Shown: positions 1 through 64,000 of the stretch, one piece after another
Position numbering within the stretch: position 1 is the first letter of the stretch
How the letters are laid out: every line of letters begins with the position of its first letter
NCBI GenBank assembly: GCA_030272155.1
Contig: CP126194.1
Coordinates: 1,302,001 to 1,366,000, forward strand
DNA: 64,000 nucleotides
Direction: 5' to 3'
Source of the DNA: Tetradesmus obliquus
Lineage: Eukaryota; Chlorophyta; Chlorophyceae; Sphaeropleales; Scenedesmaceae
The notes under the pieces: generated by a model
What the model saw: the letters and a program-made list of their open reading frames with translations, nothing else
Databases searched by the model: none
What the model was told of the DNA's origin: nothing
Translations under genes and position numbers: made by a program

Positions 1-1309
1 AAATGAGGATATGCAACCTCAGCAACTCACCCAGGTGCTTCACGCCCAGCTTGCCCTTGTCGTCCTTCATGCTGTCACACCACAACATACACAGATGAAA
101 CCGGATAAAAGATGTGCAATCTCAAAAACTCACCCAGGTGCTTAACGCCCAGCTTGCCCTTGCCGTCCTTCACCGCATCAAACTCATGTCACGATGACAT
201 CAAATGCAACACCATCATCACTCTACACCAACTCACCCAGGTGCTTCACGCCCAGCTTGCCCTTGCCGTCCTTCACCATGATATATCCCAACATCAACTA
301 CAATCAAATCATATTGAACTGCTGACCATATCAAACCACAATCACCGCTCACCCAGGTGCTTCACGCCCAGCTTGCCCTTGTCGTCCTTCATGCTGTAGA
401 AGGACACGCTGGGCCGCGCGCTGTCGCCGTGCACCAGCGCAAAGCGGTGGCCCTTGGGCTCCCACGCAAACGACAGCACCTTCTCGCTCTTGTTGGGCAG
501 CTCCAGCACCTGCAAGTGATGATGCAGCCACAAACATAAATTACGATGCTGTGCCGATGAGATGCAGTGGCGCAGAGGATGTCAAAGCTTGCAGGGGAAG
601 TCAGGCAAGTCAGGCAGACGCAGCGCAGCAGCCAAAGCCCACGCACACCAAAAAACTACTGTTGGGCGCACACAATCTGTGACTCGGCTGACATCAGCAA
701 GCACAGATATACAAACGGCTGGTAGCAACTGCGGCTGCAGCTGCAACAGCAACACAGTGTGGCACTCACGTCCATGGGGATGTCCTTCTCCCGGATGCTG
801 AACAACTCAAAGCCTGTGTAGGTGGACTTCTTGGTCTTGGTGAAGCGGTCCACCTTGACAGCAAGGTAGTCGCCCTGGGGGTGCCAGAAGATCTTCACGT
901 CTGCGCCAGTCAAAGTGACAAGTGACATGGTCAGATGATCAGAAATAATTGATGACTCCAGATGAGGACTAGTACAAGCTCAGCACTGGAGTGCCCTGTT
1001 GATGCATACGAGCTGCAGGATCACCTGCTCAACAATTCAATCAACAAAACAACGTATGCTGATGGCATCTCAGTGACCCCTGCAAATCTACAAGCATCTG
1101 GCAGCACATACACCAAATTAAACACACGATCCAACTTTGTAAGACGTTACTCACCGCTGACGTTGAAGAGCTGCTTGCTGCGCACGTTGGTGCGCTCCGG
1201 GATGCGGTACAGCGTGATGTTGGCGGGCCTGTCGCCCACCTCCTGCGTGTAGGCAGCCAGCAGCGGCTCCGCCGGGCTCCACTCAAAGTCCTGGTGGCGG
1301 CAGCAGCAA

Positions 1310-1342
<33 letters not shown>

Positions 1343-4300
1343 GGTGAGGCTACAACACTACCAGGCCTGCTACAGCTCCTTCCAAGTGTTGAACCCAATA
1401 GCAACACCAGGCAGATATCCCAGAGCAGCTCAACCTGCTACTCCTGCTACTCCCAAAGAAATAGGCGATCACGCCATGCCTGTGCAATCAACCAGCATTA
1501 ATCACCACGTCATGCGGCAGCCGCAGCATCCCCCTCTCACCTGCACGCCCTCCAGCTTGAGGTCCTTCTTGTCCATGAAGTTCAAATCAAGTACAACCGA
1601 GAAAGAAAAACCGCAAAACACATGGGCTCATCCCCCTCACACCTGCACTCCCTCCAGCTTGAGGTCCTGTATCAGTCAAATATCAGACACACCAGCTGCA
1701 GCTCTCGCACTGATAACAGCAGACCATCACGCACCTGCACTCCCTCCAGCTTGAGGTCCTTCTTGTCCAGCTGCGTCATCTCGGGCGTCTCGTAGATCTT
1801 GATGGCGCCCTTGGCCAGCCGCGCAAAGTACTTGTCCTCAAGACCGCCAGCCCACCTGCAGGTGAGGAGGTGCAGCAAGAGGTGCAAGGTGCTTAGGCCA
1901 GGTACACTTCCAGGTTCTGGATGTTTCGACTGAAAGGGCTGCTGTAGGTGCAGATTGCTTCGCAACAGCACAAGCACACACTGCACACTAGCAGCACGCA
2001 ACATTTCTAAAGGCCCGGCCACGCACTTGAAGATGGGCCAGCGCAGCGCGCCGCCTCTCCCTGCGCTGCTGCCTGTCACAGACCGCCCACTGAAAGCACA
2101 CACCGCACACAAGCAGGACGCAGCCATGATATGAACAACAACATGCCACGCACTTGAAGATGGGCCAGCGCAGCGCCCCTCCTGGCCCCGCGCTGCTGCC
2201 GATGGCGTAGTCCTCCATGTTGCCGCCAAAGATGCGCAGCTTCTTGCCGCTGCGCGTGTCAAACACGTTGAGCGCCACCTGCGGCAGCACGGTGAAAGGC
2301 AGAGTGTGTAAGTTATTATATACCAGACACGGCTATGCTTACCTGTACAGGTCGGAGGCGGCGTGCTGCTGTGTGTGCACATGCAGCTGTTGGCCGCATG
2401 CCCACAACAGCTTCATCAGCCGGAGTGCAATGCTGATCGCATGTACTCGTCATCACATGCAACTGCAAATCAACACTTGCAGAGCTGAAACCCACCCAGG
2501 TACCATCCCTAGCCATGCCAGCTGTACTCTTGCTCCTCTCACCTGCACCTTCTCCCGCGGGTTGGTGGGCTCAATGCTGCTGTAGGTCATGAGGTACTTC
2601 TCGGCCGGCGAGAACTCGATGAGCTGCACGTTCTGGTGGCTGTAGCGCGCCAGGCGCTGGAAGCTGGGCCCGCCCCACACTGCTACACCCTGCCTGTGCA
2701 TGGTGGCCAGGTAGTTGCCCATGGGAGACCTGCAGGCGAGCAAAGCAGCAGCACAACAGCCGGCGGTACATGAATGTCAACACGTTGGCAGCAGATATAT
2801 AAAGTTGCTGCTACACCCTGCCTGTGCATGGTGGCCAGGTGGTTGCCCATGGGTGACCTGCAGGCGAGCAAAGCAGCAGTACAACAGCCGGCGGCGCGAT
2901 ATGTCGACACTTTGGCAGCAAACATTGAGTTGCTGCAGCAGTCATTGGGTTGCTGCATAGTGGCCGGGCAGTCGCCCATGGGCGACCTGCAGGCTGGACA
3001 GATACGAGCAAAGAAAGCAGCACAACAGCTGGAAGCACAAAACATGGATTTCAGCAGCAAATGTTGATTGGATGCAGCAATCCTGTCCGCGTGTGATCTC
3101 AGGCAACAGCTGCTCCCACAGCACATCCTGAATAGCTTGTGCACGTCAAACCCCTCCTCAGTTGCTTTTGCTCTCTCTGCTCTCCCACCCAAAGCACCGT
3201 TGCAACCAATTCCCACTGTGCACAGACCCTGATAGGTTCTATGTTCCGCTATAAAAACACGCACCACTGCACGAAGGACTCTGTCCAGTAGGTGCGCTTG
3301 TAGGCCTCCTCGCTGCGGAAGCGCCTCCCATCATTCCACATGACCACCACCTCGTCGCCATACTTGATGGCAAACTGGTCACGCGACAGCTTGTCCAGCA
3401 TCCAGCTGTGCAGGTTCTCCTGCAGGCAGGCAACACAGGCATCAGGCCACAACGCAAAGGAACGTCACGGGCATAGGTCGAACAGCAGCCCGCATTGACA
3501 ACGTAGGTGACTGTCCAACTGTCGCGCAGCGCAGAACACAACCACTACGCTGGGAAAACTAATATGCAAGCAGTACAGCGGCTGCTCCAAGAAACAAGGC
3601 ACAACAAGGCACCCGCAAACTGGCACTTAACTGAACCCAACTGCCAGAAACTCCCTCACTCACCGCTGCGGAGTACTCCTTGATCTCTGGTGCCGCGTAC
3701 ACGTCCGGCACCTTTGCGTATCTGTCAAAGTCGTCAAACATGGACACCTTGAAGGTGTGGTTCTTGTCCAGCTTGTAGCCGTCAGTCTGCGCGCGAGCAG
3801 CCTGCGCCTCCTGTTGTCGTATCCCAGCATAACACCAACAGCAGATAAAACAGAAAGGCAGCGGAACGGCAAGCGTGAGGACAGCAAGCATCAGCATGCC
3901 AAACATGCCCTGCGATAGCTCTGCAGTGCAGCTGCTGCAAAGCAGGAGGCGTTGGGTGTGCGCAGGCTCGGCTGCACAACTGCCACACACTGCTGCGGAG
4001 GAGCCACACACTGCTGCGCCGTCCTAGGCTGCTGTCCTCATACCATGTGGTGTGAGCACTGGTGCTGTCAGCTCATCAACCAGACCGTTGCATGGTTGCA
4101 ACACTTGTTACTGCTACTGCTACTGCTGCTGCTGCTGCCGCTGCTCCTGCTGTTGCTGCTGCAGCTGGAAAAACAGCATGCCAGCCTGGCCCCGATGACT
4201 GGACTAGGCTGGTGCAGCATTGCCGCAGCTCGCTGGCTGGCTGTTTACTGCTGCACTTGCAGTTTCCACAGCTGCTGCTGCCATCATCACTGCTGCTGCT

Positions 4301-5385
4301 GCCATCATCACTGCTGCTGCTGCTGCTGCTGCTGCCGCTGCTGCTTCAGCTGCTGCACGGACCTGTGGGCTGAAGAACTCCACAAAGGCAAAGCCCTTGC
4401 TCATGTTGTTGGCGTCCTTGGGCATGAAGATGCCACCTGCAGCAGTTGCACAAAGTCACACAAAAAACCATGAGCAGCAGCGCTGGCGCTAGCAACAGAA
4501 GCGTGCGCACTGGAAGCGAGCCTTACAACCGCCACTGTGTGTTCTGTGGCATGCCCCATGTAATGCACTTGCTGCCAGCAGCTTGGCCATTGCCTGGTGC
4601 ACTGCTTCAGCAGCAACTGCTGCTGCTGCTGCTGCACAACTCACGCAGTTTCACTACGTGAAGGTTCTTGGAATCCTGACTACGGGCTTGTGGTTGCTGC
4701 TGCTTGCGTCGCTGAAGCTCTAAAGAGACAGGCGCTGCTGCCTTTGCTCCAGTGCACATGTACTGCAGAGCAACTACAGCTCCACGCTGCGTTTGAATCT
4801 GAGCGACCCTGTTGGGCAACTCAGCATTGCCTGATGCTCTATTGCCCTTGGACCATGACCAGATACAGCTGATTCTGCTGACCAACATCACTGGCAGTGG
4901 GCCCAGCTGCTGCCACCATGCACACTTGCAACAGTCTGCTGCCGCAACTGCCGCTGCTGCTGTGCTCCAGGTGCATGCGCACCTTCCCTGACGTTGCCAA
5001 TCTGGCTGTAAATCTTCTTCAGCACGTTGGCCAGCTTCTCGTGCTTGTCTTCTGGCACCACGGGCAGGCAGTCCACCACTGCAGCAGCAACCCACACCAG
5101 CAGCAGGTATCAGACCATGCTGCTTCACGAAAGCTCAGCTGGACATCTGATACTTTTCGACATCAACGAAACAATGGATCACGCACCGATCACAGAGCCA
5201 AAGCCTGTCTCAGTCTCCAGCTCTTCCTCCTCTTCCTCGTCCTCGTCGCTCCTGATGCCCATGTCATCGTCCTCTGGAAGAATCAGCTCTTCAAGATCGA
5301 AGTTCTCGTAAGGAAAACCAGCAGGCTGATCCCTGAACAGGGAGCGAGCCACCTCGAGGGGGTCGAGTTCTGTGACGGCTGCCAT
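1..5385 (-). CDS. EIF3B: Eukaryotic translation initiation factor 3 subunit B (eIF3b/PRT1), 3' part outside window
   Basis: Scaffold subunit of eIF3, which recruits the 40S ribosome and initiation factors in the cytosol. Eleven phase-compatible exons can be read: 5385-5187, 5078-4983, 4436-4363, 3810-3664, 3419-3265, 2729-2543, 2278-2154, 1855-1735, 1290-1155, 900-770 and 509-353, about 509 codons. The start ATG at 5385 gives MAAVTELDPLEVAR and is followed by an acidic stretch. Exons 2-3 form an RRM with the RNP1-like block KGFAFVEF. Exon 4 carries the conserved DKNHTFKVSMFDDFDRY, and exons 5-11 carry the beta-propeller (SPMGNYLAT, KKLRIFGGN, FWHPQGDYLAVKVDR, FAWEPKGHRFALVHGD). The family is about 700 residues long, so roughly 200 C-terminal residues lie beyond position 1. 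Several introns contain partial copies of adjacent exon ends. Family assignment is firm; individual splice sites are inferred. Confidence 0.93.
31..278 (-). repeat. Three donor-side echoes of eIF3b exon 11
   Basis: The last ~45 bases of exon 11, encoding MKDDKGKLGVKHLG, plus its GTGAG-type donor recur at about 31-75, 132-175 and 234-278. All lie downstream of the true exon end at 353 and in the same orientation. Spacing is about 101-118 bases. The intron-derived parts between copies are more diverged than the exon-derived parts. Each copy keeps a potential 5' splice site. Confidence 0.85.
1540..1666 (-). repeat. Two donor-side echoes of eIF3b exon 8
   Basis: Copies of the exon 8 end, coding KKDLKLEGVQ plus donor, lie at about 1540-1580 and 1632-1666, downstream of the true exon end at 1735. 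The copy nearest 1548 has a GTGAGA donor that matches a strong splice site as well as or better than the GTGCGT donor at the first position. Which donor is used cannot be decided without transcripts. Confidence 0.8.
2026..2063 (-). repeat. Donor-side echo of eIF3b exon 7
   Basis: The exon 7 end encoding GGALRWPIFK with its GTGCGT donor (exon end 2154) is repeated at 2026-2063. The exon-derived part is nearly identical, including the phase-2 end. Confidence 0.8.
2817..3003 (-). repeat. Two acceptor-side echoes of eIF3b exon 6
   Basis: The start of exon 6 (SPMGNYLATMHRQG) together with its upstream intron and CTGCAG acceptor (true start 2729) is copied at about 2820-2915 and 2941-3003. Here the copied edge is the exon 5' end and the copies lie upstream of the exon, the mirror image of the donor-side cases. 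Confidence 0.8.
4098..4362 (+). repeat. CTG/GCA-rich low-complexity tracts in eIF3b intron 3
   Basis: Runs of CTG-like trinucleotides at about 4098-4160 and 4260-4350 (poly-Gln/Ala/Leu in all frames) fill much of the intron after the RRM exon. On the minus strand the intron stays open in frame for about 45 codons of mostly alanine (AAAEAAAAAAAAAAAVMM). Retention of this intron would therefore add a poly-Ala tail before a stop. Confidence 0.75.
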
Positions 5386-5944
5386 TGTGGTGAGCAATCA
5401 CAGCTTAGCTTGAAGTTGTTGATCAAGCAGACGCACGCACCGACAAGCAACGTGGGCGGCACACATGCTGCTTTGCGCGAACGAGCAGCTGTGTTACAAA
5501 GTCACCCGCCAAACTGCCTCTGTAATACCGGTGTTATCGGCACTAACACAGCAGTGTAGGCATCAGACACGTTTGATAAGATTGCATATCACGCACGCCC
5601 ACAAAGAGTGCTGGCATGAGTGTACTGCAGCTTGTACTTGCCCTTGCTGCCTTCTGGGACTCTCAGCCTGCCACAGTGCACACGAACGTAGGCTGGGCAC
5701 CTCATGTGCTCTGAGTACGTCAGAAGTTTTTGACATGGGTTGTGCAGCCTGCAGGCACAGGTGCAACGGTTGCTAGTAGTAATAGTACCAGTGCAAGCCG
5801 TGTCATCAGGCTACTAGCCTAGTAGCTACAGCCGGCTGGCCGCTGCCAGCAAGACGTGCACAAATGGCAAAAGCACAAAAAAACATGCAGGTTGGTACCC
5901 TGCACAGACACTCCTAGCGGATTTTCAAGGACTGCGGTCGCAGC
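5386..5944. other. Upstream region of eIF3b, up to the transposon
   Basis: About 560 bases between the eIF3b start codon and the transposon's left end. It should hold the eIF3b promoter and 5' leader. I see no coding exon, RNA gene or clear motif in it. The last 9 bases (5936-5944) are the left target-site duplication of the transposon. Confidence 0.5.
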
Positions 5945-6007
5945 AGCTAAGTCACATGATAAGGGCTACCAACATGGGGTAGGAACTCCTAACCACAGCT
6001 GGTATGA
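5945..6007 (+). repeat. Left terminal inverted repeat of KDZ element
   Basis: About 60 bases from AGCTAAGTCACATGATAAGG to AGCTGGTATGA. It pairs with 18178-18240 in inverted orientation with one mismatch, and equals 61321-61383 in direct orientation without difference. Confidence 0.92.
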
Positions 6008-6545
6008 AATATCACGCACTGCAGCGCAGCATTACTGCTGTAATGTATGTCTTTAAACATGGTACGCTCTTGTCCTAGCACAGCGGCCAAGCAGTAGGTG
6101 CTCATACACCAAGGAGGTATCCTCAATGCATATAACACATCCCATACGATCACTCGCACGTGACGATGGGGAGCGCTGAGCGCCCGTCGTCTGATAAAGG
6201 ACGACAAAATTTACAACATGCCATACATGGCCACTAGGACAGTCAACTTTGTATGACAGTAGTACAAAACGGTAAAGCAGGCATACACATTCCCCCATTA
6301 CATGCAATTTACACTACTGCCACTCCTGCTTCTTGCGAGGAAAACTTCAACTTCAATCTGAGCTACGGTGTCAACCAAGTGGCGTCACTGACAAGGTGTC
6401 ACTACCCAGGCTACCAAGGACTACAAGAGGATGGAAGACTGTCAGTGCCGTTGCCCCCGAAGGGCATCGTGGCTCTTCGGGACGGCGCTGACCAGGTGTT
6501 GTTATGGTTGCAGGTAATACTAGACGACGTAGGAGCAGAAGCAGG

Positions 6546-6678
6546 AGCTGCACATGCTAATCTGAGGTTCAGCAGCCACGGTGGCCTTTCGGGGGACCAC
6601 TTCTTGCCATGTGAGTGCGCATTATGTTGCATGATGCTGATGCTTGTAATGAATGCAATTCGGCAACTTTCCTTATAT
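6546..6678 (+). repeat. 133-bp element segment also found downstream of CAND1
   Basis: This segment between the left terminal repeat and the accessory gene recurs at 54593-54725 with two substitutions, and in the second element copy. It ends in a TATA-like CCTTATATAAG about 570 bases before the accessory gene ATG, so it could contain promoter sequence of that gene; this is inference. Confidence 0.85.
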
Positions 6679-6707
6679 AAGCAGGTGACTACGTGGCGCC
6701 CCCTCAT

Positions 6708-6730
6708 CCCCCCCCCCCCCCCCCCCCCCC
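6708..6730 (+). repeat. Poly-C tract (23 C)
   Basis: Homopolymer of 23 C here and 24 C at 62084-62107 in the second element copy. It is the only difference between the two copies that I noticed. Confidence 0.9.
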
Positions 6731-7246
6731 AGCACCCAGCAGTGTTGACGCCAATTGATGACACTGCCTCCATGCATGCATCATGTAACATAAAGAATCA
6801 AACGCAACTAGAGATGACAGAGAGCATCCTTACTGTTGCTAAGTCACTGCTGCTGCAAGTCATGCCACAGTGACTTTCTGTGTGAAATACATTAGCATAG
6901 CATACCATCATGGTATCCCGACAGCACACCCTGCTTCAACACATGAAAGGATGTTATTGATACTTGTCCGAAGTAGTAATAGGTAGCAGCCGTGGGACGT
7001 AATCATGTTTTTACGTTAGAACAGCCCATTCAAACCTGCGTGACAGGTTCGCGCTGCTACAATGGCGTCAGGAATGAATGTGCAGTTTGATCGCCGCCTT
7101 GCTGTACTTTCTGGATGCTGCTATTGCGTACGGTGCCAAAGCGGAAGCAGACTAGACAGTGAGGCAGGTGCATTTGGCTGGTGGCGACAACATTGCGCAC
7201 AAACGAACGCATAAGTGCCTGACTTTATATTTTTACGCTTTTAACG

Positions 7247-9913
7247 ATGACGAAGCGCAGCAGCGCGCGCCAGCAAGCAAGAAGGTGGGCTGCAGGCAGT
7301 TGGTTGACAAATGCTACCTGCTCAGCTTGCAGCGCGAACTCTGTTGATGTCAACACTCAATGCTTGGGACTAAATACCACGGGTTTGACATATCCGCAGC
7401 TGGCGAAACTCACCAAGGCTGCAGCACAGGCGCTTGGCAAGCAGCAGCAGAAGAAGAAGCAACAGCAGCAGCAGCAGCACCCAGCTAAGCAGCCGCGCCA
7501 GCGCAGTAACCAGTCTGAGACGGGCAGTGTTGCTGAGCAGGAACCAGCATCAGGTGGCAGTGCCGCTGCTGCTAGCCATGGGCGGTGTCAGGCCAGAAGC
7601 CAGAAGAAGACCAAGAAACAGCTGAACATCAGCAACCTGAGGGCACGTCTGCATATGGGTGTGCAGAGGCGCAGCATGAAGATGCGAGCTGCTCCTGGTG
7701 GGGCTACTGACGTGGTGGTGTTCGTGCACTTTCCCCTTGGCCTGAATGGCAAGCTGCGCACTGTGTTCCAGGGGGTGACAAAGCAGCAGGCAGGTGCCAT
7801 CCTTGGCGCGCTGATAGAAACGACGGGCTGGGAAGACGATCGCCTGGAGGCCAAGTACCAGGAACTTGTCTCAGGTGCGGTGGTACACTGGAGCGTCCCC
7901 GCAAGGGCTGTGCCTATTGCAGAAATTCTCTTGTGTTCCTTTGCAGCGCATGGATGTGCATCAACCCCATCAAACACTATCATGCTGCACTGTATGAAGC
8001 TACTGTCCCCCCACTGTTGTGCCTGAAAGCACCTGCGTGGGTCTCACCTTCCCGTGTGCTGCTGCTTCTGCATTGCTGCACTACTCTGCTCCTCACAGGT
8101 GGCGAAGACAGTGCTGAGCACGATGTTCAGGGGCAGCAGCTGGAGCAGGACGCCAGCAGTGACGCTGACAGTGAGTTGTGCAGTGAGGCGGAGACAGCGG
8201 AGGAAGGAGAAGCAGACGCAGAGGACGAGCAACAGCAGCAGCAGCAAGGACGGCGGCTGCGGCGCCTGCAGCAGACTGGCAGCCGTCGCGCAGCAGAGCA
8301 TGCAGAGCAGCAGCAGCAGCGCGCCAATGATGCAGCAGTTCTGCAGGAGGTCGACGAGGTTGTTGCAAACGCGTGTGGCGGCATGCGCGAAGCAGTCATG
8401 GCAGTGCTCACTGGTGGGTTTGCCAGCAGAATGTGTACGTGTGATGTGGGTGCAGGTATCAGGCGTGCACAAGAATGCAGATGTAACTGCCTGAAGCTGT
8501 TGCAGTATGCTTGTATGGGTTGTGCATGTTCAAAAAACCATATCAATGCGTTGAAAAGCTGGTGGTGCGTGTCGGTCAATATGGCAGTTGCTGTGCTGTG
8601 AAGCACCAATAAGGAACGTGCCTGCTTTGAGGTGAGCAGAGTCTGCTCAAACGCCGCTGCTAGCACTTGGGATACCCCTGATCTGGTGTTGTCTGCTGCT
8701 CCCACCTGTGCTCGCCACTGCTCAACCCTTGTACCCCAGGTGCGCAGGCTGACGGCTGTCTGGCCGAGATCACCAAGGGCCAGGTGCGCACAGCCGTGGA
8801 GGAGCAGACTGGCTGGAGCCTGGACCGCGAGACTGGCTCAGCAGCACTGCGCAGGCTGTTCAGCAAGGTTCTGGAAGAGCTGCACCCGCAGTTCTGGTCA
8901 CAGGTAGGTGAACTCATGTGCATCCGCGCGCTGCTAGCTTGCGGGGCTTGGCGTTTTGAGGCTGCCCCAAGTTGCTTCGATTTGTCGCATGCAGGCCATT
9001 TAGCTTGCTCCACTGCTTCAGTATACTTGCATGCCATGATGCCGCTGCTCTTGCCATTGAGTTGGTGCTCTTGATGCATGAACAACCAGAATGTCAGCAT
9101 CCCATATTCATCAAGTTTAGATTCCTTTTGCGTGTTGTTCTGGAGCTGATGCTGCTTGTTGCCGCCCCTGCTGTCGTGCTGCTGTGCTGCTGAATATTGG
9201 CTGGTGCTTATCCGGCCCTGTGTGTTGCCACAGGACCAGCAGCAACAGGCGCAGCACCAGGAGCAGCAGCAGCAGGAGCAGCAGCAGCAGGTGCAGCAGC
9301 AGGAGCAGGAGGAGCAGCAGCAGCAGGAACAGGAGGCAGCTGCAAGCCGTGCCTCAGCTGGCCCACGCCGCCAGCAGAGGAAGGCAGCAGCAGGTGCCAA
9401 GCAGGCCGTGCTGGCTGTGCTGGGCAACAGCCAGAGCCCGTCAGCTGCGGCAGCAACAGACAAGGCTGTCAAGGCATCCCAGCGTGCAGCGCTGCCGGTT
9501 GAGGTGCCTGCTCCTGCCACTGTCGCTCAAAAGAAGATGGTTCAGCAGCTGCCATGCGATGGACTGGTGCGTAGAGCCTGAACATGTGCTGGTTCCTTGC
9601 AATGCATGTTTTGTGGTCTTCTGCGAGCAGCTTGCTTGCGTGTTGTCTGTTGTCTGCTGAGATGTTTCTGAGGGGTTCTGCGGCATATGAATTGCAGGGC
9701 ATCAACGTGGAGGGAATGCTGCACCAGCTGGAGGCTGCGCTGGGCCGCAGCAAGGCAGCAAGCGGCAGCGCGAGTGGCATCCAAGCTGTCGAGGACGACC
9801 TGGACTATGCTGAGCGCCTCCTGGGCGTGTGCAAGCCGCCGTCGGGCCGTCTTGTGGCTGCGTTGGCCAAGGGGCGGACCGCACTCAACACACAGAAGAT
9901 TGGGCTGCAGTAG
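7247..9913 (+). CDS. Transposon accessory gene: Gln-rich protein with DEK_C-like domain
   Basis: Five phase-matched exons: 7247-7874, 8099-8413, 8740-8903, 9234-9566 and 9698-9913 (TAG). The protein starts MTKRSSARQQARRW and has a basic, Gln-rich N-terminal region. An unrecognised block follows (ATDVVVFVHFPLGLNG, GAILGALIETTGWEDDRLEA), then an acidic/Gln-rich linker. Next comes a segment resembling the DEK C-terminal DNA-binding domain (LAEITKGQVRTAVEEQTGWS, LRRLFSKVLEEL), a second Gln-rich coiled region, and a short helical tail (VEDDLDYAERLLGVCKPPSG). It lies inside the terminal repeats, is also present in the second copy, and points away from the transposase's 5' end. A DNA-binding role aiding transposition is a guess. 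The DEK_C match is from motif memory only. Confidence 0.72.
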
Positions 9914-12900
9914 CTCATGTGCGCTCCTAGCGCACAGTTGGTGTGAAGCGCGAGGTTGTGGCCGGGTCAGGCAGGCGTTGCTGTTGGGAATGTTGCACCG
10001 TGGAAGCATGCGTTGGTGTAGGTTTGAGAGAGTGGCTTCCCTAATCCCGCCATGTGTTGCTGTCAGTGCAGCAGCGGTGTGTCACTGGCAACAGCGCAGT
10101 GTTCACAATCAATTGTGAGCGCAAGCACAGTACTCAGTGGTCAGCTGAGTCACCTTATAAAAGCTACCAACATGGCAGTGGTGGTGACACTTGGCATGCA
10201 TGTTCACACTGTCTATGATGATGGGCCAAGTATATATGCTGCGACAACGTAATATGACTGATGATGTGCAGCAGGCCATCTTGTGCAGCTGCTGCGGTGT
10301 GGGTGGCGTGCTGTTGCCACAGGTTCTGATATGTGCACAAGCAGTAGGTGCTCAGGCTGCGCTGGCGTTGTTGAAAAATGGAACTTGCAGAGCTAGTGCC
10401 TTCAGCTTTCTTGCGTAACTTCGTAGATGTGTTGTGCATGCATGTTGTAGCAGCAACTATACTTTTGAGAATGCTGCAAGCTCAATGTGTGGTGCTGCTG
10501 CCTCTGTCCAAGGGCTTGGTGTTACATGCAGTACATGTTTTACTTTGATACGCATGCACGCAGACGGTGCATGCGCATGGGCACTCTGGTGTGGTGGGCT
10601 TGTTTGGGGTTTGTGTTATCTGTACAAGTGTGCACAACACCGGCTGCATGGCAGCACGTGCAGCAAAGCAACTCGTGACTTTGCTGCATATGTAGCATGA
10701 ACGGTTTCTTTGTGTGCATATGTGCTTGTGCAAACAGGCGTGCGGTAGCACGCAGCTGTTCAAGGCGAACCTTTGGTGTTGTGGCGGTGATTGACTGCAG
10801 TACAAGCAGGCTCGAGTTGAGTGGCTGACTGGCTTCAGGCTGCTCTGCGCGTGTGGCCGCTTTAGAAGGCGCATTGTTGCAGTGTGACTACAAGGCTGCT
10901 GCGGCTGCAGCCCATGTAGAACATGTAGTGTTTGCACACCCAGGCAGTCCCTTTACACAGTGCTTTTATGGCTTCGCCGGCGGTGTGGTTGTGTTGACAG
11001 TGTTGCACACGGCAAACAGTTGGTGTGGCGTGCAACAGACTGGTAGCTGCTGATGACAACATTTTTGTGGCTTCAAGGGTAACGTAACATGTTGATTGTG
11101 AGCTGGAGAGTTGCATGACACTGCAGACTGTTGTCACTGTCCTTGGTGCCGCCTGCCCTGCCGCACCTGGGCAGGCTGTGTGCGCTGTATAAATTTAGGG
11201 CAGCAAGGCTGTCAATGCTGCATCTGCAGCATATGTCTTCACACAGCCCAACAACACGTGCTGCCCTTACACAATGAGTGGAGGTGCCAGCACACCTCAA
11301 CATACAGCCTCTGCTGCAGGCCGGTGCTACTCAGCCTCTGGCGCCCTCATCCTCGCCTTGTCGTCGCTCGTGTGCTGCACACGGACACCAAAGGTTGCAC
11401 CATCATTGCTGGTGTGTGCGGGTTGCCGCACACGTGTACGTGCAACGGCAACCTGTACACACCAGCAATCTGTGTAGTACACAGAGCGCGTTAGCGGGGC
11501 CGGGGTGTGATGGCCGCCCTCGTCACACAGCATCGCGGTGTACAACCTACATGGCAAATCAAAGAATAGCGCTGGTAACTTGAAAGCGCAGTCATGCATC
11601 CACTGTTGCCCTCGGGCCTCGGTGGGTGTTTACACTCATTTTTATACAAGATGTTGTTGTGCGCAACCAATGAAGAGCTTTCAAAGCAGGTGTGTGCAGG
11701 TGGCTCATTTGGATCTCAGTGAGGTCAGCAATGGACGTTGCTGGCGCACTCGAAGCACTATGTCTGACATTCGACAGTATACGCATGTGCCCTGTCTTGA
11801 TGCTGATTTCAATTGTTGGCGGCAGCATGGCTGCGCTGTCTGTAACCCACTCCATGCGCCTGTGGGCTTGATGCTTATAGAGGCGCAATGCATGTGCAAC
11901 AGAAGCCCCCAGTGGGGTACAAGTGTTGTACCAAACACCAAGTGACCACCTGCTGATGCTGACCAGCACTAGCCACGACTGCAGAACCAGGTTTATTCCA
12001 CACATGTCTGCGTTTTACTGAGAAATGGAGAATGGCAATGGCGCAACTCATACCGACAGCAACAACGCCAAGCGAGTGCGCCTGCAATCGTCATGCGGCA
12101 TCATCGTTGTTGGCCTGAGCCTGAGTAGGCCTGCCACGTTTGCGCTGGATGGTATATGTGTGCTGGATGGTATGTGTGTGCTTTGCAGTGCCGCACCACG
12201 TTGCTGCTGGCCTCTATCCCGGTACTAAATAGTTCCGCGCAAAATTGATTGAAATGCAGTCACACTGCTGCTAATGTGCGATGTTACGCACTGCATGGTG
12301 TTGTGCGCACAGCAGCGGCGCATAACAAGGTCAGCTTCATGTCTTTGTCAGATAGTTCTTGCACGTTATAGTTGAACTGTCCGGCTTGAGCTATGCTGCT
12401 GCCATCTACATACACAATCCTAGGTGCAGGTGTGTCGTTCAAGGACAGTTGCATGCTTGCATCAGAATGCAGTACCTCTCAGGACACAGCAGCAACAGAA
12501 AGCGGCCGCCTTTCTGCAGTGCCTTAGCTGTACATGCCTGACAATAGTCAGCTGGCTCGCCATCACTGCGCTAGTGCAGCAATGCTGTCAGTGCCGAAGA
12601 AATATGCCTCAGGGTGTCAGTGTGCCTCAGCCAGTGACCCATCATGCCAACACTGCTCAATGCAGTGTGGCCTGGCCGGCTGTGGGTTCAGCTCCTATGA
12701 CAGTGCATATTAGCCAGTAGGCCAAGCGCTTGGCTGCAGTCAGCTGAGGCGCTGCGCAGGCCAGGCCGCTGCACTGCAGCTCATTGCATAACTGAATCTT
12801 TCATCAACCTCATCCTTCATCATGTTACCCATTGCATAGTTGACTCTATTGAGCCCTTGCAAGGGCCTTTCTATTGTTCATCATGCTCTGAAGGCGTGCC

Positions 12901-13246
12901 CCTCCTGGCCAGCATGCCAACTATAAAGGTGACTGCTGCCCAACTTGAGCAACCTAGACAGCTAGCCTAGGTCACGGTGAGGAGTGCACACACAACTGTA
13001 CTGTTACACCCTCAGTTGACGTACGATCATGTCAACGCATGCAGTAGCAGATGGCCACTGGGAGATGCAGTGCGCCACGTCAACTGTACGCTGCACTATC
13101 ACAAGTGCTACAACGGAGCGCTTCCAGTATGGCCATGGCACTATACAACAGTAGAGTGACATACACACGAAATACATCTAGCCGCGTGATACCTGTTGTA
13201 CTGCACTGGGGCCATGTCACCCCGCCATGGGCCGCAGGGCAGAGCT
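9914..13246. other. Non-coding interior of KDZ element
   Basis: About 3.3 kb between the accessory gene stop and the transposase stop. Open frames here are short and show no conserved protein block or matched splice pattern. The only feature I can support is the terminal-repeat-like sequence at 10143-10175. Three-prime UTRs of both convergent genes must lie here. Confidence 0.6.
10143..10175 (+). repeat. Diverged internal copy of the element's terminal sequence
   Basis: AGCTGAGTCACCTTATAAAA then GCTACCAACATGG matches the first 33-35 bases of the left terminal repeat at about 28 of 35 positions, in the same orientation as the left end. It lies 230 bases after the accessory gene stop. It could be the fossil end of a shorter ancestral element running to 18240. 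Confidence 0.7.
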
Positions 13247-16200
13247 TCACCCGCTCAGCCCCTCAAACCTAGTCACTGTTGCTTCATACCAATCATGGTG
13301 CTTTGCGGCGCTGCGCTGCAGCAGCACTGCCACAGCAACGTGCACAGCTGCCTCCTCCAGCACGTGTTTCACTGCAGCAGTGCAGCCAGCGATGGCATTA
13401 CACCATGGGCCATCTGGCATGCACCCTGCCATGCTCGCATGCAGCTCATCCGCTGCCTCTTGCCGCGAGCGGCTTGCTTCCAGGCAGACGTTCTTCACGT
13501 ACAGGAAGTACTGCTGCGTGCGCTCTCGCTCAAAGCGCTGCAGCACCAGCTCCTCGATGGTGCGGGCCATCTGCAATGGCAGAATCAAACCATACAAGCA
13601 GAAATGTGGCAGCACATGAGCGCTTGTAAACCAGCACAAGAGTGCACAAAAGCTATCGCAAAATAATCTGATGCATGCTTGCGCTTCTGGCACGCAGCGA
13701 CTTTGGCGCTTGACACTAGGCACCTGGCTAAGCAGCAAATCGGCTACGCTCCTGCCATTTGCATGCCTTCTGCTCTTGCCTCTGCGCAAACGTCGCTGAA
13801 GCGCTCTGCCAGAACTGATGCAACTGCGCCAGACCTGCTCCCCCCCGCCACGGGTACTCGCCCTTGAACAGCTTGGTCACTTCAGCCTCTGTCCAAACTG
13901 CAGGCAGCAGCTGCACTGCATCACTGCCGGGCGCGTCCACCACCTGCCAAGTGTGCAGCATCGCCACCAGCTGCCGCACACGCTTGCGCCTGCTCTGCGC
14001 CTGTTTGCGCTGCGAGCGGGTTATGCTGCTTGCTGCGCCCTGCTGCTGTCGCTCGTATGCCAACACAGCAAGCGCGGACACATTCTTCTCCACGTGTGCC
14101 TGCAAGCTCTTCAGCTGCTCATCCCGCAGAGCAGCCAGGCCCTGCTTGTACTCAGCGCTGCCAGGCTGCAGTGGCGTGCTGATGTCCAGCTTGGTCATCA
14201 GTGCACCCAGCTTCTCCGCAAGCTTCTGTAGGCGTGGGGCGTCCTGCCCGCGCGCGTGCAGCCAGCGCCCCTCCCTGCCAGGCAGGGCCACAGCCAGAAT
14301 TGTGGCGTGCTGCTGCATCTGCAGCAGCCCCCTGCGCTGCTGGTCCACACGCACATAGTCGACCTGCAGAACACAGCACACGACCAGGCGCAAAGCACGG
14401 AAACAAGCAGATGGTGTGAGCTTCAAGTAATTGCAACCCCAAAAAGCCTTGTATGGATTGCGCAACCACAAACACCGACCAGTAACAGCCGATGCTGCTG
14501 CAACCCCCCACAAACAGTGCGGCAGCCGCTGTCACAGCGTTCTCAGATGCATGAACACAGGCTGCAGTGGCAGGACTGTGCTGGACACTGCGCTGCACCA
14601 CTAAGCTCACCAGCAGCTTCAGCCGAGCGGCTGCAGCATCAAGGGCGACAGGAGCTGCAACATCAGCAGGTCCGCATGCATCCACTGCAGCAGACATCAT
14701 CTCAGTCAGGCCCTGCCGCCCCGCTGCGGCCACCAGGTCTGTGTAGCGGCTGCGGCATTCCTCTGCACGGCGGCAAACAACATAAAGTTGCGCTGCAGTG
14801 CACACAGACATAGGCACAGATAGCAACTACTTGGACATCTACTGTCTGCATTCAGCAATCGCAGGTGGTGCTGGACGCACACATGTCGGACAAACAGCTC
14901 AGGCCCCAGCTGCAACACAACACCCGCATCTTGGCGATGTTATTTGGAAGCCTTGCTGCCACTTACCCAGCTTGCGCACAAGGCTCCTGTGCTGCTCCAC
15001 CATGAACGGCACAAACTCTGCAAGCCGTGCAGCTGCAACGAAGCGCAAGAAGTCGTCGATGCAGTCCAAGTAGTTGGGCTTAGCCATGTACCTCGTGACG
15101 GAGGTGAGAGGCTTCAGCTGAGCCCACAGCTGCTCGCAGGTCTCGCCAACCCTGCGGCCAGCACCTGCGCAAGCAGCAAGTTGGCGCGCAGAGCCATCGT
15201 CAGTCATGATGCCTCAAGCTACGCTTACACTCGAGGTTTGAATACACGGCCAACAAGCGCTGTCATCTGCAAATTGCACAGCAGTGCTGCGCACCGTGCA
15301 GCCATGCAGACTGTGCGTGTGTTGTTTTTGTCAATGCCAAACTGTACGCTAGCCACCTGCTGTAACTGCACCAAGATGTGCACGCAAGAACCCTGCGCAA
15401 ACACAACATACCTGGTAGGTACAAGCCGGAGTTGCGCAGACAGCACGTCGCTCCGTGCCCCTTGGCATGCCACCACGGCAAGCGGACGTGAGCTGGCTCA
15501 GCCGCTGGTTGTGGCTTCAGCAGCTGACGGTGGCGGTAGTAGCTGCAGCCGGTGTCCAGGTACATTATGTGCACGTGCGCGTCCACCAGCAGCTCCTCCA
15601 GCGCCAAGTCATAGTAAGGAAGCGCTCCGGTGCCGGCATTGCCAGGAACATGCCCAGCAGCGGGAAACCATGGCTGCACACGCCGCCAGCCAGGCCGCAC
15701 TCGTCGCTGATGCCACTGTGCAGCGACGTCTCCCTTGCACAGCTCAGCTGCGGATGGCACTTGCCCGCCACCTCGATGCTGACCTCATCAGCGCCAAGCT
15801 CGGCAAGCTTGGTCTGCTTCACGTGCAGCTGGCTGTTGCCCTTCATGTCCCACAGCCTGGTGTGTGCCCTGCCTAAGAAGCGGCCTAGCACTGCAAAAGC
15901 CTCGCTGTAGCCGCCACTCCTGCTGGCGGAGGCGTACCGATTGGACTTGACATTGGCATCAAAATCCACAGCTATGATGGCCGGCTTGCTACTGATGCTG
16001 AAGATGGACAGGATGTCGCGCGCATCAGCTAGCAGTGTGAACAGCAGAAGGCGAGCAACACGGCTGGGTGTTAGTCACTGAGGCCTGCTCCAAGGATGTT
16101 GCCAGGGAGTTTGCATGGTGCATGTAAGCAATCTGGTCACAAAGTGGGACGTGTTGCATGCGCTAAGCCAAGTACACAACATGCAGCGTGCAGAGCGCCC

Positions 16201-17678
16201 ATGCCAGCATGTACACAATGCATCTTGCGGCAATGTCGCAAGTGCTACACCAACAGCTGCAACATAAACACAGGGCCAGGCAGCCACAGCATGCTTGAGC
16301 CCGGCTGCCAGCTCACCTGCTAGCAGGCCCCTCTCCAGTGCGCTGCGCTGTAGCGTACCCGCAGCAGCAGCACCTGCACCACACAACAGCATACATACAT
16401 GGACTGCAGCACAAGCGACATGGCAGCAGAAGCGCAGCTGACCTGCAATGGCTGCAGCTGTGTGGCATGCGCTGCTGGCTAAGAGGTGATACATGCCAAC
16501 CCAATAGGCAGATTCGCTTAGCCGCTCTCACCTGGGTCAAACAGATGCTCTGCAGAGTGGCGAGGTGGCGCCACCGCTGCTGCTGCCTCTGCGGCACCTG
16601 CACATGAGCAAGATCGCGTCACACGCTGCCTGCCGGTCACAGCGCTGCAGTGAGGCTGAAGCGCTAGTGGAACACATCATACCTGCCGACTCAGGCGTGC
16701 CAGCGCATGCTGGGCATAGCCCCGCAGGGCCAAAGAAGCTCAGCTCGGCGCCGACCAGCGCGTGGGGGTCATGAGCATACTCTGCTGCACGGCTGTACTC
16801 CAGCCACGCCGCCTGTATATCTCTGCAAGCAAGCACCATCCTGTCAAGGCGGCAGCCCACACAGCGCACAGCATCGCTAGCGTGCAAGCGCTGCATTAGC
16901 GATGCTCACCGTTGGTCAATGGTTGAAACTGCGCCTCGGCCAGTTGGGCATGCTGCTGACGCTGCTGCTGCTGCGGTGGCACCATCTATGACCACAGCAA
17001 CAGCATTGCAGTCACCTGCAAATGTGCCGTGCTGAGGCCACCCGGAAGCACCAGGTGCCTGTAGAACTCCAGGAGCTGCTTGTCAAACCAGGTGTTGGGC
17101 ACAACAGGACTGCTCCCCCAGCAGCCAGCTGCGGCAGGGCTGAGCTCCCATGTGGTGCCACATGCGTCGCACGTGACAGTTGGCACTGACAGCCAGAAGC
17201 TGGCGCCCAGCATGTGGCAGGCAACTGACCTGCTGCTGCCAGCTGTTATGCAGGTGTCACCGCCGTGCACTCTGATCACACCGCTGCCGCAGCACCAGTG
17301 ACGTGAGAGCGCTACCACCATGCGCTCGTTCATCAGCTGCACAAGACTCTCCCGCTGCTTCAGCTGGTCCTCAGACTGCTGGCATGCCTCGTACTGCTGC
17401 AGGCTGTTGATGTTGGCAGGCCTGCGTGCATCCCAATTGAGCCGCTGCTGCTGCACACGCCGCTGGTGCTCACTGTCGCCATGACACACGTCCAGTTCTG
17501 CCCAGGTGTCTTCGTTTTACTCCACACCATCGTCACTTGTATGTACCCGCTGCCTAGGCCTGCCTCTGAAAGCGTTTGGTGGCAGTTGGTTGGTCCTCTT
17601 ACTGCTGTCCCTGTGCTGCTTTAGGTTTGCTTCGACAAAGTTGAGCCTCTGCTGCGACGCAGTCACGAACGAAGACAT
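13247..17678 (-). pseudogene. KDZ-family transposase, interrupted by an in-frame stop and a frameshift
   Basis: Multi-exon transposase reading from an ATG at 17678 (MSSFVTASQQRLNF) to a stop at 13247. Recognisable KDZ blocks in order: Cys cluster CDACGTTW with GSSPVVPNTWFDKQLLEFYR (exon ending 17016); FFGPAGLCPACAG (CPAC near 16699-16716); IIAVDFDANVKSNRY (first catalytic Asp, near 15950); GGVCSHGFPL then ERF (near 15620-15690); YYDLALEELL and MYLDTGCSYY; WWHAKGHG; GETCEQLW (15124-15147, catalytic Glu region). Two lesions are visible. A TAA at 17517-17519 lies between HTSDDGVE and NEDTWAELD, which otherwise read as one frame. A 1-base loss near 15617-15621 puts ERF and YYDLALEEL in different frames. 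Either the copy is dead or these are sequence errors. Smaller introns are placed only approximately. Confidence 0.85.
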
Positions 17679-18177
17679 GTTTTTGCATCATAGGTACATC
17701 AATCGACAGGAGAACGTGCTGCGAGAGGATGGATGAGGATGCAAGCTCAGGCACCAAGCACTGCTGCGAACAAGCCACTCGTTCAAGACTTATCGGCAAA
17801 CCTCTTGTTCATGTCAAGTTACTGCCAGCACCAGGCATTAACTGCAGATGCAGTAGCACCAGTGAGCACTGGTTGTTACAACAGCTACAAGGGTGTCACT
17901 AACGTGAGCTGACAGAATGTATCCGAGATAACCCATATGACGCTGATGTCTATGCATAAACACACGTTTTTAACTTGTTGCATAATGCCACAGTGATGCT
18001 GTGCCACCCCGCACATAGTTTTTGGCACTGCAGCTGCCACAGCTGGCTGGCACTGGTGCCATGGCTGGCCATAGGGCCCCAGGTAAGCACCACCTGCAGC
18101 GGAGCTTTTCAAACAAAGGATGCTGCTTTGTATATGTAATTAATCTTTGGCAAGCGCTTCCATGGTAGGCTGGTAGG

Positions 18178-18240
18178 TCATACCAGCTTTGGTTAGGAGT
18201 TCCTACCCCATGTTGGTAGCCCTTATCATGTGACTTAGCT
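18178..18240 (-). repeat. Right terminal inverted repeat of KDZ element
   Basis: Reverse complement of the left end. It is followed immediately by GGTCGCAGC (18241-18249), identical to the 9 bases preceding the left end. This is the right-hand target duplication. Confidence 0.92.
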
Positions 18241-18386
18241 GGTCGCAGCAGGAATGGGATGCTGCCCACAGTCGCTGCACTGCATAAAGCGGCATGGACG
18301 AGTGGTGACCACCACTGGTACGACTGAAGAATCAGGCTAGGGCCACAGCAGCAAATAGACTGCTGAAGCAAATACACTCAAGAGCT

Positions 18387-20352
18387 TCAGCACGAATCAA
18401 AGCTCATAAACAGCCCAATTGCCAGCGGCGGGAACACCAGCACCAGCGGCAGCAGCGGGATAATCGCAGCCTGCCCAATCTTGCACCACGCCAGCGCATC
18501 ATCCACTTTGTCCCGCAGCTCCCTCCAGGAATCAGCAAAGTCCTTCAGGGGCGAGTTAGCATACTCTGGGCTTGTCAGGAACTCGCGGAGCTTCCTCAGG
18601 ATCTGCAGCTTTATCTGCAGCTGCCGCACTGCTGGCATGCCGATGTTCAGGGGCCCTGCACGCTGCCATGCTCCATACTTTGATCCACCTGGAGAGCACC
18701 AGCGCTGCCTCACAGGGCTTGGCAGCAGATCAACGCTGCCCTTCGCGCACTTCTCTGTCCAGTACAGGTCGCGCGATCTGTTGCGGATCGCAGCATCCAC
18801 CTGAGGCTCCGTGCCTGCAGGAGCAGCGCAGTCGCAGGCCTGCCATGTGCCATCTGCATACAGCGCCTGCTGATCTGGCGGCAGCGTGCTGTGCATGCTG
18901 TGTGCAAGCCGAGGTTCTGGTACCAGTGCCGGCTGCGTCTCCAGGCAGGGATAGCCAATGTATGCTTTGGCAGCTGCAGGGGTGGGGTAAGAAGGGTCCA
19001 GCTGCACTACTGTGCCCCAGCATAGCTTCCCGGCATCTGCATCACTGACACAGCCCGGCTGTGCACGCCTGCATGCCAGGTTTGTGCATTCAGAGTAGAT
19101 GTAGCTATACTGTGATGAGTAGGTGCCGCTGTACTGCGCTGCCTCGTCATATATCGAGGCGTTGTAGCTGGCGCTGCTTTGGATGCCTATACAGTTGACA
19201 AAGTCAACTGTGTCACCCAGTCCTGCAGCTGCACAGAGCTCATGGGCATAAGCCGACTGTGCCCACAGCTCCGGCACGGGACGGGTGCTGCAGATGCCTC
19301 CGGTTGCTGCAGCAGCTGCTGCTGTCAAGTTGCACTGGTTGGGGTTGGCGCGGCAGCTAGAAAGGGAGAACGTTTGAAGTGCGGGGCTGTCGACTGTTGC
19401 TGTGCTTCCGTTGCTGGGCATTGGCGGGCATTCTGCCCAAACAAGCTGCAGCTGTTGCAAGGGTGAGCCCTTCTGGCTGGTTGTGCCGATGAGGTTGTAC
19501 AGGTAAGGAGAGCTGCCTTGGCTGCTAGCTGGAGCGACGATCGTCTGCAGAGCGACAGTGGGTAACGCAGTGCCAAATGATGCCCTGCTGGTCATGATCT
19601 TGTTGCTGGTTGACAGCTGCAGCCAAATGATGCACCTGCAGGACCGCAACAGCAATGATAAGTCTGCAAAGCACTGAAGCTTGCATCTGAGCAGGGTATT
19701 CATGGCAGCAGCTTGCACAGCGCTTGACTGGACATCACTGCCTAATTGTGATGACGTGTGCCAGGCGTGCAACCATGTTGATGTGCATTTCGGGTGTTCA
19801 GGCTGGAAAGACAGCAATGTAGCCGAACCTTGCTGCTGGGAACTTGCACGCCTCACCTGTCAGTGGCTCTGAGCTGTGCAGAAGTGATGGTCTGCCCAGC
19901 TGCCAGCTGCAGCTGCTTGGACAACATGCCTGATGCAGTGCCCAGCGTCTTTGCAGCAGCAGTGCCATAGCTCAACGAGATGCCATTGATGCATCCACCT
20001 GGCTGCCAGTAGACCTTGAGTGCTGTGATGGGGCAGAAGCTGCTCTGGCATCGCTGTAGCTGAACAGCTTGCTGTTGGAGTTGGCAGCTGCAGCAGAAGA
20101 CGCTAGGATGCCGTGCAGCTGGGAGGACCCCAGCACCAGCTCTTTCGCACAGGATCCGCCTTCTGCAACGTATGGCAATACAAATCACAATGTCAATGCC
20201 TGGCATGATGGTTTCATGTGCTACAGGTGGTTCTACGGAATGGCATGCTGCCATCGCTTTGCTGACAGCAGTAGCAATTCACCAGATGGCCACACGCCCA
20301 CTGCAAGGGCTAGCACCATGACCAACAGCACTTTAACGTGGAATTTCATCAT
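18387..20352 (-). CDS. Secreted/membrane jacalin-like domain protein with a frame break
   Basis: Exon 1 (20352-20283) encodes a clear signal peptide, MMKFHVKVLLVMVLALAVGV. Exon 2 (20162-19857) and exon 3 (19635-18387) follow. A block shaped like a jacalin beta-prism spans exons 2-3 (FCPITALKVYWQPGGCINGI, LQLAAGQTI, IMTSRASFGTALPTVALQTI, YLYNLIGTTS). A long Cys-rich ectodomain comes next, then a charged helix (QIKLQILRKLREFL) and a hydrophobic C-terminal segment (AAIIPLLPLVLVFPPLAIGL) that could anchor it. Exon 2 needs one extra base near 20050 to join its start (EGGSCAKELVLGSS) to the jacalin frame, so this copy is frameshifted or mis-sequenced. Jacalin-like domains bind sugars in other proteins. 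The match is by pattern only, so sugar binding is inference. Confidence 0.6.
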
Positions 20353-20714
20353 TGGTCGAGCGTTTCTCAGTCAGTTGGGCTGGAAAGCAGCTCCCGGTGC
20401 ATTTCGAGATTTGGCGCGTAAAGCAGTACCAGCGAGCTCGCGAAAAGTATACCGCTAGCTCGGTTCTTCGGTTACACAAAGCGCCCCAGACATACTACAG
20501 AGCAGGCGACTGCGGCAAACGTTACATATCAAACAGCTGGATTGGTGTTTTGGGCTACCACCACATGACAAACTGTCAGCCCACTGTCTCAGTCGCTACG
20601 TGGCAGATGATTGATAAAATGCTGCTGATCCCTCTTTGTCCACGCAACCTGCCACACTCATTGCCTGCAGGAAGCTTTCTACTAGTACAGCTGCCCAGGC
20701 CAGTGATCTCCAGT
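20353..20714. other. Intergenic: jacalin-like gene 5' flank and delta-tubulin 3' flank
   Basis: About 360 bases between the start codon of the jacalin-like gene and the stop codon of delta-tubulin, both on the minus strand. No exon or RNA gene is visible. Confidence 0.5.
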
Positions 20715-21257
20715 TCACAGCGCTGCATACGCTGCCAGCACGTCCTCTACTGCTGCGAAGCATTGCTGCATGTCTGCCTCTCCCAGGCCGTATGCTTCAT
20801 ACTGGTGCAGGTAGGCGCGTGCTGAGGCCATGGCATAGGCCTTGGCCAGCATCGGCTGCAGCTCAGCCACACATGCCTGGCCGCAGCGGAGGCAGCAGCA
20901 AAAGGGTGTTGTCAAAAACTCTGGCGCCAAGGCACATCATTAAAACTCCTGCCATCTGTTGGCAACACGAGGTCTAGCCTCCTGACCTCCCCGTCAACCC
21001 CACCTGCACGCCTAGACCATACAAAGATTCTGCCTGGCGATTGAGACCGCAACAGTAAGCAGCGGAGCTTCATGCAGTAGCAATCAGGCAGGCCGACACA
21101 TGCGGCCGCCTCACCTGATCAGTGGCCAGCAATGTAGCTGCCATCTGCCAGCCAGCAAACTTGGCGCTGTGGCTCGCCACCAGCAGCGGGTCCACTGCCC
21201 AGGGCGCATGGAAGTGAGGGTCGTCAAACTCGCTGACAGGTACTGAGCCTGAAGTGC

Positions 21258-21343
<86 letters not shown>

Positions 21344-23750
21344 CATGGGCTGTGCTGCGTTGATGATGTGCTTGCACATGTACAGCATGCTATGCCATCC
21401 GCAGCCGTTGCACATGCACAAAGGGTGTGTGCTGCACTACATCCCCAGATTTGTAACAGCTGAGTTCATGCATGCAGTGCACGCACCTGCGTCCTGGCCC
21501 CTGAGCAGCAGCATGCTGCTGGCTGCCCTGTTCTTGTACTTGTGCAGCGGCAGCAGCCCGCCTGGTGCTGACGTGGTGAAGCCTGACAGGCCCTCCTCCA
21601 GGTAGCTACCTGCGGGTAGCAAGACACGGCAAAAGGGTGGTTAGAAGCGTCAAGCACAGATAACTGAAGAGCAAATAATTTAGAGACCAGATGAAAAGAG
21701 GACCTCTTAGCATATGCCTGCTGGCCAGAATATGCAGGCGCACCTCATGCTGCAGCCTGTTGCAATGACAGAACAGGTGCCAGACGTATCTCGCTGCGGC
21801 AGCACAAGAAATGATCGCAATCTGCTACATCTTCAAGCCCGACGTCAGCAACAGCAACAGCATCAGCAGACGATGCTGGCACTAATTGCCCGCTAACCTG
21901 ACACGCCCATGGCCCTGCAACCCCGTGCCAACCCCAGCAGCAACAGCAGGAACACTGTACTTATAGAACGCAATGATGTAACAGACTGCTGACTTGACAC
22001 GCGCAGGCCATGTGAAGGTGGTGAAGTCAACAGAGCCAAAATGCTGTTGCACGCGCATATAGCAGCCCGTAAATGAACCGAACACGTTCCAGGCCCATCA
22101 CGCTGCGGCAGCGCAATACTGACACAGAACCTGCTACAACCTCACCCCCAGGACCATACACAACAGCAGCAACACTGCTCTGCTCAAATGCCTCACTGAC
22201 CTGACACGCCCATGGCCTTGAGCCGCCGCAGCAGCGCCGGCCAAGTGAAGGTGGTGAAGTCAACCGAGCCAGCCGGCAACTGCGGCACGCAGCGGATCGA
22301 CGCCAGGCGGTAGCTGCAGGGAACGGCGACAGCAAACACCAGCAGCTGCAGCTCATGCAGTGCAGTTGACTATGTGTATGTATGTAAAGTGCAAAGGGTG
22401 GAGACAGCACCAACATAGAGGAGTGTAGCACCAGCAGTCAAGACAAAGCACAGCAGCATCTGCCTCAGCAGCAGCACAGGACCGTGCACATCTGCACACG
22501 TGTACATGCTTGTCTCACCTGGGGTGGCTGAAGAGGTGGCAGGTGAGGTCTGCCATGCTGTGCAGCTGAGGGCTGCCCACACTCATCCCACACCACGCCT
22601 GCTGCTGCTGCTGCTGCTGCTCAGCTTCACTACTGCCAAGTCTTTGCTGGCTCCTGCTGCCTGGGGAAGGCCGTTGTGACGACTGTGCAGTGCCAGGCAT
22701 TGCTGCTGTTGCTGCTGCAGCAGTGGGACCTGCTGTGGTTGGGCGTGCACGGCAAGGCAGTAGCGCACTGGCTAAGGCCCTTGCGGCAACTGCATTCAGG
22801 TCCTGCAAGCGTCAACACACACAGCACAGCACAGCAGATGCATGCAGCAACACTTGACATGCACACCATGACCTGTGCAGCAGCCGGCGAGGCAGATTCC
22901 AGCACTGCCAGAAACAGCAAACATCAAAGTGCATCTCAAATCCACCTTGGAGGAAATCGCTGCACAGTTGCCTGGCACAGCACTGCATGTAAGATCCACA
23001 ACGCACGCTACCGCCAGCACATCTAATAAACAACGCTGTCAGAACATGTACTTCAACTGAGCACGACAAAGAAATGGCACACGCAAAACTGCGCAGCACC
23101 CATCATTAGCCGTCCCAGTGCCTGGTATGTATGTACTAGGGCCCCACACCCACCTTGAAGCCTGGGTGCCTGATGCCCAGCAGCCGGGTGCAGGTGGCAT
23201 GCAGCGCCTCATTCTGCAGCAGCAGCATGCCTGAGGAGATCTGCGCCAGCGCTGTCATGCTCAGCAGGCTGTTGAAGGGCTGCACAGTCACCTCCCCAGA
23301 GGCATACGGCCTGCAGGAGATTGGCATACAAACTGATCGTGTAAGCGCATGGCTTGCAGGAAAGGAGCATATAGATTGATTCAATGACAGCAGATGAACA
23401 ATGGCAACACACACACAAGACGATGTGAATTGCAGCCGTCAACAGCAGCCCTGACTTGTGACGCTGCTCAACTGCCACAACAGCATGCGGTATGCAGGAC
23501 AGCAGTGAATCGATGATAGCTAGGTGCCAAGCAGACATGGCAGCTCTGGCACATGTGTGTAGCGGTGCAGCAGCAACAGCCGTAACAGGCCCCGCTCAAC
23601 TCACCACACGCAGCAGTTGAGCATGTGTGCGCTGCTGTACTCATCCACGAGTGCTTCTGCTATGAAGGTGCCCGCACCAGCGCCAGTGCCGCCAGCCACG
23701 CTCTGCAGCAGCAGGAAGCCTTCAAGCACATCACACGCCTCAGCCTGCAG

Positions 23751-23789
<39 letters not shown>

Positions 23790-26700
23790 ACTGGTAAGCA
23801 AGTGACCTCATGGCAAAACGCGGAGCCATTCTGGCAGCAGCAGGCCTTCAGCTGCACCATGCATCATAGCTGAAGCAATCGCAGCATTGGGATTGTAACA
23901 GGCAGCACAGCAATCCCAGAAGCCCAGCCAGCAGCAACGTGTGACGAGGCCTGGTTGTAGGGCGCCTTTCTTGCAGAGAGAGCACGAAAGAATCATGCTT
24001 GAAGGCGGTGCAACCAGGATGCAGGAGGCAGTGTGCAGGGCCAGCAGGCAGCAGCTGCACATGCACCGCCAAACCCAGCAGATGGCTGAATGACAACAAA
24101 GGGTTGACAGGTGGTAGCAGCGGCAGGTACAGCTTTGCATTGAGCGAACATAGACACCATCACCACCAGCAGCTATGTTCAGCCGTCTTGTGACAGCTGC
24201 GGCGGCTGGGACTGCCGCTGGACACACAGCAGCAGGAATCCCGCTGCAGCTGCCCCTTAGCAGCCGCAGCCGTTGCAGCTGCCACCAATCTCAGCCTCCC
24301 CACCGCAACCCAGCAGCCGCCACTCAACCCCATCATAGGTGTGCAAGCAAAATAACTACCAGGGTGATGCTCAGCTGTACTGAGCGCGTCCTTTGACGAG
24401 GGTGGGGTTCAAACCCACGCCCTTTCGGACACGGACCTGAACCGTGCGCCTTAGACCGCTCGGCCACCTCGTCTGCAGCACTGCAACACCCCTGAGGAAC
24501 TGAGGCAGCAGCTGCTTGGCGGCTGTGGCAATGCTGCTGCTGCTGGCAGTGGAAAACAGCGAAGACGCTCCAAATCCGTCGCCCCGGGGCGGCAGACTCA
24601 GCAATTGGCGCGGTTCAGCGCGTCCCGGCCGGTTTTCTGGATGGAGTCATACTGCCTGTCCTGAAGCCGGGTGGTGAGGTAGCAGATCCTGCTGCCTATC
24701 GTCCAATCCAGCTGCTCAACTATGATTACCGCATCTTAGCTAAGCTACTTGCTAACCGGCTGCTGGCAGAGGCAGGCGATGTTATACACCCTGCGCAGTC
24801 CGCATTTTTGCAGCATCAGCATATTGGCGATAGCATCAGGCTGCTGCAAATGCTACCTGCTCTACTGCATGAGCAGCGGCAGATGGCGGTAGTTGTTTTC
24901 ACTGATTTTGCAAAAGCCTACGATACTGTGGATCGCTCATTGTTGTATGATGTGGCCCAAGCACTGGGTGTAGGGCAGGGTTTTGTCAGCTGGATGCAAG
25001 TTCTGCTGACGGAGACATACACATGCGCCACAGCAAATGGTTTTTGCAGCCCCTTCTACAAGTGTGAGGCTGGGGTGCGTCAGGGCTGCCCCCTTGCACC
25101 TCTGCTGTATTTGTTCGTTGGACAGGCGTTGTTGTGCTTCCTGAAGCAGCGCGGCATTGGTATTGTTGCAGCTAGTCAGCAGCTTGTAGCAGCACAGTAT
25201 GCGGATGATGCCGAGGTGTTTCTGCTGTCGCTTGAGAATGTCCCCACTTTCCTTTGCTGCATGGAGGATTTTGCGGCAGCGTCAGGGCAGCGGTTGAACC
25301 CATCCAAGTCGCGTTTGCTGCATGTTGGGCGGCAGCCAGCAGTGGCAGCTGCGCCGGGTGGGGCAGCGCAGAATGTGGGCGACATGCAGGTTGTGCAGCG
25401 CGCCAAATCTCTGGGAGTGTTTTTTGGTGAGCGTGGCAATAGCAGCGTGGATTGGGAGGGCAGGCTGGAGACAGTGCGTCGCCGCATGCAAAATATCAGT
25501 CGCATCTCCAAGCTGTCTGCGTTTGGCAGGGCTTTCGCTGCTAATGCATATGCTCTGTCCACCATCCTATATGCAGCGCAGTTTGCCGGGCAGTTGCCAG
25601 CTAATGTGTCAGAACAGCTCAGCAGGTGGACGGCAGCGCTTGTTGATGCTGGCTTGGGGCCTGAGGATGATCTTAGGCGTGCCCCTGGCATCCCTGGGGA
25701 CTGTATGGCTGCACATCCTAGGTGTGGTGGGTTTGGCCTTCTGCCCGTTCATCATCACTTGTTGTCTCGCTGGGCTTGTGAAGCAATCCCCCTCCTGCAG
25801 GGCGGTGCTGCACCGTGGGTGACAGTGGGACGGGAGTTGTGGGCACAGTGGGCTAGCGCTGTGGATTGTTTCACACGCGCTGCTGCTGGTAGCCCTTGGG
25901 GCCTTGCATTGTGTGCCCGTCATCATATCTTCCCTGCGGCTCCTGCGGATGCCTGCTTGCCATCGCCTTTGCGTGTTTTGGCGATGGGTTTGCGTGCCCT
26001 GCCGCCGTTGCGTCATGTGGGCAACCAGCCTTTGGACGTGGATGGTTTGTGCTGGGAGGCTCCGCTGTGGGCCAACCCTCTGTTTACAGTGGTACAGTCA
26101 TGGCAATGGTTTGATCAGCAGCGTCAGGTGGAGGTGGGCCTGGAACAGGTGGTGCCGTGTGGCCTGCTGGAGCTCCCTAAGCTACAGTGTTTGGGTCAGG
26201 CAGTGTTGCTGTTGTCAGAACTTGAGCGTGTCTGTGCCTTGCCAGGGCTTTCTGCTCAGCGCTCCGTTTATGAGCGCGAGATATGGGGCCCGTGGCTGCG
26301 CAGTAGACCGCAGTATGGTGATCGGCAGCAGGCTCGGCAGCATGTGCAGCATCTGCTGTCGTTTGTGCCGTCTGTGTGGCATACTGCAGCACGCGCGCAC
26401 CTGGCGGCTGCCCAAGCTGCCGGTACGAGCGTTGCACAATTATCCTCTGTTTCTCCTGTGGACATTTTGATTGCGCGCGAACAGTTGTGTGCTGATTTGG
26501 GTTGGCAGCGGCCAGGGGCAGACGATTTTATACGTTTGGCTGATCTGCAGGTTGCTGATGCCACGAAGCTACAACGTCTTGCTGCGCTTGATGCCATTGC
26601 GCCCCGCCATGCCGCCTTTGTTACTCGGGTTAGAGCCCTGGATGCCCTGCCGATGGCAGTCAGCCTGCCTGCAGTGCAGTCGGTGTTGTCTCGTTGGTGG

Positions 26701-29219
26701 CAGGTGCGGGTGGCTAACATGTACAAGGAAGCGGCGTGGCGCTTGGCTTTGGATGCATTCCCTACTGCTCAACGTATGCAGACTACTGCTGCGTGTGCAG
26801 CATGTTCTGCTGCAGGGCCTGGGGTGGAGCATCATTTTTGGACATGTCTTGTTGCTGTGGCAGTGCGGCGTGAGGTGGAAAGTCAACTAAGGGCGTTCAA
26901 CTTGTTGCCGGCAGGTGCTGTACTGCCGTGCCGAGCTATATGGTTGGCGTGCCCCCCTCATAACGCTGTACATCGGTTGGTGTGGGACATGGTCTGTCTT
27001 GCAGCAGTGCATGCTTTTGCAAAAGGCCGCAGGACAGCGTGGGCTGTGTCAAGTGACCTTGGGGTACCCCAGCTGGTGGAGCAAGTGGCTGTGAGAGCAG
27101 CAGTAGGTGCTTTTTGGGATGCACTTGCGGACTTTGCTGCTACGGCTAGGGTGCCGTCACGGTATAGAAATCGGCTGCTCACACACCAGCCTTTTATTGC
27201 CTGGCATACTGTGTTGCGTGGCAATGGTTTGTGTGTGGTGCGGCGGTGATGGCCTTCTTCTCACTGTGTGTACGTGCTTTCTCTGTGAGCCTCTGACATG
27301 CCAGAGCTAGCCGTCTTGCTTTGCAGGAGCTGTGAGTTGTCGTATCGCTGCTGCAAAATGTAGTTGTGCGGCCCTTGCAGCAGCTGGCTTGTCCTCTGCT
27401 CTCTCTCCCCAGTTTGTCGCCTCAGACCACCGCCTGCCAGGCTGTGTTGCTGCTGGTGGGTGTTGTTCTGTGGGTTCAGCCCGCCCGCTGCACTGCATAA
27501 AGTGCAGCTTGCTGTCACTGACACTGTTTACACTAGTCCTGTCTTTGTTCAGCATCAACACTGCGTGTGCTGTGACTGACGGCTTTGCCTGCAAGGCCAT
27601 ATGTCAAGTTACACACACAGAGAGACTTTCTGGGGTGAGTCTCCTTGAGTGACAGCCTGTTTTGCTGAGTCATCTGCGACGTTCCAGATTTTCGGGTGTT
27701 CGTTGCAACGTAGTTGCCTGTGCACACCGTGTAACCCCTCTTCCGCGCGGCAGACACCTCTCTCTCGCTCTCGCGCGGCTGGCCTGTTTCTGGCCAACCC
27801 CAACAACATGCCCTGCACACAGGGGCTGTTCCTGCGGAAAGGTCATGCTGTATCCTCAGAGACACACTGGCATGAAGTGGTTACATTGGACACCTCAACC
27901 GACAGATCGCTCTCTCAACCGACATCTAGACCACCCCTTTGCCTGCTGCCATCCAGCCACCACTCGCCAGGCTCCTGCAAGCAGCAGCATGCTGCACTGG
28001 CCTGCATCTGGTAGCGGCCATGACTTCTGCACGTACCAGACACCCATAAGCACCACTCACCTTCTTCTCCGTCCCCCACCCCCACCCCCACACAACACAC
28101 ACCCACACTCACACCCACACAAACTCACAGCACTCAGTGACTCATACTCCCATCCACTAGCATACCCACCTGGCGCCGCACCAGCTCCAGCACTGCAGGC
28201 GCCATGGCTGCTACAGATGCCCACAACAGCACACCTGCAGCACTGCCCCTTTCCCACCTCAACCCCATGCTACACACACACACACATGGCGCACACCATC
28301 ACACAAAGCCCACCTGGCGCCGCACCAGCTCCAGCACTGCAGGCGCATGCATCATGCAAGGTGCATGCTGCTGCCTAATGCACCAGCAGCGCCCTCTCCC
28401 CCAGTCCACCCAGCCCTCAACACACACCCGTGGCAACCACACTGTTGTCAACCCACCTGGCGCCGCACCAGCTCCAGCACTGCCGGGGCCATGCGCGGGC
28501 CCCACTGGTGGTGGCCCATGGCCCAGTTGTTGCCGCTGCCGCTCTGGCCGCTGGCTGCGCTGCCGCTGCTGTAGCACCAGCCGTGGCTGCTGGCCTGCGC
28601 GCGCTGCCGCGCAGAGTAGATCACCTGCGGGGTGCAGCGGGGTGCAGCTGAAGCTTGTTAGCAGTGCGTATGGTGTACAGCGCATGGCAAGCAGCACATG
28701 CTTGCAGGCTGATGGTGTTGATGCGGCTGTGTTTCCTGCAAGCCACGACTGTGTGCGAGGACACCATAGCACTGCAGCGGCAGGCACTCACAGCAGCCTG
28801 CTGTCTACCCAGGCGCCATACATCGAACAACTGCTCTTGCTGCCTGCAGCTGTGCATTGCAATTTCATATTTCCCGGCAGCCTAGTACCTTGGGCTCCAT
28901 ATCAACCAGCACTGCGCGTGCAGCCAAGCTTGCAGCAGCATTGCTGTTGCTGCTGCTGCGGAGTGTGTCCTGCTGCTGGAAGTACGCATCTGCAGCGTAG
29001 GGGCCATAGGCTCCACTGGACAGCTCCTCCGCCAAGGTGTCAAACCAAGCAGCTCCCAGCTGCAGTTGCAGGACACGATTAGTACCCAGAGCTGCTGGGA
29101 TTGTACATGTACTGCTTGTGATGATGATGTTGACGTTGCTGCTGCTGTGCATCTGCGTGCTGTTCCGCCACCCTTACCTGGTTGCCACACTGTCCAAGCT
29201 GCACCGTTATGACAGGCAT
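20715..29219 (-). CDS. TUBD1: Tubulin delta chain
   Basis: Ten exons with consistent phases: 29219-29178, 29059-28889, 28624-28457, 23744-23605, 23310-23154, 22802-22519, 22313-22201, 21609-21487, 21248-21115, 20876-20715; 497 residues, close to the family. The start reads MPVITVQLGQCGNQ. Later blocks are ARAVLVDMEPK, SGSGNNWAMGHHQWGP, the GTP-binding loop AGGTGAGAGTF, NCCVWPYASGEVTVQPFNSL, DFTTFTWPALLRRLKAMG, and the C-terminus ARAYLHQYEAYGLGEADMQQ. Delta-tubulin is needed for triplet microtubules of basal bodies. Exon 6 holds a family-atypical Gln/Ser-rich insert (EAEQQQQQQQAW). Intron 3 is about 4.7 kb and contains a tRNA gene and a LINE. The tubulin family is certain; the delta class rests on the AGGTGAGAGT, SGSGNNWA and C-terminal patterns. 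Confidence 0.9.
21261..21341 (+). repeat. (CAG)27 microsatellite in delta-tubulin intron 8
   Basis: Twenty-seven uninterrupted CAG units just upstream of exon 9 on the coding strand (CTG on that strand), ending about 13 bases from the acceptor. It could serve as a polypyrimidine-like tract; length polymorphism is likely. Confidence 0.95.
21893..22040 (-). repeat. Split echo of delta-tubulin exon 7
   Basis: Two pieces of exon 7 recur downstream of its true end at 22201: GSVDFTTFTWPA-coding sequence at about 22006-22040 and the AMGVSG end plus donor region at about 21893-21920. The middle of the copied exon has been replaced or lost, so this echo looks older than most. Confidence 0.7.
24394..24473 (-). 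tRNA. tRNA-Leu (anticodon CAG)
   Basis: The minus strand folds as a class II tRNA. Acceptor stem GACGAGG pairs with CCTCGTC and the discriminator is A. The D arm is GCC...GGC and the anticodon stem is CACGG/CCGTG with loop TTCAGGT, giving anticodon CAG. A long variable arm (TCCGAAAGGGC) and T arm GTGGG-TTTGAAC-CCCAC follow. It has no intron. It lies inside delta-tubulin intron 3, on the same strand as that gene, directly next to the LINE sequence. No T-run terminator is evident just past the 3' end. Confidence 0.9.
24474..27249 (+). mobile_element. 5'-truncated LINE (non-LTR retrotransposon)
   Basis: A single long frame, open from about 24520 and coding-like from about 24615, ends in TGA at 27249. 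It encodes a LINE-type reverse transcriptase in order: AAYRPIQLLNYDYRILAKLL, FTDFAKAYDTVDRSLLYDVA, GVRQGCPLAPLLY, AAQYADDAEVF (YADD active site), a thumb/connection region, then a C-terminal CxxC...H...C motif (CAACSAAGPGVEHHFWTCLV). No endonuclease domain is found upstream, which fits 5' truncation on insertion. It lies antisense within delta-tubulin intron 3. The 3' end of the element is not defined; no clear target duplication was found by eye. Confidence 0.82.
24615..27249 (+). CDS. Non-LTR reverse transcriptase ORF (partial)
   Basis: About 880 codons open without interruption, so the RT domain and zinc-knuckle-like tail look intact even though the N-terminal endonuclease part is missing. 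No convincing ATG precedes the RT motifs. The reading is from conserved RT blocks, including the catalytic F-T-D-F and Y-A-D-D motifs. The lack of stops or shifts over 2.6 kb suggests recent insertion. Confidence 0.85.
27250..28165. other. Rest of delta-tubulin intron 3: probable LINE 3' region and CA/C-rich low complexity
   Basis: About 900 bases after the LINE stop codon. The first part is probably LINE 3' UTR. 28070-28130 is CCCCCAC/CACACA-rich simple sequence. No exon is visible. Confidence 0.5.
28164..28346 (-). repeat. Two donor-side echoes of delta-tubulin exon 3
   Basis: The exon 3 end (coding VLELVRRQ) plus GTGGGT-type donor, true end 28457, is repeated at about 28166-28200 and 28310-28345, downstream on the coding strand. 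Spacing is about 145 bases. The exon-derived ~28 bases are identical or nearly so. Confidence 0.85.
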
Positions 29220-29815
29220 GACGGACTAGAGCCATGTGCCTGACATGTTACCGTCGTGTGGGCAGAAGTTGGCTAGAGCAGTACCAGGTAAGGTGGTTGC
29301 GTCCCTGATCCGCTGCAAGCGTTTTCGAAGGATTTGGTGAAACACGCTCGGTTACTGAAGACATCAAATGACCTCGTGTTTCTGCGATCAAGACGTTTGT
29401 GAAAGGCAGTGAGACAGCTCAGGACATGTGGGCGTGTGGCTGGGCAGAAGCGTATCTCGACAGACGAAAGGCAATGAACTATTGCAACGTGCAGCATACC
29501 CCGCAGGATTAACATGAAGAGCCGACGGCCAGTTGCACTGCACAAGTGCCATCTCCACCAGAACCCTAGTTGTTCCATTGCTCTACCTGCAGCCTTTCCC
29601 ACCCATGGAGCAGAGTACAAGGAGCACACACAGAAATATCACCATCAAACAACACGAATTTGCCGTGTGGTGCATGCCCTACATTCAAGCCGCGGCGTGA
29701 CGTCATGACATGTGGCAACATATGACAAATGCCTGCCCAGGCGCTGGAGCGCTGGAGCGCAGCCTCTTGCCTGCACGAACATGCACCCAACGTAAACAAT
29801 GCTACTCAGCCGGCC
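29220..29815. other. Intergenic: delta-tubulin promoter side
   Basis: About 600 bases between the delta-tubulin start codon and the stop codon of the next minus-strand gene. No conserved exon, tRNA or repeat was recognised. Confidence 0.5.
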
Positions 29816-31124
29816 CTAATAGTTAATGCCCAGTAAATGCTGATCCAACAGCCCATGAAATGTGTATTGTATGCTTGCAACAGGGATCCGCTGAGCTGTC
29901 AAACTGCAACCGTTACTAAACATGCCCTGGTCAACTCCCACCAGGCGCTGGTGGTATAACCTTGAGTACTTCTGCATTATGCCATCCTCACGCCACCACG
30001 TGCCGCGAGCCCAAATGTTGGCAAAGAACCACCAAAACACTACTGACGCAGCCAGCAGCACCTTGAACACCCAGTGCTTGCTTCCTCCATACCTGTCCCA
30101 GCAAGCTACAAGGGCAGACGCGTATGACAGCGTAAGCACCGCAAAGAACATGACCCAACCCCAGCCAATGCCCACCCCCCCTGGTTCGCTGACATGGCGC
30201 GCTCCCATCTTGCAATCAATCTGTACAGACTTGTTGTACTGGCAGACCACTGCAGCAGCACAAGCAGCCTGGCGTAAATGCCCACACAAGTCAGCGATAT
30301 TACCAGGGTGAGCCCAGCCAGCAACCCATACAAGTCCCAACTGGCTGCACTGCCGAACGTGGTGCCAAATGCAGGCGACGTCTGCGTGCTGTTGGTTTGA
30401 GTGCTGCTGAGGTTGAACGTGTCGGTGCCAGTGTAGAACCGTGTTGCGGCTCCTGTGAGGTTGCTCTGCAGCGTAATCTCGGCCCTGCTGCTGCTTGCAG
30501 GCCCACCTCCGCCAGCACCTGTGCCAGCTGGGTCTACAAGAGTGGTAAAAATGAAGCCACCAATGAAGGTGCAGACCGTCAGCATTGTGGAGAGCTCTGC
30601 AGTCAGCCTGTCTCGGGTTTCTTCCCTGCTTGCTGCAGAATGCTGGTTGTCACTCCGAGGCGAGCCGCCACAGTGTCCACCGCGCCACGCAACCCCGTGT
30701 TTTTCATTGCCTGCTTGCACTTGAGCCCGCCTGCATGTCGAGCTGGCACAGGCGCAAAGTAGTGGATGCTGGGTACATAACCAGGCCACGGTTGTGGTGC
30801 AGCTGCTGGTCTGCGTGGGTCGTCGACATCTACTGTAACTTCACATGGCGGATCTATGCCCCGCTCTACACCAGCCAGCTCCCATACATAGGCCATGAAC
30901 ACGCCCTTCCAAACTGAATATGGGTGTTCCGCATAAGCAACGGGGTCATTGTCAGGGCCTGGTCTGCAAAAGCCCACCAAGGCGTGGAAGATGGACCTGA
31001 GGATACCCCAGCCAATGTGTATGGGTGTCATCGCCAGCCATTTGAAAACGTCACCAAGGCACAAGATGGCTTCGCCAAGCAACGTGAAGCCGCTACCAAG
31101 CAGCCAAATTATCGTGCCGATCAT
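29816..31124 (-). CDS. Multi-pass membrane protein of unknown function, with frame breaks
   Basis: Starts MIGTIIWLLGSGFTLLGEAI (31124) with a hydrophobic N-terminal segment. A soluble stretch follows (HPYSVWKGVFMAYVWELAGV, RGAVDTVAARLGVTTSI), then ETRDRLTAELSTMLTVCTFI with a membrane segment GGFIFTTLV. A glycine-rich loop with N-x-S/T sites (NLTG, NLSS, NSTQ) comes next, then further membrane segments (YGLLAGLTLVISLTCVGIYA, GWVMFFAVLTLSYASALVAC, VLLAASVVFWWFFANIW). It ends LDQHLLGINY at 29819. Two frame changes are needed: near 30640 (VTTSILQQ to REETRDRL) and at a run of seven G near 30178 (ANQGG to GVGIGWGW). The second is a typical homopolymer indel site. I do not recognise the family; no function is proposed. 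Confidence 0.6.
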
Positions 31125-32361
31125 AAACGTGGTTCAGCTGCAGTTGTGCTTGCGTACTTCAAGCCTCAATGCAGCTTCACCGGGACGTTTCCGACACGAC
31201 CAGGCCTGCAGCACAGGATACGCCATCACCCAGAAGGACTACTGAATACATGCTGTTATGGTGCTTGCGATAGTATTCATCTCGACCTCATGCGCTGCTT
31301 TGATATCTCACTGGAAGCACCGGAAGCACATGATCAGAACTCGCCCGTTTCACAATGTAATTGATATCGATCTATCAAGGCGGCTCTTTTGACGGCTGGT
31401 ACCATCCCTCGCGGAGGATATCAGCACTTGCTCAGATAACGTACAGCTGGCCTGTCAGCTGTGTCAGCTGTACAGCTGTCATGACAATGTACAGTTGCCA
31501 TGACTTTGACTTGTGCATCTGAAGTGCTGTAACCAGCGTGCTGGCGGCGTTCCACAATTCAAGTGTATAAAGAAATCCGTTCTGAATTTGAAGCGGCTAT
31601 TTAATGTGAAAGTGCAGAAGCGTGCACCCTGGAACAGGACTTCTGTGTGCAGGAGACGTGTAACCCATGGGCTACAGTTACGTCACGTAACGTAAGACGG
31701 TCTTACAAGCGCCTTGCCAGCTTGATTGGTGACAAGGCGCTGTGCAGTCCGCTTCTTTTCCCGTGGGTGTTCCAACCTTTGAAGCTTTCAATAGCCGACT
31801 AGTGGGCAGCAATGCTGCACAGTTGCAGCAGCAGGCACACTGCTTGCGCGTAGCTGCACTGACGGCACAGCAGAAGCAGCTGATTCACAGGGCCACCCCT
31901 TTGCTGAAATACGATGTCGCCCAAGCGCATATGCTGCATGCCGCCATCCGCGCAATCGGCTCTTGCTACACGCCAGGATGTCTGGAGGCGGAACACAGCC
32001 TTTGCGGCAAAGGCTTGATGTCATATGCTGCTTCAAAGCTGGGGTGGGAGGAGGCACATAATGAAGCAGCAGCTGACAGCACCCGTACTGTATGATGCTC
32101 ATTGACGTACGGGATTACCTGAAGTTACGTTGGGGGCTTTGCCGCTTTTGGTCTGGCAAGTGGCAGTGGCTACCCCAGGCATCAGGTGTAGCCATGCCAT
32201 GGTACCGCACCCTTGTTAGCAGCATTGTTGTCCAGGGTTTGCGGCTGGAGCTGAGCACCCCACCCAACAACTGTTTGTTGCCTGGGTCGGATTCACGAAT
32301 ATTTTTTGCTTGGCAATGATGCGGTGACTCGGTGCAGTGTGTGATTGGGGTGTGCTTCCAC
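31125..32361. other. Divergent intergenic region
   Basis: About 1.2 kb between the divergently transcribed membrane gene and alpha/beta hydrolase, so both promoters should be here. A 117-codon open stretch at 31742-32095 (FEAFNSRLVGSNAAQLQQQA) lacks an ATG and any recognisable family; it may be chance or an orphan exon. Confidence 0.45.
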
Positions 32362-35044
32362 ATGAGGACTGCTCTTTGCGTGCAGAATCCGTCGCTAGGA
32401 CACAAGCCCAAAACGATACGTACACGTAGTCGCAGTGTAGCATATAGACGAAATTTTGCTGCGTGCCGATCAGCTGCCATGCCGCAGGAACAGCTCCCCA
32501 GCATTCTGCACAGCCCAGAGTCACTGCGAACCCTCACGCTCAAAGATGGACGAAAAGTGTCTCTGTCTTTGTGTGGGGACCCTACCGGTAGACCTGTGTT
32601 CTTTCTGCATCCCATCCAGGTATGCAGCATATGCCACTGGCATGGGAAGCAAGGCACACAGCAACAACAGCAGCGGACGAGCCAGCAGCAGTAACGCACG
32701 CTGGGAGCATCGATGCGTTAACATGCTAGCAACCGTGCATGCTTACGTGCATCGTCATCTGCAACAGCTGTTACATGTGCATCGGGCCTTACATACGTTG
32801 GAGGTGTCAGTGGCACATGCTCTGCACTGCTGCCGCTGCTGCTGCTGCTGCTGCTGCTGCTGCCCACTGCACCTTCCACATCCATACACAGGGCAACCGC
32901 TTCATGCCCCTCACCATGCACAAAGCAGCTTCATCCCTGCAGCTGAACATCATCGCACCAGACAGGCCTGGCATAGGCAGCTCCAGCCCACTGCCATGCC
33001 GCACAGTGCAGCAGTACCCAGCAGATATCGCAGAGATATGCCAGCAGCTGGGCATCAAGCAGTTTAGCGTCATGGCAAGCTCAGCAGGCACGCTGTATGC
33101 GCTGGCGCTGACACTGGCGCCCGAGACCCGCGACATGATTGTCGGCAAGGTGCGGCGCAGCTGCAGCTGCACAGTCCTGCAGCGGCATGCTGTGACAGCT
33201 TGCTTGCTTGCATTAGCCGGTGTGCATCCGTTGAGCTATTGTGACAGATGTATCTGCCAGTGCGCAAGCACAACGTTAGCGCTGATTCACTGGCGGTACT
33301 ACTGGCGTTGATTGCGGCTTGCGTTCAGGTGGCGCTAGTCGCGGCGGTCGGCTTCGCAACACCCTGCCATATCTGCTGTGCGAGCACACTCCATTCAGAA
33401 CCAAATTGTTTGTCATGCTGTGGCTGCTGCCGTTAACCACACATGCAGGTGACGCTGGTTGCGCCGTGGCTGCCGCCCAGCAGCAGGCCGCCTGGCTTTG
33501 GGGGCCTGCTGGCGCTGCTGGGGGGCTGGACGCCGCTGCCGCTGCTGCAGGCCTTTGTGGGCTTCACCAACAGCAGGGTGGTGGCGCAGGTGGGCGCACC
33601 TGTGCACGATATGACTCGCTTTGTCGGCGAGGTCAGCTGATGCAGCCCGCTCTTCATATTAGTGGACCACATCTGCTGTTTGCAGCTGCTGTTGGGCTTG
33701 GTAGGCAGCAGGCCTTTGTGGGCTTCACCAACAGCCGGGTGGTGGCGCAGGTGGGCGCAGCACATGGCCTGTTGAGTCGTGGGTTTCAGCATGTGCAGCT
33801 TGATTGTAACTGTTGTGGGCTTCTCTAACAGCCGGGTGGTGGCGCAGGTGGGAGCAGCACATGCCTCTGCCTCAGCGGTTGCAACAAATGTAGAAGCAAA
33901 TGGGTTGACATCGCCTCGCACATGTAGTTGAATAGTTTGTGTCATCTTCCTGGATGATAGGGCAAGGTCACCGAGGGGCGCAGCTCGTTGGCAAGTGCGG
34001 CAGCTGCTGTTGGGCGTGTTGTGCAGTGGCGTTCGCAGTTGACAGAACTGCTGCTGCTGCCCTTGCAGTGGTTGCACTGGCAGCCTGGAAGTGCTGACCT
34101 CAACTGACACTATGCGTGCATGTTTGGTGCATGCGGTCCACGCCCAAGCAGCTTCCCGCTGCGCTGCCTGCTGCTGCGACATCTGCCTGTGCGCGGCCTG
34201 GCGTACTGTAATCCTGTCCTGACCTGTCTACATGTCCTGCATGGTCTGGGTGGTCTACCCCTCACCAATAGAGAGGCAATAATAGTCGTAGTTTCCGCTC
34301 CGTTACGGGGCGCGGTTGCCGATGCCGATAAGGTATGGCTTACAAGAAGACTATTTTAATGTCCTGCATGGTGTGCCGCAGTCGCGCACCCGCCCTGTGA
34401 CGGACCTGATGACGCGGTCTAACGCGCAGGAGGTGGCGGCGTTTGCGGCCGACCCTGGCAACGACGCGATCTACAAAGCCATGATCAACGAGTGGACGTG
34501 AGTGGCTGGCAGTGACAGGTCCTGCATCATAACAGTCTTGGTGTGGTTATGAATGATACGCAGCGTAAGCTGCATGGTTGGCAACGGCTGGATGAATCCT
34601 CAAAAAGCAAGCGGCACGGGCGTCTGCTGCTGCACATGCTGTTGGTGCTGCTACCAGTGCTGCCGGCAGAGTAAAACACTGCCTTAACTCGGACTGTGTT
34701 CTGTTGCTGCCTGTACTGCTTGCACCAACAGGGGCAGCCTGGCAGGCATCATGCAGCAGATGCAGCTCTGCATGGAGCGCTCCAACCCGCTGCACTTCAA
34801 CTACTGCCAAGACATAACAGCGCCAATTCGAGTGTTCATGGGCACAGCAGATGCAGTGATGGTGTACAGTCATGTGCAGCATTGGGCACAGCACGCAGCA
34901 GCAGGCAATGTGGAGCTGATAACGGTTGAGGGAGGCACACATGATGGGCTGATGCACACACACAAGACAGCAGCGATTGAGGCACTGGCTGCGGACTTGC
35001 AGCAGCATCGCAAGCTGCGATGTCTGTGCGCAATCGCCGGATAA
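32362..35044 (+). CDS. Alpha/beta-hydrolase fold protein, possibly organelle-targeted
   Basis: Five phase-consistent exons: 32362-32619, 32892-33149, 33449-33589, 34382-34497, 34732-35044; 361 residues. The fold is shown by VFFLHPIQGNR (oxyanion region), LNIIAPDRPGIGSS, nucleophile elbow MASSAGTLYALAL (Ser in S-S-A-G), GTADAVM (acid) and GGTHDGLM (His), all in canonical order. Starting at the first ATG adds a basic, Ser/Arg-rich leader (MRTALCVQNPSLGHKPKTIR) that resembles an organellar transit peptide. An internal ATG at 32479 (MPQEQLPSIL) is the alternative. Substrate is unknown. An extra exon near 34150-34215 (FPLRCLLLRHLPVRGLAY) is possible but not needed by phase. Confidence 0.8.
33700..33860 (+). 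repeat. Two donor-side echoes of hydrolase exon 3
   Basis: The exon 3 end coding QAFVGFTNSRVVAQ with its GTGGGC donor (true end 33589) is copied at about 33706-33757 and, shorter, at 33812-33852. Spacing is about 100-165 bases. Both copies keep the CAG|GTGGG junction. Confidence 0.85.
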
Positions 35045-36282
35045 TGCTACAAGAGCTTGTTACATTTGGTAGTACCCATGCTTATAGTACAGGTCTGCAG
35101 CATTGCAGCACAACGGAGCAAGCATCACCAACGGCACTGCAACACGTGCCAGGCCTGTTGCTGCGGCTCAGCAATAACAAACCATAGCCAACAAGAGCAC
35201 AGTACCCTTGTGATGCATGACACGCTGCGAGAGTAACATCACGCAGCATTACCAAGTGCTGCTGTTGGAGCATCATGATGCTTCATAGTCAGCAACGTGC
35301 ATGCTGGTCCAGCACTCACGGCAGCCATGCGGCATAGCTTGCATGCGCGGCACCACAGACGAATCAGTGGCCTGAAAGCAAGCTGGTCACAACTTGAATC
35401 TGTGTGTTGTGAGTCACATTGATGTGTACAGTATGGCGTGCGCCTTGCTTGATGGGCAGGCACCCATGTGCGCATATGTCTCAATAATAACTCTTTCAGC
35501 AAATCGTTGACAGACCCAGCAGGGGATGCTGTTGATTGTGATGGTGAACCGAATTGCACATGCAAGTGCACTGGATGCGTGCACATTTCATTGCGTTGAG
35601 AGCGTACATGCCGAGGCACTGTCACTATGTGTCAAAGAAGCACTGCCAGTGTCCTGCGCATTGCGTTGTAACAGATGCCAAGCTCAACATACTATGTTGC
35701 GGGTGAGTGCTTTCCCAGATCTGCGCAACTCATACAGAGTACGAACAACTCACACAGAGTACGATACCAGTGCAGTGCTTCACCAGTTGCCGCCATTGGT
35801 CGGCAGCACAGGTCATCATTCGCCTTGTTGAGCATTGGCTCCTGGCTCGACAGTGAAGTCTGTCATAGTCTTCTCCAGTGCCCTGCAACAACAGGCAATG
35901 ACAACAGAAACAGCACATAGTCAACAGTTTTAGCCTGCTTGCACCCGTGGTTGTGGCTGCATGCAGGCTCACATGGCTGGGGGTTCTGCTACAGAAAGGC
36001 ACGCAGCGGCATGCCAATCAACACCAGACTGTCACACGGTGCCTGACGCCTTGCAAAGAAGCAGTCAAGCAGCGCATTGTGCTCTTCCTAACAAGCAGCC
36101 CTCAAACTGGCTGACCATGAGACCTGCATGCACCAGCAGCATATGCTGCATGTATGCACACTGAAGGTGCCTGGCAGCAGCAGGTATGATGCCTGGCAGG
36201 CCCTGTTGGCACACACGCAGCGTGTCATAAACCTTTGATCCCAGTGGAAAACATCATTTTGACGCCCGCTTCGGTCCATTGC
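35045..36282. other. Intergenic between convergent hydrolase and RbcX genes
   Basis: About 1.2 kb where the plus-strand hydrolase and minus-strand RbcX genes converge. Only short random frames are seen, plus a small tandem repeat near 35730-35765 (ACAGAGTACGA twice). 3' UTRs must lie here. Confidence 0.5.
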
Positions 36283-38437
36283 TTACATGTACAATGCAAA
36301 GTCTCTGTCAACAGCGCTGCGGCCGCCCACCTGCGGCTCACGTCACCGCTGGTGCCATATATGGCGCGCAGCTCCTCCTGCGTTTTCCTTTTCTGCGTCA
36401 TCTGGCTATGCATCAGGGTAGCATGATGCGCCCACAATAAGAATGGTAGCAATAATGGTAATGTATTGCAGCAACATATTTGATGCCTTCCCTGCCCACC
36501 TGCGGTTGACGTCGCTGTTGGCGCCGTGTATGGCCCCCAGCTCCTCCCGCATCTCCTGCGCGATGTGCTCACGCAGCCCCATGATGCGGTCCGCCACGTC
36601 CCTGCAGCAGAATAATGCGGCACAGCGGCACGGGTGCATCATTGTGTTGGGTTCAGCAGCGACATGGCGCAGTTCTTGAGCATTGTGCTCAAGCAGGCCC
36701 ATGATGCTGTCCGCCACGTCCCTGCAGCAGAGTGATGTGGCACAGCGGCATGGGTGCATCATCGTGTTGGGTTCAGCAGCCACATGGCGCAGTTCTTGAG
36801 CAATATGCTGAGACAGGCCCTTGATGCGGTCCGCCACGTCCCTGCAGCAGAGCAGGCACAGCGGCACGGGAGCACTAATCAATTAGCTTCAGCAGCAATG
36901 CGGCGCAATTGTTGAGCATTGTGCTCACGCAGGCCCCTGATGCGGTCAGCCACGTCCCTGGGGCAGAGCAGGCACAGCGGCATGGGCTGCAGCATAATGA
37001 TGAAGCTGGCAGGCATGTGAAGCTCAGCAGACGCGCTATGCTGGAGTACAGACAGCTGCTTCCGCCTTCTCCTCATGATTCCGGGATCAGCCGCATCTCA
37101 ATCATTGTTCGGCTGCACAGCACCACCAACATGGTCAGCATGTGCAGCATGACCCTCGTGGCACGCACCTGGGGCTGACCGCACGCTCGCCCTGCATCAC
37201 GGCTGCTTTGGCTGCAACCGTCGGCACGCTGCTGCGCCGCAGGTCGCTGACAGTAGTGTAAGGGCTGCTGGCCAGCTCCACTAGCCAGGCATCTGCATCA
37301 GTTTCCCCTGCAATGCAAGCAGATCGCAGCACAACTCAAGCAAAATAGGTCACGAGTACAGCAGGGCAATGCATGCAGGCTGCACGCCTGCAGTGTTGCT
37401 GATGCGGTATGCAGGTGTGGTAGACATGCTGAAAAGGGGCTGCTGGCCAGCTCCACCAGCCAGGCATCTGCATCAGTCTCTCCTGCAATGCAAGCAGCAC
37501 AGATTTGTAACAGAATACAAGCAGATGAAGTCAAGCGACCAGCAGGACAGTGCATGCAGACATGCAATGCTGATGCGGTGTGCAGGTACGTCACAGCTGC
37601 CAGATTTGGCTGAAGGGGCTGCTGGCCAGATCCACTAGCCAGGCATCTGCATCAGTCTATCCTGCAAGCAAACCAAGCAGCAGTAGAAAGCACGTGCTTA
37701 AAGTACACGGCTAACAGCCTTGTCAACTAGGCATCTGCTGCGAATCATTCAGCATAACGCATGTGACGCTGTGTGTAGGCCACTGCTGTATTGCCCACAC
37801 CTGCGAGTGGCAGCGGGTGCTCTGACAGATAGTTATGCAGGAAAAAGTGCAGCTCGCCATTTGTTTCGCTCAGGTAGTTAAGCACTGTCTTGACAGCTTG
37901 GCGCGTGAGCAGCGTCTTCAGCAGGCGCTGCGTCTCGTAGCTGCAGCAGCGGCAGCGGGCAGCAGTTGGGTGAGCTGCGTGTTGCTGCTGCTGTTGCTGC
38001 TGCTGTCGCTGCTGCTGCTGCTGCTGGCTAGTGCGAGCTGTGCATGATACTTCCAGCATATCTTGCCACAGATAAGATGTGCGCTGGCATGCAAGCTGCT
38101 AACTGAAGGATGGCTGAGGGCAACACGTGCAGCAGGCCCAGTGCGGCACTGGCCACACTGCAATACCTGCTTGAACAAGTAAATGCTGCTGCTATTGATG
38201 ACGCCAGCACCAGCACATTATGCATGTGGCCCGACTGGCCCTGACGCCTATACAATGCTGTCTGTGGCATTGAGGTGGGCCAGACCTGTAAGCAGTGCGT
38301 GCGACAGCTTGAAGGGTGAAGCCACTTGGTCTCCTGCTTGTGCTGCTGCTGTAGCTCGCTGGGTGAGTGCATGGATGACAGTACAGGCATGCAGTAGGTC
38401 TATGGCAAGGCACCACGGAACAACGTGCGGCAATCAT
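36283..38437 (-). CDS. RBCX: RbcX-type Rubisco assembly chaperone
   Basis: Assists assembly of Rubisco large subunits in the chloroplast. Exons: 38437-38286, 37940-37801, 37307-37169, 36601-36500 and a tentative last exon 36316-36283 (ends ...FALYM TAA); 188 residues, phases consistent. Exon 1 (MIAARCSVVPCHRPTACLYC, SSSTSRRPSGFTLQAVAR) looks like a transit peptide. The mature part matches the RbcX helix pattern: LLTRQAVKTVLNYLSETNGE, then ETDADAWLVELASS, then DVADRIMGLREHIAQEMREE and NSDVNRR. Exon 3 adds a 25-residue linker not typical of the family (TTVSDLRRSSVPTVAAKAAV). Introns carry extra copies of exon 3 and exon 4 edges. The last exon is the least certain part. Confidence 0.75.
36335..36400 (-). 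repeat. Donor-side echo of RbcX exon 4
   Basis: A diverged copy of the exon 4 end (EELRAIYGTSGDVSRR versus EELGAIHGANSDVNRR) with a GTGGGC donor, downstream of the true exon end at 36500. Confidence 0.8.
36660..36960 (-). repeat. Three acceptor-side echoes of RbcX exon 4
   Basis: The exon 4 start with its CTGCAG acceptor (GG ACG TGG CGG...; coding DVADRI-GL-EH-AQ) is repeated starting at about 36721, 36841 and 36958, upstream of the true start at 36601. Period is 117-120 bases. The copies diverge after about 50 exon-derived bases into related intron sequence, so the gene has four near-equivalent acceptors for one exon. Confidence 0.9.
37436..37666 (-). repeat. Two acceptor-side echoes of RbcX exon 3
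   Basis: The exon 3 start (GETDADAWLVELASSP) is repeated at about 37436-37487 and 37615-37665, upstream of the true start at 37307. Spacing is about 177 bases. Confidence 0.85.
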
Positions 38438-38898
38438 GCCACTACTAGTGACCAGGTGGGGCCAAGAGCAGTACTGTACAGCTGCGTCGGACCAGGGACA
38501 AAACCATCAAAGGAAGTAAGAATTTTATTTATAGCAATGTTGCGTTGCCTGTTGCGCAAGGGTTTGAGGTGTCGAAGTGCCGCGAATGCCTACCCGATGC
38601 CTTGGCGACGCTCATTGAAGAGAATCAAGGTTTGAAGGCAGTGGGAAAGACATCTATTAGGTTTGTGATCAATTGAGCGCGTCCGTGCTCTTGCGTACGC
38701 TCGCTAATTCAAATACAGGACAGGATCAACGTTGTTTGCCACACTTTAAAGACAGCTGTGACGTTTCAAAGACTCTTGTGGTCTGAGACGAACTTGTGGC
38801 AGCTGAGCCCGACAGAGGCCAGAGACTGGGCCTCGGGCGAATTCATGTGCTGAAAGGGAACAGCCAGGCGTAGCACAGACACCAATCGGCTCCTCAAA
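38438..38898. promoter_or_regulatory. Bidirectional RbcX/CAND1 promoter region
   Basis: Only about 460 bases separate the divergent start codons of RbcX (38437, minus) and CAND1 (38899, plus), so both promoters and leaders must lie in or overlap this interval. No canonical TATA box was recognised. The location is directly seen; regulatory function is inferred. Confidence 0.5.
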
Positions 38899-41800
38899 AT
38901 GTCGGCGGCAGCGATCAACGTGATCCTGGAGAAGGTCAGCAGCGCACGTTCATGGTGTCTGTAGACTGCCCCGCCTGAGGATCCAGCAGTTGTTTCTGGT
39001 GGCTCGGGACACCCAGAGCTACACCCCCGTGACAGCGGTCATACTCTGCATGTGCAATGTTTTTTGATTTGTTCTTTTAGGTTGTGCCAGGCTTGCCATG
39101 CTGCTGCAACAGCAAGACGTGGCAGCAGCAGCGTCCATGGCAGCAGCACCCGCCACATGCAGCATCATGTACTTGACTTTTGATGTCAGAAAGCATCTCA
39201 GTTGTTAGTTCGTGGTTATGTCAGAAAGTATCTCAGTTGCTGGTTCGCTTCAAGGTTCAATGGGGTGCAATTATCGCAAGTCTGCAGCTGCACAGCATGG
39301 ACACGATCCTTGCACATGGTATGGCATCGTGCGCATTTTGTTGTACTGCTACTCCCTGCCTGACAGTCGCACTCACGAGTTGAATGCTTGGAACTGATCA
39401 TGAACATGCACAGGTGCGGCAAGCAGTTTCAGCATGCCATACAGCAAGCCTGCCTATGAACCAGCAAATGTAACAGGAGGCACTGGCTGGGCTGCTGCTG
39501 CTGCTGCAGGTGGCCTCCAAGGACAAGGACTTCCGTTACATGGCCACCTCTGACCTGCTCAATGAGCTCAGCAAAGACACCTTCCAGGTGACCAGCAGCA
39601 TCCAGCAGCAGCTAGGCAGCAGCAGCAGCAGCAGAGCTATCAGCAGCCTTACAGGCGTGCAGTGAGCAGCGCAGCAGCGTGCAGGCAGCAGGCATCACGA
39701 GACATATGCTCTTGCTGCTGTAAGCTGTCACTCCCAGGGTGGCCGCGCCAGCAGCAGGGAGTGCACGAGAGTTCTCTGGTGCTGCTGCATGGAACTGAGA
39801 ATTGCACAACCCCGTGCATCGCCTTGCAATAGCGCCAAGGAAGGCATTTCACTTGAAAGATCACATCAAAAGTAGCCTTCTCTCGTGCTGCCGCTTCATT
39901 TGACGCTTCATTAGACATGTGTTGACGTCATTGCTGGCACCTTGTGCTGTTATGTTGCTTGTTATTTCGTCATGTGTAGGTGGACCCTGAGCTGGAGCGC
40001 AAGCTGTGCAATGTGGTGGCAGTGCAGCTGGAGGACCAGAGCGGCGACATCTCAGGCCTGGCGGTCAAGTGGTGCGGCTGAGGGGTGGTAATGGTGCATG
40101 TGAAATGTAAACCCATACAACTGTAGGGACTGTAAAGCATGTCTGGGGCTGACGGTCAAGTGGTGCGCCTCGCAGCTGTCCTGGTGCAGTAGTAGTTAGC
40201 TTGTCATGACAGCAGCTGCTGCTGAGCTGCTGCTGATGCTCATTCGCAGCGTCTTGTTTGGTGCAAATATCACTGCAGCCGTGACACAAGTAATGCATGC
40301 ATTTGTGGCGGCAATACATGTTGGACACCAGCGTCGTCTCTTCGCCGTGTTTGATCTACTCTTCTTTGGTACTACGAAATAGGCAATCCTGGAAATGCAT
40401 ATCCCTGCTGCTGCCGCTGCTGCTGCCTGCTGCCTGCCGCAGCCTCGGCGTGTTGGTGCGCAAGGTTGGTGAGGCGCGCGTGATGGAGCTAGTCAAAGGC
40501 CTCTGCGAAAAGGTGGCGGCTCCCTCCAAGAAGGACAGCAGCAGCAGGGACATTGCGAGCATTGGCCTGAAGACAGTGATCGAGGTGGCGGGCGGCAGCC
40601 TGGCGCACCCTGCTGCTGCGCTGATCTGCAGCCGCATGCTGGACGGTGTGACGCAGAAGGTGAGGGGGTGCCGCTTGGAAGTATCAGTCTGGTGACAGTG
40701 AGAAAGTCAGTCAATCGACGCCCACTGGCTGGTGGGTTCTGCTGTACTTCACCCTACCTCCACAGCCATTGACCCTGCCTCCACAGCCGCTGATTTGCAG
40801 CTGCATGCTGGATGGAGTGATGCAGAAGGTGAGCGGGTGCTGGCAGGGTCGGAAGCCGCTGCCAACAGTTGCATGAGTTGATTCTGTTTGTACCCACAAA
40901 CCAGCAGAGCTGCTGTATTGCGGCCTGTTTAAACACTCGTCAAAAACTTTAGACTGGTGCTACTACTGACTCAAGCGATCAGTGGCTCTCAACGGATATG
41001 TTTTGTGTATCTCCTGCATGCGCTCTGCTGCTGTCAGGACAACTTTGAGGTGCTCACGGACAGCCTGGACATCCTGACTGACGTGGTGGCCAAGTTTGGG
41101 CACCTGCTGCCGGAGCAGCACGCCACCATCGTGCAGCTGCTGCAGCCATACCTGGACGACAGCAGGCAGGGCATCCGCAAGCGCGCGCTGCACTGCATAG
41201 GTGCGCACAGGTTGCAGCAGTTGGCTGAATGGGTGTGCATATAGCGGTTATCGTGTTCAGGTAGCAACAGCAGGCAGGGCATCCGCAAGCGCGCGCTGGA
41301 CTGCATAGGTGGGCATGCAGCATCAGTTAGCATGCTGATGTAGGAAACGTGGTAGTAGTGTTCAGGGAGCGACAGCAGGCAGGGCATCTGCAAGCGTGCG
41401 CTGCGCTGCATACGTGTGGCATGCGGCAGCTGTAGCGCTACTAACGTTGGAAACTGTGTTGTGTCCGTTTGTCCAATCTAACATGCGCTGCTGCTGCTGC
41501 TGCGGCGGCGGCTGCTGCAGGTGCGCTGTCGCCGTGCTTGTCGGATGCGCAGCTGGATGCAGTTGCTCAGCACAAGCTAGCTGGCTGCCATTGCACCTAA
41601 CATGTGCTGCTGCTGCTGCTGCTGCTGCGTGCAAGCAGGTGCGCTGTCTCCATGCCTGTCTGATGCGCAGCTGGATGCAGTGGCTCAGCACAAGCTGGGC
41701 CAGCTGAAGGGAGGCGCCCTCAAGCCCGACACAGCACGCAGCTATGTGCAGGGAGTGGGGGCACTCAGCAAGGCAGTGGGATACAGGTAAGCGTGGTTAG

Positions 41801-42636
41801 GACATCATGGTGTGTAGAGCCGACTGCTGAGTTGGCAGGTGTCGTTAGTGGGCAGTTGTTGTGTGTGGGCGCGCTCAGCAAGGCAGTGGGCTACAGGTGC
41901 GTGTTGCCGGTGCAAACATATGATTGTGCAAAGTGCAGGGCTGGCTGCTGGCCTTGCAAGGTGCTGTGTGTGTCACGTAGCAGTGCATGGCATGTCCTCG
42001 GTTTGCAGGACAAGCACATCGACAGCTTAGCACCTGAAAGCATGGTGTCAGGCGCTGGCACTGTAGGCCGCGCAACTGTCCAGCTGTGCAAACCTTGTGT
42101 CCCCGAGCACGCCTGCACCCCTTGCCTTGCAGGTTTGGCCGCCACCTGACCGAAGCGGTGCCGCGTATGATACAGTGCGGATAGAAGGCCGCATGCCTGT
42201 CCAGCTGTGCAAACCGTTGTGTCCCCGCTGCCGCCTGTGTGCCCGCAGGTTTGGCCGTCACCTGACCGAGGCGGTGCCGCTGATGGTGCAGTACGGCCAG
42301 AAGGCAGCGGAGGGTGATGATGAGCTGCGCGAGTATGCGCTGCAGGTGCGGGAAAGGGCTTTTTGTATCTGCAGTCAGGGGTGTTGCCTGAGGCCTAAAT
42401 GTAACATACATGGCTGTGAAGTGTGTGTGTTCAGCAGGCAGCAGAAGGAGATGAGGAGCTGCGCGAGTGTGCGCTGCAGGTACATGTGCAGGGTTGAAGA
42501 GGGCTCAACTGCAGCAGTACGTCATGGCTCATCGAGGATTGCGCACAGTGTTAGCAATGTTTTCAATTTGCGGGTGGTTGCTGGCAAGCCCAAAAATCTG
42601 GGGCGCAGCGAGTCTGCCTGCTGCAGCAGCATCCTT

Positions 42637-42668
<32 letters not shown>

Positions 42669-45600
42669 GCTTTTGGTGACACTGGTGTTATCGTACCTTT
42701 AGGCCTCCTGAGCTCACTAATTCGCATCTTCACTGACCGTGCTGCTGCTGCTGCTGCTGCTGCTGCTTCTGCTGCTGGCCAGGCGCTGGAGAGCTTTGTG
42801 TCGCGCTCGCCTGCTGATGCGCGGCCCTTCCTGGAGCAGCTGCTGGCGGAGGCGCTGCGCTACATCAAGTACGACCCCAACTACGGTGAGCATGCGGTTC
42901 CTCTGTTAAGGTTACACAGTGAAGCTGATGAACCATGAACCCATGAATGAAACTCTGAAAACCTAATAAGCCTGCGCTGAGCTGCTGTCAATGTACTGCC
43001 TTCCTTGAGTACTGCCCGCCTCACATACTGCCTCCCTTACAGACTGTCTGCCATATGTAATGCGTGTCTTGCGCATCGCCTGCCTTACGCACTTTCTTCT
43101 GCGCTGCCTGTCTGGTGTACTGCCTGCCTTCCCTCCTGCTGCTGCAGCTGCTGATGGCATGGATGAGGATGGCGGCAAAGCACCACACACACCTTAACTC
43201 ATGTGCACTGCCTGCCTTGAACGCCCCCTTCCCCCTGTGTGCTGCTGCAGCTGCTGATGACATGGATGAGGATGGTGGTGAGGGCAGCAGCGACTTCTCA
43301 CCTGAATTCACAACACTTGTCGTGTACTGCCTGCCTTGTACTGCCTCCCTGTGTGCTGCTGCAGCTGCTGACGACATGGATGAGGATGGTGGTGAGGGCG
43401 GCAGCGATGAAGACGATGATGATGGCAGCGAAGAAGAGTACAGCGATGACGAGGACATGAGCTGGAAAGTGCGCAGGTGAGGGTAAAGCCCGCGCACACA
43501 CTCCTCTGCGACAGCTGCACAACACTGGATGACTGAGAAATGCGTGCACATTAATGCTTTTGTTACGGCTGACCCTGTTGCGCTGCTGTTGCGCTGCCGA
43601 GTGCCTTTTTGCATTGCACCATGTCACTTGCTGCACTTCCCAAGTCCTTATGCTGTGTTACCTGCAGGGCTGGCGCCAAGCTGCTGTCTGCTCTGGGCTG
43701 TGCTCCTGCACAGCCTGCACTTGCTGCACTTCTCAAGTCCCCGTGCTATGTTGGCTATGCTGCAGGGCTGCTGCCAAGCTGCTGTCAGCGCTGGTGCACT
43801 GCTCGATTCGCACAGTGCCCATGCTGTGTCCGCCTCAGTTCCACCTGCTGTGTCCACTGTGCTGCAGGGCTGCTGCCAAGCTGCTGTCAGCGCTGGTGCA
43901 CTTCTGTAATTGCACAGCCTGCACTTGCTGCACTTCTCAAGTCCCCATGCTGTGTTGGCTGTGCTGCAGGGCTGCGGCTAACCTGCTGTCAGCGCTGGTG
44001 CACTGTTCGATTTGCAAACCGCTCATACTGTCTATGTCCTCTAGGTATCTTTGCTTTGATGGCCATGCTGCAGGGCTGCTGCCAAGCTGCTGTCGGCGCT
44101 GGTGCACGCCTACCCCGACCAGCTGGCAGACATCTACAGCAAGGCAGCTGGGGAGCTGGTGGCGCGCTTCCGGGAGCGCGAGGAGAACGTAAAGGCGGAC
44201 GTATTTGCAGCCTACTGCGACCTGCTGCGGCAGGTGAGGCGCTGCAGCTTCGTAGCTGTGCATGGGGGTAGTGGACGTTGCTATTTCTGTTGGGAGCGCG
44301 TTTGCCTCTACTGCGACCTGCTGGGGCAGGTCTCGTGGTGCAGTTTGGTCAGGGCGGCTATTTGCAGCAGCTGTTGTGTTGCGCACTCCTCCTGCAGGTT
44401 GGCTGCCGTGCACTCAGGTTTGACGGGCTTCACAGCTGCCCTTGCCACAGCAAGCCGTAGACGCGTGGATCGATTCCTGCGCCTCACTGTTGCCGCTGCC
44501 GCCGAAGGGCTTCTTAGACGATGGTGTCAGACCCGGTAACTGCCGGCCCTGCGGTCAGATCATCAAAGTGACAACTGCACTGGCCGTCGCTACAGCTGTT
44601 GTGACAGCTGTTGTGACACGTGGACGCACTCTTTGTGAGCCTTTTTACCTGTCATTGCTGCAGGTTGGCATCGTGTCGGGTCGCTATGATGCCACCGACC
44701 CTGCCAGCCCGCTGCAGCTGCTGCTGCGCGACGTGGGCCCCATGCTCAAGGCAGCAGCAAGGCAGCTGGCCGATAAGTCACCCAAGACTCGAATGGGCAT
44801 GTTCACTGTGCTGCGCACACTGGTTGGTGTGCTGCCGGGCAGCGTGGCCGACCATGTGGGCATGCTGGTGCCAGGTGGGTGTTATTTTGCCAGGTTGTTT
44901 CATGTTGTGAGTGGGTTGCAGCATTTCACACAAAGCTGCAGCATCCATGCAGCGTGGATGCTCGATGCATGGTTGTCGTTTTTGAATCTTCAAGACGCGC
45001 ATGGGCATGTTCACCGTGCTGCGCACACTGGTTGGTGTACTGCCAGGCAGTGTGGCCGACCACGTGGGCTTGCTGGTGCCAGGTGGGTGCCGCGCATTCA
45101 TCGTGTCGATTGTTGTTGTTGATCTTGTGTGGAAGCGGACTTCAATGGGCACTGTGCTGTGTGCACGCCGGTGGCGTGCGTCCAGGTGTGGCCGACCATG
45201 TGGGCATGCTCTGGTGCCAGGTAGGGTGGTGGTATGACCAAGGTAACCAGCGCCGTCAAGCCCTTACTGACTTGTGACACTTGATCAATAACTAGGTGCG
45301 ACAATGGCGTCATTGTGTCATCTTGTTACGATGAGGTGTTGCAAGTGAGTACGGGGTTGATGACGCTGGTTACCTTGGTCATACAACCACCCTGTCATCT
45401 TGGTGTGACATCTTGGCCATCATTGCCATGCTACCTTATTCTGTTTTCGAATTGCGCATGGGCATGTTTACAGTGCTGGCACGCTGGTTGGGTGCTGCCG
45501 GGCAATGTGACTGTGGGCATGCTCTGGTGCCAGGTAGGGTGGCTGTATGACCAACATGATCAGCGTCATCAAGCCCATACTATACTGCGGCAGCTCATCG

Positions 45601-48600
45601 AAGACAAGGAGGCATCATTGTTTCATCCACAGGATCCTGTGGATGAGACAATGATGCCATCTTGTCATTGTTAAGGTGTCGCAAGTGAGTACGGGTTTGA
45701 TGACGCTGTCATCTTGTTATGTCATCTTGGTGATGTCTACCATGGTACTTATGTCCATTCGTCCTTCCGCGCATGGGCATGTTCACCGTGTTGCGCTGGT
45801 TGGGTTGCTGCTGGGTAGTGTGGCCGACCATGTGGGCATGCTGGTGCCAGGTGGGTACAACAATCGTCAATACGATATTGGGATAGCAGTGAACTTCTAA
45901 GCGGTGTTTATGGGAGAGCAAGGGCAGCATGTACTTGGGAGGCACCGTTTGCAGTCGCTGAGCCGGCCACAACTCGCAATGCGAGTAGTTGCTGACTCAA
46001 CTGACTGCAATTTGCGCCTCCAAGTACATGCTGCACTTGCTCTTGGGGAGGGAGGACTGCAGCATTCATTAAGCTTGGTGAGCCAGCAGTTGCCTGATAT
46101 CACTGGCTGTGTGTCCTCTTGAAACATAAATTTTAAAAGTGTATTCAGTGCTGGCATTCCGCACGGCTGCGTCTCCTGGCCTCCTTTTTGCTGTCCCAAA
46201 ACAGCAGACCATCCTGCTGGCGTGCAAGGACAAGTCAGCCAGCAGCAGCTGCCTCAACTTCTATTGTAGGCTGGAGCAACGTTACAGCATGAATTGTATG
46301 GTGCTTCAATGCCATTCATGCCATTCTGTTTCGTTGTGCTTCCCATCAAAATGCTGTTGCACGTGGCTGCTGTCCCTACTTTCTTCTCTTGCAGGCATCC
46401 TGCTGGCCTGCAAGGACAAGTCGGCCAGCAGCAGCAGCCTCTAAGCTGCTGTAGAGGTTATGTTTGACTCTGTTTCCCGCTGCAACACTGCCGCGCATGG
46501 TTGCTGTCCCTACATTCTCTGCCGCAGGCATCCTGCTGGCCTGCAAGGACAAGTCAGCCAGCAGCAGCAGCCTCAAAATCGAGGCGCTCACATTCCTGCG
46601 GGCTGCCATGGAGAGCAACGCGCCCCCAGTGTTCCAGCAGCACGTTGCACAGCTCAGCAGCGGCGTGTTTGCGGCAGTCGGGGAGCGCTACTACAAGGTG
46701 AGGGTTGAGGGTTTGAGCAAGGCTGCACACACCTGCAGCAGCGCCTGACAGCTGGTGCAAGTACAGCTGCGCAGCGGCGTGTTTGCGGCAGTGAGGGAGC
46801 GCTACTACAAGGTAGGCGCCTGCACACAGCAGCGCTTGTTCAGCTGCCGGGACATAGAATAACGTGTGCTACCGAGTCACTCACTTAATGATTTACATGC
46901 TTGCGGCAGTGGGGGAGCGCTACTACAAGGTGGATCGGTTGCGCTGTTTAGCAGTGCCTCACATAAGAACTTGATAGGTGTGTTGAAGCGCGTCCTCGGC
47001 ACCCTTTTTGTCAGAGCACTGTTCAACACTCACCCTATTGAAGCTAAAACAGCGCAGCTGCGCGTGAGCTGAAATCATGTGTACATGTCTGTACATGTTT
47101 GCAGGTCGCCGCCGAGGCGCTGCGGGTGTGTGAGCAGATGGTGTCAGTCATCCGGCCCAACCCGCCCGCCCCAACAGCCCCCGAGCTGGCGCCTGTTGTG
47201 GCTGGCATGTTCTCCTGCATCAATGGGCGGCTGGCAGCACAGGACCAGGACCAGGAGGTCAAGGAGTGTGCAATTTTGTGCATGGCTCATCTGGTGGCAA
47301 CCTGTGGGGACCTGCTGTCAGCTGAGGTGCGTTGGCTGAGGCAGCATTCTTCATTTGTAGCTATATTCTGGGCTCGAGGCGGCAGAGAAGGCCAGGAGGT
47401 CAAGGAGTGTGCAATCCTGTGCATGGCTCATTTGGTGGCAACTTGCGGGGACCTGCTGTCAGCTGAGGTGGGTTGGCTGAGCCGGCATGCTTCATAGTTA
47501 GGCATGGGCTCGAATGTGCAGAGAGAGCCAGGCGGTCACGGAGTGTGCTATTTTGTGCATGTCCCATTTGGTGGCAGCCTGCGGGGACCTGCTGTCAGCT
47601 GAGGTGCTTGTCAAGGCAGCATACATTACATTTAGTTAGGGGCTTGAGCGTGCAGACAAGATCGGGAGGTCAATCGGGCACAATGAGTGTGCCATCCTGT
47701 GCATGGCTCATTTGGTTGCAACCTGCGGGGACCTGCTGTCAGCTGAGGTGGGTTGGCTGAGTCAGCGCAACAGGAGGAGCAAGTGCCTGGTGTGCTGAAG
47801 CTGCTGCTGTTGCTTCTGCGCAGCAAGATCACCCTCGTAACCATCATCACAAATTAACAATCATCGTGTGCTGCAGGTCGCTGGCATGCTGAAGCTGCTG
47901 CTTGTCAATTGTAAACAAGCAAGTGGTTGTCAGCGACAATTGCAAACAAGCAAGTGGTTGTCAGCGACCCAGACAATGATATCACTCCACTATCGCCACC
48001 ATGATTCATGCTCAGCATCACATCGTCTGCTGCAGGTGCCTGGTGTGCTGAAGCTGCTGTTGGAGCGGCTGCGCAACGAGATCACCCGGCTGTCCGCTGT
48101 GAAGGGCTTTGCCATCCTGGCCCACTCTCAGCTGGAGCTGGGGCTGGACGGCGCACTGGAGCCGGTCATTGTGAGTGCGGCTTTCTTCACAGTTGGTTTC
48201 ACACAGCGAACGCAACACTTTGCATTCATACAGGCTGGGAACAGCCTGGTGGCACAGTACTGCAGCTGGCACCACAAGATAGGGAGTTTGTGAGGCTGTG
48301 AGTGGATCAGGTTTGAAGTTGAGCACGCAGTTGCAGCTGGAGCTGGGGCTGGACAGCGCACTGGAGCCGGTGATTGTGAGTTGGTGCCTGCTTGCAACCT
48401 TGTTTGTTTGTACAAAAACAGTTCAAGCTGTTTGTCCTATGCATCTACAGCTCTTCAATGATAGCCTGGTGGTGCAGCATCACAGCTGGCAGCATATCAA
48501 GAGAATTGCACGGTGCTGGGTGGGTGCTGGGAACAGCCGGAATCTCCCAAGCAGCGCTCATCAACCCTTGCACCACATCACTGGCCATTTTTGCTGCCTT

Positions 48601-51600
48601 GCAGGCACCGTGTGATGCCGCTTGCCACACCTGCAACTCCACAGGACCATTTCACTCACCCTCTCGTTTGCTTGCCGCATATTATACCTCACAATCTCAC
48701 CAACAGGCTGAGCTCACCAGCTTCCTGCGAAAGGCCAACCGCCTGCTGCGCCAAGCAGCATTGGCAGCTTTAGAAGCCTTGGTAGCCAAATACGGCCCAT
48801 CCCTGGATCCTGCAAGCACCAGCGCGCTGCTGGCTGAGTCATCAAGCCTCATCAGTGACGCTGACCTGTCAATTGCGGCGCTGAGCCTAAAGCTGGCGGT
48901 GACGCTGCTGCGGCAGCAGCCGGCAGTGGCGCAGCAGGTCGTGGAGCGGGTGCTGCCTGCTGGGCTGGTGCTGGTGCGCAGCCCGCTGCTGCAGGTGAGA
49001 AAAGATATGTTATGGTTTGGCGAGGGCAGCGTGTAAAACGAAAGCAAACCTGACGCGGCCGCCTTTGGGAGCAGTGCTGATGCGCTGGCAACCTGCAGAT
49101 GGTACATGGGGGCATGAACCATTTCGTGAGCGTATGCACCTGTGTGGTGGAGCGGGCGCGGCCTGCTGTCCTGGTGCTGGTGCGCAGCCCGCTGCTGCAG
49201 GTGAGCGCGACTGGCTTATGTATACTGGGGTAGCGTGGTGGCGTGCTGGTACTCTTGGTGCTTTGTTGGAGCAGTGCGGATGCTGCCTGCTGGGCTGGTG
49301 CTGGTGCGCAGCCCGCTGCTGCAGGTGAGGGTGAAATGTATGTTAGGGTTTGGTTGGGGCAGCGTGGTTGCGTGCAGGCGTGCGGGATGAAAGCATTTTT
49401 GAGGCCAACACGGATGCACCCTGTGTGAGCAGTGCTGATGCGCTGGCGATTTGCAGATGCTGCAATGAGGGCATGATCCATTTTGTGAACGTATGCACCT
49501 GTGCATGGGAGCGGGTGCTGCCGGCAGGGCTGGTGCTGGTGCGCAGCCCGCTGCTGCAGGTGAGAAAAGTTCTGATATGGTTTGGCAAGCGTGCAGATCA
49601 AAGCAAATCTGAGGCGGCGAGAATGCACTCTGTGCGAGCAGTGCTGGTGCGCTAGCGGTCTGCAGGTGCTACATTGAGCATGATCTGTTATGTGAGCGTA
49701 TGCACCTGTGTAGTGGAGCGGGTGCTGCCGGCAGGGCTGGTGCTGGTGCGCAGCCCGCTGCTGCAGGTGAGACAAGTTTTGATGTGGTGAGGCAGCATGG
49801 TCGCGTGGCAGGCGTGAAGGATGCAAGTTTGTGAAGCGAGGATGCTGTTGGTTGGAGCAGTGTTGATGCGCTGCCCGAGTCTGCAGCTCAGGTTCTGTGC
49901 ACGTGCCATTTGAATGCATGCAGTTTTGTAATAAAGCAATGGCATGTTTGTTTTGCCCATGCCAATCAACCTGTATAGCGCTCTCTTACTCTTCCACCAA
50001 CCGCGTTTGACCGTCGTTTGACCGTCGTTATTGTGCTGCATGTAACGCGTGCAGGGTGCAGCGCTGGCGGAGCTGCAGGCGCTGTTCCCGGCCCTTGCAG
50101 GAACAGGCTCCCCAGCAGCCAAGACAGAAGCACTACTGTCAGCACTGCTCGATGAGGGCAGGGGCAGGCGGGACGGCGGCGGCAGCACAGACGGCAGCGC
50201 ACGGCAGGCCCAGCACAGCGTGGCGCAGTGCTGTGCGGTGCTGGTGGTGCCGGCTGGGCAGGCGCAGGTGGATGCAACCGTGAAGCAGCTGCTGCAGATG
50301 CTCAAGTCAGCAGACCAAGGTGGGTGAATTTGGTGGTGGTTGTGGGCTATGCATGCAGCTGCAGGCAATGGAAGGAACAGGTGGCTGCTGTTTGCTGTGT
50401 GTATGGCGGAGGTTCTGCTGCTGTCTGTGCCAAGGATAGATTGCAGCACACCCACTCGTGTACCTGCCCGCCTGTTGCTTTGGCATGTAGTAACCTACCC
50501 TCTGTCTGCCTGCTGATGTGCCTTGTCTTGCAGCCTCCCAGCGGCTAGCGCTGCTGTGCCTAGGAGAGATCGGCCGTCGCACAGACCTCTCATCAGCGCC
50601 TAACGTTGAGTCAGCAGTCAACGCCTCCCTCAGCTCTGAGAATGAGGACATCAGAGCAGCAGCAAGCTTGGCTCTGGGTGGCGTGGCATGTGGCAACCTG
50701 GGGCGCTTCCTGCCGGCGCTGCTGCAGAGCATTGAGGGCGCTAGCGGGCAGAGCAAGCAGCAGTACCTGCTGTTGCAGGTGCGTTGACTGGTCAGCGCGG
50801 GGCTGGCAGCTGCAAGTAATGCGCCACTTCGACCTATTCAGGCCACTCCACCTGTATGTACAGAGCAGGGCACTGTTGATGTTGGGCAGGATGTTGCCTT
50901 TACACGTTTGTGCCGCCACTGCAGTGCTTCATGTATGTTCAGACGTTCAGATAGGCGTGGGCGGTGTGATCATGTTTGACCCTTGTGACTCACGAGCTGT
51001 CTCTTTGGCTGCTGCTGTTTCCTGCAGGCGCTGAACGAGGTGGTGACCACCGTCAGTGCACGCAAGGCAGCAGACACGCGGGCAGGCTTCACAGAAGGTG
51101 TGTGAGGGGCAGTAGCTTTCATCTATTTGTACGTGTAGTGTGTTGTTGACGAAGGGATTGCATATGAATGCATGCAAGCAGGATAGCGATACATGCCTGT
51201 TGTGTGTCTGCTGTTCCTTGCATGTCGTGTGCCTGCTGTTCCTTGCATGTCAACTGCCACATGCTGCCTCGCAGCCACGCCATGCATGCACAGCAGGCGT
51301 CTCAAAACTGTTGGTGCACACATCACATGCTGTCTGGCTCATGTCTGCTCGCTGCTGCTGTGTTGCTGCTCTTTTGTGCTCTCCTGCAGCGCAAGTGCAG
51401 CAGGTGCTGGACCTGCTGGTGTCCTGCAGCAGGGCAGAGGAGGAGTGCAGGAACGTGGTGGCGGAGTGCCTGGGGCGGCTGGCGCTGCTGCACCCCTCAG
51501 AGGTGCTGGCGCGGCTGCGCACAGGTGCGGAGCCGCGCTGTTGTATGCTGCTGCTGCCATTCAATGTGTGGACGCTTGCTGTTGTATGTATGTGCTGCTG

Positions 51601-53842
51601 TGCCTGACAGAGATGTTCTTATGCCTGCGCACATGCCCGCACAGACAGCTGCCGTTGCGTGGGTGCTGCTGTTGCGGCTTGACGCTTGACTGCGTGTACG
51701 TGCTTGCTGCGCTGCCTGCTGCAGGGCTGTCGAGTGACAGCGAGCACACGCGCTGCGTGGTGGTTGGCGCTGTCAAGTACATGGTGGTGGACAAGCCACA
51801 CCCAGTGGATGACCTGCTCAAGGTGCGTGCAGAACATTGGGACGCCTGCATCCGCGATTACTTTTTTTGCAGCTGCACCGTTAGTCTGGTGCTGTCAAGT
51901 ACATAGTGGTGGACAAGCGCCGCCCAGTGGATGACCCGCTCAAGGTGAGGCGCAATAACTGTGCAGCACAAAGTGCAGTGCAACACATCATCATATGTGT
52001 GCCACCATGTTTTGCTGCAACCAGGACAGGTGCTCGCTGCTTCTGCGTGTCATGCCACATGCAGGTATCAACATCAGTGTTGCCATGCCGCTTACAGATA
52101 ATAACATCACAAGCGCCTGCATCTGCGTTTGAATGTGTTATAACACTGTTACTTTTCTCCTGCAGGACTGCCTGCTGGACTTCCTCATGCTGATGAAGGA
52201 CCCAGACCGGCACGTGCGCAAGGCGGCAGTGGTGGCGCTGTCTGCTGTGGTGCACCACAAGCCGGGCCTGGTGGCTGCTGGGCTGGAGCAGCTGCTGCCT
52301 CTGCTGTACGACCAGACAGCAATCAAGCCAGAGATGGTGCGTGGTGAAACTACTGTCTCTGTGGTGTGCCAGCTGCTGCCTGTCCATCTGAAATCTGTCA
52401 TCAGCTCAAGTTGCTGCTGGTTGGTTGGCTTCTATGCTGCACCTGGCTTGCCATGTGCCCTGCATTCTTTTTCCCTCCCCCTTCCTCACCCGGTCAAACT
52501 CTGGTCAAACATGCAGATCCGCACGGTTGACCTGGGCCCCTTCAAGCACCGCATCGACGACGGCCTGGAGCTGCGCAAGGCTGCCTTCGAGTGCCTCGAC
52601 ATCCTGCTCACGGCGCTGCCACACGTGCTGCAGCAGCAGCCGGACTTTTTGGCAGCGTTGGAGAGTGGGCTGAAGGACCACCAGGATGTGAAGGCGCCTG
52701 CACACCTGATGCTGGTCAAGCTGGCAGCAAGCCCAGGTGGGGTCGGATAAGAGCAGCTGCCTGCATAGTTGTGCGTGAAGCGTGTCAGACCTGGTGGATA
52801 TGTGAACCTGAGGTGGTGGTTGTTGCAGTGGCTGTTGAGTTTTGGCGTGTCCTGTGTCATGCTCAGGCATGCAGAAGCAGCAGCAGCAGCTGAACGGGCT
52901 GGCAACAGCCTCCAAGTATATTAAATTGCCTTTCTTGTTTGTCAAAATTCGTCACATATTCATGCTACAGGTGGCGGCCCCGCTGTGCTGAGCCAGCTGG
53001 GCAAACCGTGACAGCCAATGTGACTGTGTTCATTGCATTCGTGTGCTGCACTGCTGTTGCCCAGTCTGCAGGCGGCGGCCCTGCTGTGCTGAGCCAGCCG
53101 GACAAGCCTTGAGGCCAATACAATCACTTAAATCCTTGTGCTGTACCGTTGCTGTACTGTGCTGCAGGCGGCGGCCCTGCTGTGCTGAGCCAGCTGGACA
53201 AGCTGGTGGAGCCGCTTGAGAAGACGCTCACCGCAAAGCTCAAGAGCGACGCAGTCAAGCAGGAGGTGCGGCGGCAGCCACATTGATTACACTTGTTGCA
53301 TGACTGTGATGTAAACGGAAAGTTTTGATGTGTCCGCCATAGGGCGGGTTGTGGTGCAGCTGCTGGTTGACTTGCATGGCAACCGGCTGCAGCAGAAGTG
53401 GATTTGACTTGCTGGGATGGATACAGTGCAGATGCTGCAAGCAGAGCAGCGGGTGCCTGCAGGAATGCACACAGGCGCCTGCTGCATGACAACAACATTG
53501 CCTCAAGACTTTGCAGCTGCTAGTCCTGCTTGAACTCAGCATCCTCAGCACACGCGTCATCTGTTTCTCAACTCACCATCAGCACTATTCTTGCAGCCCA
53601 GGTTCAAGTCTGTCAAAGTCAATTGGTCAAACATGTGGTCCGCGCAGGTTGACCGCCACGAGGAGCTGCTGCGCAGCTGCCTGCGCGCCGTGGACGCGCT
53701 CAACCGCCTGCCAGGCAGTGAGGCCAGCGCCCCCTTCACAGGCTTCCTGAAGCGCACTGTTATGAGCGGACCGCTGCGGGAGAAGTTCCTGGCGGCACAG
53801 GCGGAGCGGCAGGAGGCAGAAGGCGAGGCAATGGAGCTGTAA
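38899..53842 (+). CDS. CAND1: Cullin-associated NEDD8-dissociated protein (CAND1/TIP120)
   Basis: HEAT-repeat protein that binds un-neddylated cullin-RING ligases and exchanges their substrate receptors. 24 exons with matching phases: 38899-38934, 39510-39587, 39980-40071, 40443-40659, 41038-41200, 41639-41786, 42249-42345, 42783-42885, 43365-43476, 44074-44233, 44664-44874, 46528-46697, 47105-47326, 48036-48170, 48707-48994, 50055-50319, 50534-50778, 51028-51097, 51390-51524, 51725-51822, 52166-52336, 52517-52736, 53168-53265, 53648-53842. Product 1,242 residues, the family length. Key blocks: DKDFRYMATSDLLNEL, DISGLAVKCLGVLVRKV, DIASIGLKTVIE, acidic DEDMSWKVRRA, ERLRNEITRL, RNVVAECLGRLALL, GPFKHRIDDGLELRKAAFEC, LVEPLEKTL, ending GEAMEL. 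No frame defects. Nearly every intron contains echoes of neighbouring exon edges, so alternative junctions are possible. Confidence 0.95.
40145..42485 (+). repeat. CAND1 exon-edge echoes, exons 3-7
   Basis: Donor-side copies: exon 3 end (LAVK) at 40145-40172; exon 4 end (ICSCMLDGVMQK) at 40788-40832; exon 5 end (SRQGIRKRAL-CI) at 41262-41312 and 41366-41420; exon 6 end (ALSKAVGYR) at 41867-41899; exon 7 end (DEELRECALQ) at 42436-42482. Acceptor-side copies: exon 6 start at 41511-41581, exon 7 start at 42126-42190. Each copy retains the AG or GT of the splice site. Confidence 0.85.
43140..44012 (+). repeat. CAND1 acceptor-side echoes of exons 9 and 10
   Basis: Exon 9 start (AADDMDEDGGEG) is copied at 43140-43176 and 43244-43290. 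Exon 10 start (CTGCAG then AAAKLLSALVH) is copied four times, beginning near 43668, 43764, 43864 and 43967, before the true start at 44074. This is a regular ~100-base tandem array, each unit with its own acceptor. Confidence 0.88.
45224..45392. repeat. Long imperfect hairpin in CAND1 intron 11
   Basis: Arms 45224-45286 and 45330-45392 are reverse complements at roughly 83% over about 63 bases, with a perfect core GCTGGTTACCTTGGTCATA. The loop is about 43 bases. It could form foldback DNA or a double-stranded RNA stem in the intron. Confidence 0.8.
45535..45735. repeat. Second hairpin with inner palindrome, CAND1 intron 11
   Basis: A diverged duplicate of the preceding hairpin (arms near 45535-45576 and 45692-45730) encloses a palindrome centred on GGATCC at 45632-45637. 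Its arms 45603-45634 and 45635-45666 match at 29 of 32 positions. The hairpin was evidently duplicated together with the exon 11 echoes. Confidence 0.75.
46200..47757 (+). repeat. CAND1 exon-edge echoes, exons 12-13
   Basis: Exon 12 start (ILLACKDKSASSS) is copied upstream at 46200-46260 and 46392-46443. Exon 12 end (SGVFAAV-ERYYK) is copied downstream at 46770-46812 and, shorter, 46903-46930. Exon 13 end (QEVKECAILCMAHLVATCGD...) is copied downstream at 47391-47470, 47527-47605 and 47678-47755, the last three carrying 75-80 exon-derived bases each. Confidence 0.88.
47783..48378 (+). repeat. CAND1 exon-edge echoes of exon 14
   Basis: Exon 14 start (VPGVLKLLL) recurs at about 47785-47830 and 47877-47903 upstream; its end (QLELGLD-ALEPVI plus donor) recurs at 48337-48377 downstream. 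A separate 31-base tandem duplication (AACAAGCAAGTGGTTGTCAG) lies at about 47911-47965. Confidence 0.82.
49143..49770 (+). repeat. CAND1 donor-side echo array of exon 15
   Basis: The exon 15 end coding ERVLPAGLVLVRSPLLQ plus CAG|GTGAG donor is repeated near 49145-49203, 49272-49328, 49506-49563 and 49713-49770, after the true end at 48994. Exon-derived parts are nearly identical, while intron parts, though related (a recurring GATATGGTTTGG-like motif), have drifted and changed length. Confidence 0.9.
51884..51950 (+). repeat. CAND1 donor-side echo of exon 20
   Basis: Exon 20 end (GAVKYMVVDKPHPVDDLLK) is copied at 51884-51946 as a near match with one in-frame stop (TAG in place of ATG) and a GTGAGG donor. 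The true exon ends at 51822. Confidence 0.85.
52970..53112 (+). repeat. CAND1 acceptor-side echoes of exon 23
   Basis: Exon 23 start (GGPAVLSQLDK) with upstream CTGCAG/CTACAG acceptor is copied at about 52970-53010 and 53071-53111, before the true start at 53168. Spacing is close to 100 bases. The two copies gain a stop just after the copied part. Confidence 0.85.
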
Positions 53843-53873
53843 GTAACAGTTCAAACTGACAGCTCGCAGCGCT

Positions 53874-54522
53874 GTGAGGCTTCCTGAAGCGCACAGTCAT
53901 GAGCGGACCGCTGCGGGAGAAGTTCCTGGCTGCGCAGGCGGAGCGGCAGGAGGCAGAGGGCGAGGCGATGGAGCTGTAAGCAGAAGTTGTAGAACGAACG
54001 TGTCGCAGTGCTTGGGGGCTGTCTGGAGCGCAGCAGTGGCCGGAGCGCTGCAGTTCCTGGCAGCACAGGCGGAGCGGCAGGAGGCAGAGGGCGAGGCCAT
54101 GGAGCTGTAAGTGACAGTTCAAACTGACAGCTCGCAGCGCTGTGAGGCTTCCTGAAGCGCACCATGATGAGCGGACCGCTGCGGGAGAAGTTCCTGGCGG
54201 TACAGGCAGAGCGGCAGGAGGCAGAGGGCGAGGCAATGGAGCTGTAAGTAACAGTTCGAACTGACAGCACGCAGCGGTTTGCGGCTTTCTGAAGCGCACC
54301 GTGATGAGCGGGCCGCTGCGGGAGAAGTTCCTGGCAGCACAGGCGGAGCGGCAGGAGGCAGAGGGCGAGGCCATGGAGCTGTAAGTGACAGCTGTCAGTA
54401 ACGGTCAGAGCAAGTGGCATCACTTTACTCGAGCGCAGCAATGGCTGCGTCGCTGCAAGACAAGTTCCTTGCGTCGCAGGCGGAGCTGCAGGAGGTGGAG
54501 GGCGAGGCATTGGGGCTGTGAC
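53874..54522 (+). repeat. Five-unit echo array after the CAND1 stop
   Basis: The terminal coding block GFLKRTVMSGPLREKFLAAQ, AERQEAEGEAMEL is repeated at about 53874-53980, 54005-54110, 54143-54247, 54283-54383 and 54425-54521. The last copy is most diverged. Four of the five copies end like the original in GAGCTGTAAG, which is both a stop codon (TAA) and a near-consensus donor (GTAAG). Confidence 0.9.
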
Positions 54523-54592
54523 TATGAAAGTGGTTACTGACAGGGTGCATGTGGGGCCAGAAGGTACAGCAGGGATAGCCCGCATGTGCCAT

Positions 54593-54725
54593 AGCTGCAC
54601 ATGCTAATCTGAGGTTCAGCAGCCACGGTGGCCTTTCGGGGGACCACTTCTTGCCATGTGAGTGCGCATTATGTTGCATGATGCTTATGCTTGTAATGAA
54701 TGCAATTCGGCAACTTTCTTTATAT
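54593..54725 (+). mobile_element. 133-bp fragment of the KDZ element
   Basis: Matches 6546-6678 with two substitutions over 133 bases. Similarity stops abruptly on both sides. It has no terminal repeat, so it is not a transposed end-to-end copy. It sits just beyond the CAND1 3' echo array. Confidence 0.88.
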
Positions 54726-54839
54726 GTGCCGATGGCTGCTGCTGTTGCCGCTGCCTAGCTGGGCACAAGGCAGATTGCTGGCAGGTAGTGTGCTCAGGAT
54801 GAGGGTGTGCATTTGGGGCATCTCATGGTTTCCAACCAC

Positions 54840-55107
54840 CTGCAGAGATCTGCAGCACCATGCTGATGTCTGGCCCCGAGGGCCCGATTACTGAGGAGTT
54901 GGTTGTCGAGCCGTGCAAGTGTTGCTGTTGATGCTGCGTTTGTGCAGCCGCACGCCTGACAATGGCATGTGCAGGCGCAAGCATGTGTTGTTGCGTCAGC
55001 TGCCCAGCGACAGTGACGGTGCGCACAGCTGTGAGCCAGCAGCCAAGCAGACTGCACCGCGCCCCTATAGCTACGCCACCTCGGCCGACAGCATGAGCAT
55101 GCATTGA
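54840..55107 (+). other. Possible orphan coding fragment
   Basis: Two adjacent blocks read like exons: ICSTMLMSGPEGPITEELVV after a CTGCAG acceptor (about 54845-54912), and RTPDNGMCRRKHVLLRQLPS...TSADSMSMH ending in TGA at 55107 after a TGTGCAG acceptor. No start exon or family is recognised. It could be the 3' remnant of a gene whose 5' part was lost when the neighbouring repeats formed, or a chance frame. Confidence 0.25.
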
Positions 55108-56214
55108 TTGAGGCGTTGGTGCATGCTACGTTGCTGAATGCTTTGTGTCAGTGCAGCCCCCACCGCCCCCTGTGAATACCGGGGTATAACTACACCTACA
55201 CATCTGCAGGGCGGAGTGTAGCCTAGCCTGTGGCAGCATCTCGTAGGCCTTGCAGCTGCCTTGCAGTTCAAGGTTCGGATGGTCCATGGTGGTTATCAGT
55301 GGTGGTTATCAGAGGCATGATGGCTATTTTACCAGATGGTGTACAAGCCAATGGTTGTGCCACAACTGTAGCCTACAGCATGATGCTGGCACGTGGTTGG
55401 AACAACACACATGTCAGAGACCATCCCTGGTAGTCTCCCCAGTAAACAAGTCCCACAGTGTGTACGTGTGTTCGAGAGAAGCATGCCCTGCCCACACAGC
55501 CATGCACGCTGCAACTCTTTATACAGCCACTTCTGCCGATGCTGCTGCCCCACAATGTGTTCAGCGCAATTGTCACCAACTTGCTGAACAACCATGCAGT
55601 CAAAGCACAATGCAAAGGTGATCCCACCGCTGAGCCGCGTTGATGCTGACAACCACCACGTATGCAATTCCCAACACCAGTTTTGATTTTGGATCTGGGC
55701 ATATCAGCACCCAGCCATCTTCCCGCCATACACAGCAACAACGCAAGCGAATCAAGCAGTACACTCCTCATAACCCGACAACACAGGCATGTGCGCATTG
55801 CGGCGCACGGAACCAGCTTGTCGCACCTTTCACAGCACCGGCACTCAGCCAGCCGCTTGCTGTGTGCAAACACAAAACTGGCATGCAGATGCATCAGCTG
55901 CTGAGCTGCTGTAGCACACACCCTTTCCACAGCAGGTGACACCTGCTCGCCCTGTAACGTGTGCAACACGACTGGATATCTGCCCATTCAACCAAGGTGT
56001 CAGCCTGTGTAACAGGGAATCCACAAGCCTGCTGCTGTGTGACCAGCCAGTGAGATGGGTCCCCTTTGGTAACGAAACAGCATGCTGCTGTGCGCACAGA
56101 CACGTGTAACAGGTGGCCTCAAAGCCTTGTCTGGTGCAGGTACGCCATGCAGCACAGACGAGTTACCAACGGCTTGGGCCCAGCTGGCCAGCAGCTCTGC
56201 CTCGCAGCAGCAGC
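55108..56214. other. Intergenic, no feature seen
   Basis: About 1.1 kb upstream of the BTB-BACK gene's stop codon. Only short overlapping frames are present; no conserved exon, RNA gene or repeat was recognised. Confidence 0.5.
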
Positions 56215-57956
56215 TCACGCCATCCCTGTGACTATCACCTGTATGTGCAGGCAGCCGTCAGCATGCACAGCGTGAGCAGCTCGCAGCTGCTGCTTAGCCT
56301 CCTGCCATGCTGTGGTCCCGCCATTGAACACAAAGGTCGTCACACCCCAGTTCCTGTTCTGCCCAAAGTAAGCCTCAATCCTGCAGTTGTCAACGGCGTC
56401 AGCAGCACGTCTGGAGCCTGCTCTCAGGAGCAGATACCTACAGTCTATTTTGCAGAGCTGTTGCTTGTAAGCAGTCAGGTACACATAGCAGCCGAGCGTG
56501 ACATTTTTGGCTGATGCTGTGCGTTCTTGGCTGCTGCTTGCAGGCTCTTGGTCCTCCTCAGCTTCCAGGGCCAAGTAGCAGCTGCTGCCCTGCCATGTGT
56601 AGACTTTGCTCTGCAGCTCTTCACACCTGTTTTCTGCAACTCTCTGCTCAAACATCACCTTTACATCCTGCAGCTTCACGTGCCAGTCGATGACCAGCTG
56701 CTGCATGCTGGAGGCCGGCCGCGCCGGCAGGAACCAGCCTGGGTACTCGCGGCGTGTGGGGCTGCTGTCAATTTCCTCGACCAGCTGGCTGCCTGCTGCG
56801 CTGCATGCGGCTGCATTTAGCAGGTGGCCCAGGCCAAAAGCCTCGACAACGTCCTCAGGGTGCTGCAGGAGCACGGTTGTGATGTACAGGTGGCTGCACC
56901 GAGGCATCCGCACCAGACTCGCCTGCAAGCGGGCAGGGTGGGCCCACAGGTTCAGAGGTAAGACGGCAGCATAGGTCGCAAACTTCCTGCCAAGCAGCAG
57001 AACCATTACGTTGCTGAACTGCAGGGCTAGGCAGTTGCAGTTCTGCACTGGCATTGCAACACCTGTTGCTGTTCATCAGCTGGGTTGTTCTGGTACTAGA
57101 GCACTCACCAGCTGCTTCAAGTGCTCCGGGCTGATGTCCTTGTCTTCCGACCACTCGAGCAGTGCATGCGCTGCTGTGTTTTCCGATGCCACACGTGTGC
57201 GCTCATCGCGCAGCAGCTGCAGGAGCCCAGCATGCGGCAGGTCATATAGCAGCTGCTGCTTGCTGCCTTGCCGATCTGACTGGTCTGCAAACACCAGCTC
57301 CAGGTCGCCCAGTGTGTGCTGCAGCACATCTGCTGCTGCTGTATACACGTCCGCGAACGCTGCGTTGTCAGCGTAGACAGCGGGCAGCTCGTACACAGCC
57401 ACTACTGTCTCCCATAGCAGCTGCTCAACTGGTGTCTCCTTGAAGGCCCTGTTGACCGCAGCAACTGCTCCTGGCACTGCATACTTGTCTGCAAGCACCA
57501 GCAGCTGCAGCAGGGTGGCCTGCTGCTCTGTGCTGCGCAGGTCTGGTTGCTGCTGGTACATGCATCGCAGCAGCAGCCGGCCAACCTCCAGCTGCCCTGC
57601 AGGCACTTCTATGTTGATTCTCTGACCCTCTTGCTGGGAGCTGCTGCGCTCCAGTTGAGCATCTGGACAAAGCAGGAAGGGCAGCAGAGACAGCACGGCA
57701 CAGCACGTTGCAGATTACGCTCGGCAACCATCTGGGCTGTTCTGCATCCTTCGTGCTGCTCCAAGTCATTCACCTGGGCGCTCAGCACTTCGCTTGCAGC
57801 ACACACTGCTAACCGGTTCCCAGGCAGCACCAGCTCTTCCGCGCGCGATCGCTTGCGTCTGCTGCTTTTATCACATGCCATGGTGTTGGCCTGCACAATG
57901 ACTACGTCTAAGTCCGCCAGATCTTCCCTGCCATAGAAGCCTTCGAGGCCTGCCAT
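56215..57956 (-). CDS. BTB-BACK domain protein
   Basis: Likely a substrate adaptor of CUL3-type ubiquitin ligases, the usual role of BTB-BACK proteins; substrate unknown. Three exons with consistent phases, 57956-57719, 57662-57109 and 56922-56215, give 499 residues. The BTB fold runs from DLADLDVVIVQA through LPGNRLAVCAASEVLSAQVN to INIEVPAGQLEVGRLLLRCM. The helical LLQLLVLADKYAVPGAVAAV follows, and then a BACK-like region (LPHAGLLQLLRDERTRVASE, AAHALLEWSEDKDISPEHLK). The C-terminal third (YPGWFLPARPASSMQQLVID ... NWGVTTFVFNGGTTAW) may be a substrate-binding beta domain but is not recognised. Introns are short and free of echoes, unlike CAND1. Confidence 0.82.
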
Positions 57957-58810
57957 CACAAGAGCAGCCTGGAGTATAAAAATGGTACCTGGAGCTTGAC
58001 AGTTGCTCAACAAGGATCGACGAAGATGAACGTTGCAATGAACAGTCACCCAGGTAAATTGGAGTGCTGCTGCCGCAAGTTGGCGCCAAACTGGTTGCTT
58101 CAAACACAGCTCAACCCTAGGGTTGTGCAACAGCAACTGCTGCAGAAGTACCATGTACTGCTCGTGCTTGACAAGGAAGCCGCAGCAACGTACTCCACGC
58201 GCAATGGAGACCTGAATGAACTCCAGCACAAGCGCAGAGCCGCTATAACCGCTCGCCATGCAGCACAGTGCACACAAGTACAACAAAGCCTCGTCTAAAC
58301 ACTGGCAGAAGTTCAATTGCAGGGCCAGCAAGGAGCAGCACAAGGAGTTCCCCCAGAACCAACAGTCAAGCCAGCAACAACAATGCATTTGCCATTTGCA
58401 CTGCACACGCTGTTGACGACGCAGTGCGGGCACGCGTGCGTGACAACACACCATGTCCAGGCTGGAGTCGCTGTCCAGGGGGTACGGTGCTATGTATGCT
58501 GACAGTGCAACATACGGCAGTGAGAGGCATTTGGCCATCGTCACGCACGCAACATAGCAGGCTAGGCTGACAATTTAGTCAGCTCGAGACCAGGGTCACT
58601 CCTCCAAACAGGTGTTCAAAATCCAAGCCATGGCCTGTGCAAACAGCCGAGTCCAGCAGACGTAGCTTTTATGGACAACAGTTAACAGCACCAAACCTCC
58701 AGCAGAACCCAGGTGACACCAAACAACCCCTACCATCTGCAGCAAGTGCCATTTCTAATAAATTCCACTGTGAAGGACGCAGCTGCAGTCGAGGACAGCA
58801 ACTCACAACC
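57957..58810. other. Intergenic: BTB-BACK promoter side and TLC-gene 3' flank
   Basis: About 850 bases with only short, non-conserved frames. The BTB gene promoter should be here. No RNA gene or repeat is visible. Confidence 0.5.
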
Positions 58811-60540
58811 CTACTGCGCCTTGGCTGTCACCGCCTTTGCTGTACTGCTACTGCTGCTGCCCCGCACCGTCTCCAGCAGGATCTTCATCATCTTGCTGAA
58901 CCACCACGCATTCAACCCATTCATCACCAGAGTAGACAGCCGGTACACCCAGATCGCTGACATGGGCAGCGCAGCACCTGCTGGCGTTGCCAGCACGCGC
59001 ACCGAATCAACCCAGAACATGATACTCAGGAAGTTCCCCCACAGGATGCGGCACAGGAAGAACACAGCCATGCCTCCCAGGGCGTTGTATGCATAAAGTT
59101 TTGTGGTATCCTTGCCTATCTTGTACAGGAACCAGCGGAAGTGCATGAAGGGAGTGCTGAGCTCCCACATCAGGAAGCCGGCGCCTGCAGGACACCAAGG
59201 CAGAGCGAGTGAGCAGCTGCCAGCAGCATCCCAAAAGAGCATGCAGGTGTGCCAAGGAGTGGACATCGCACATGTGCACAGCACACACCGAATCGCTGCT
59301 CGACGCTCTACGAGGTGCCTTGGCGCCGCCACTGCACAATCGCATGTCTAACATCATGCATGTCTTGGGCGTGCTTTTGCAAAGCCACCCAACCCCCCAG
59401 CGCAGATACCCAAAAGAAAGTCATGCTCACAAGCACATGTTCCATACCTGTGGTGTATGCATACACGTACGTGTAGCTCTTTGCTGCCTCTACTCCGCTC
59501 ACTGCATCAGCAGCAGCCCGCCCCTCACCGTAGAAGTGCAGGTAGCCAGTGTGCGTCAGGAAGCTGTAGACCATGAGGCAGAAGACGCCATGCAGCAGGA
59601 AGTCCCAGCCCTCGTGCTTTATGCGGTACATGCACTCCAGCGTGTCGTATAAGAAGTAGCCGGCTGAGATGGCCATGACCAGCGTGGAGAAGTCGTCACG
59701 CGCCCAGATGGCGTTGCGGTTGTAGAAAGGGTCCAGCAGGATGAACAAGCCCAGCGGGATCTGCAGCAGCAGCAGTAGCAGCAGCAGCAGCAAGAGTAGC
59801 AGCAGCAGCAGCAGGGAAGAGATGGCAGTGCACACAGCTGTGTCAGAGCACCGCAGCAGCTGTGCCTGCAAGTGAGAGTGAGTGTGAGGTACAGGATGCT
59901 GCTGGTTCAACTGCTTGTGTAGCTGGTCTCGCACGTTGCAGGATCGCCGTCCTGCAGGTGTGTTGCTACCTGGAAGCTGTGCTGCACTGGCTAGTGCTAC
60001 TGCTCCTGGGGAGTGGCAGCGCCGGGTGGCATGTGTTGCAGCCACCTGTACTGCTGCCATTGCTGCTGCTGCATGCCATGTGTCCCAATTGTGCACACAT
60101 GGTGCATGCTAAGATACATCTTCTCAGCTGCTGCAGGAGTTCACTAGCCCCACACACAATGCGCTGGTTGCTGTGACGAGCACGTTGCACGCGGGAGTGT
60201 GTCTCGGCAGCATTGCTGCTGCTCTATATTGGCATGGCGCCAATCACATGCTAAGTTGGTCAAACCAACTGCAAGCATGCCAGTCTACACTGTTGCTTAA
60301 AGTGGCTGGTGGCCGGCTGTGAGGGTGGAAGCATCCAGTGCTGTGCTGCTGCTGCAGGCCCTGTGACCCGCACCTGAATGATGTTGTGCACAAAGCATAC
60401 CACACGAGGCATCATCTGTGTGGCTGTCGCCTCCTGCTTCTTTTTCTGTCCTGCAAGCTTTGGGTTGTTCTCCAGCAGCTGCAGGAAGAATGGCCTGATG
60501 ACCACATATGAAATCAGCTCCAGAGATGCCCATGCTAACC
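58811..60540 (-). CDS. TLC (TRAM-LAG1-CLN8) domain membrane protein, first exon not placed
   Basis: Exons 60540-60374, 59760-59529 and 59184-58811 join in phase and give about 257 residues. Exon 1 begins with a CTGCAG acceptor in phase 1, so a short upstream start exon is missing; I could not place it. The TLC pattern is seen as ELISYVVIRPFFLQLLENNP, PRVVCFVHNIIQIPLGLFIL, MAISAGYFLYDTLECMYRIK, HEGWDFLLHGVFCLMVYSFL, FLMWELSTPFMHFRWFLYKI and further membrane helices, ending in a Ser-rich tail. The double-His motif of ceramide synthases is replaced by L-H, so a TLCD-like lipid-related protein fits better than a ceramide synthase. The ER is the likely location, by family. Confidence 0.8.
59761..59815 (+). 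repeat. CAG/AGC-rich tract before TLC-gene exon
   Basis: Interrupted CAG/AGC repeats of about 55 bases lie directly upstream of the acceptor at 59760, reading CTG-rich on the coding strand. This is a common arrangement in the window and may serve as the pyrimidine-rich tract. Confidence 0.7.
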
Positions 60541-61320
60541 CTGCAGCAACAGAAGCAGAGCAGGAGCATCAACAATGAGTGGTGAGAAGCAGCAGGCGAG
60601 ACTAGCAGCCTTTGAAAACCAACAGCCGGTCTATGACATATGCATTCAAGGTTCATGGCTCAGCAAGAATCGTTGGGCCACATGGTCACAGCCGTTGGAG
60701 CTGCTTTACTGCCATACTGTGCCATACTGCCTGCCTGCACAAGGGGCACAGCCTGTGCTCATACCTAGCAAGCCAATTAACCTGGCAGTTTTGTAGGCAT
60801 GCGGATCATCTCGGAAGCTCTGGAAAGACATACTCGCTCTTGCACGGACAGCAAAATGTGTTGCCAGGGAATATCGTGAGCTGTGGGGCAGATATGGCTG
60901 CAAGCCACGGTTTTAACAAACAAAGACATCCATCACTTTCAAATTTCTATATGTAATCGCCGCAAGGCGGTTTCTGTGTGATGGCACTCAAGGTTTAACC
61001 AAGCCCCAGGGTTGTTCAAACCTTTGCGCCCTGAACTTCGGTCACAGCACACAACCGCCCGTTCTCTCTGACACAGATCGTGAATGTATCGTTTCGATGT
61101 TTTGCGCCAGCTGCCTTCTTGTGTCGTCGCAGCTGTGTGACCTGCCAGGCTGGCACAACAGGGACAGGCAGTGACTTGAAGGCAGACCTCTTACTAAGAT
61201 CTTTCGTTGCACTGCTGCATCGACTGCCAGGCGCTTGTCATAGGCCGCACAAACTTCTTGCGTAACAGTGGACGAGAAAACTGTGGCAATGACGGTGGTC
61301 CCATCTTCAGCCTTGCCAGC
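60541..61320. other. TLC-gene 5' region up to second transposon
   Basis: The missing start exon and promoter of the TLC gene are expected here. A candidate start (MSFQSFRDDPHAYKTA, minus strand near 60832) has the wrong phase for the known acceptor. Bases 61312-61320 (CTTGCCAGC) would be the left target duplication of the second transposon. Confidence 0.4.
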
Positions 61321-64000
61321 AGCTAAGTCACATGATAAGGGCTACCAACATGGGGTAGGAACTCCTAACCACAGCTGGTATGAAATATCACGCACTGCAG
61401 CGCAGCATTACTGCTGTAATGTATGTCTTTAAACATGGTACGCTCTTGTCCTAGCACAGCGGCCAAGCAGTAGGTGCTCATACACCAAGGAGGTATCCTC
61501 AATGCATATAACACATCCCATACGATCACTCGCACGTGACGATGGGGAGCGCTGAGCGCCCGTCGTCTGATAAAGGACGACAAAATTTACAACATGCCAT
61601 ACATGGCCACTAGGACAGTCAACTTTGTATGACAGTAGTACAAAACGGTAAAGCAGGCATACACATTCCCCCATTACATGCAATTTACACTACTGCCACT
61701 CCTGCTTCTTGCGAGGAAAACTTCAACTTCAATCTGAGCTACGGTGTCAACCAAGTGGCGTCACTGACAAGGTGTCACTACCCAGGCTACCAAGGACTAC
61801 AAGAGGATGGAAGACTGTCAGTGCCGTTGCCCCCGAAGGGCATCGTGGCTCTTCGGGACGGCGCTGACCAGGTGTTGTTATGGTTGCAGGTAATACTAGA
61901 CGACGTAGGAGCAGAAGCAGGAGCTGCACATGCTAATCTGAGGTTCAGCAGCCACGGTGGCCTTTCGGGGGACCACTTCTTGCCATGTGAGTGCGCATTA
62001 TGTTGCATGATGCTGATGCTTGTAATGAATGCAATTCGGCAACTTTCCTTATATAAGCAGGTGACTACGTGGCGCCCCCTCATCCCCCCCCCCCCCCCCC
62101 CCCCCCCAGCACCCAGCAGTGTTGACGCCAATTGATGACACTGCCTCCATGCATGCATCATGTAACATAAAGAATCAAACGCAACTAGAGATGACAGAGA
62201 GCATCCTTACTGTTGCTAAGTCACTGCTGCTGCAAGTCATGCCACAGTGACTTTCTGTGTGAAATACATTAGCATAGCATACCATCATGGTATCCCGACA
62301 GCACACCCTGCTTCAACACATGAAAGGATGTTATTGATACTTGTCCGAAGTAGTAATAGGTAGCAGCCGTGGGACGTAATCATGTTTTTACGTTAGAACA
62401 GCCCATTCAAACCTGCGTGACAGGTTCGCGCTGCTACAATGGCGTCAGGAATGAATGTGCAGTTTGATCGCCGCCTTGCTGTACTTTCTGGATGCTGCTA
62501 TTGCGTACGGTGCCAAAGCGGAAGCAGACTAGACAGTGAGGCAGGTGCATTTGGCTGGTGGCGACAACATTGCGCACAAACGAACGCATAAGTGCCTGAC
62601 TTTATATTTTTACGCTTTTAACGATGACGAAGCGCAGCAGCGCGCGCCAGCAAGCAAGAAGGTGGGCTGCAGGCAGTTGGTTGACAAATGCTACCTGCTC
62701 AGCTTGCAGCGCGAACTCTGTTGATGTCAACACTCAATGCTTGGGACTAAATACCACGGGTTTGACATATCCGCAGCTGGCGAAACTCACCAAGGCTGCA
62801 GCACAGGCGCTTGGCAAGCAGCAGCAGAAGAAGAAGCAACAGCAGCAGCAGCAGCACCCAGCTAAGCAGCCGCGCCAGCGCAGTAACCAGTCTGAGACGG
62901 GCAGTGTTGCTGAGCAGGAACCAGCATCAGGTGGCAGTGCCGCTGCTGCTAGCCATGGGCGGTGTCAGGCCAGAAGCCAGAAGAAGACCAAGAAACAGCT
63001 GAACATCAGCAACCTGAGGGCACGTCTGCATATGGGTGTGCAGAGGCGCAGCATGAAGATGCGAGCTGCTCCTGGTGGGGCTACTGACGTGGTGGTGTTC
63101 GTGCACTTTCCCCTTGGCCTGAATGGCAAGCTGCGCACTGTGTTCCAGGGGGTGACAAAGCAGCAGGCAGGTGCCATCCTTGGCGCGCTGATAGAAACGA
63201 CGGGCTGGGAAGACGATCGCCTGGAGGCCAAGTACCAGGAACTTGTCTCAGGTGCGGTGGTACACTGGAGCGTCCCCGCAAGGGCTGTGCCTATTGCAGA
63301 AATTCTCTTGTGTTCCTTTGCAGCGCATGGATGTGCATCAACCCCATCAAACACTATCATGCTGCACTGTATGAAGCTACTGTCCCCCCACTGTTGTGCC
63401 TGAAAGCACCTGCGTGGGTCTCACCTTCCCGTGTGCTGCTGCTTCTGCATTGCTGCACTACTCTGCTCCTCACAGGTGGCGAAGACAGTGCTGAGCACGA
63501 TGTTCAGGGGCAGCAGCTGGAGCAGGACGCCAGCAGTGACGCTGACAGTGAGTTGTGCAGTGAGGCGGAGACAGCGGAGGAAGGAGAAGCAGACGCAGAG
63601 GACGAGCAACAGCAGCAGCAGCAAGGACGGCGGCTGCGGCGCCTGCAGCAGACTGGCAGCCGTCGCGCAGCAGAGCATGCAGAGCAGCAGCAGCAGCGCG
63701 CCAATGATGCAGCAGTTCTGCAGGAGGTCGACGAGGTTGTTGCAAACGCGTGTGGCGGCATGCGCGAAGCAGTCATGGCAGTGCTCACTGGTGGGTTTGC
63801 CAGCAGAATGTGTACGTGTGATGTGGGTGCAGGTATCAGGCGTGCACAAGAATGCAGATGTAACTGCCTGAAGCTGTTGCAGTATGCTTGTATGGGTTGT
63901 GCATGTTCAAAAAACCATATCAATGCGTTGAAAAGCTGGTGGTGCGTGTCGGTCAATATGGCAGTTGCTGTGCTGTGAAGCACCAATAAGGAACGTGCCT
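61321..64000. mobile_element. Second KDZ element copy, cut by window end
   Basis: Begins with the same terminal repeat as 5945 and follows the first copy base for base, offset 55,376 (55,377 after the poly-C tract), to the window end, equivalent to 8623 in copy 1. The one difference I found is 24 versus 23 C in the poly-C run. Left flanks differ outside the element apart from the four adjacent bases CAGC. The transposase of this copy lies outside the window. Confidence 0.93.
62624..63790 (+). CDS. Accessory gene, second copy, exons 1-2 only
   Basis: Exons 62624-63251 and 63476-63790 equal exons 1-2 of the gene at 7247, encoding the basic/Gln-rich N-terminus and the acidic Gln-rich linker. 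Exons 3-5 (DEK_C-like region onward) would start about 120 bases beyond the window. No amino-acid difference from copy 1 was seen. Confidence 0.72.

What the first reader, a model, noticed from the sequence alone, without database searches (positions are those of the whole stretch)
1..54522. Pervasive exon-edge echoes: introns carry partial copies of neighbouring exon ends with their splice sites
In eIF3b, delta-tubulin, the hydrolase, RbcX and CAND1, introns contain 1-5 extra copies of ~30-100 bases from the adjacent exon edge plus the splice site. Geometry is consistent: exon 3' ends are echoed downstream, exon 5' ends upstream, always same orientation, often at ~100-140-bp period. At least 20 exon edges are affected. 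Known related idea: tandem duplication across an AGGT site can create introns, but multi-copy echoes on this scale in one genome segment are not something I know described. Genes in the same window with fewer or shorter introns (BTB, TLC, jacalin-like) and the transposon genes lack them. Possible readings are a duplication-driven route of intron growth or creation, or decoy/alternative splice sites. Echo locations are seen; mechanism is inference.
Basis: partly seen in the sequence, partly recalled or inferred. Interest (0 to 1): 0.88.

Follow-up and report, generated by a model that had tools for sequence, protein, structure and literature searches.

The report
Exon ends copied into algal introns
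In the green alga Tetradesmus obliquus, many introns carry extra copies of the end of the neighbouring exon together with its splice site, which lengthens introns, offers possible alternative splice sites, and is not fully explained by random duplication followed by decay.

Summary
The echoes are real. The genome is Tetradesmus obliquus or extremely close. In three genes with homology-checked exons (CAND1 and eIF3b in the window, GSH1 elsewhere) all 28 local repeat arrays touch an exon edge; random placement predicts 50-71%. I count 23 echoed edges in the window. Donor edges are echoed downstream (57 of 61 echoes), acceptor edges upstream (48 of 53). Twenty stretches across the 17 contigs show the same. 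Repeat offsets are rare below 95 bp and peak at 110-120 bp.

Two results exceed random duplication. Homology often stops at the splice consensus: of 49 echoes with at least 93% exonic identity, 55% have an unrelated intron side, against 11-21% in simulations. In four multi-copy arrays, exonic blocks differ less than spacers in all 21 echo-to-echo pairs, two of them only slightly. Codon positions show no clear coding constraint once CpG is considered. Three public T. obliquus protein models, aligned here, use echoes.

Best reading: recurrent local duplication across exon edges, plus short-patch exchange that refreshes blocks from the exon, lengthens introns and supplies decoy or alternative sites. 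The refreshing step is inferred. Against it: exon-masked repeats show no edge bias. No transcript reads or sister genomes were available.

The parts
39507..53842 (+). CAND1 gene, 23 exons; host of most echoes
   Evidence: spliced alignment with human CAND1 recalled from memory and with P0003 and P0004 (21 of 23 exons identical for each, differences only at the two ends); T. obliquus P0002 99% identical
40788..40828 (+). echo of CAND1 exon end 40659 with donor (offset 169)
   Evidence: 87.8% over 41 nt, reaches the splice edge
41267..41412 (+). two echoes of exon end 41200 (41267-41308 and 41370-41412)
   Evidence: 97.6% and 93.0%
41521..41578 (+). echo of exon start 41639 with acceptor
   Evidence: 91.4% over 58 nt, flank TGCTGCAG
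41865..41896 (+). echo of exon end 41786 with donor
   Evidence: 90.6% over 32 nt
42133..42192 (+). echo of exon start 42249 with acceptor
   Evidence: 83.3% over 60 nt
42432..42479 (+). echo of exon end 42345; 42438-42479 is a 14-residue mini-exon in public T. obliquus protein P0002
   Evidence: 87.5%
43148..43293 (+). two echoes of exon start 43365 with acceptor
   Evidence: 89.3% and 95.3%
43766..44003 (+). three echoes of exon start 44074 with acceptor
   Evidence: 97.1%, 97.1%, 88.2% over 34 nt
44308..44349 (+). weak echo of exon end 44233 with donor near 44329 (offset 96)
   Evidence: not found in the BLAST
44991..45850 (+). four echoes of exon end 44874 (44991, 45145, 45455, 45770), each followed by GT
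   Evidence: 77.5-91.3%
46210..46444 (+). two echoes of exon start 46528; the farther one has lost the AG
   Evidence: 95.8% and 96.0%
46763..46929 (+). two echoes of exon end 46697 with donor
   Evidence: 91.8% and 93.8%
47392..47747 (+). three echoes of exon end 47326; donor 47467 is used in public protein P0001
47783..47900 (+). two echoes of exon start 48036; the one at 47783 has lost the AG
48334..48375 (+). echo of exon end 48170 with donor
   Evidence: 95.2% over 42 nt
49144..49766 (+). four echoes of exon end 48994 (array E14); blocks 91-98% identical to the exon, spacers 22-51% different
51887..51944 (+). echo of exon end 51822 with donor
   Evidence: 89.7% over 58 nt
52971..53107 (+). 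two echoes of exon start 53168
   Evidence: 93.8% and 97.2%
53880..54519 (+). five echoes of the CAND1 coding end (array E23); the stop also reads GT-AAGT
1541..1668 (-). two echoes of eIF3b exon end 1735 (echo donors at 1643 and 1541)
   Evidence: eIF3b exons from P0129 and P0130
2027..2073 (-). echo of eIF3b exon end 2154 with donor at 2027
2808..2994 (-). two echoes of eIF3b exon start 2729 (acceptors at 2857 and 2986)
28170..28341 (-). two echoes of a tubulin-family exon end at 28457, each followed by GTGGG; a 27-nt block is identical in the three copies
   Evidence: read by eye

Best explanation
This genome duplicates short stretches in place, with units of about 95-160 bp. Where a unit spans the border between an exon and an intron, the extra exon edge with its splice site lands in the intron and is normally skipped, because the outermost donor and acceptor keep the reading frame. 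The extra copies lengthen the intron and remain splice-competent, so some may be used as alternative donors or mini-exons. After duplication, the exon edge and its echoes keep exchanging short patches (gene conversion or template switching), probably anchored by the constrained exon and the shared splice-site consensus (CTGCAG|GTGAG-like). Blocks therefore stay similar and end sharply at the splice site while intron spacers drift apart. Shown: the echoes, geometry, edge bias, scarcity of short units, sharp boundary, discordant block and spacer similarity in two arrays, and use of three echoes in public protein models. Inferred: the patch-exchange step and its anchoring.
For: 28 of 28 arrays in three genes with homology-based exons at exon edges, null means 0.50-0.71; with ab initio exons, 62 edge vs 7 non-coding genic arrays, null 57%, neutral simulation 38-47%. 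45 of 105 echoes keep intron-side similarity above the 99% control level, as a DNA duplication should. Few units below 95 bp in both edge and non-coding repeats (some 'non-coding' ones lie on missed exons). Of 49 echoes with exonic identity of at least 0.93, 55% have intron identity under 0.60, against 11-21% in eight simulation settings that model donor edges; real donors alone 59% of 27. In four multi-copy CAND1 arrays, chosen for their copy number, exonic blocks differ less than spacers in 21 of 21 echo-to-echo pairs; in E14 0-12% vs 26-51%. Copies recombine: in E14 blocks 3 and 4 are identical although spacer 3 is closer to spacers 0 and 2; in E23 the 31-nt spacers of copies 0 and 2 are identical while their blocks differ at 12 of 92 sites. 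Non-CpG echo-to-echo differences are 8.9, 5.6 and 9.6% at codon positions 1-3, not the pattern of coding constraint. Edges with AG|GT on the exonic side are somewhat more often echoed: 31/42 vs 93/163 and 11/30 vs 36/187, each p 0.053, combined p 0.019.
Against: When exons are masked and repeats are found by non-coding similarity alone, the 42 genic arrays are not closer to exons than chance (within 30 nt 33% vs null 40%); over all territory there is a small excess (27% of 74 vs 18%) (threshold 22). Patch exchange should also homogenise donor positions +4 and +6, which differ in 37% and 35% of echoes while +5 differs in 12%; that favours selection on splice sites or independent splice sites. 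In E23 copies 2-3 and E10 copies 2-3 the block/spacer contrast is small (15% vs 16%, 23% vs 30%), and E23 spacers of copies 0 and 2 are identical. The ratio of synonymous to other codon changes, exon to echo, is 1.15 against 0.38-0.91 in neutral runs, which I attribute to CpG but which could mean some constraint. Where the exonic side has AG or GT, the opposite-site score is not higher at echoed edges (0.72 vs 1.15; 3.95 vs 4.49), and true-site scores do not differ clearly (p 0.058 and 0.11). No sister genome or read data show an exchange event.
Confidence: 0.45

Rival explanations
1. Passive null: random tandem duplications arise everywhere; those inside exons are purged, those spanning an edge are tolerated, and they look exon-specific only because the coding copy cannot drift.
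For: It predicts the geometry automatically. Only 6 of 345 repeat segments have both copies coding. Echo block length and offset show no preference for multiples of three. Echo-to-echo codon positions are flat at non-CpG sites. Exon-masked repeats in genes show no edge bias.
Against: A neutral simulation with the same detection gives 38-47% edge arrays, observed 90%; 28 of 28 in genes with homology-based exons. My 'non-coding' count is inflated, since a tubulin-family array counted there sits on a missed exon edge. The sharp drop at the splice site is stronger than simulated and is present between echoes, where coding constraint cannot act. Intron substitution and indel rates in the simulations are assumed.
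Confidence: 0.2
2. Selection keeps echoes as working splice sites: decoys, back-up sites or stepping stones for stepwise removal of the intron.
For: In echoes whose intron side is unrelated, GT is intact in 25 of 31 and AG in 19 of 21, and the scores of the intact ones lie on average at the 83rd and 76th percentile of intronic GT/AG sites. Differences avoid +1, +2, +5 and -1 to -3 but not +4 and +6 (same trend in genes with homology-based exons). Public T. obliquus models use three echoes.
Against: Little or no excess of an opposite splice site at the inner end of echo blocks (donor echoes 0.32 vs 0.25, acceptor echoes 0.06 vs 0.15). Only 3 of 21 donor echoes in the three genes can be read through in frame. 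9 in-frame stops in echo codons, up to 3 of them where the exon itself has its stop, against 12-14 in neutral runs: not clearly depleted. 93% identity over 30-100 nt is more than known splice signals need (general knowledge). The public models may be computer predictions.
Confidence: 0.22
3. The introns were created by tandem duplication of an exonic AG|GT segment (Rogers model) and the echoes are the remains.
For: Weak excess of AG-ending and GT-starting exons at echoed edges, combined p 0.019.
Against: In the arrays read, donor echoes are followed by a further GT consensus and more intron, not by the next exon. Intron age was not testable.
Confidence: 0.07
4. Assembly artefact.
For: Tandem copies can be mis-assembled (general knowledge).
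Against: Most spacers between copies in the four arrays examined are 22-60% different. Public T. obliquus proteins contain the same echo peptides, P0001 and P0002 with one residue changed each, and P0124 comes from a contig of another length (6749178 vs 6747500).
Confidence: 0.01
5. A mobile introner-like element or other dispersed repeat.
For: Dispersed elements are reported to create introns in bulk (PMC9860276, search listing with start of abstract only).
Against: Each echo copies its own exon edge; the E14 region finds only itself in the genome (1 match; one region tried).
Confidence: 0.02

Closest known systems
Tandem duplication crossing an intron-exon boundary in a potato RdRp gene (PMC4974935; abstract and introduction read)
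   Same: A genomic duplication spanning one exon edge carries splice signals and changes splicing.
   Different: One case that created a new intron; here many edges in many genes, often several copies each, and no new intron shown.
Rogers/AGGT model of intron gain by exon duplication (described in PMC4974935 and PMC2891723; introduction and passages read)
   Same: Splice-site-containing segments duplicated in tandem.
   Different: The AGGT model duplicates a segment inside an exon; here the unit spans an existing splice site and the echo stays within an existing intron.
Internal tandem repeats at exon-intron boundaries in human segmental duplications (PMC2812944; passages read)
   Same: Repeats at exon borders that alter splicing, kept in or spliced out.
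   Different: 27 intron modifications in recent human paralogs; here conserved genes (CAND1 found once), similar blocks with diverged spacers, and presence across one algal genome.
Cryptococcus CNN00420 repeat expansion (PMC2395259; passages read)
   Same: About 107-nt repeats that include exon ends and vary in copy number.
   Different: Those repeats contain a full intron and add introns; here no added intron is shown.
Introners (PMC9860276; search listing with start of abstract only)
   Same: Genome-scale change in intron content.
   Different: Introners are dispersed copies of one element; echoes are local copies of each exon's own edge.

Membership tests
Tandem duplication across an exon-intron boundary | direct repeat, same strand, neighbouring copy, spanning the edge | tested here: met
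   donor echoes downstream 57 of 61, acceptor echoes upstream 48 of 53
Tandem duplication across an exon-intron boundary | both sides of the edge are duplicated | tested here: inconclusive
   45 of 105 echoes keep significant intron homology; 55% of the 49 most similar echoes have an unrelated intron side
Rogers/AGGT intron gain | AG|GT inside the exon before duplication; intron equals the duplicated unit | tested here: not met
   echoes lie inside longer introns (298-1653 nt) and donor echoes are followed by their own GT and more intron; echo offsets are 92-300 nt
Rogers/AGGT intron gain | intron absent in relatives | not testable with these tools
   no related eukaryotic genome DNA was available
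Introner elements | near-identical sequence shared by introns of many genes | tested here: not met
   the E14 array region, the one region tried, matches only itself in 104.66 Mb (simple repeats are skipped by that search)
Tandem exon duplication / mutually exclusive exons | whole exon with both splice sites duplicated | tested here: not met
   blocks are mostly 26-79 nt of one edge and the inner end shows little or no excess of an opposite splice site; one echo is nevertheless a mini-exon in P0002
Functional alternative splice sites | used in transcripts | tested here: inconclusive
   used in three public protein records, whose transcript support is unknown

The most novel reading that the evidence does not exclude
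Tetradesmus obliquus has an ongoing copying process that recognises exon edges themselves: short exon-end blocks are repeatedly written into, or refreshed within, neighbouring introns with the copy ending at the splice consensus. This would make introns grow out of their own exons and supply each gene with a ladder of ready-made alternative splice sites. The splice consensus would serve as the anchor for template switching, or the process would be templated by RNA.
Probability: 0.25. Interest if true: 0.92.

Novelty: new variant of a known kind. Interest (0 to 1): 0.74.

Why it matters
How introns grow and how alternative splice sites arise are long-standing questions usually studied from single or ancient events. 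Here one accessible alga shows the process at many stages: in the sample 43 of 212 donor edges and 32 of 220 acceptor edges carry a recognisable echo, and almost half of CAND1 intron sequence lies in such arrays. If blocks are being refreshed or selected, it would be a new kind of link between splice sites and local DNA copying. It also matters in practice: public gene models of this species already contain echo-derived peptides.

Tried and rejected
Default BLAST self-hits gave an apparent period floor at 100 bp; because BLAST can suppress near-diagonal hits (my knowledge) I replaced it with my own offset scan, which kept a rise from about 95 bp. First ab initio gene models over-predicted tiny exons and were retuned; even then echoes were sometimes called as exons, so 200 of 438 predicted exons that were echo-like or weak were dropped before counting, and key tests were repeated in genes with homology-based exons. 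GSH1 was taken for that because its locus is rich in arrays; CAND1 and eIF3b are genes of the window. Locus L024 was left out of the repeat counts because it is a long satellite. Two pairs of tubulin loci overlap and are counted twice in total length. I first suspected coding constraint on echoes from the third-position excess (7.8, 5.9, 16.4% differences); it is mostly a CpG effect. Mini-exon structure of echoes in general was rejected. Some alignments align a stretch with itself because the compared windows overlapped; they were ignored, and part of that output was cut. Echo as a dispersed repeat was rejected. Literature: in ten searches no listed title or abstract start described this pattern in Tetradesmus or elsewhere; only open-access PMC papers are covered.
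Full report
What was tested. The window is C4:1302001-1366000 of a 104.66 Mb, 17-contig genome. The CAND1 protein read from it is 99% identical to a public Tetradesmus obliquus record and 95% to one of Scenedesmus sp. NREL 46B-D3, so the organism is T. obliquus or extremely close.

The observation. TRF lists nine separate arrays of period 96-141 bp, each longer than 200 bp, in the window. Self-comparison shows same-strand copies of exon ends in the adjoining introns. Exons of CAND1 were set by spliced alignment to a human sequence recalled from memory and confirmed by alignments with proteins of two relatives, which reproduce 21 of 23 exons each and differ only at the two ends. Querying up to 100 nt of each CAND1 exon edge against the gene gives 43 matches outside the exons; 37 pair an edge with an echo on the expected side, of which 33 reach the edge base exactly and 4 stop within 2 nt, and the other 6 are echoes hit by the query of the opposite edge of a short exon. 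My count from that listing: GT follows all 20 donor echoes and AG precedes 10 of 12 acceptor echoes (5 more are stop-codon echoes). Counting CAND1 (19 edges including the stop codon), eIF3b (3) and a tubulin-family exon (1), 23 edges are echoed in the window.

Genome-wide. Twenty 10-kb stretches on the 17 contigs, eight tubulin-search loci and the window were scanned, 280 kb without the satellite locus L024. A mismatch-tolerant scan finds repeats concentrated at offsets of 100-160 bp, with 0 at 60-70, 5 at 70-80, 5 at 80-90, 12 at 90-100, 27 at 100-110 and 40 at 110-120, and almost none beyond 1000 bp (threshold 24). Repeats that do not touch predicted exons show the same rise, so it probably reflects the duplication process rather than splicing constraints alone; some of those lie on missed exons, as one search shows for one. 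With self-trained gene models, 72 of 107 arrays include an exon edge, 31 are non-coding and 4 are coding in both copies; in genic territory 62, 7 and 4. Random placement that forbids doubly coding positions predicts 57% edge arrays in genic territory, against 90% observed, and none of 300 trials reached that. Per edge, 43 of 212 donors, 32 of 220 acceptors, 3 of 10 stop codons and 1 of 4 start codons are echoed. One of those stops (window 342) is a gene-model error, because eIF3b continues beyond the window edge, and the start (54304) lies inside the CAND1 stop-codon array.

Check with homology-based exons. The three genes have 4 (eIF3b), 6 (GSH1) and 18 (CAND1) arrays, all 28 at exon edges; null means are 0.71, 0.50 and 0.59, a joint chance of about 3e-7 if arrays are independent. 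Sixteen of 38 donors and 9 of 38 acceptors are echoed in that listing, which lacks the 48994 donor found. Repeat arrays cover 5102 of 10640 intron bp in CAND1, 1309 of 3345 in GSH1 and 655 of 3505 in eIF3b. Introns with an echoed edge are longer (median 438 vs 264, p 0.00086).

Is it only decay of random duplications? A random duplication across an edge should show intron homology as well as exon homology. 45 of 105 echoes do, and some alignments show the whole unit. But position by position, exonic bases differ in about 9-10% of exon-echo pairs, donor +1/+2 in 9%, +3 in 19%, +4 in 37%, +5 in 12%, +6 in 35%, and from +7 in 39-68%; acceptor -1 to -3 in 0-6%, -4 in 15%, then 33-69% from -5 outward. 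The genes with homology-based exons show the same trend. Simulated neutral duplications at donor edges, passed through the same detection, give a gentler step. Among real echoes with at least 93% exonic identity, 55% of 49 have intron identity below 0.60 and 20% at or above 0.75 (donors alone: 59% and 7% of 27), whereas eight simulation settings give 11-21% and 56-66%. The step persists between echoes, where no coding constraint acts, although echoes were found by their exonic similarity. In four multi-copy arrays chosen for a close look, blocks differ less than spacers in 21 of 21 echo-to-echo pairs; in E14 by 0-12% against 26-51%. The contrast is small in E23 copies 2-3 (15% vs 16%) and E10 copies 2-3 (23% vs 30%), and many E10 and E12 spacers are barely alignable. 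In E23 and E14, block similarity and spacer similarity disagree about which copies are closest, which points to exchange between copies.

Results against a strong claim. When exons are masked, non-coding repeats in genes are not closer to exons than chance (33% vs 40% within 30 nt among 42 genic arrays); over all territory there is a small excess (27% of 74 vs 18%). Third-position excess in echoes is mostly a CpG effect, although the synonymous share of codon changes (1.15) exceeds the neutral runs (0.38-0.91). Echo block lengths and offsets show no reading-frame preference, and inner ends of echoes carry little or no excess of the opposite splice site. Only 3 of 21 donor echoes can be read through in frame. 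The simulation parameters for intron substitution and indel rates are assumed, not measured.

Are echoes used? Public T. obliquus CAND1 record P0001, aligned to this genome, reads through the ordinary donor at 47326 to the echo donor at 47467, adding 47 residues; P0002 includes the echo 42438-42479 as a 14-residue mini-exon. GSH1 record P0124 uses an echo donor 147 nt downstream, while a Scenedesmus acutus record (P0121), one relative (P0122), two records that look transcriptome-derived by their names (P0123, P0128) and the other T. obliquus record (P0126) use the ordinary one. Whether the T. obliquus models rest on transcripts is unknown. Two of the three in-frame open read-throughs in these genes are exactly those found in public records, which is also what a gene predictor would do. 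In echoes with unrelated intron sides, GT is intact in 25 of 31 and AG in 19 of 21.

Extent beyond the detection limit. For edges without a detected echo, the 8-mer at the splice site recurs in the adjacent 400 nt in 12 of 163 donors and 26 of 187 acceptors, against 2 and 0 for the reversed sequence; reversed sequence is an imperfect control, but it suggests more, older echoes.

Explanation. I judge most likely that recurrent local duplications of about 95-160 bp create the echoes, and that short-patch exchange between exon edge and echoes, anchored by the constrained exon and the splice consensus, keeps the blocks similar. Selection for splice-competent echoes is the strongest rival, because the interleaved conservation at +3 to +6 is hard to get by exchange. 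Plain neutral duplication explains geometry and tolerance but not the edge fraction or the sharp boundary.

Relation to known work. Single cases of duplication across an exon edge creating an intron (PMC4974935), tandem repeats at exon borders altering splicing (PMC2812944), AGGT-type intron gain (PMC2891723) and repeat expansion of introns (PMC2395259) are described. In ten full-text searches of open-access papers no listed title or abstract start described multi-copy exon-edge echoes across a genome. A paper on Scenedesmus acutus phytochelatin synthase reports intron retention and exon skipping (PMC12899622; passages read); the passages seen do not mention echoes. A Scenedesmus obliquus genome paper was seen in passages only (PMC7590803); it has no occurrence of 'tandem' or 'intron' in its main text.

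Noticed in passing
5941-8623 and 61317-64000: 2.68-kb direct repeat, 99.96% identical, one copy reaching the end of the window, with a 145-bp piece also at 54593-54737 (95%); looks like a recent mobile element.
   Followed up: no
24496-27246 (+): 917-codon open frame whose start reads like a reverse transcriptase (recalled motif, not searched), lying between two tubulin-family matches on the other strand at 23607-23747 and 28385-28591: possibly a retroelement inside a tubulin-family intron.
   Followed up: no
45223-45393, 45552-45716, 45915-46043: Imperfect palindromes of about 130-170 bp in the CAND1 intron after exon end 44874, next to the echoes.
   Followed up: no
48855-49985 (-): 377-codon antisense open frame running across the E14 echo array.
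   Followed up: no
L024:16-3959 and 4115-6039: Satellite arrays of 279-bp (14 copies) and 345-bp units at C16 about 1.0 Mb.
   Followed up: no
L001:668-3183: A tubulin locus on C7 with five TRF arrays of period 111-249 bp within 3.3 kb.
   Followed up: partly
L026:2627-2959: Perfect 137-bp tandem array (100% matches, 2.4 copies), apparently very recent and useful for reading duplication junctions.
   Followed up: no
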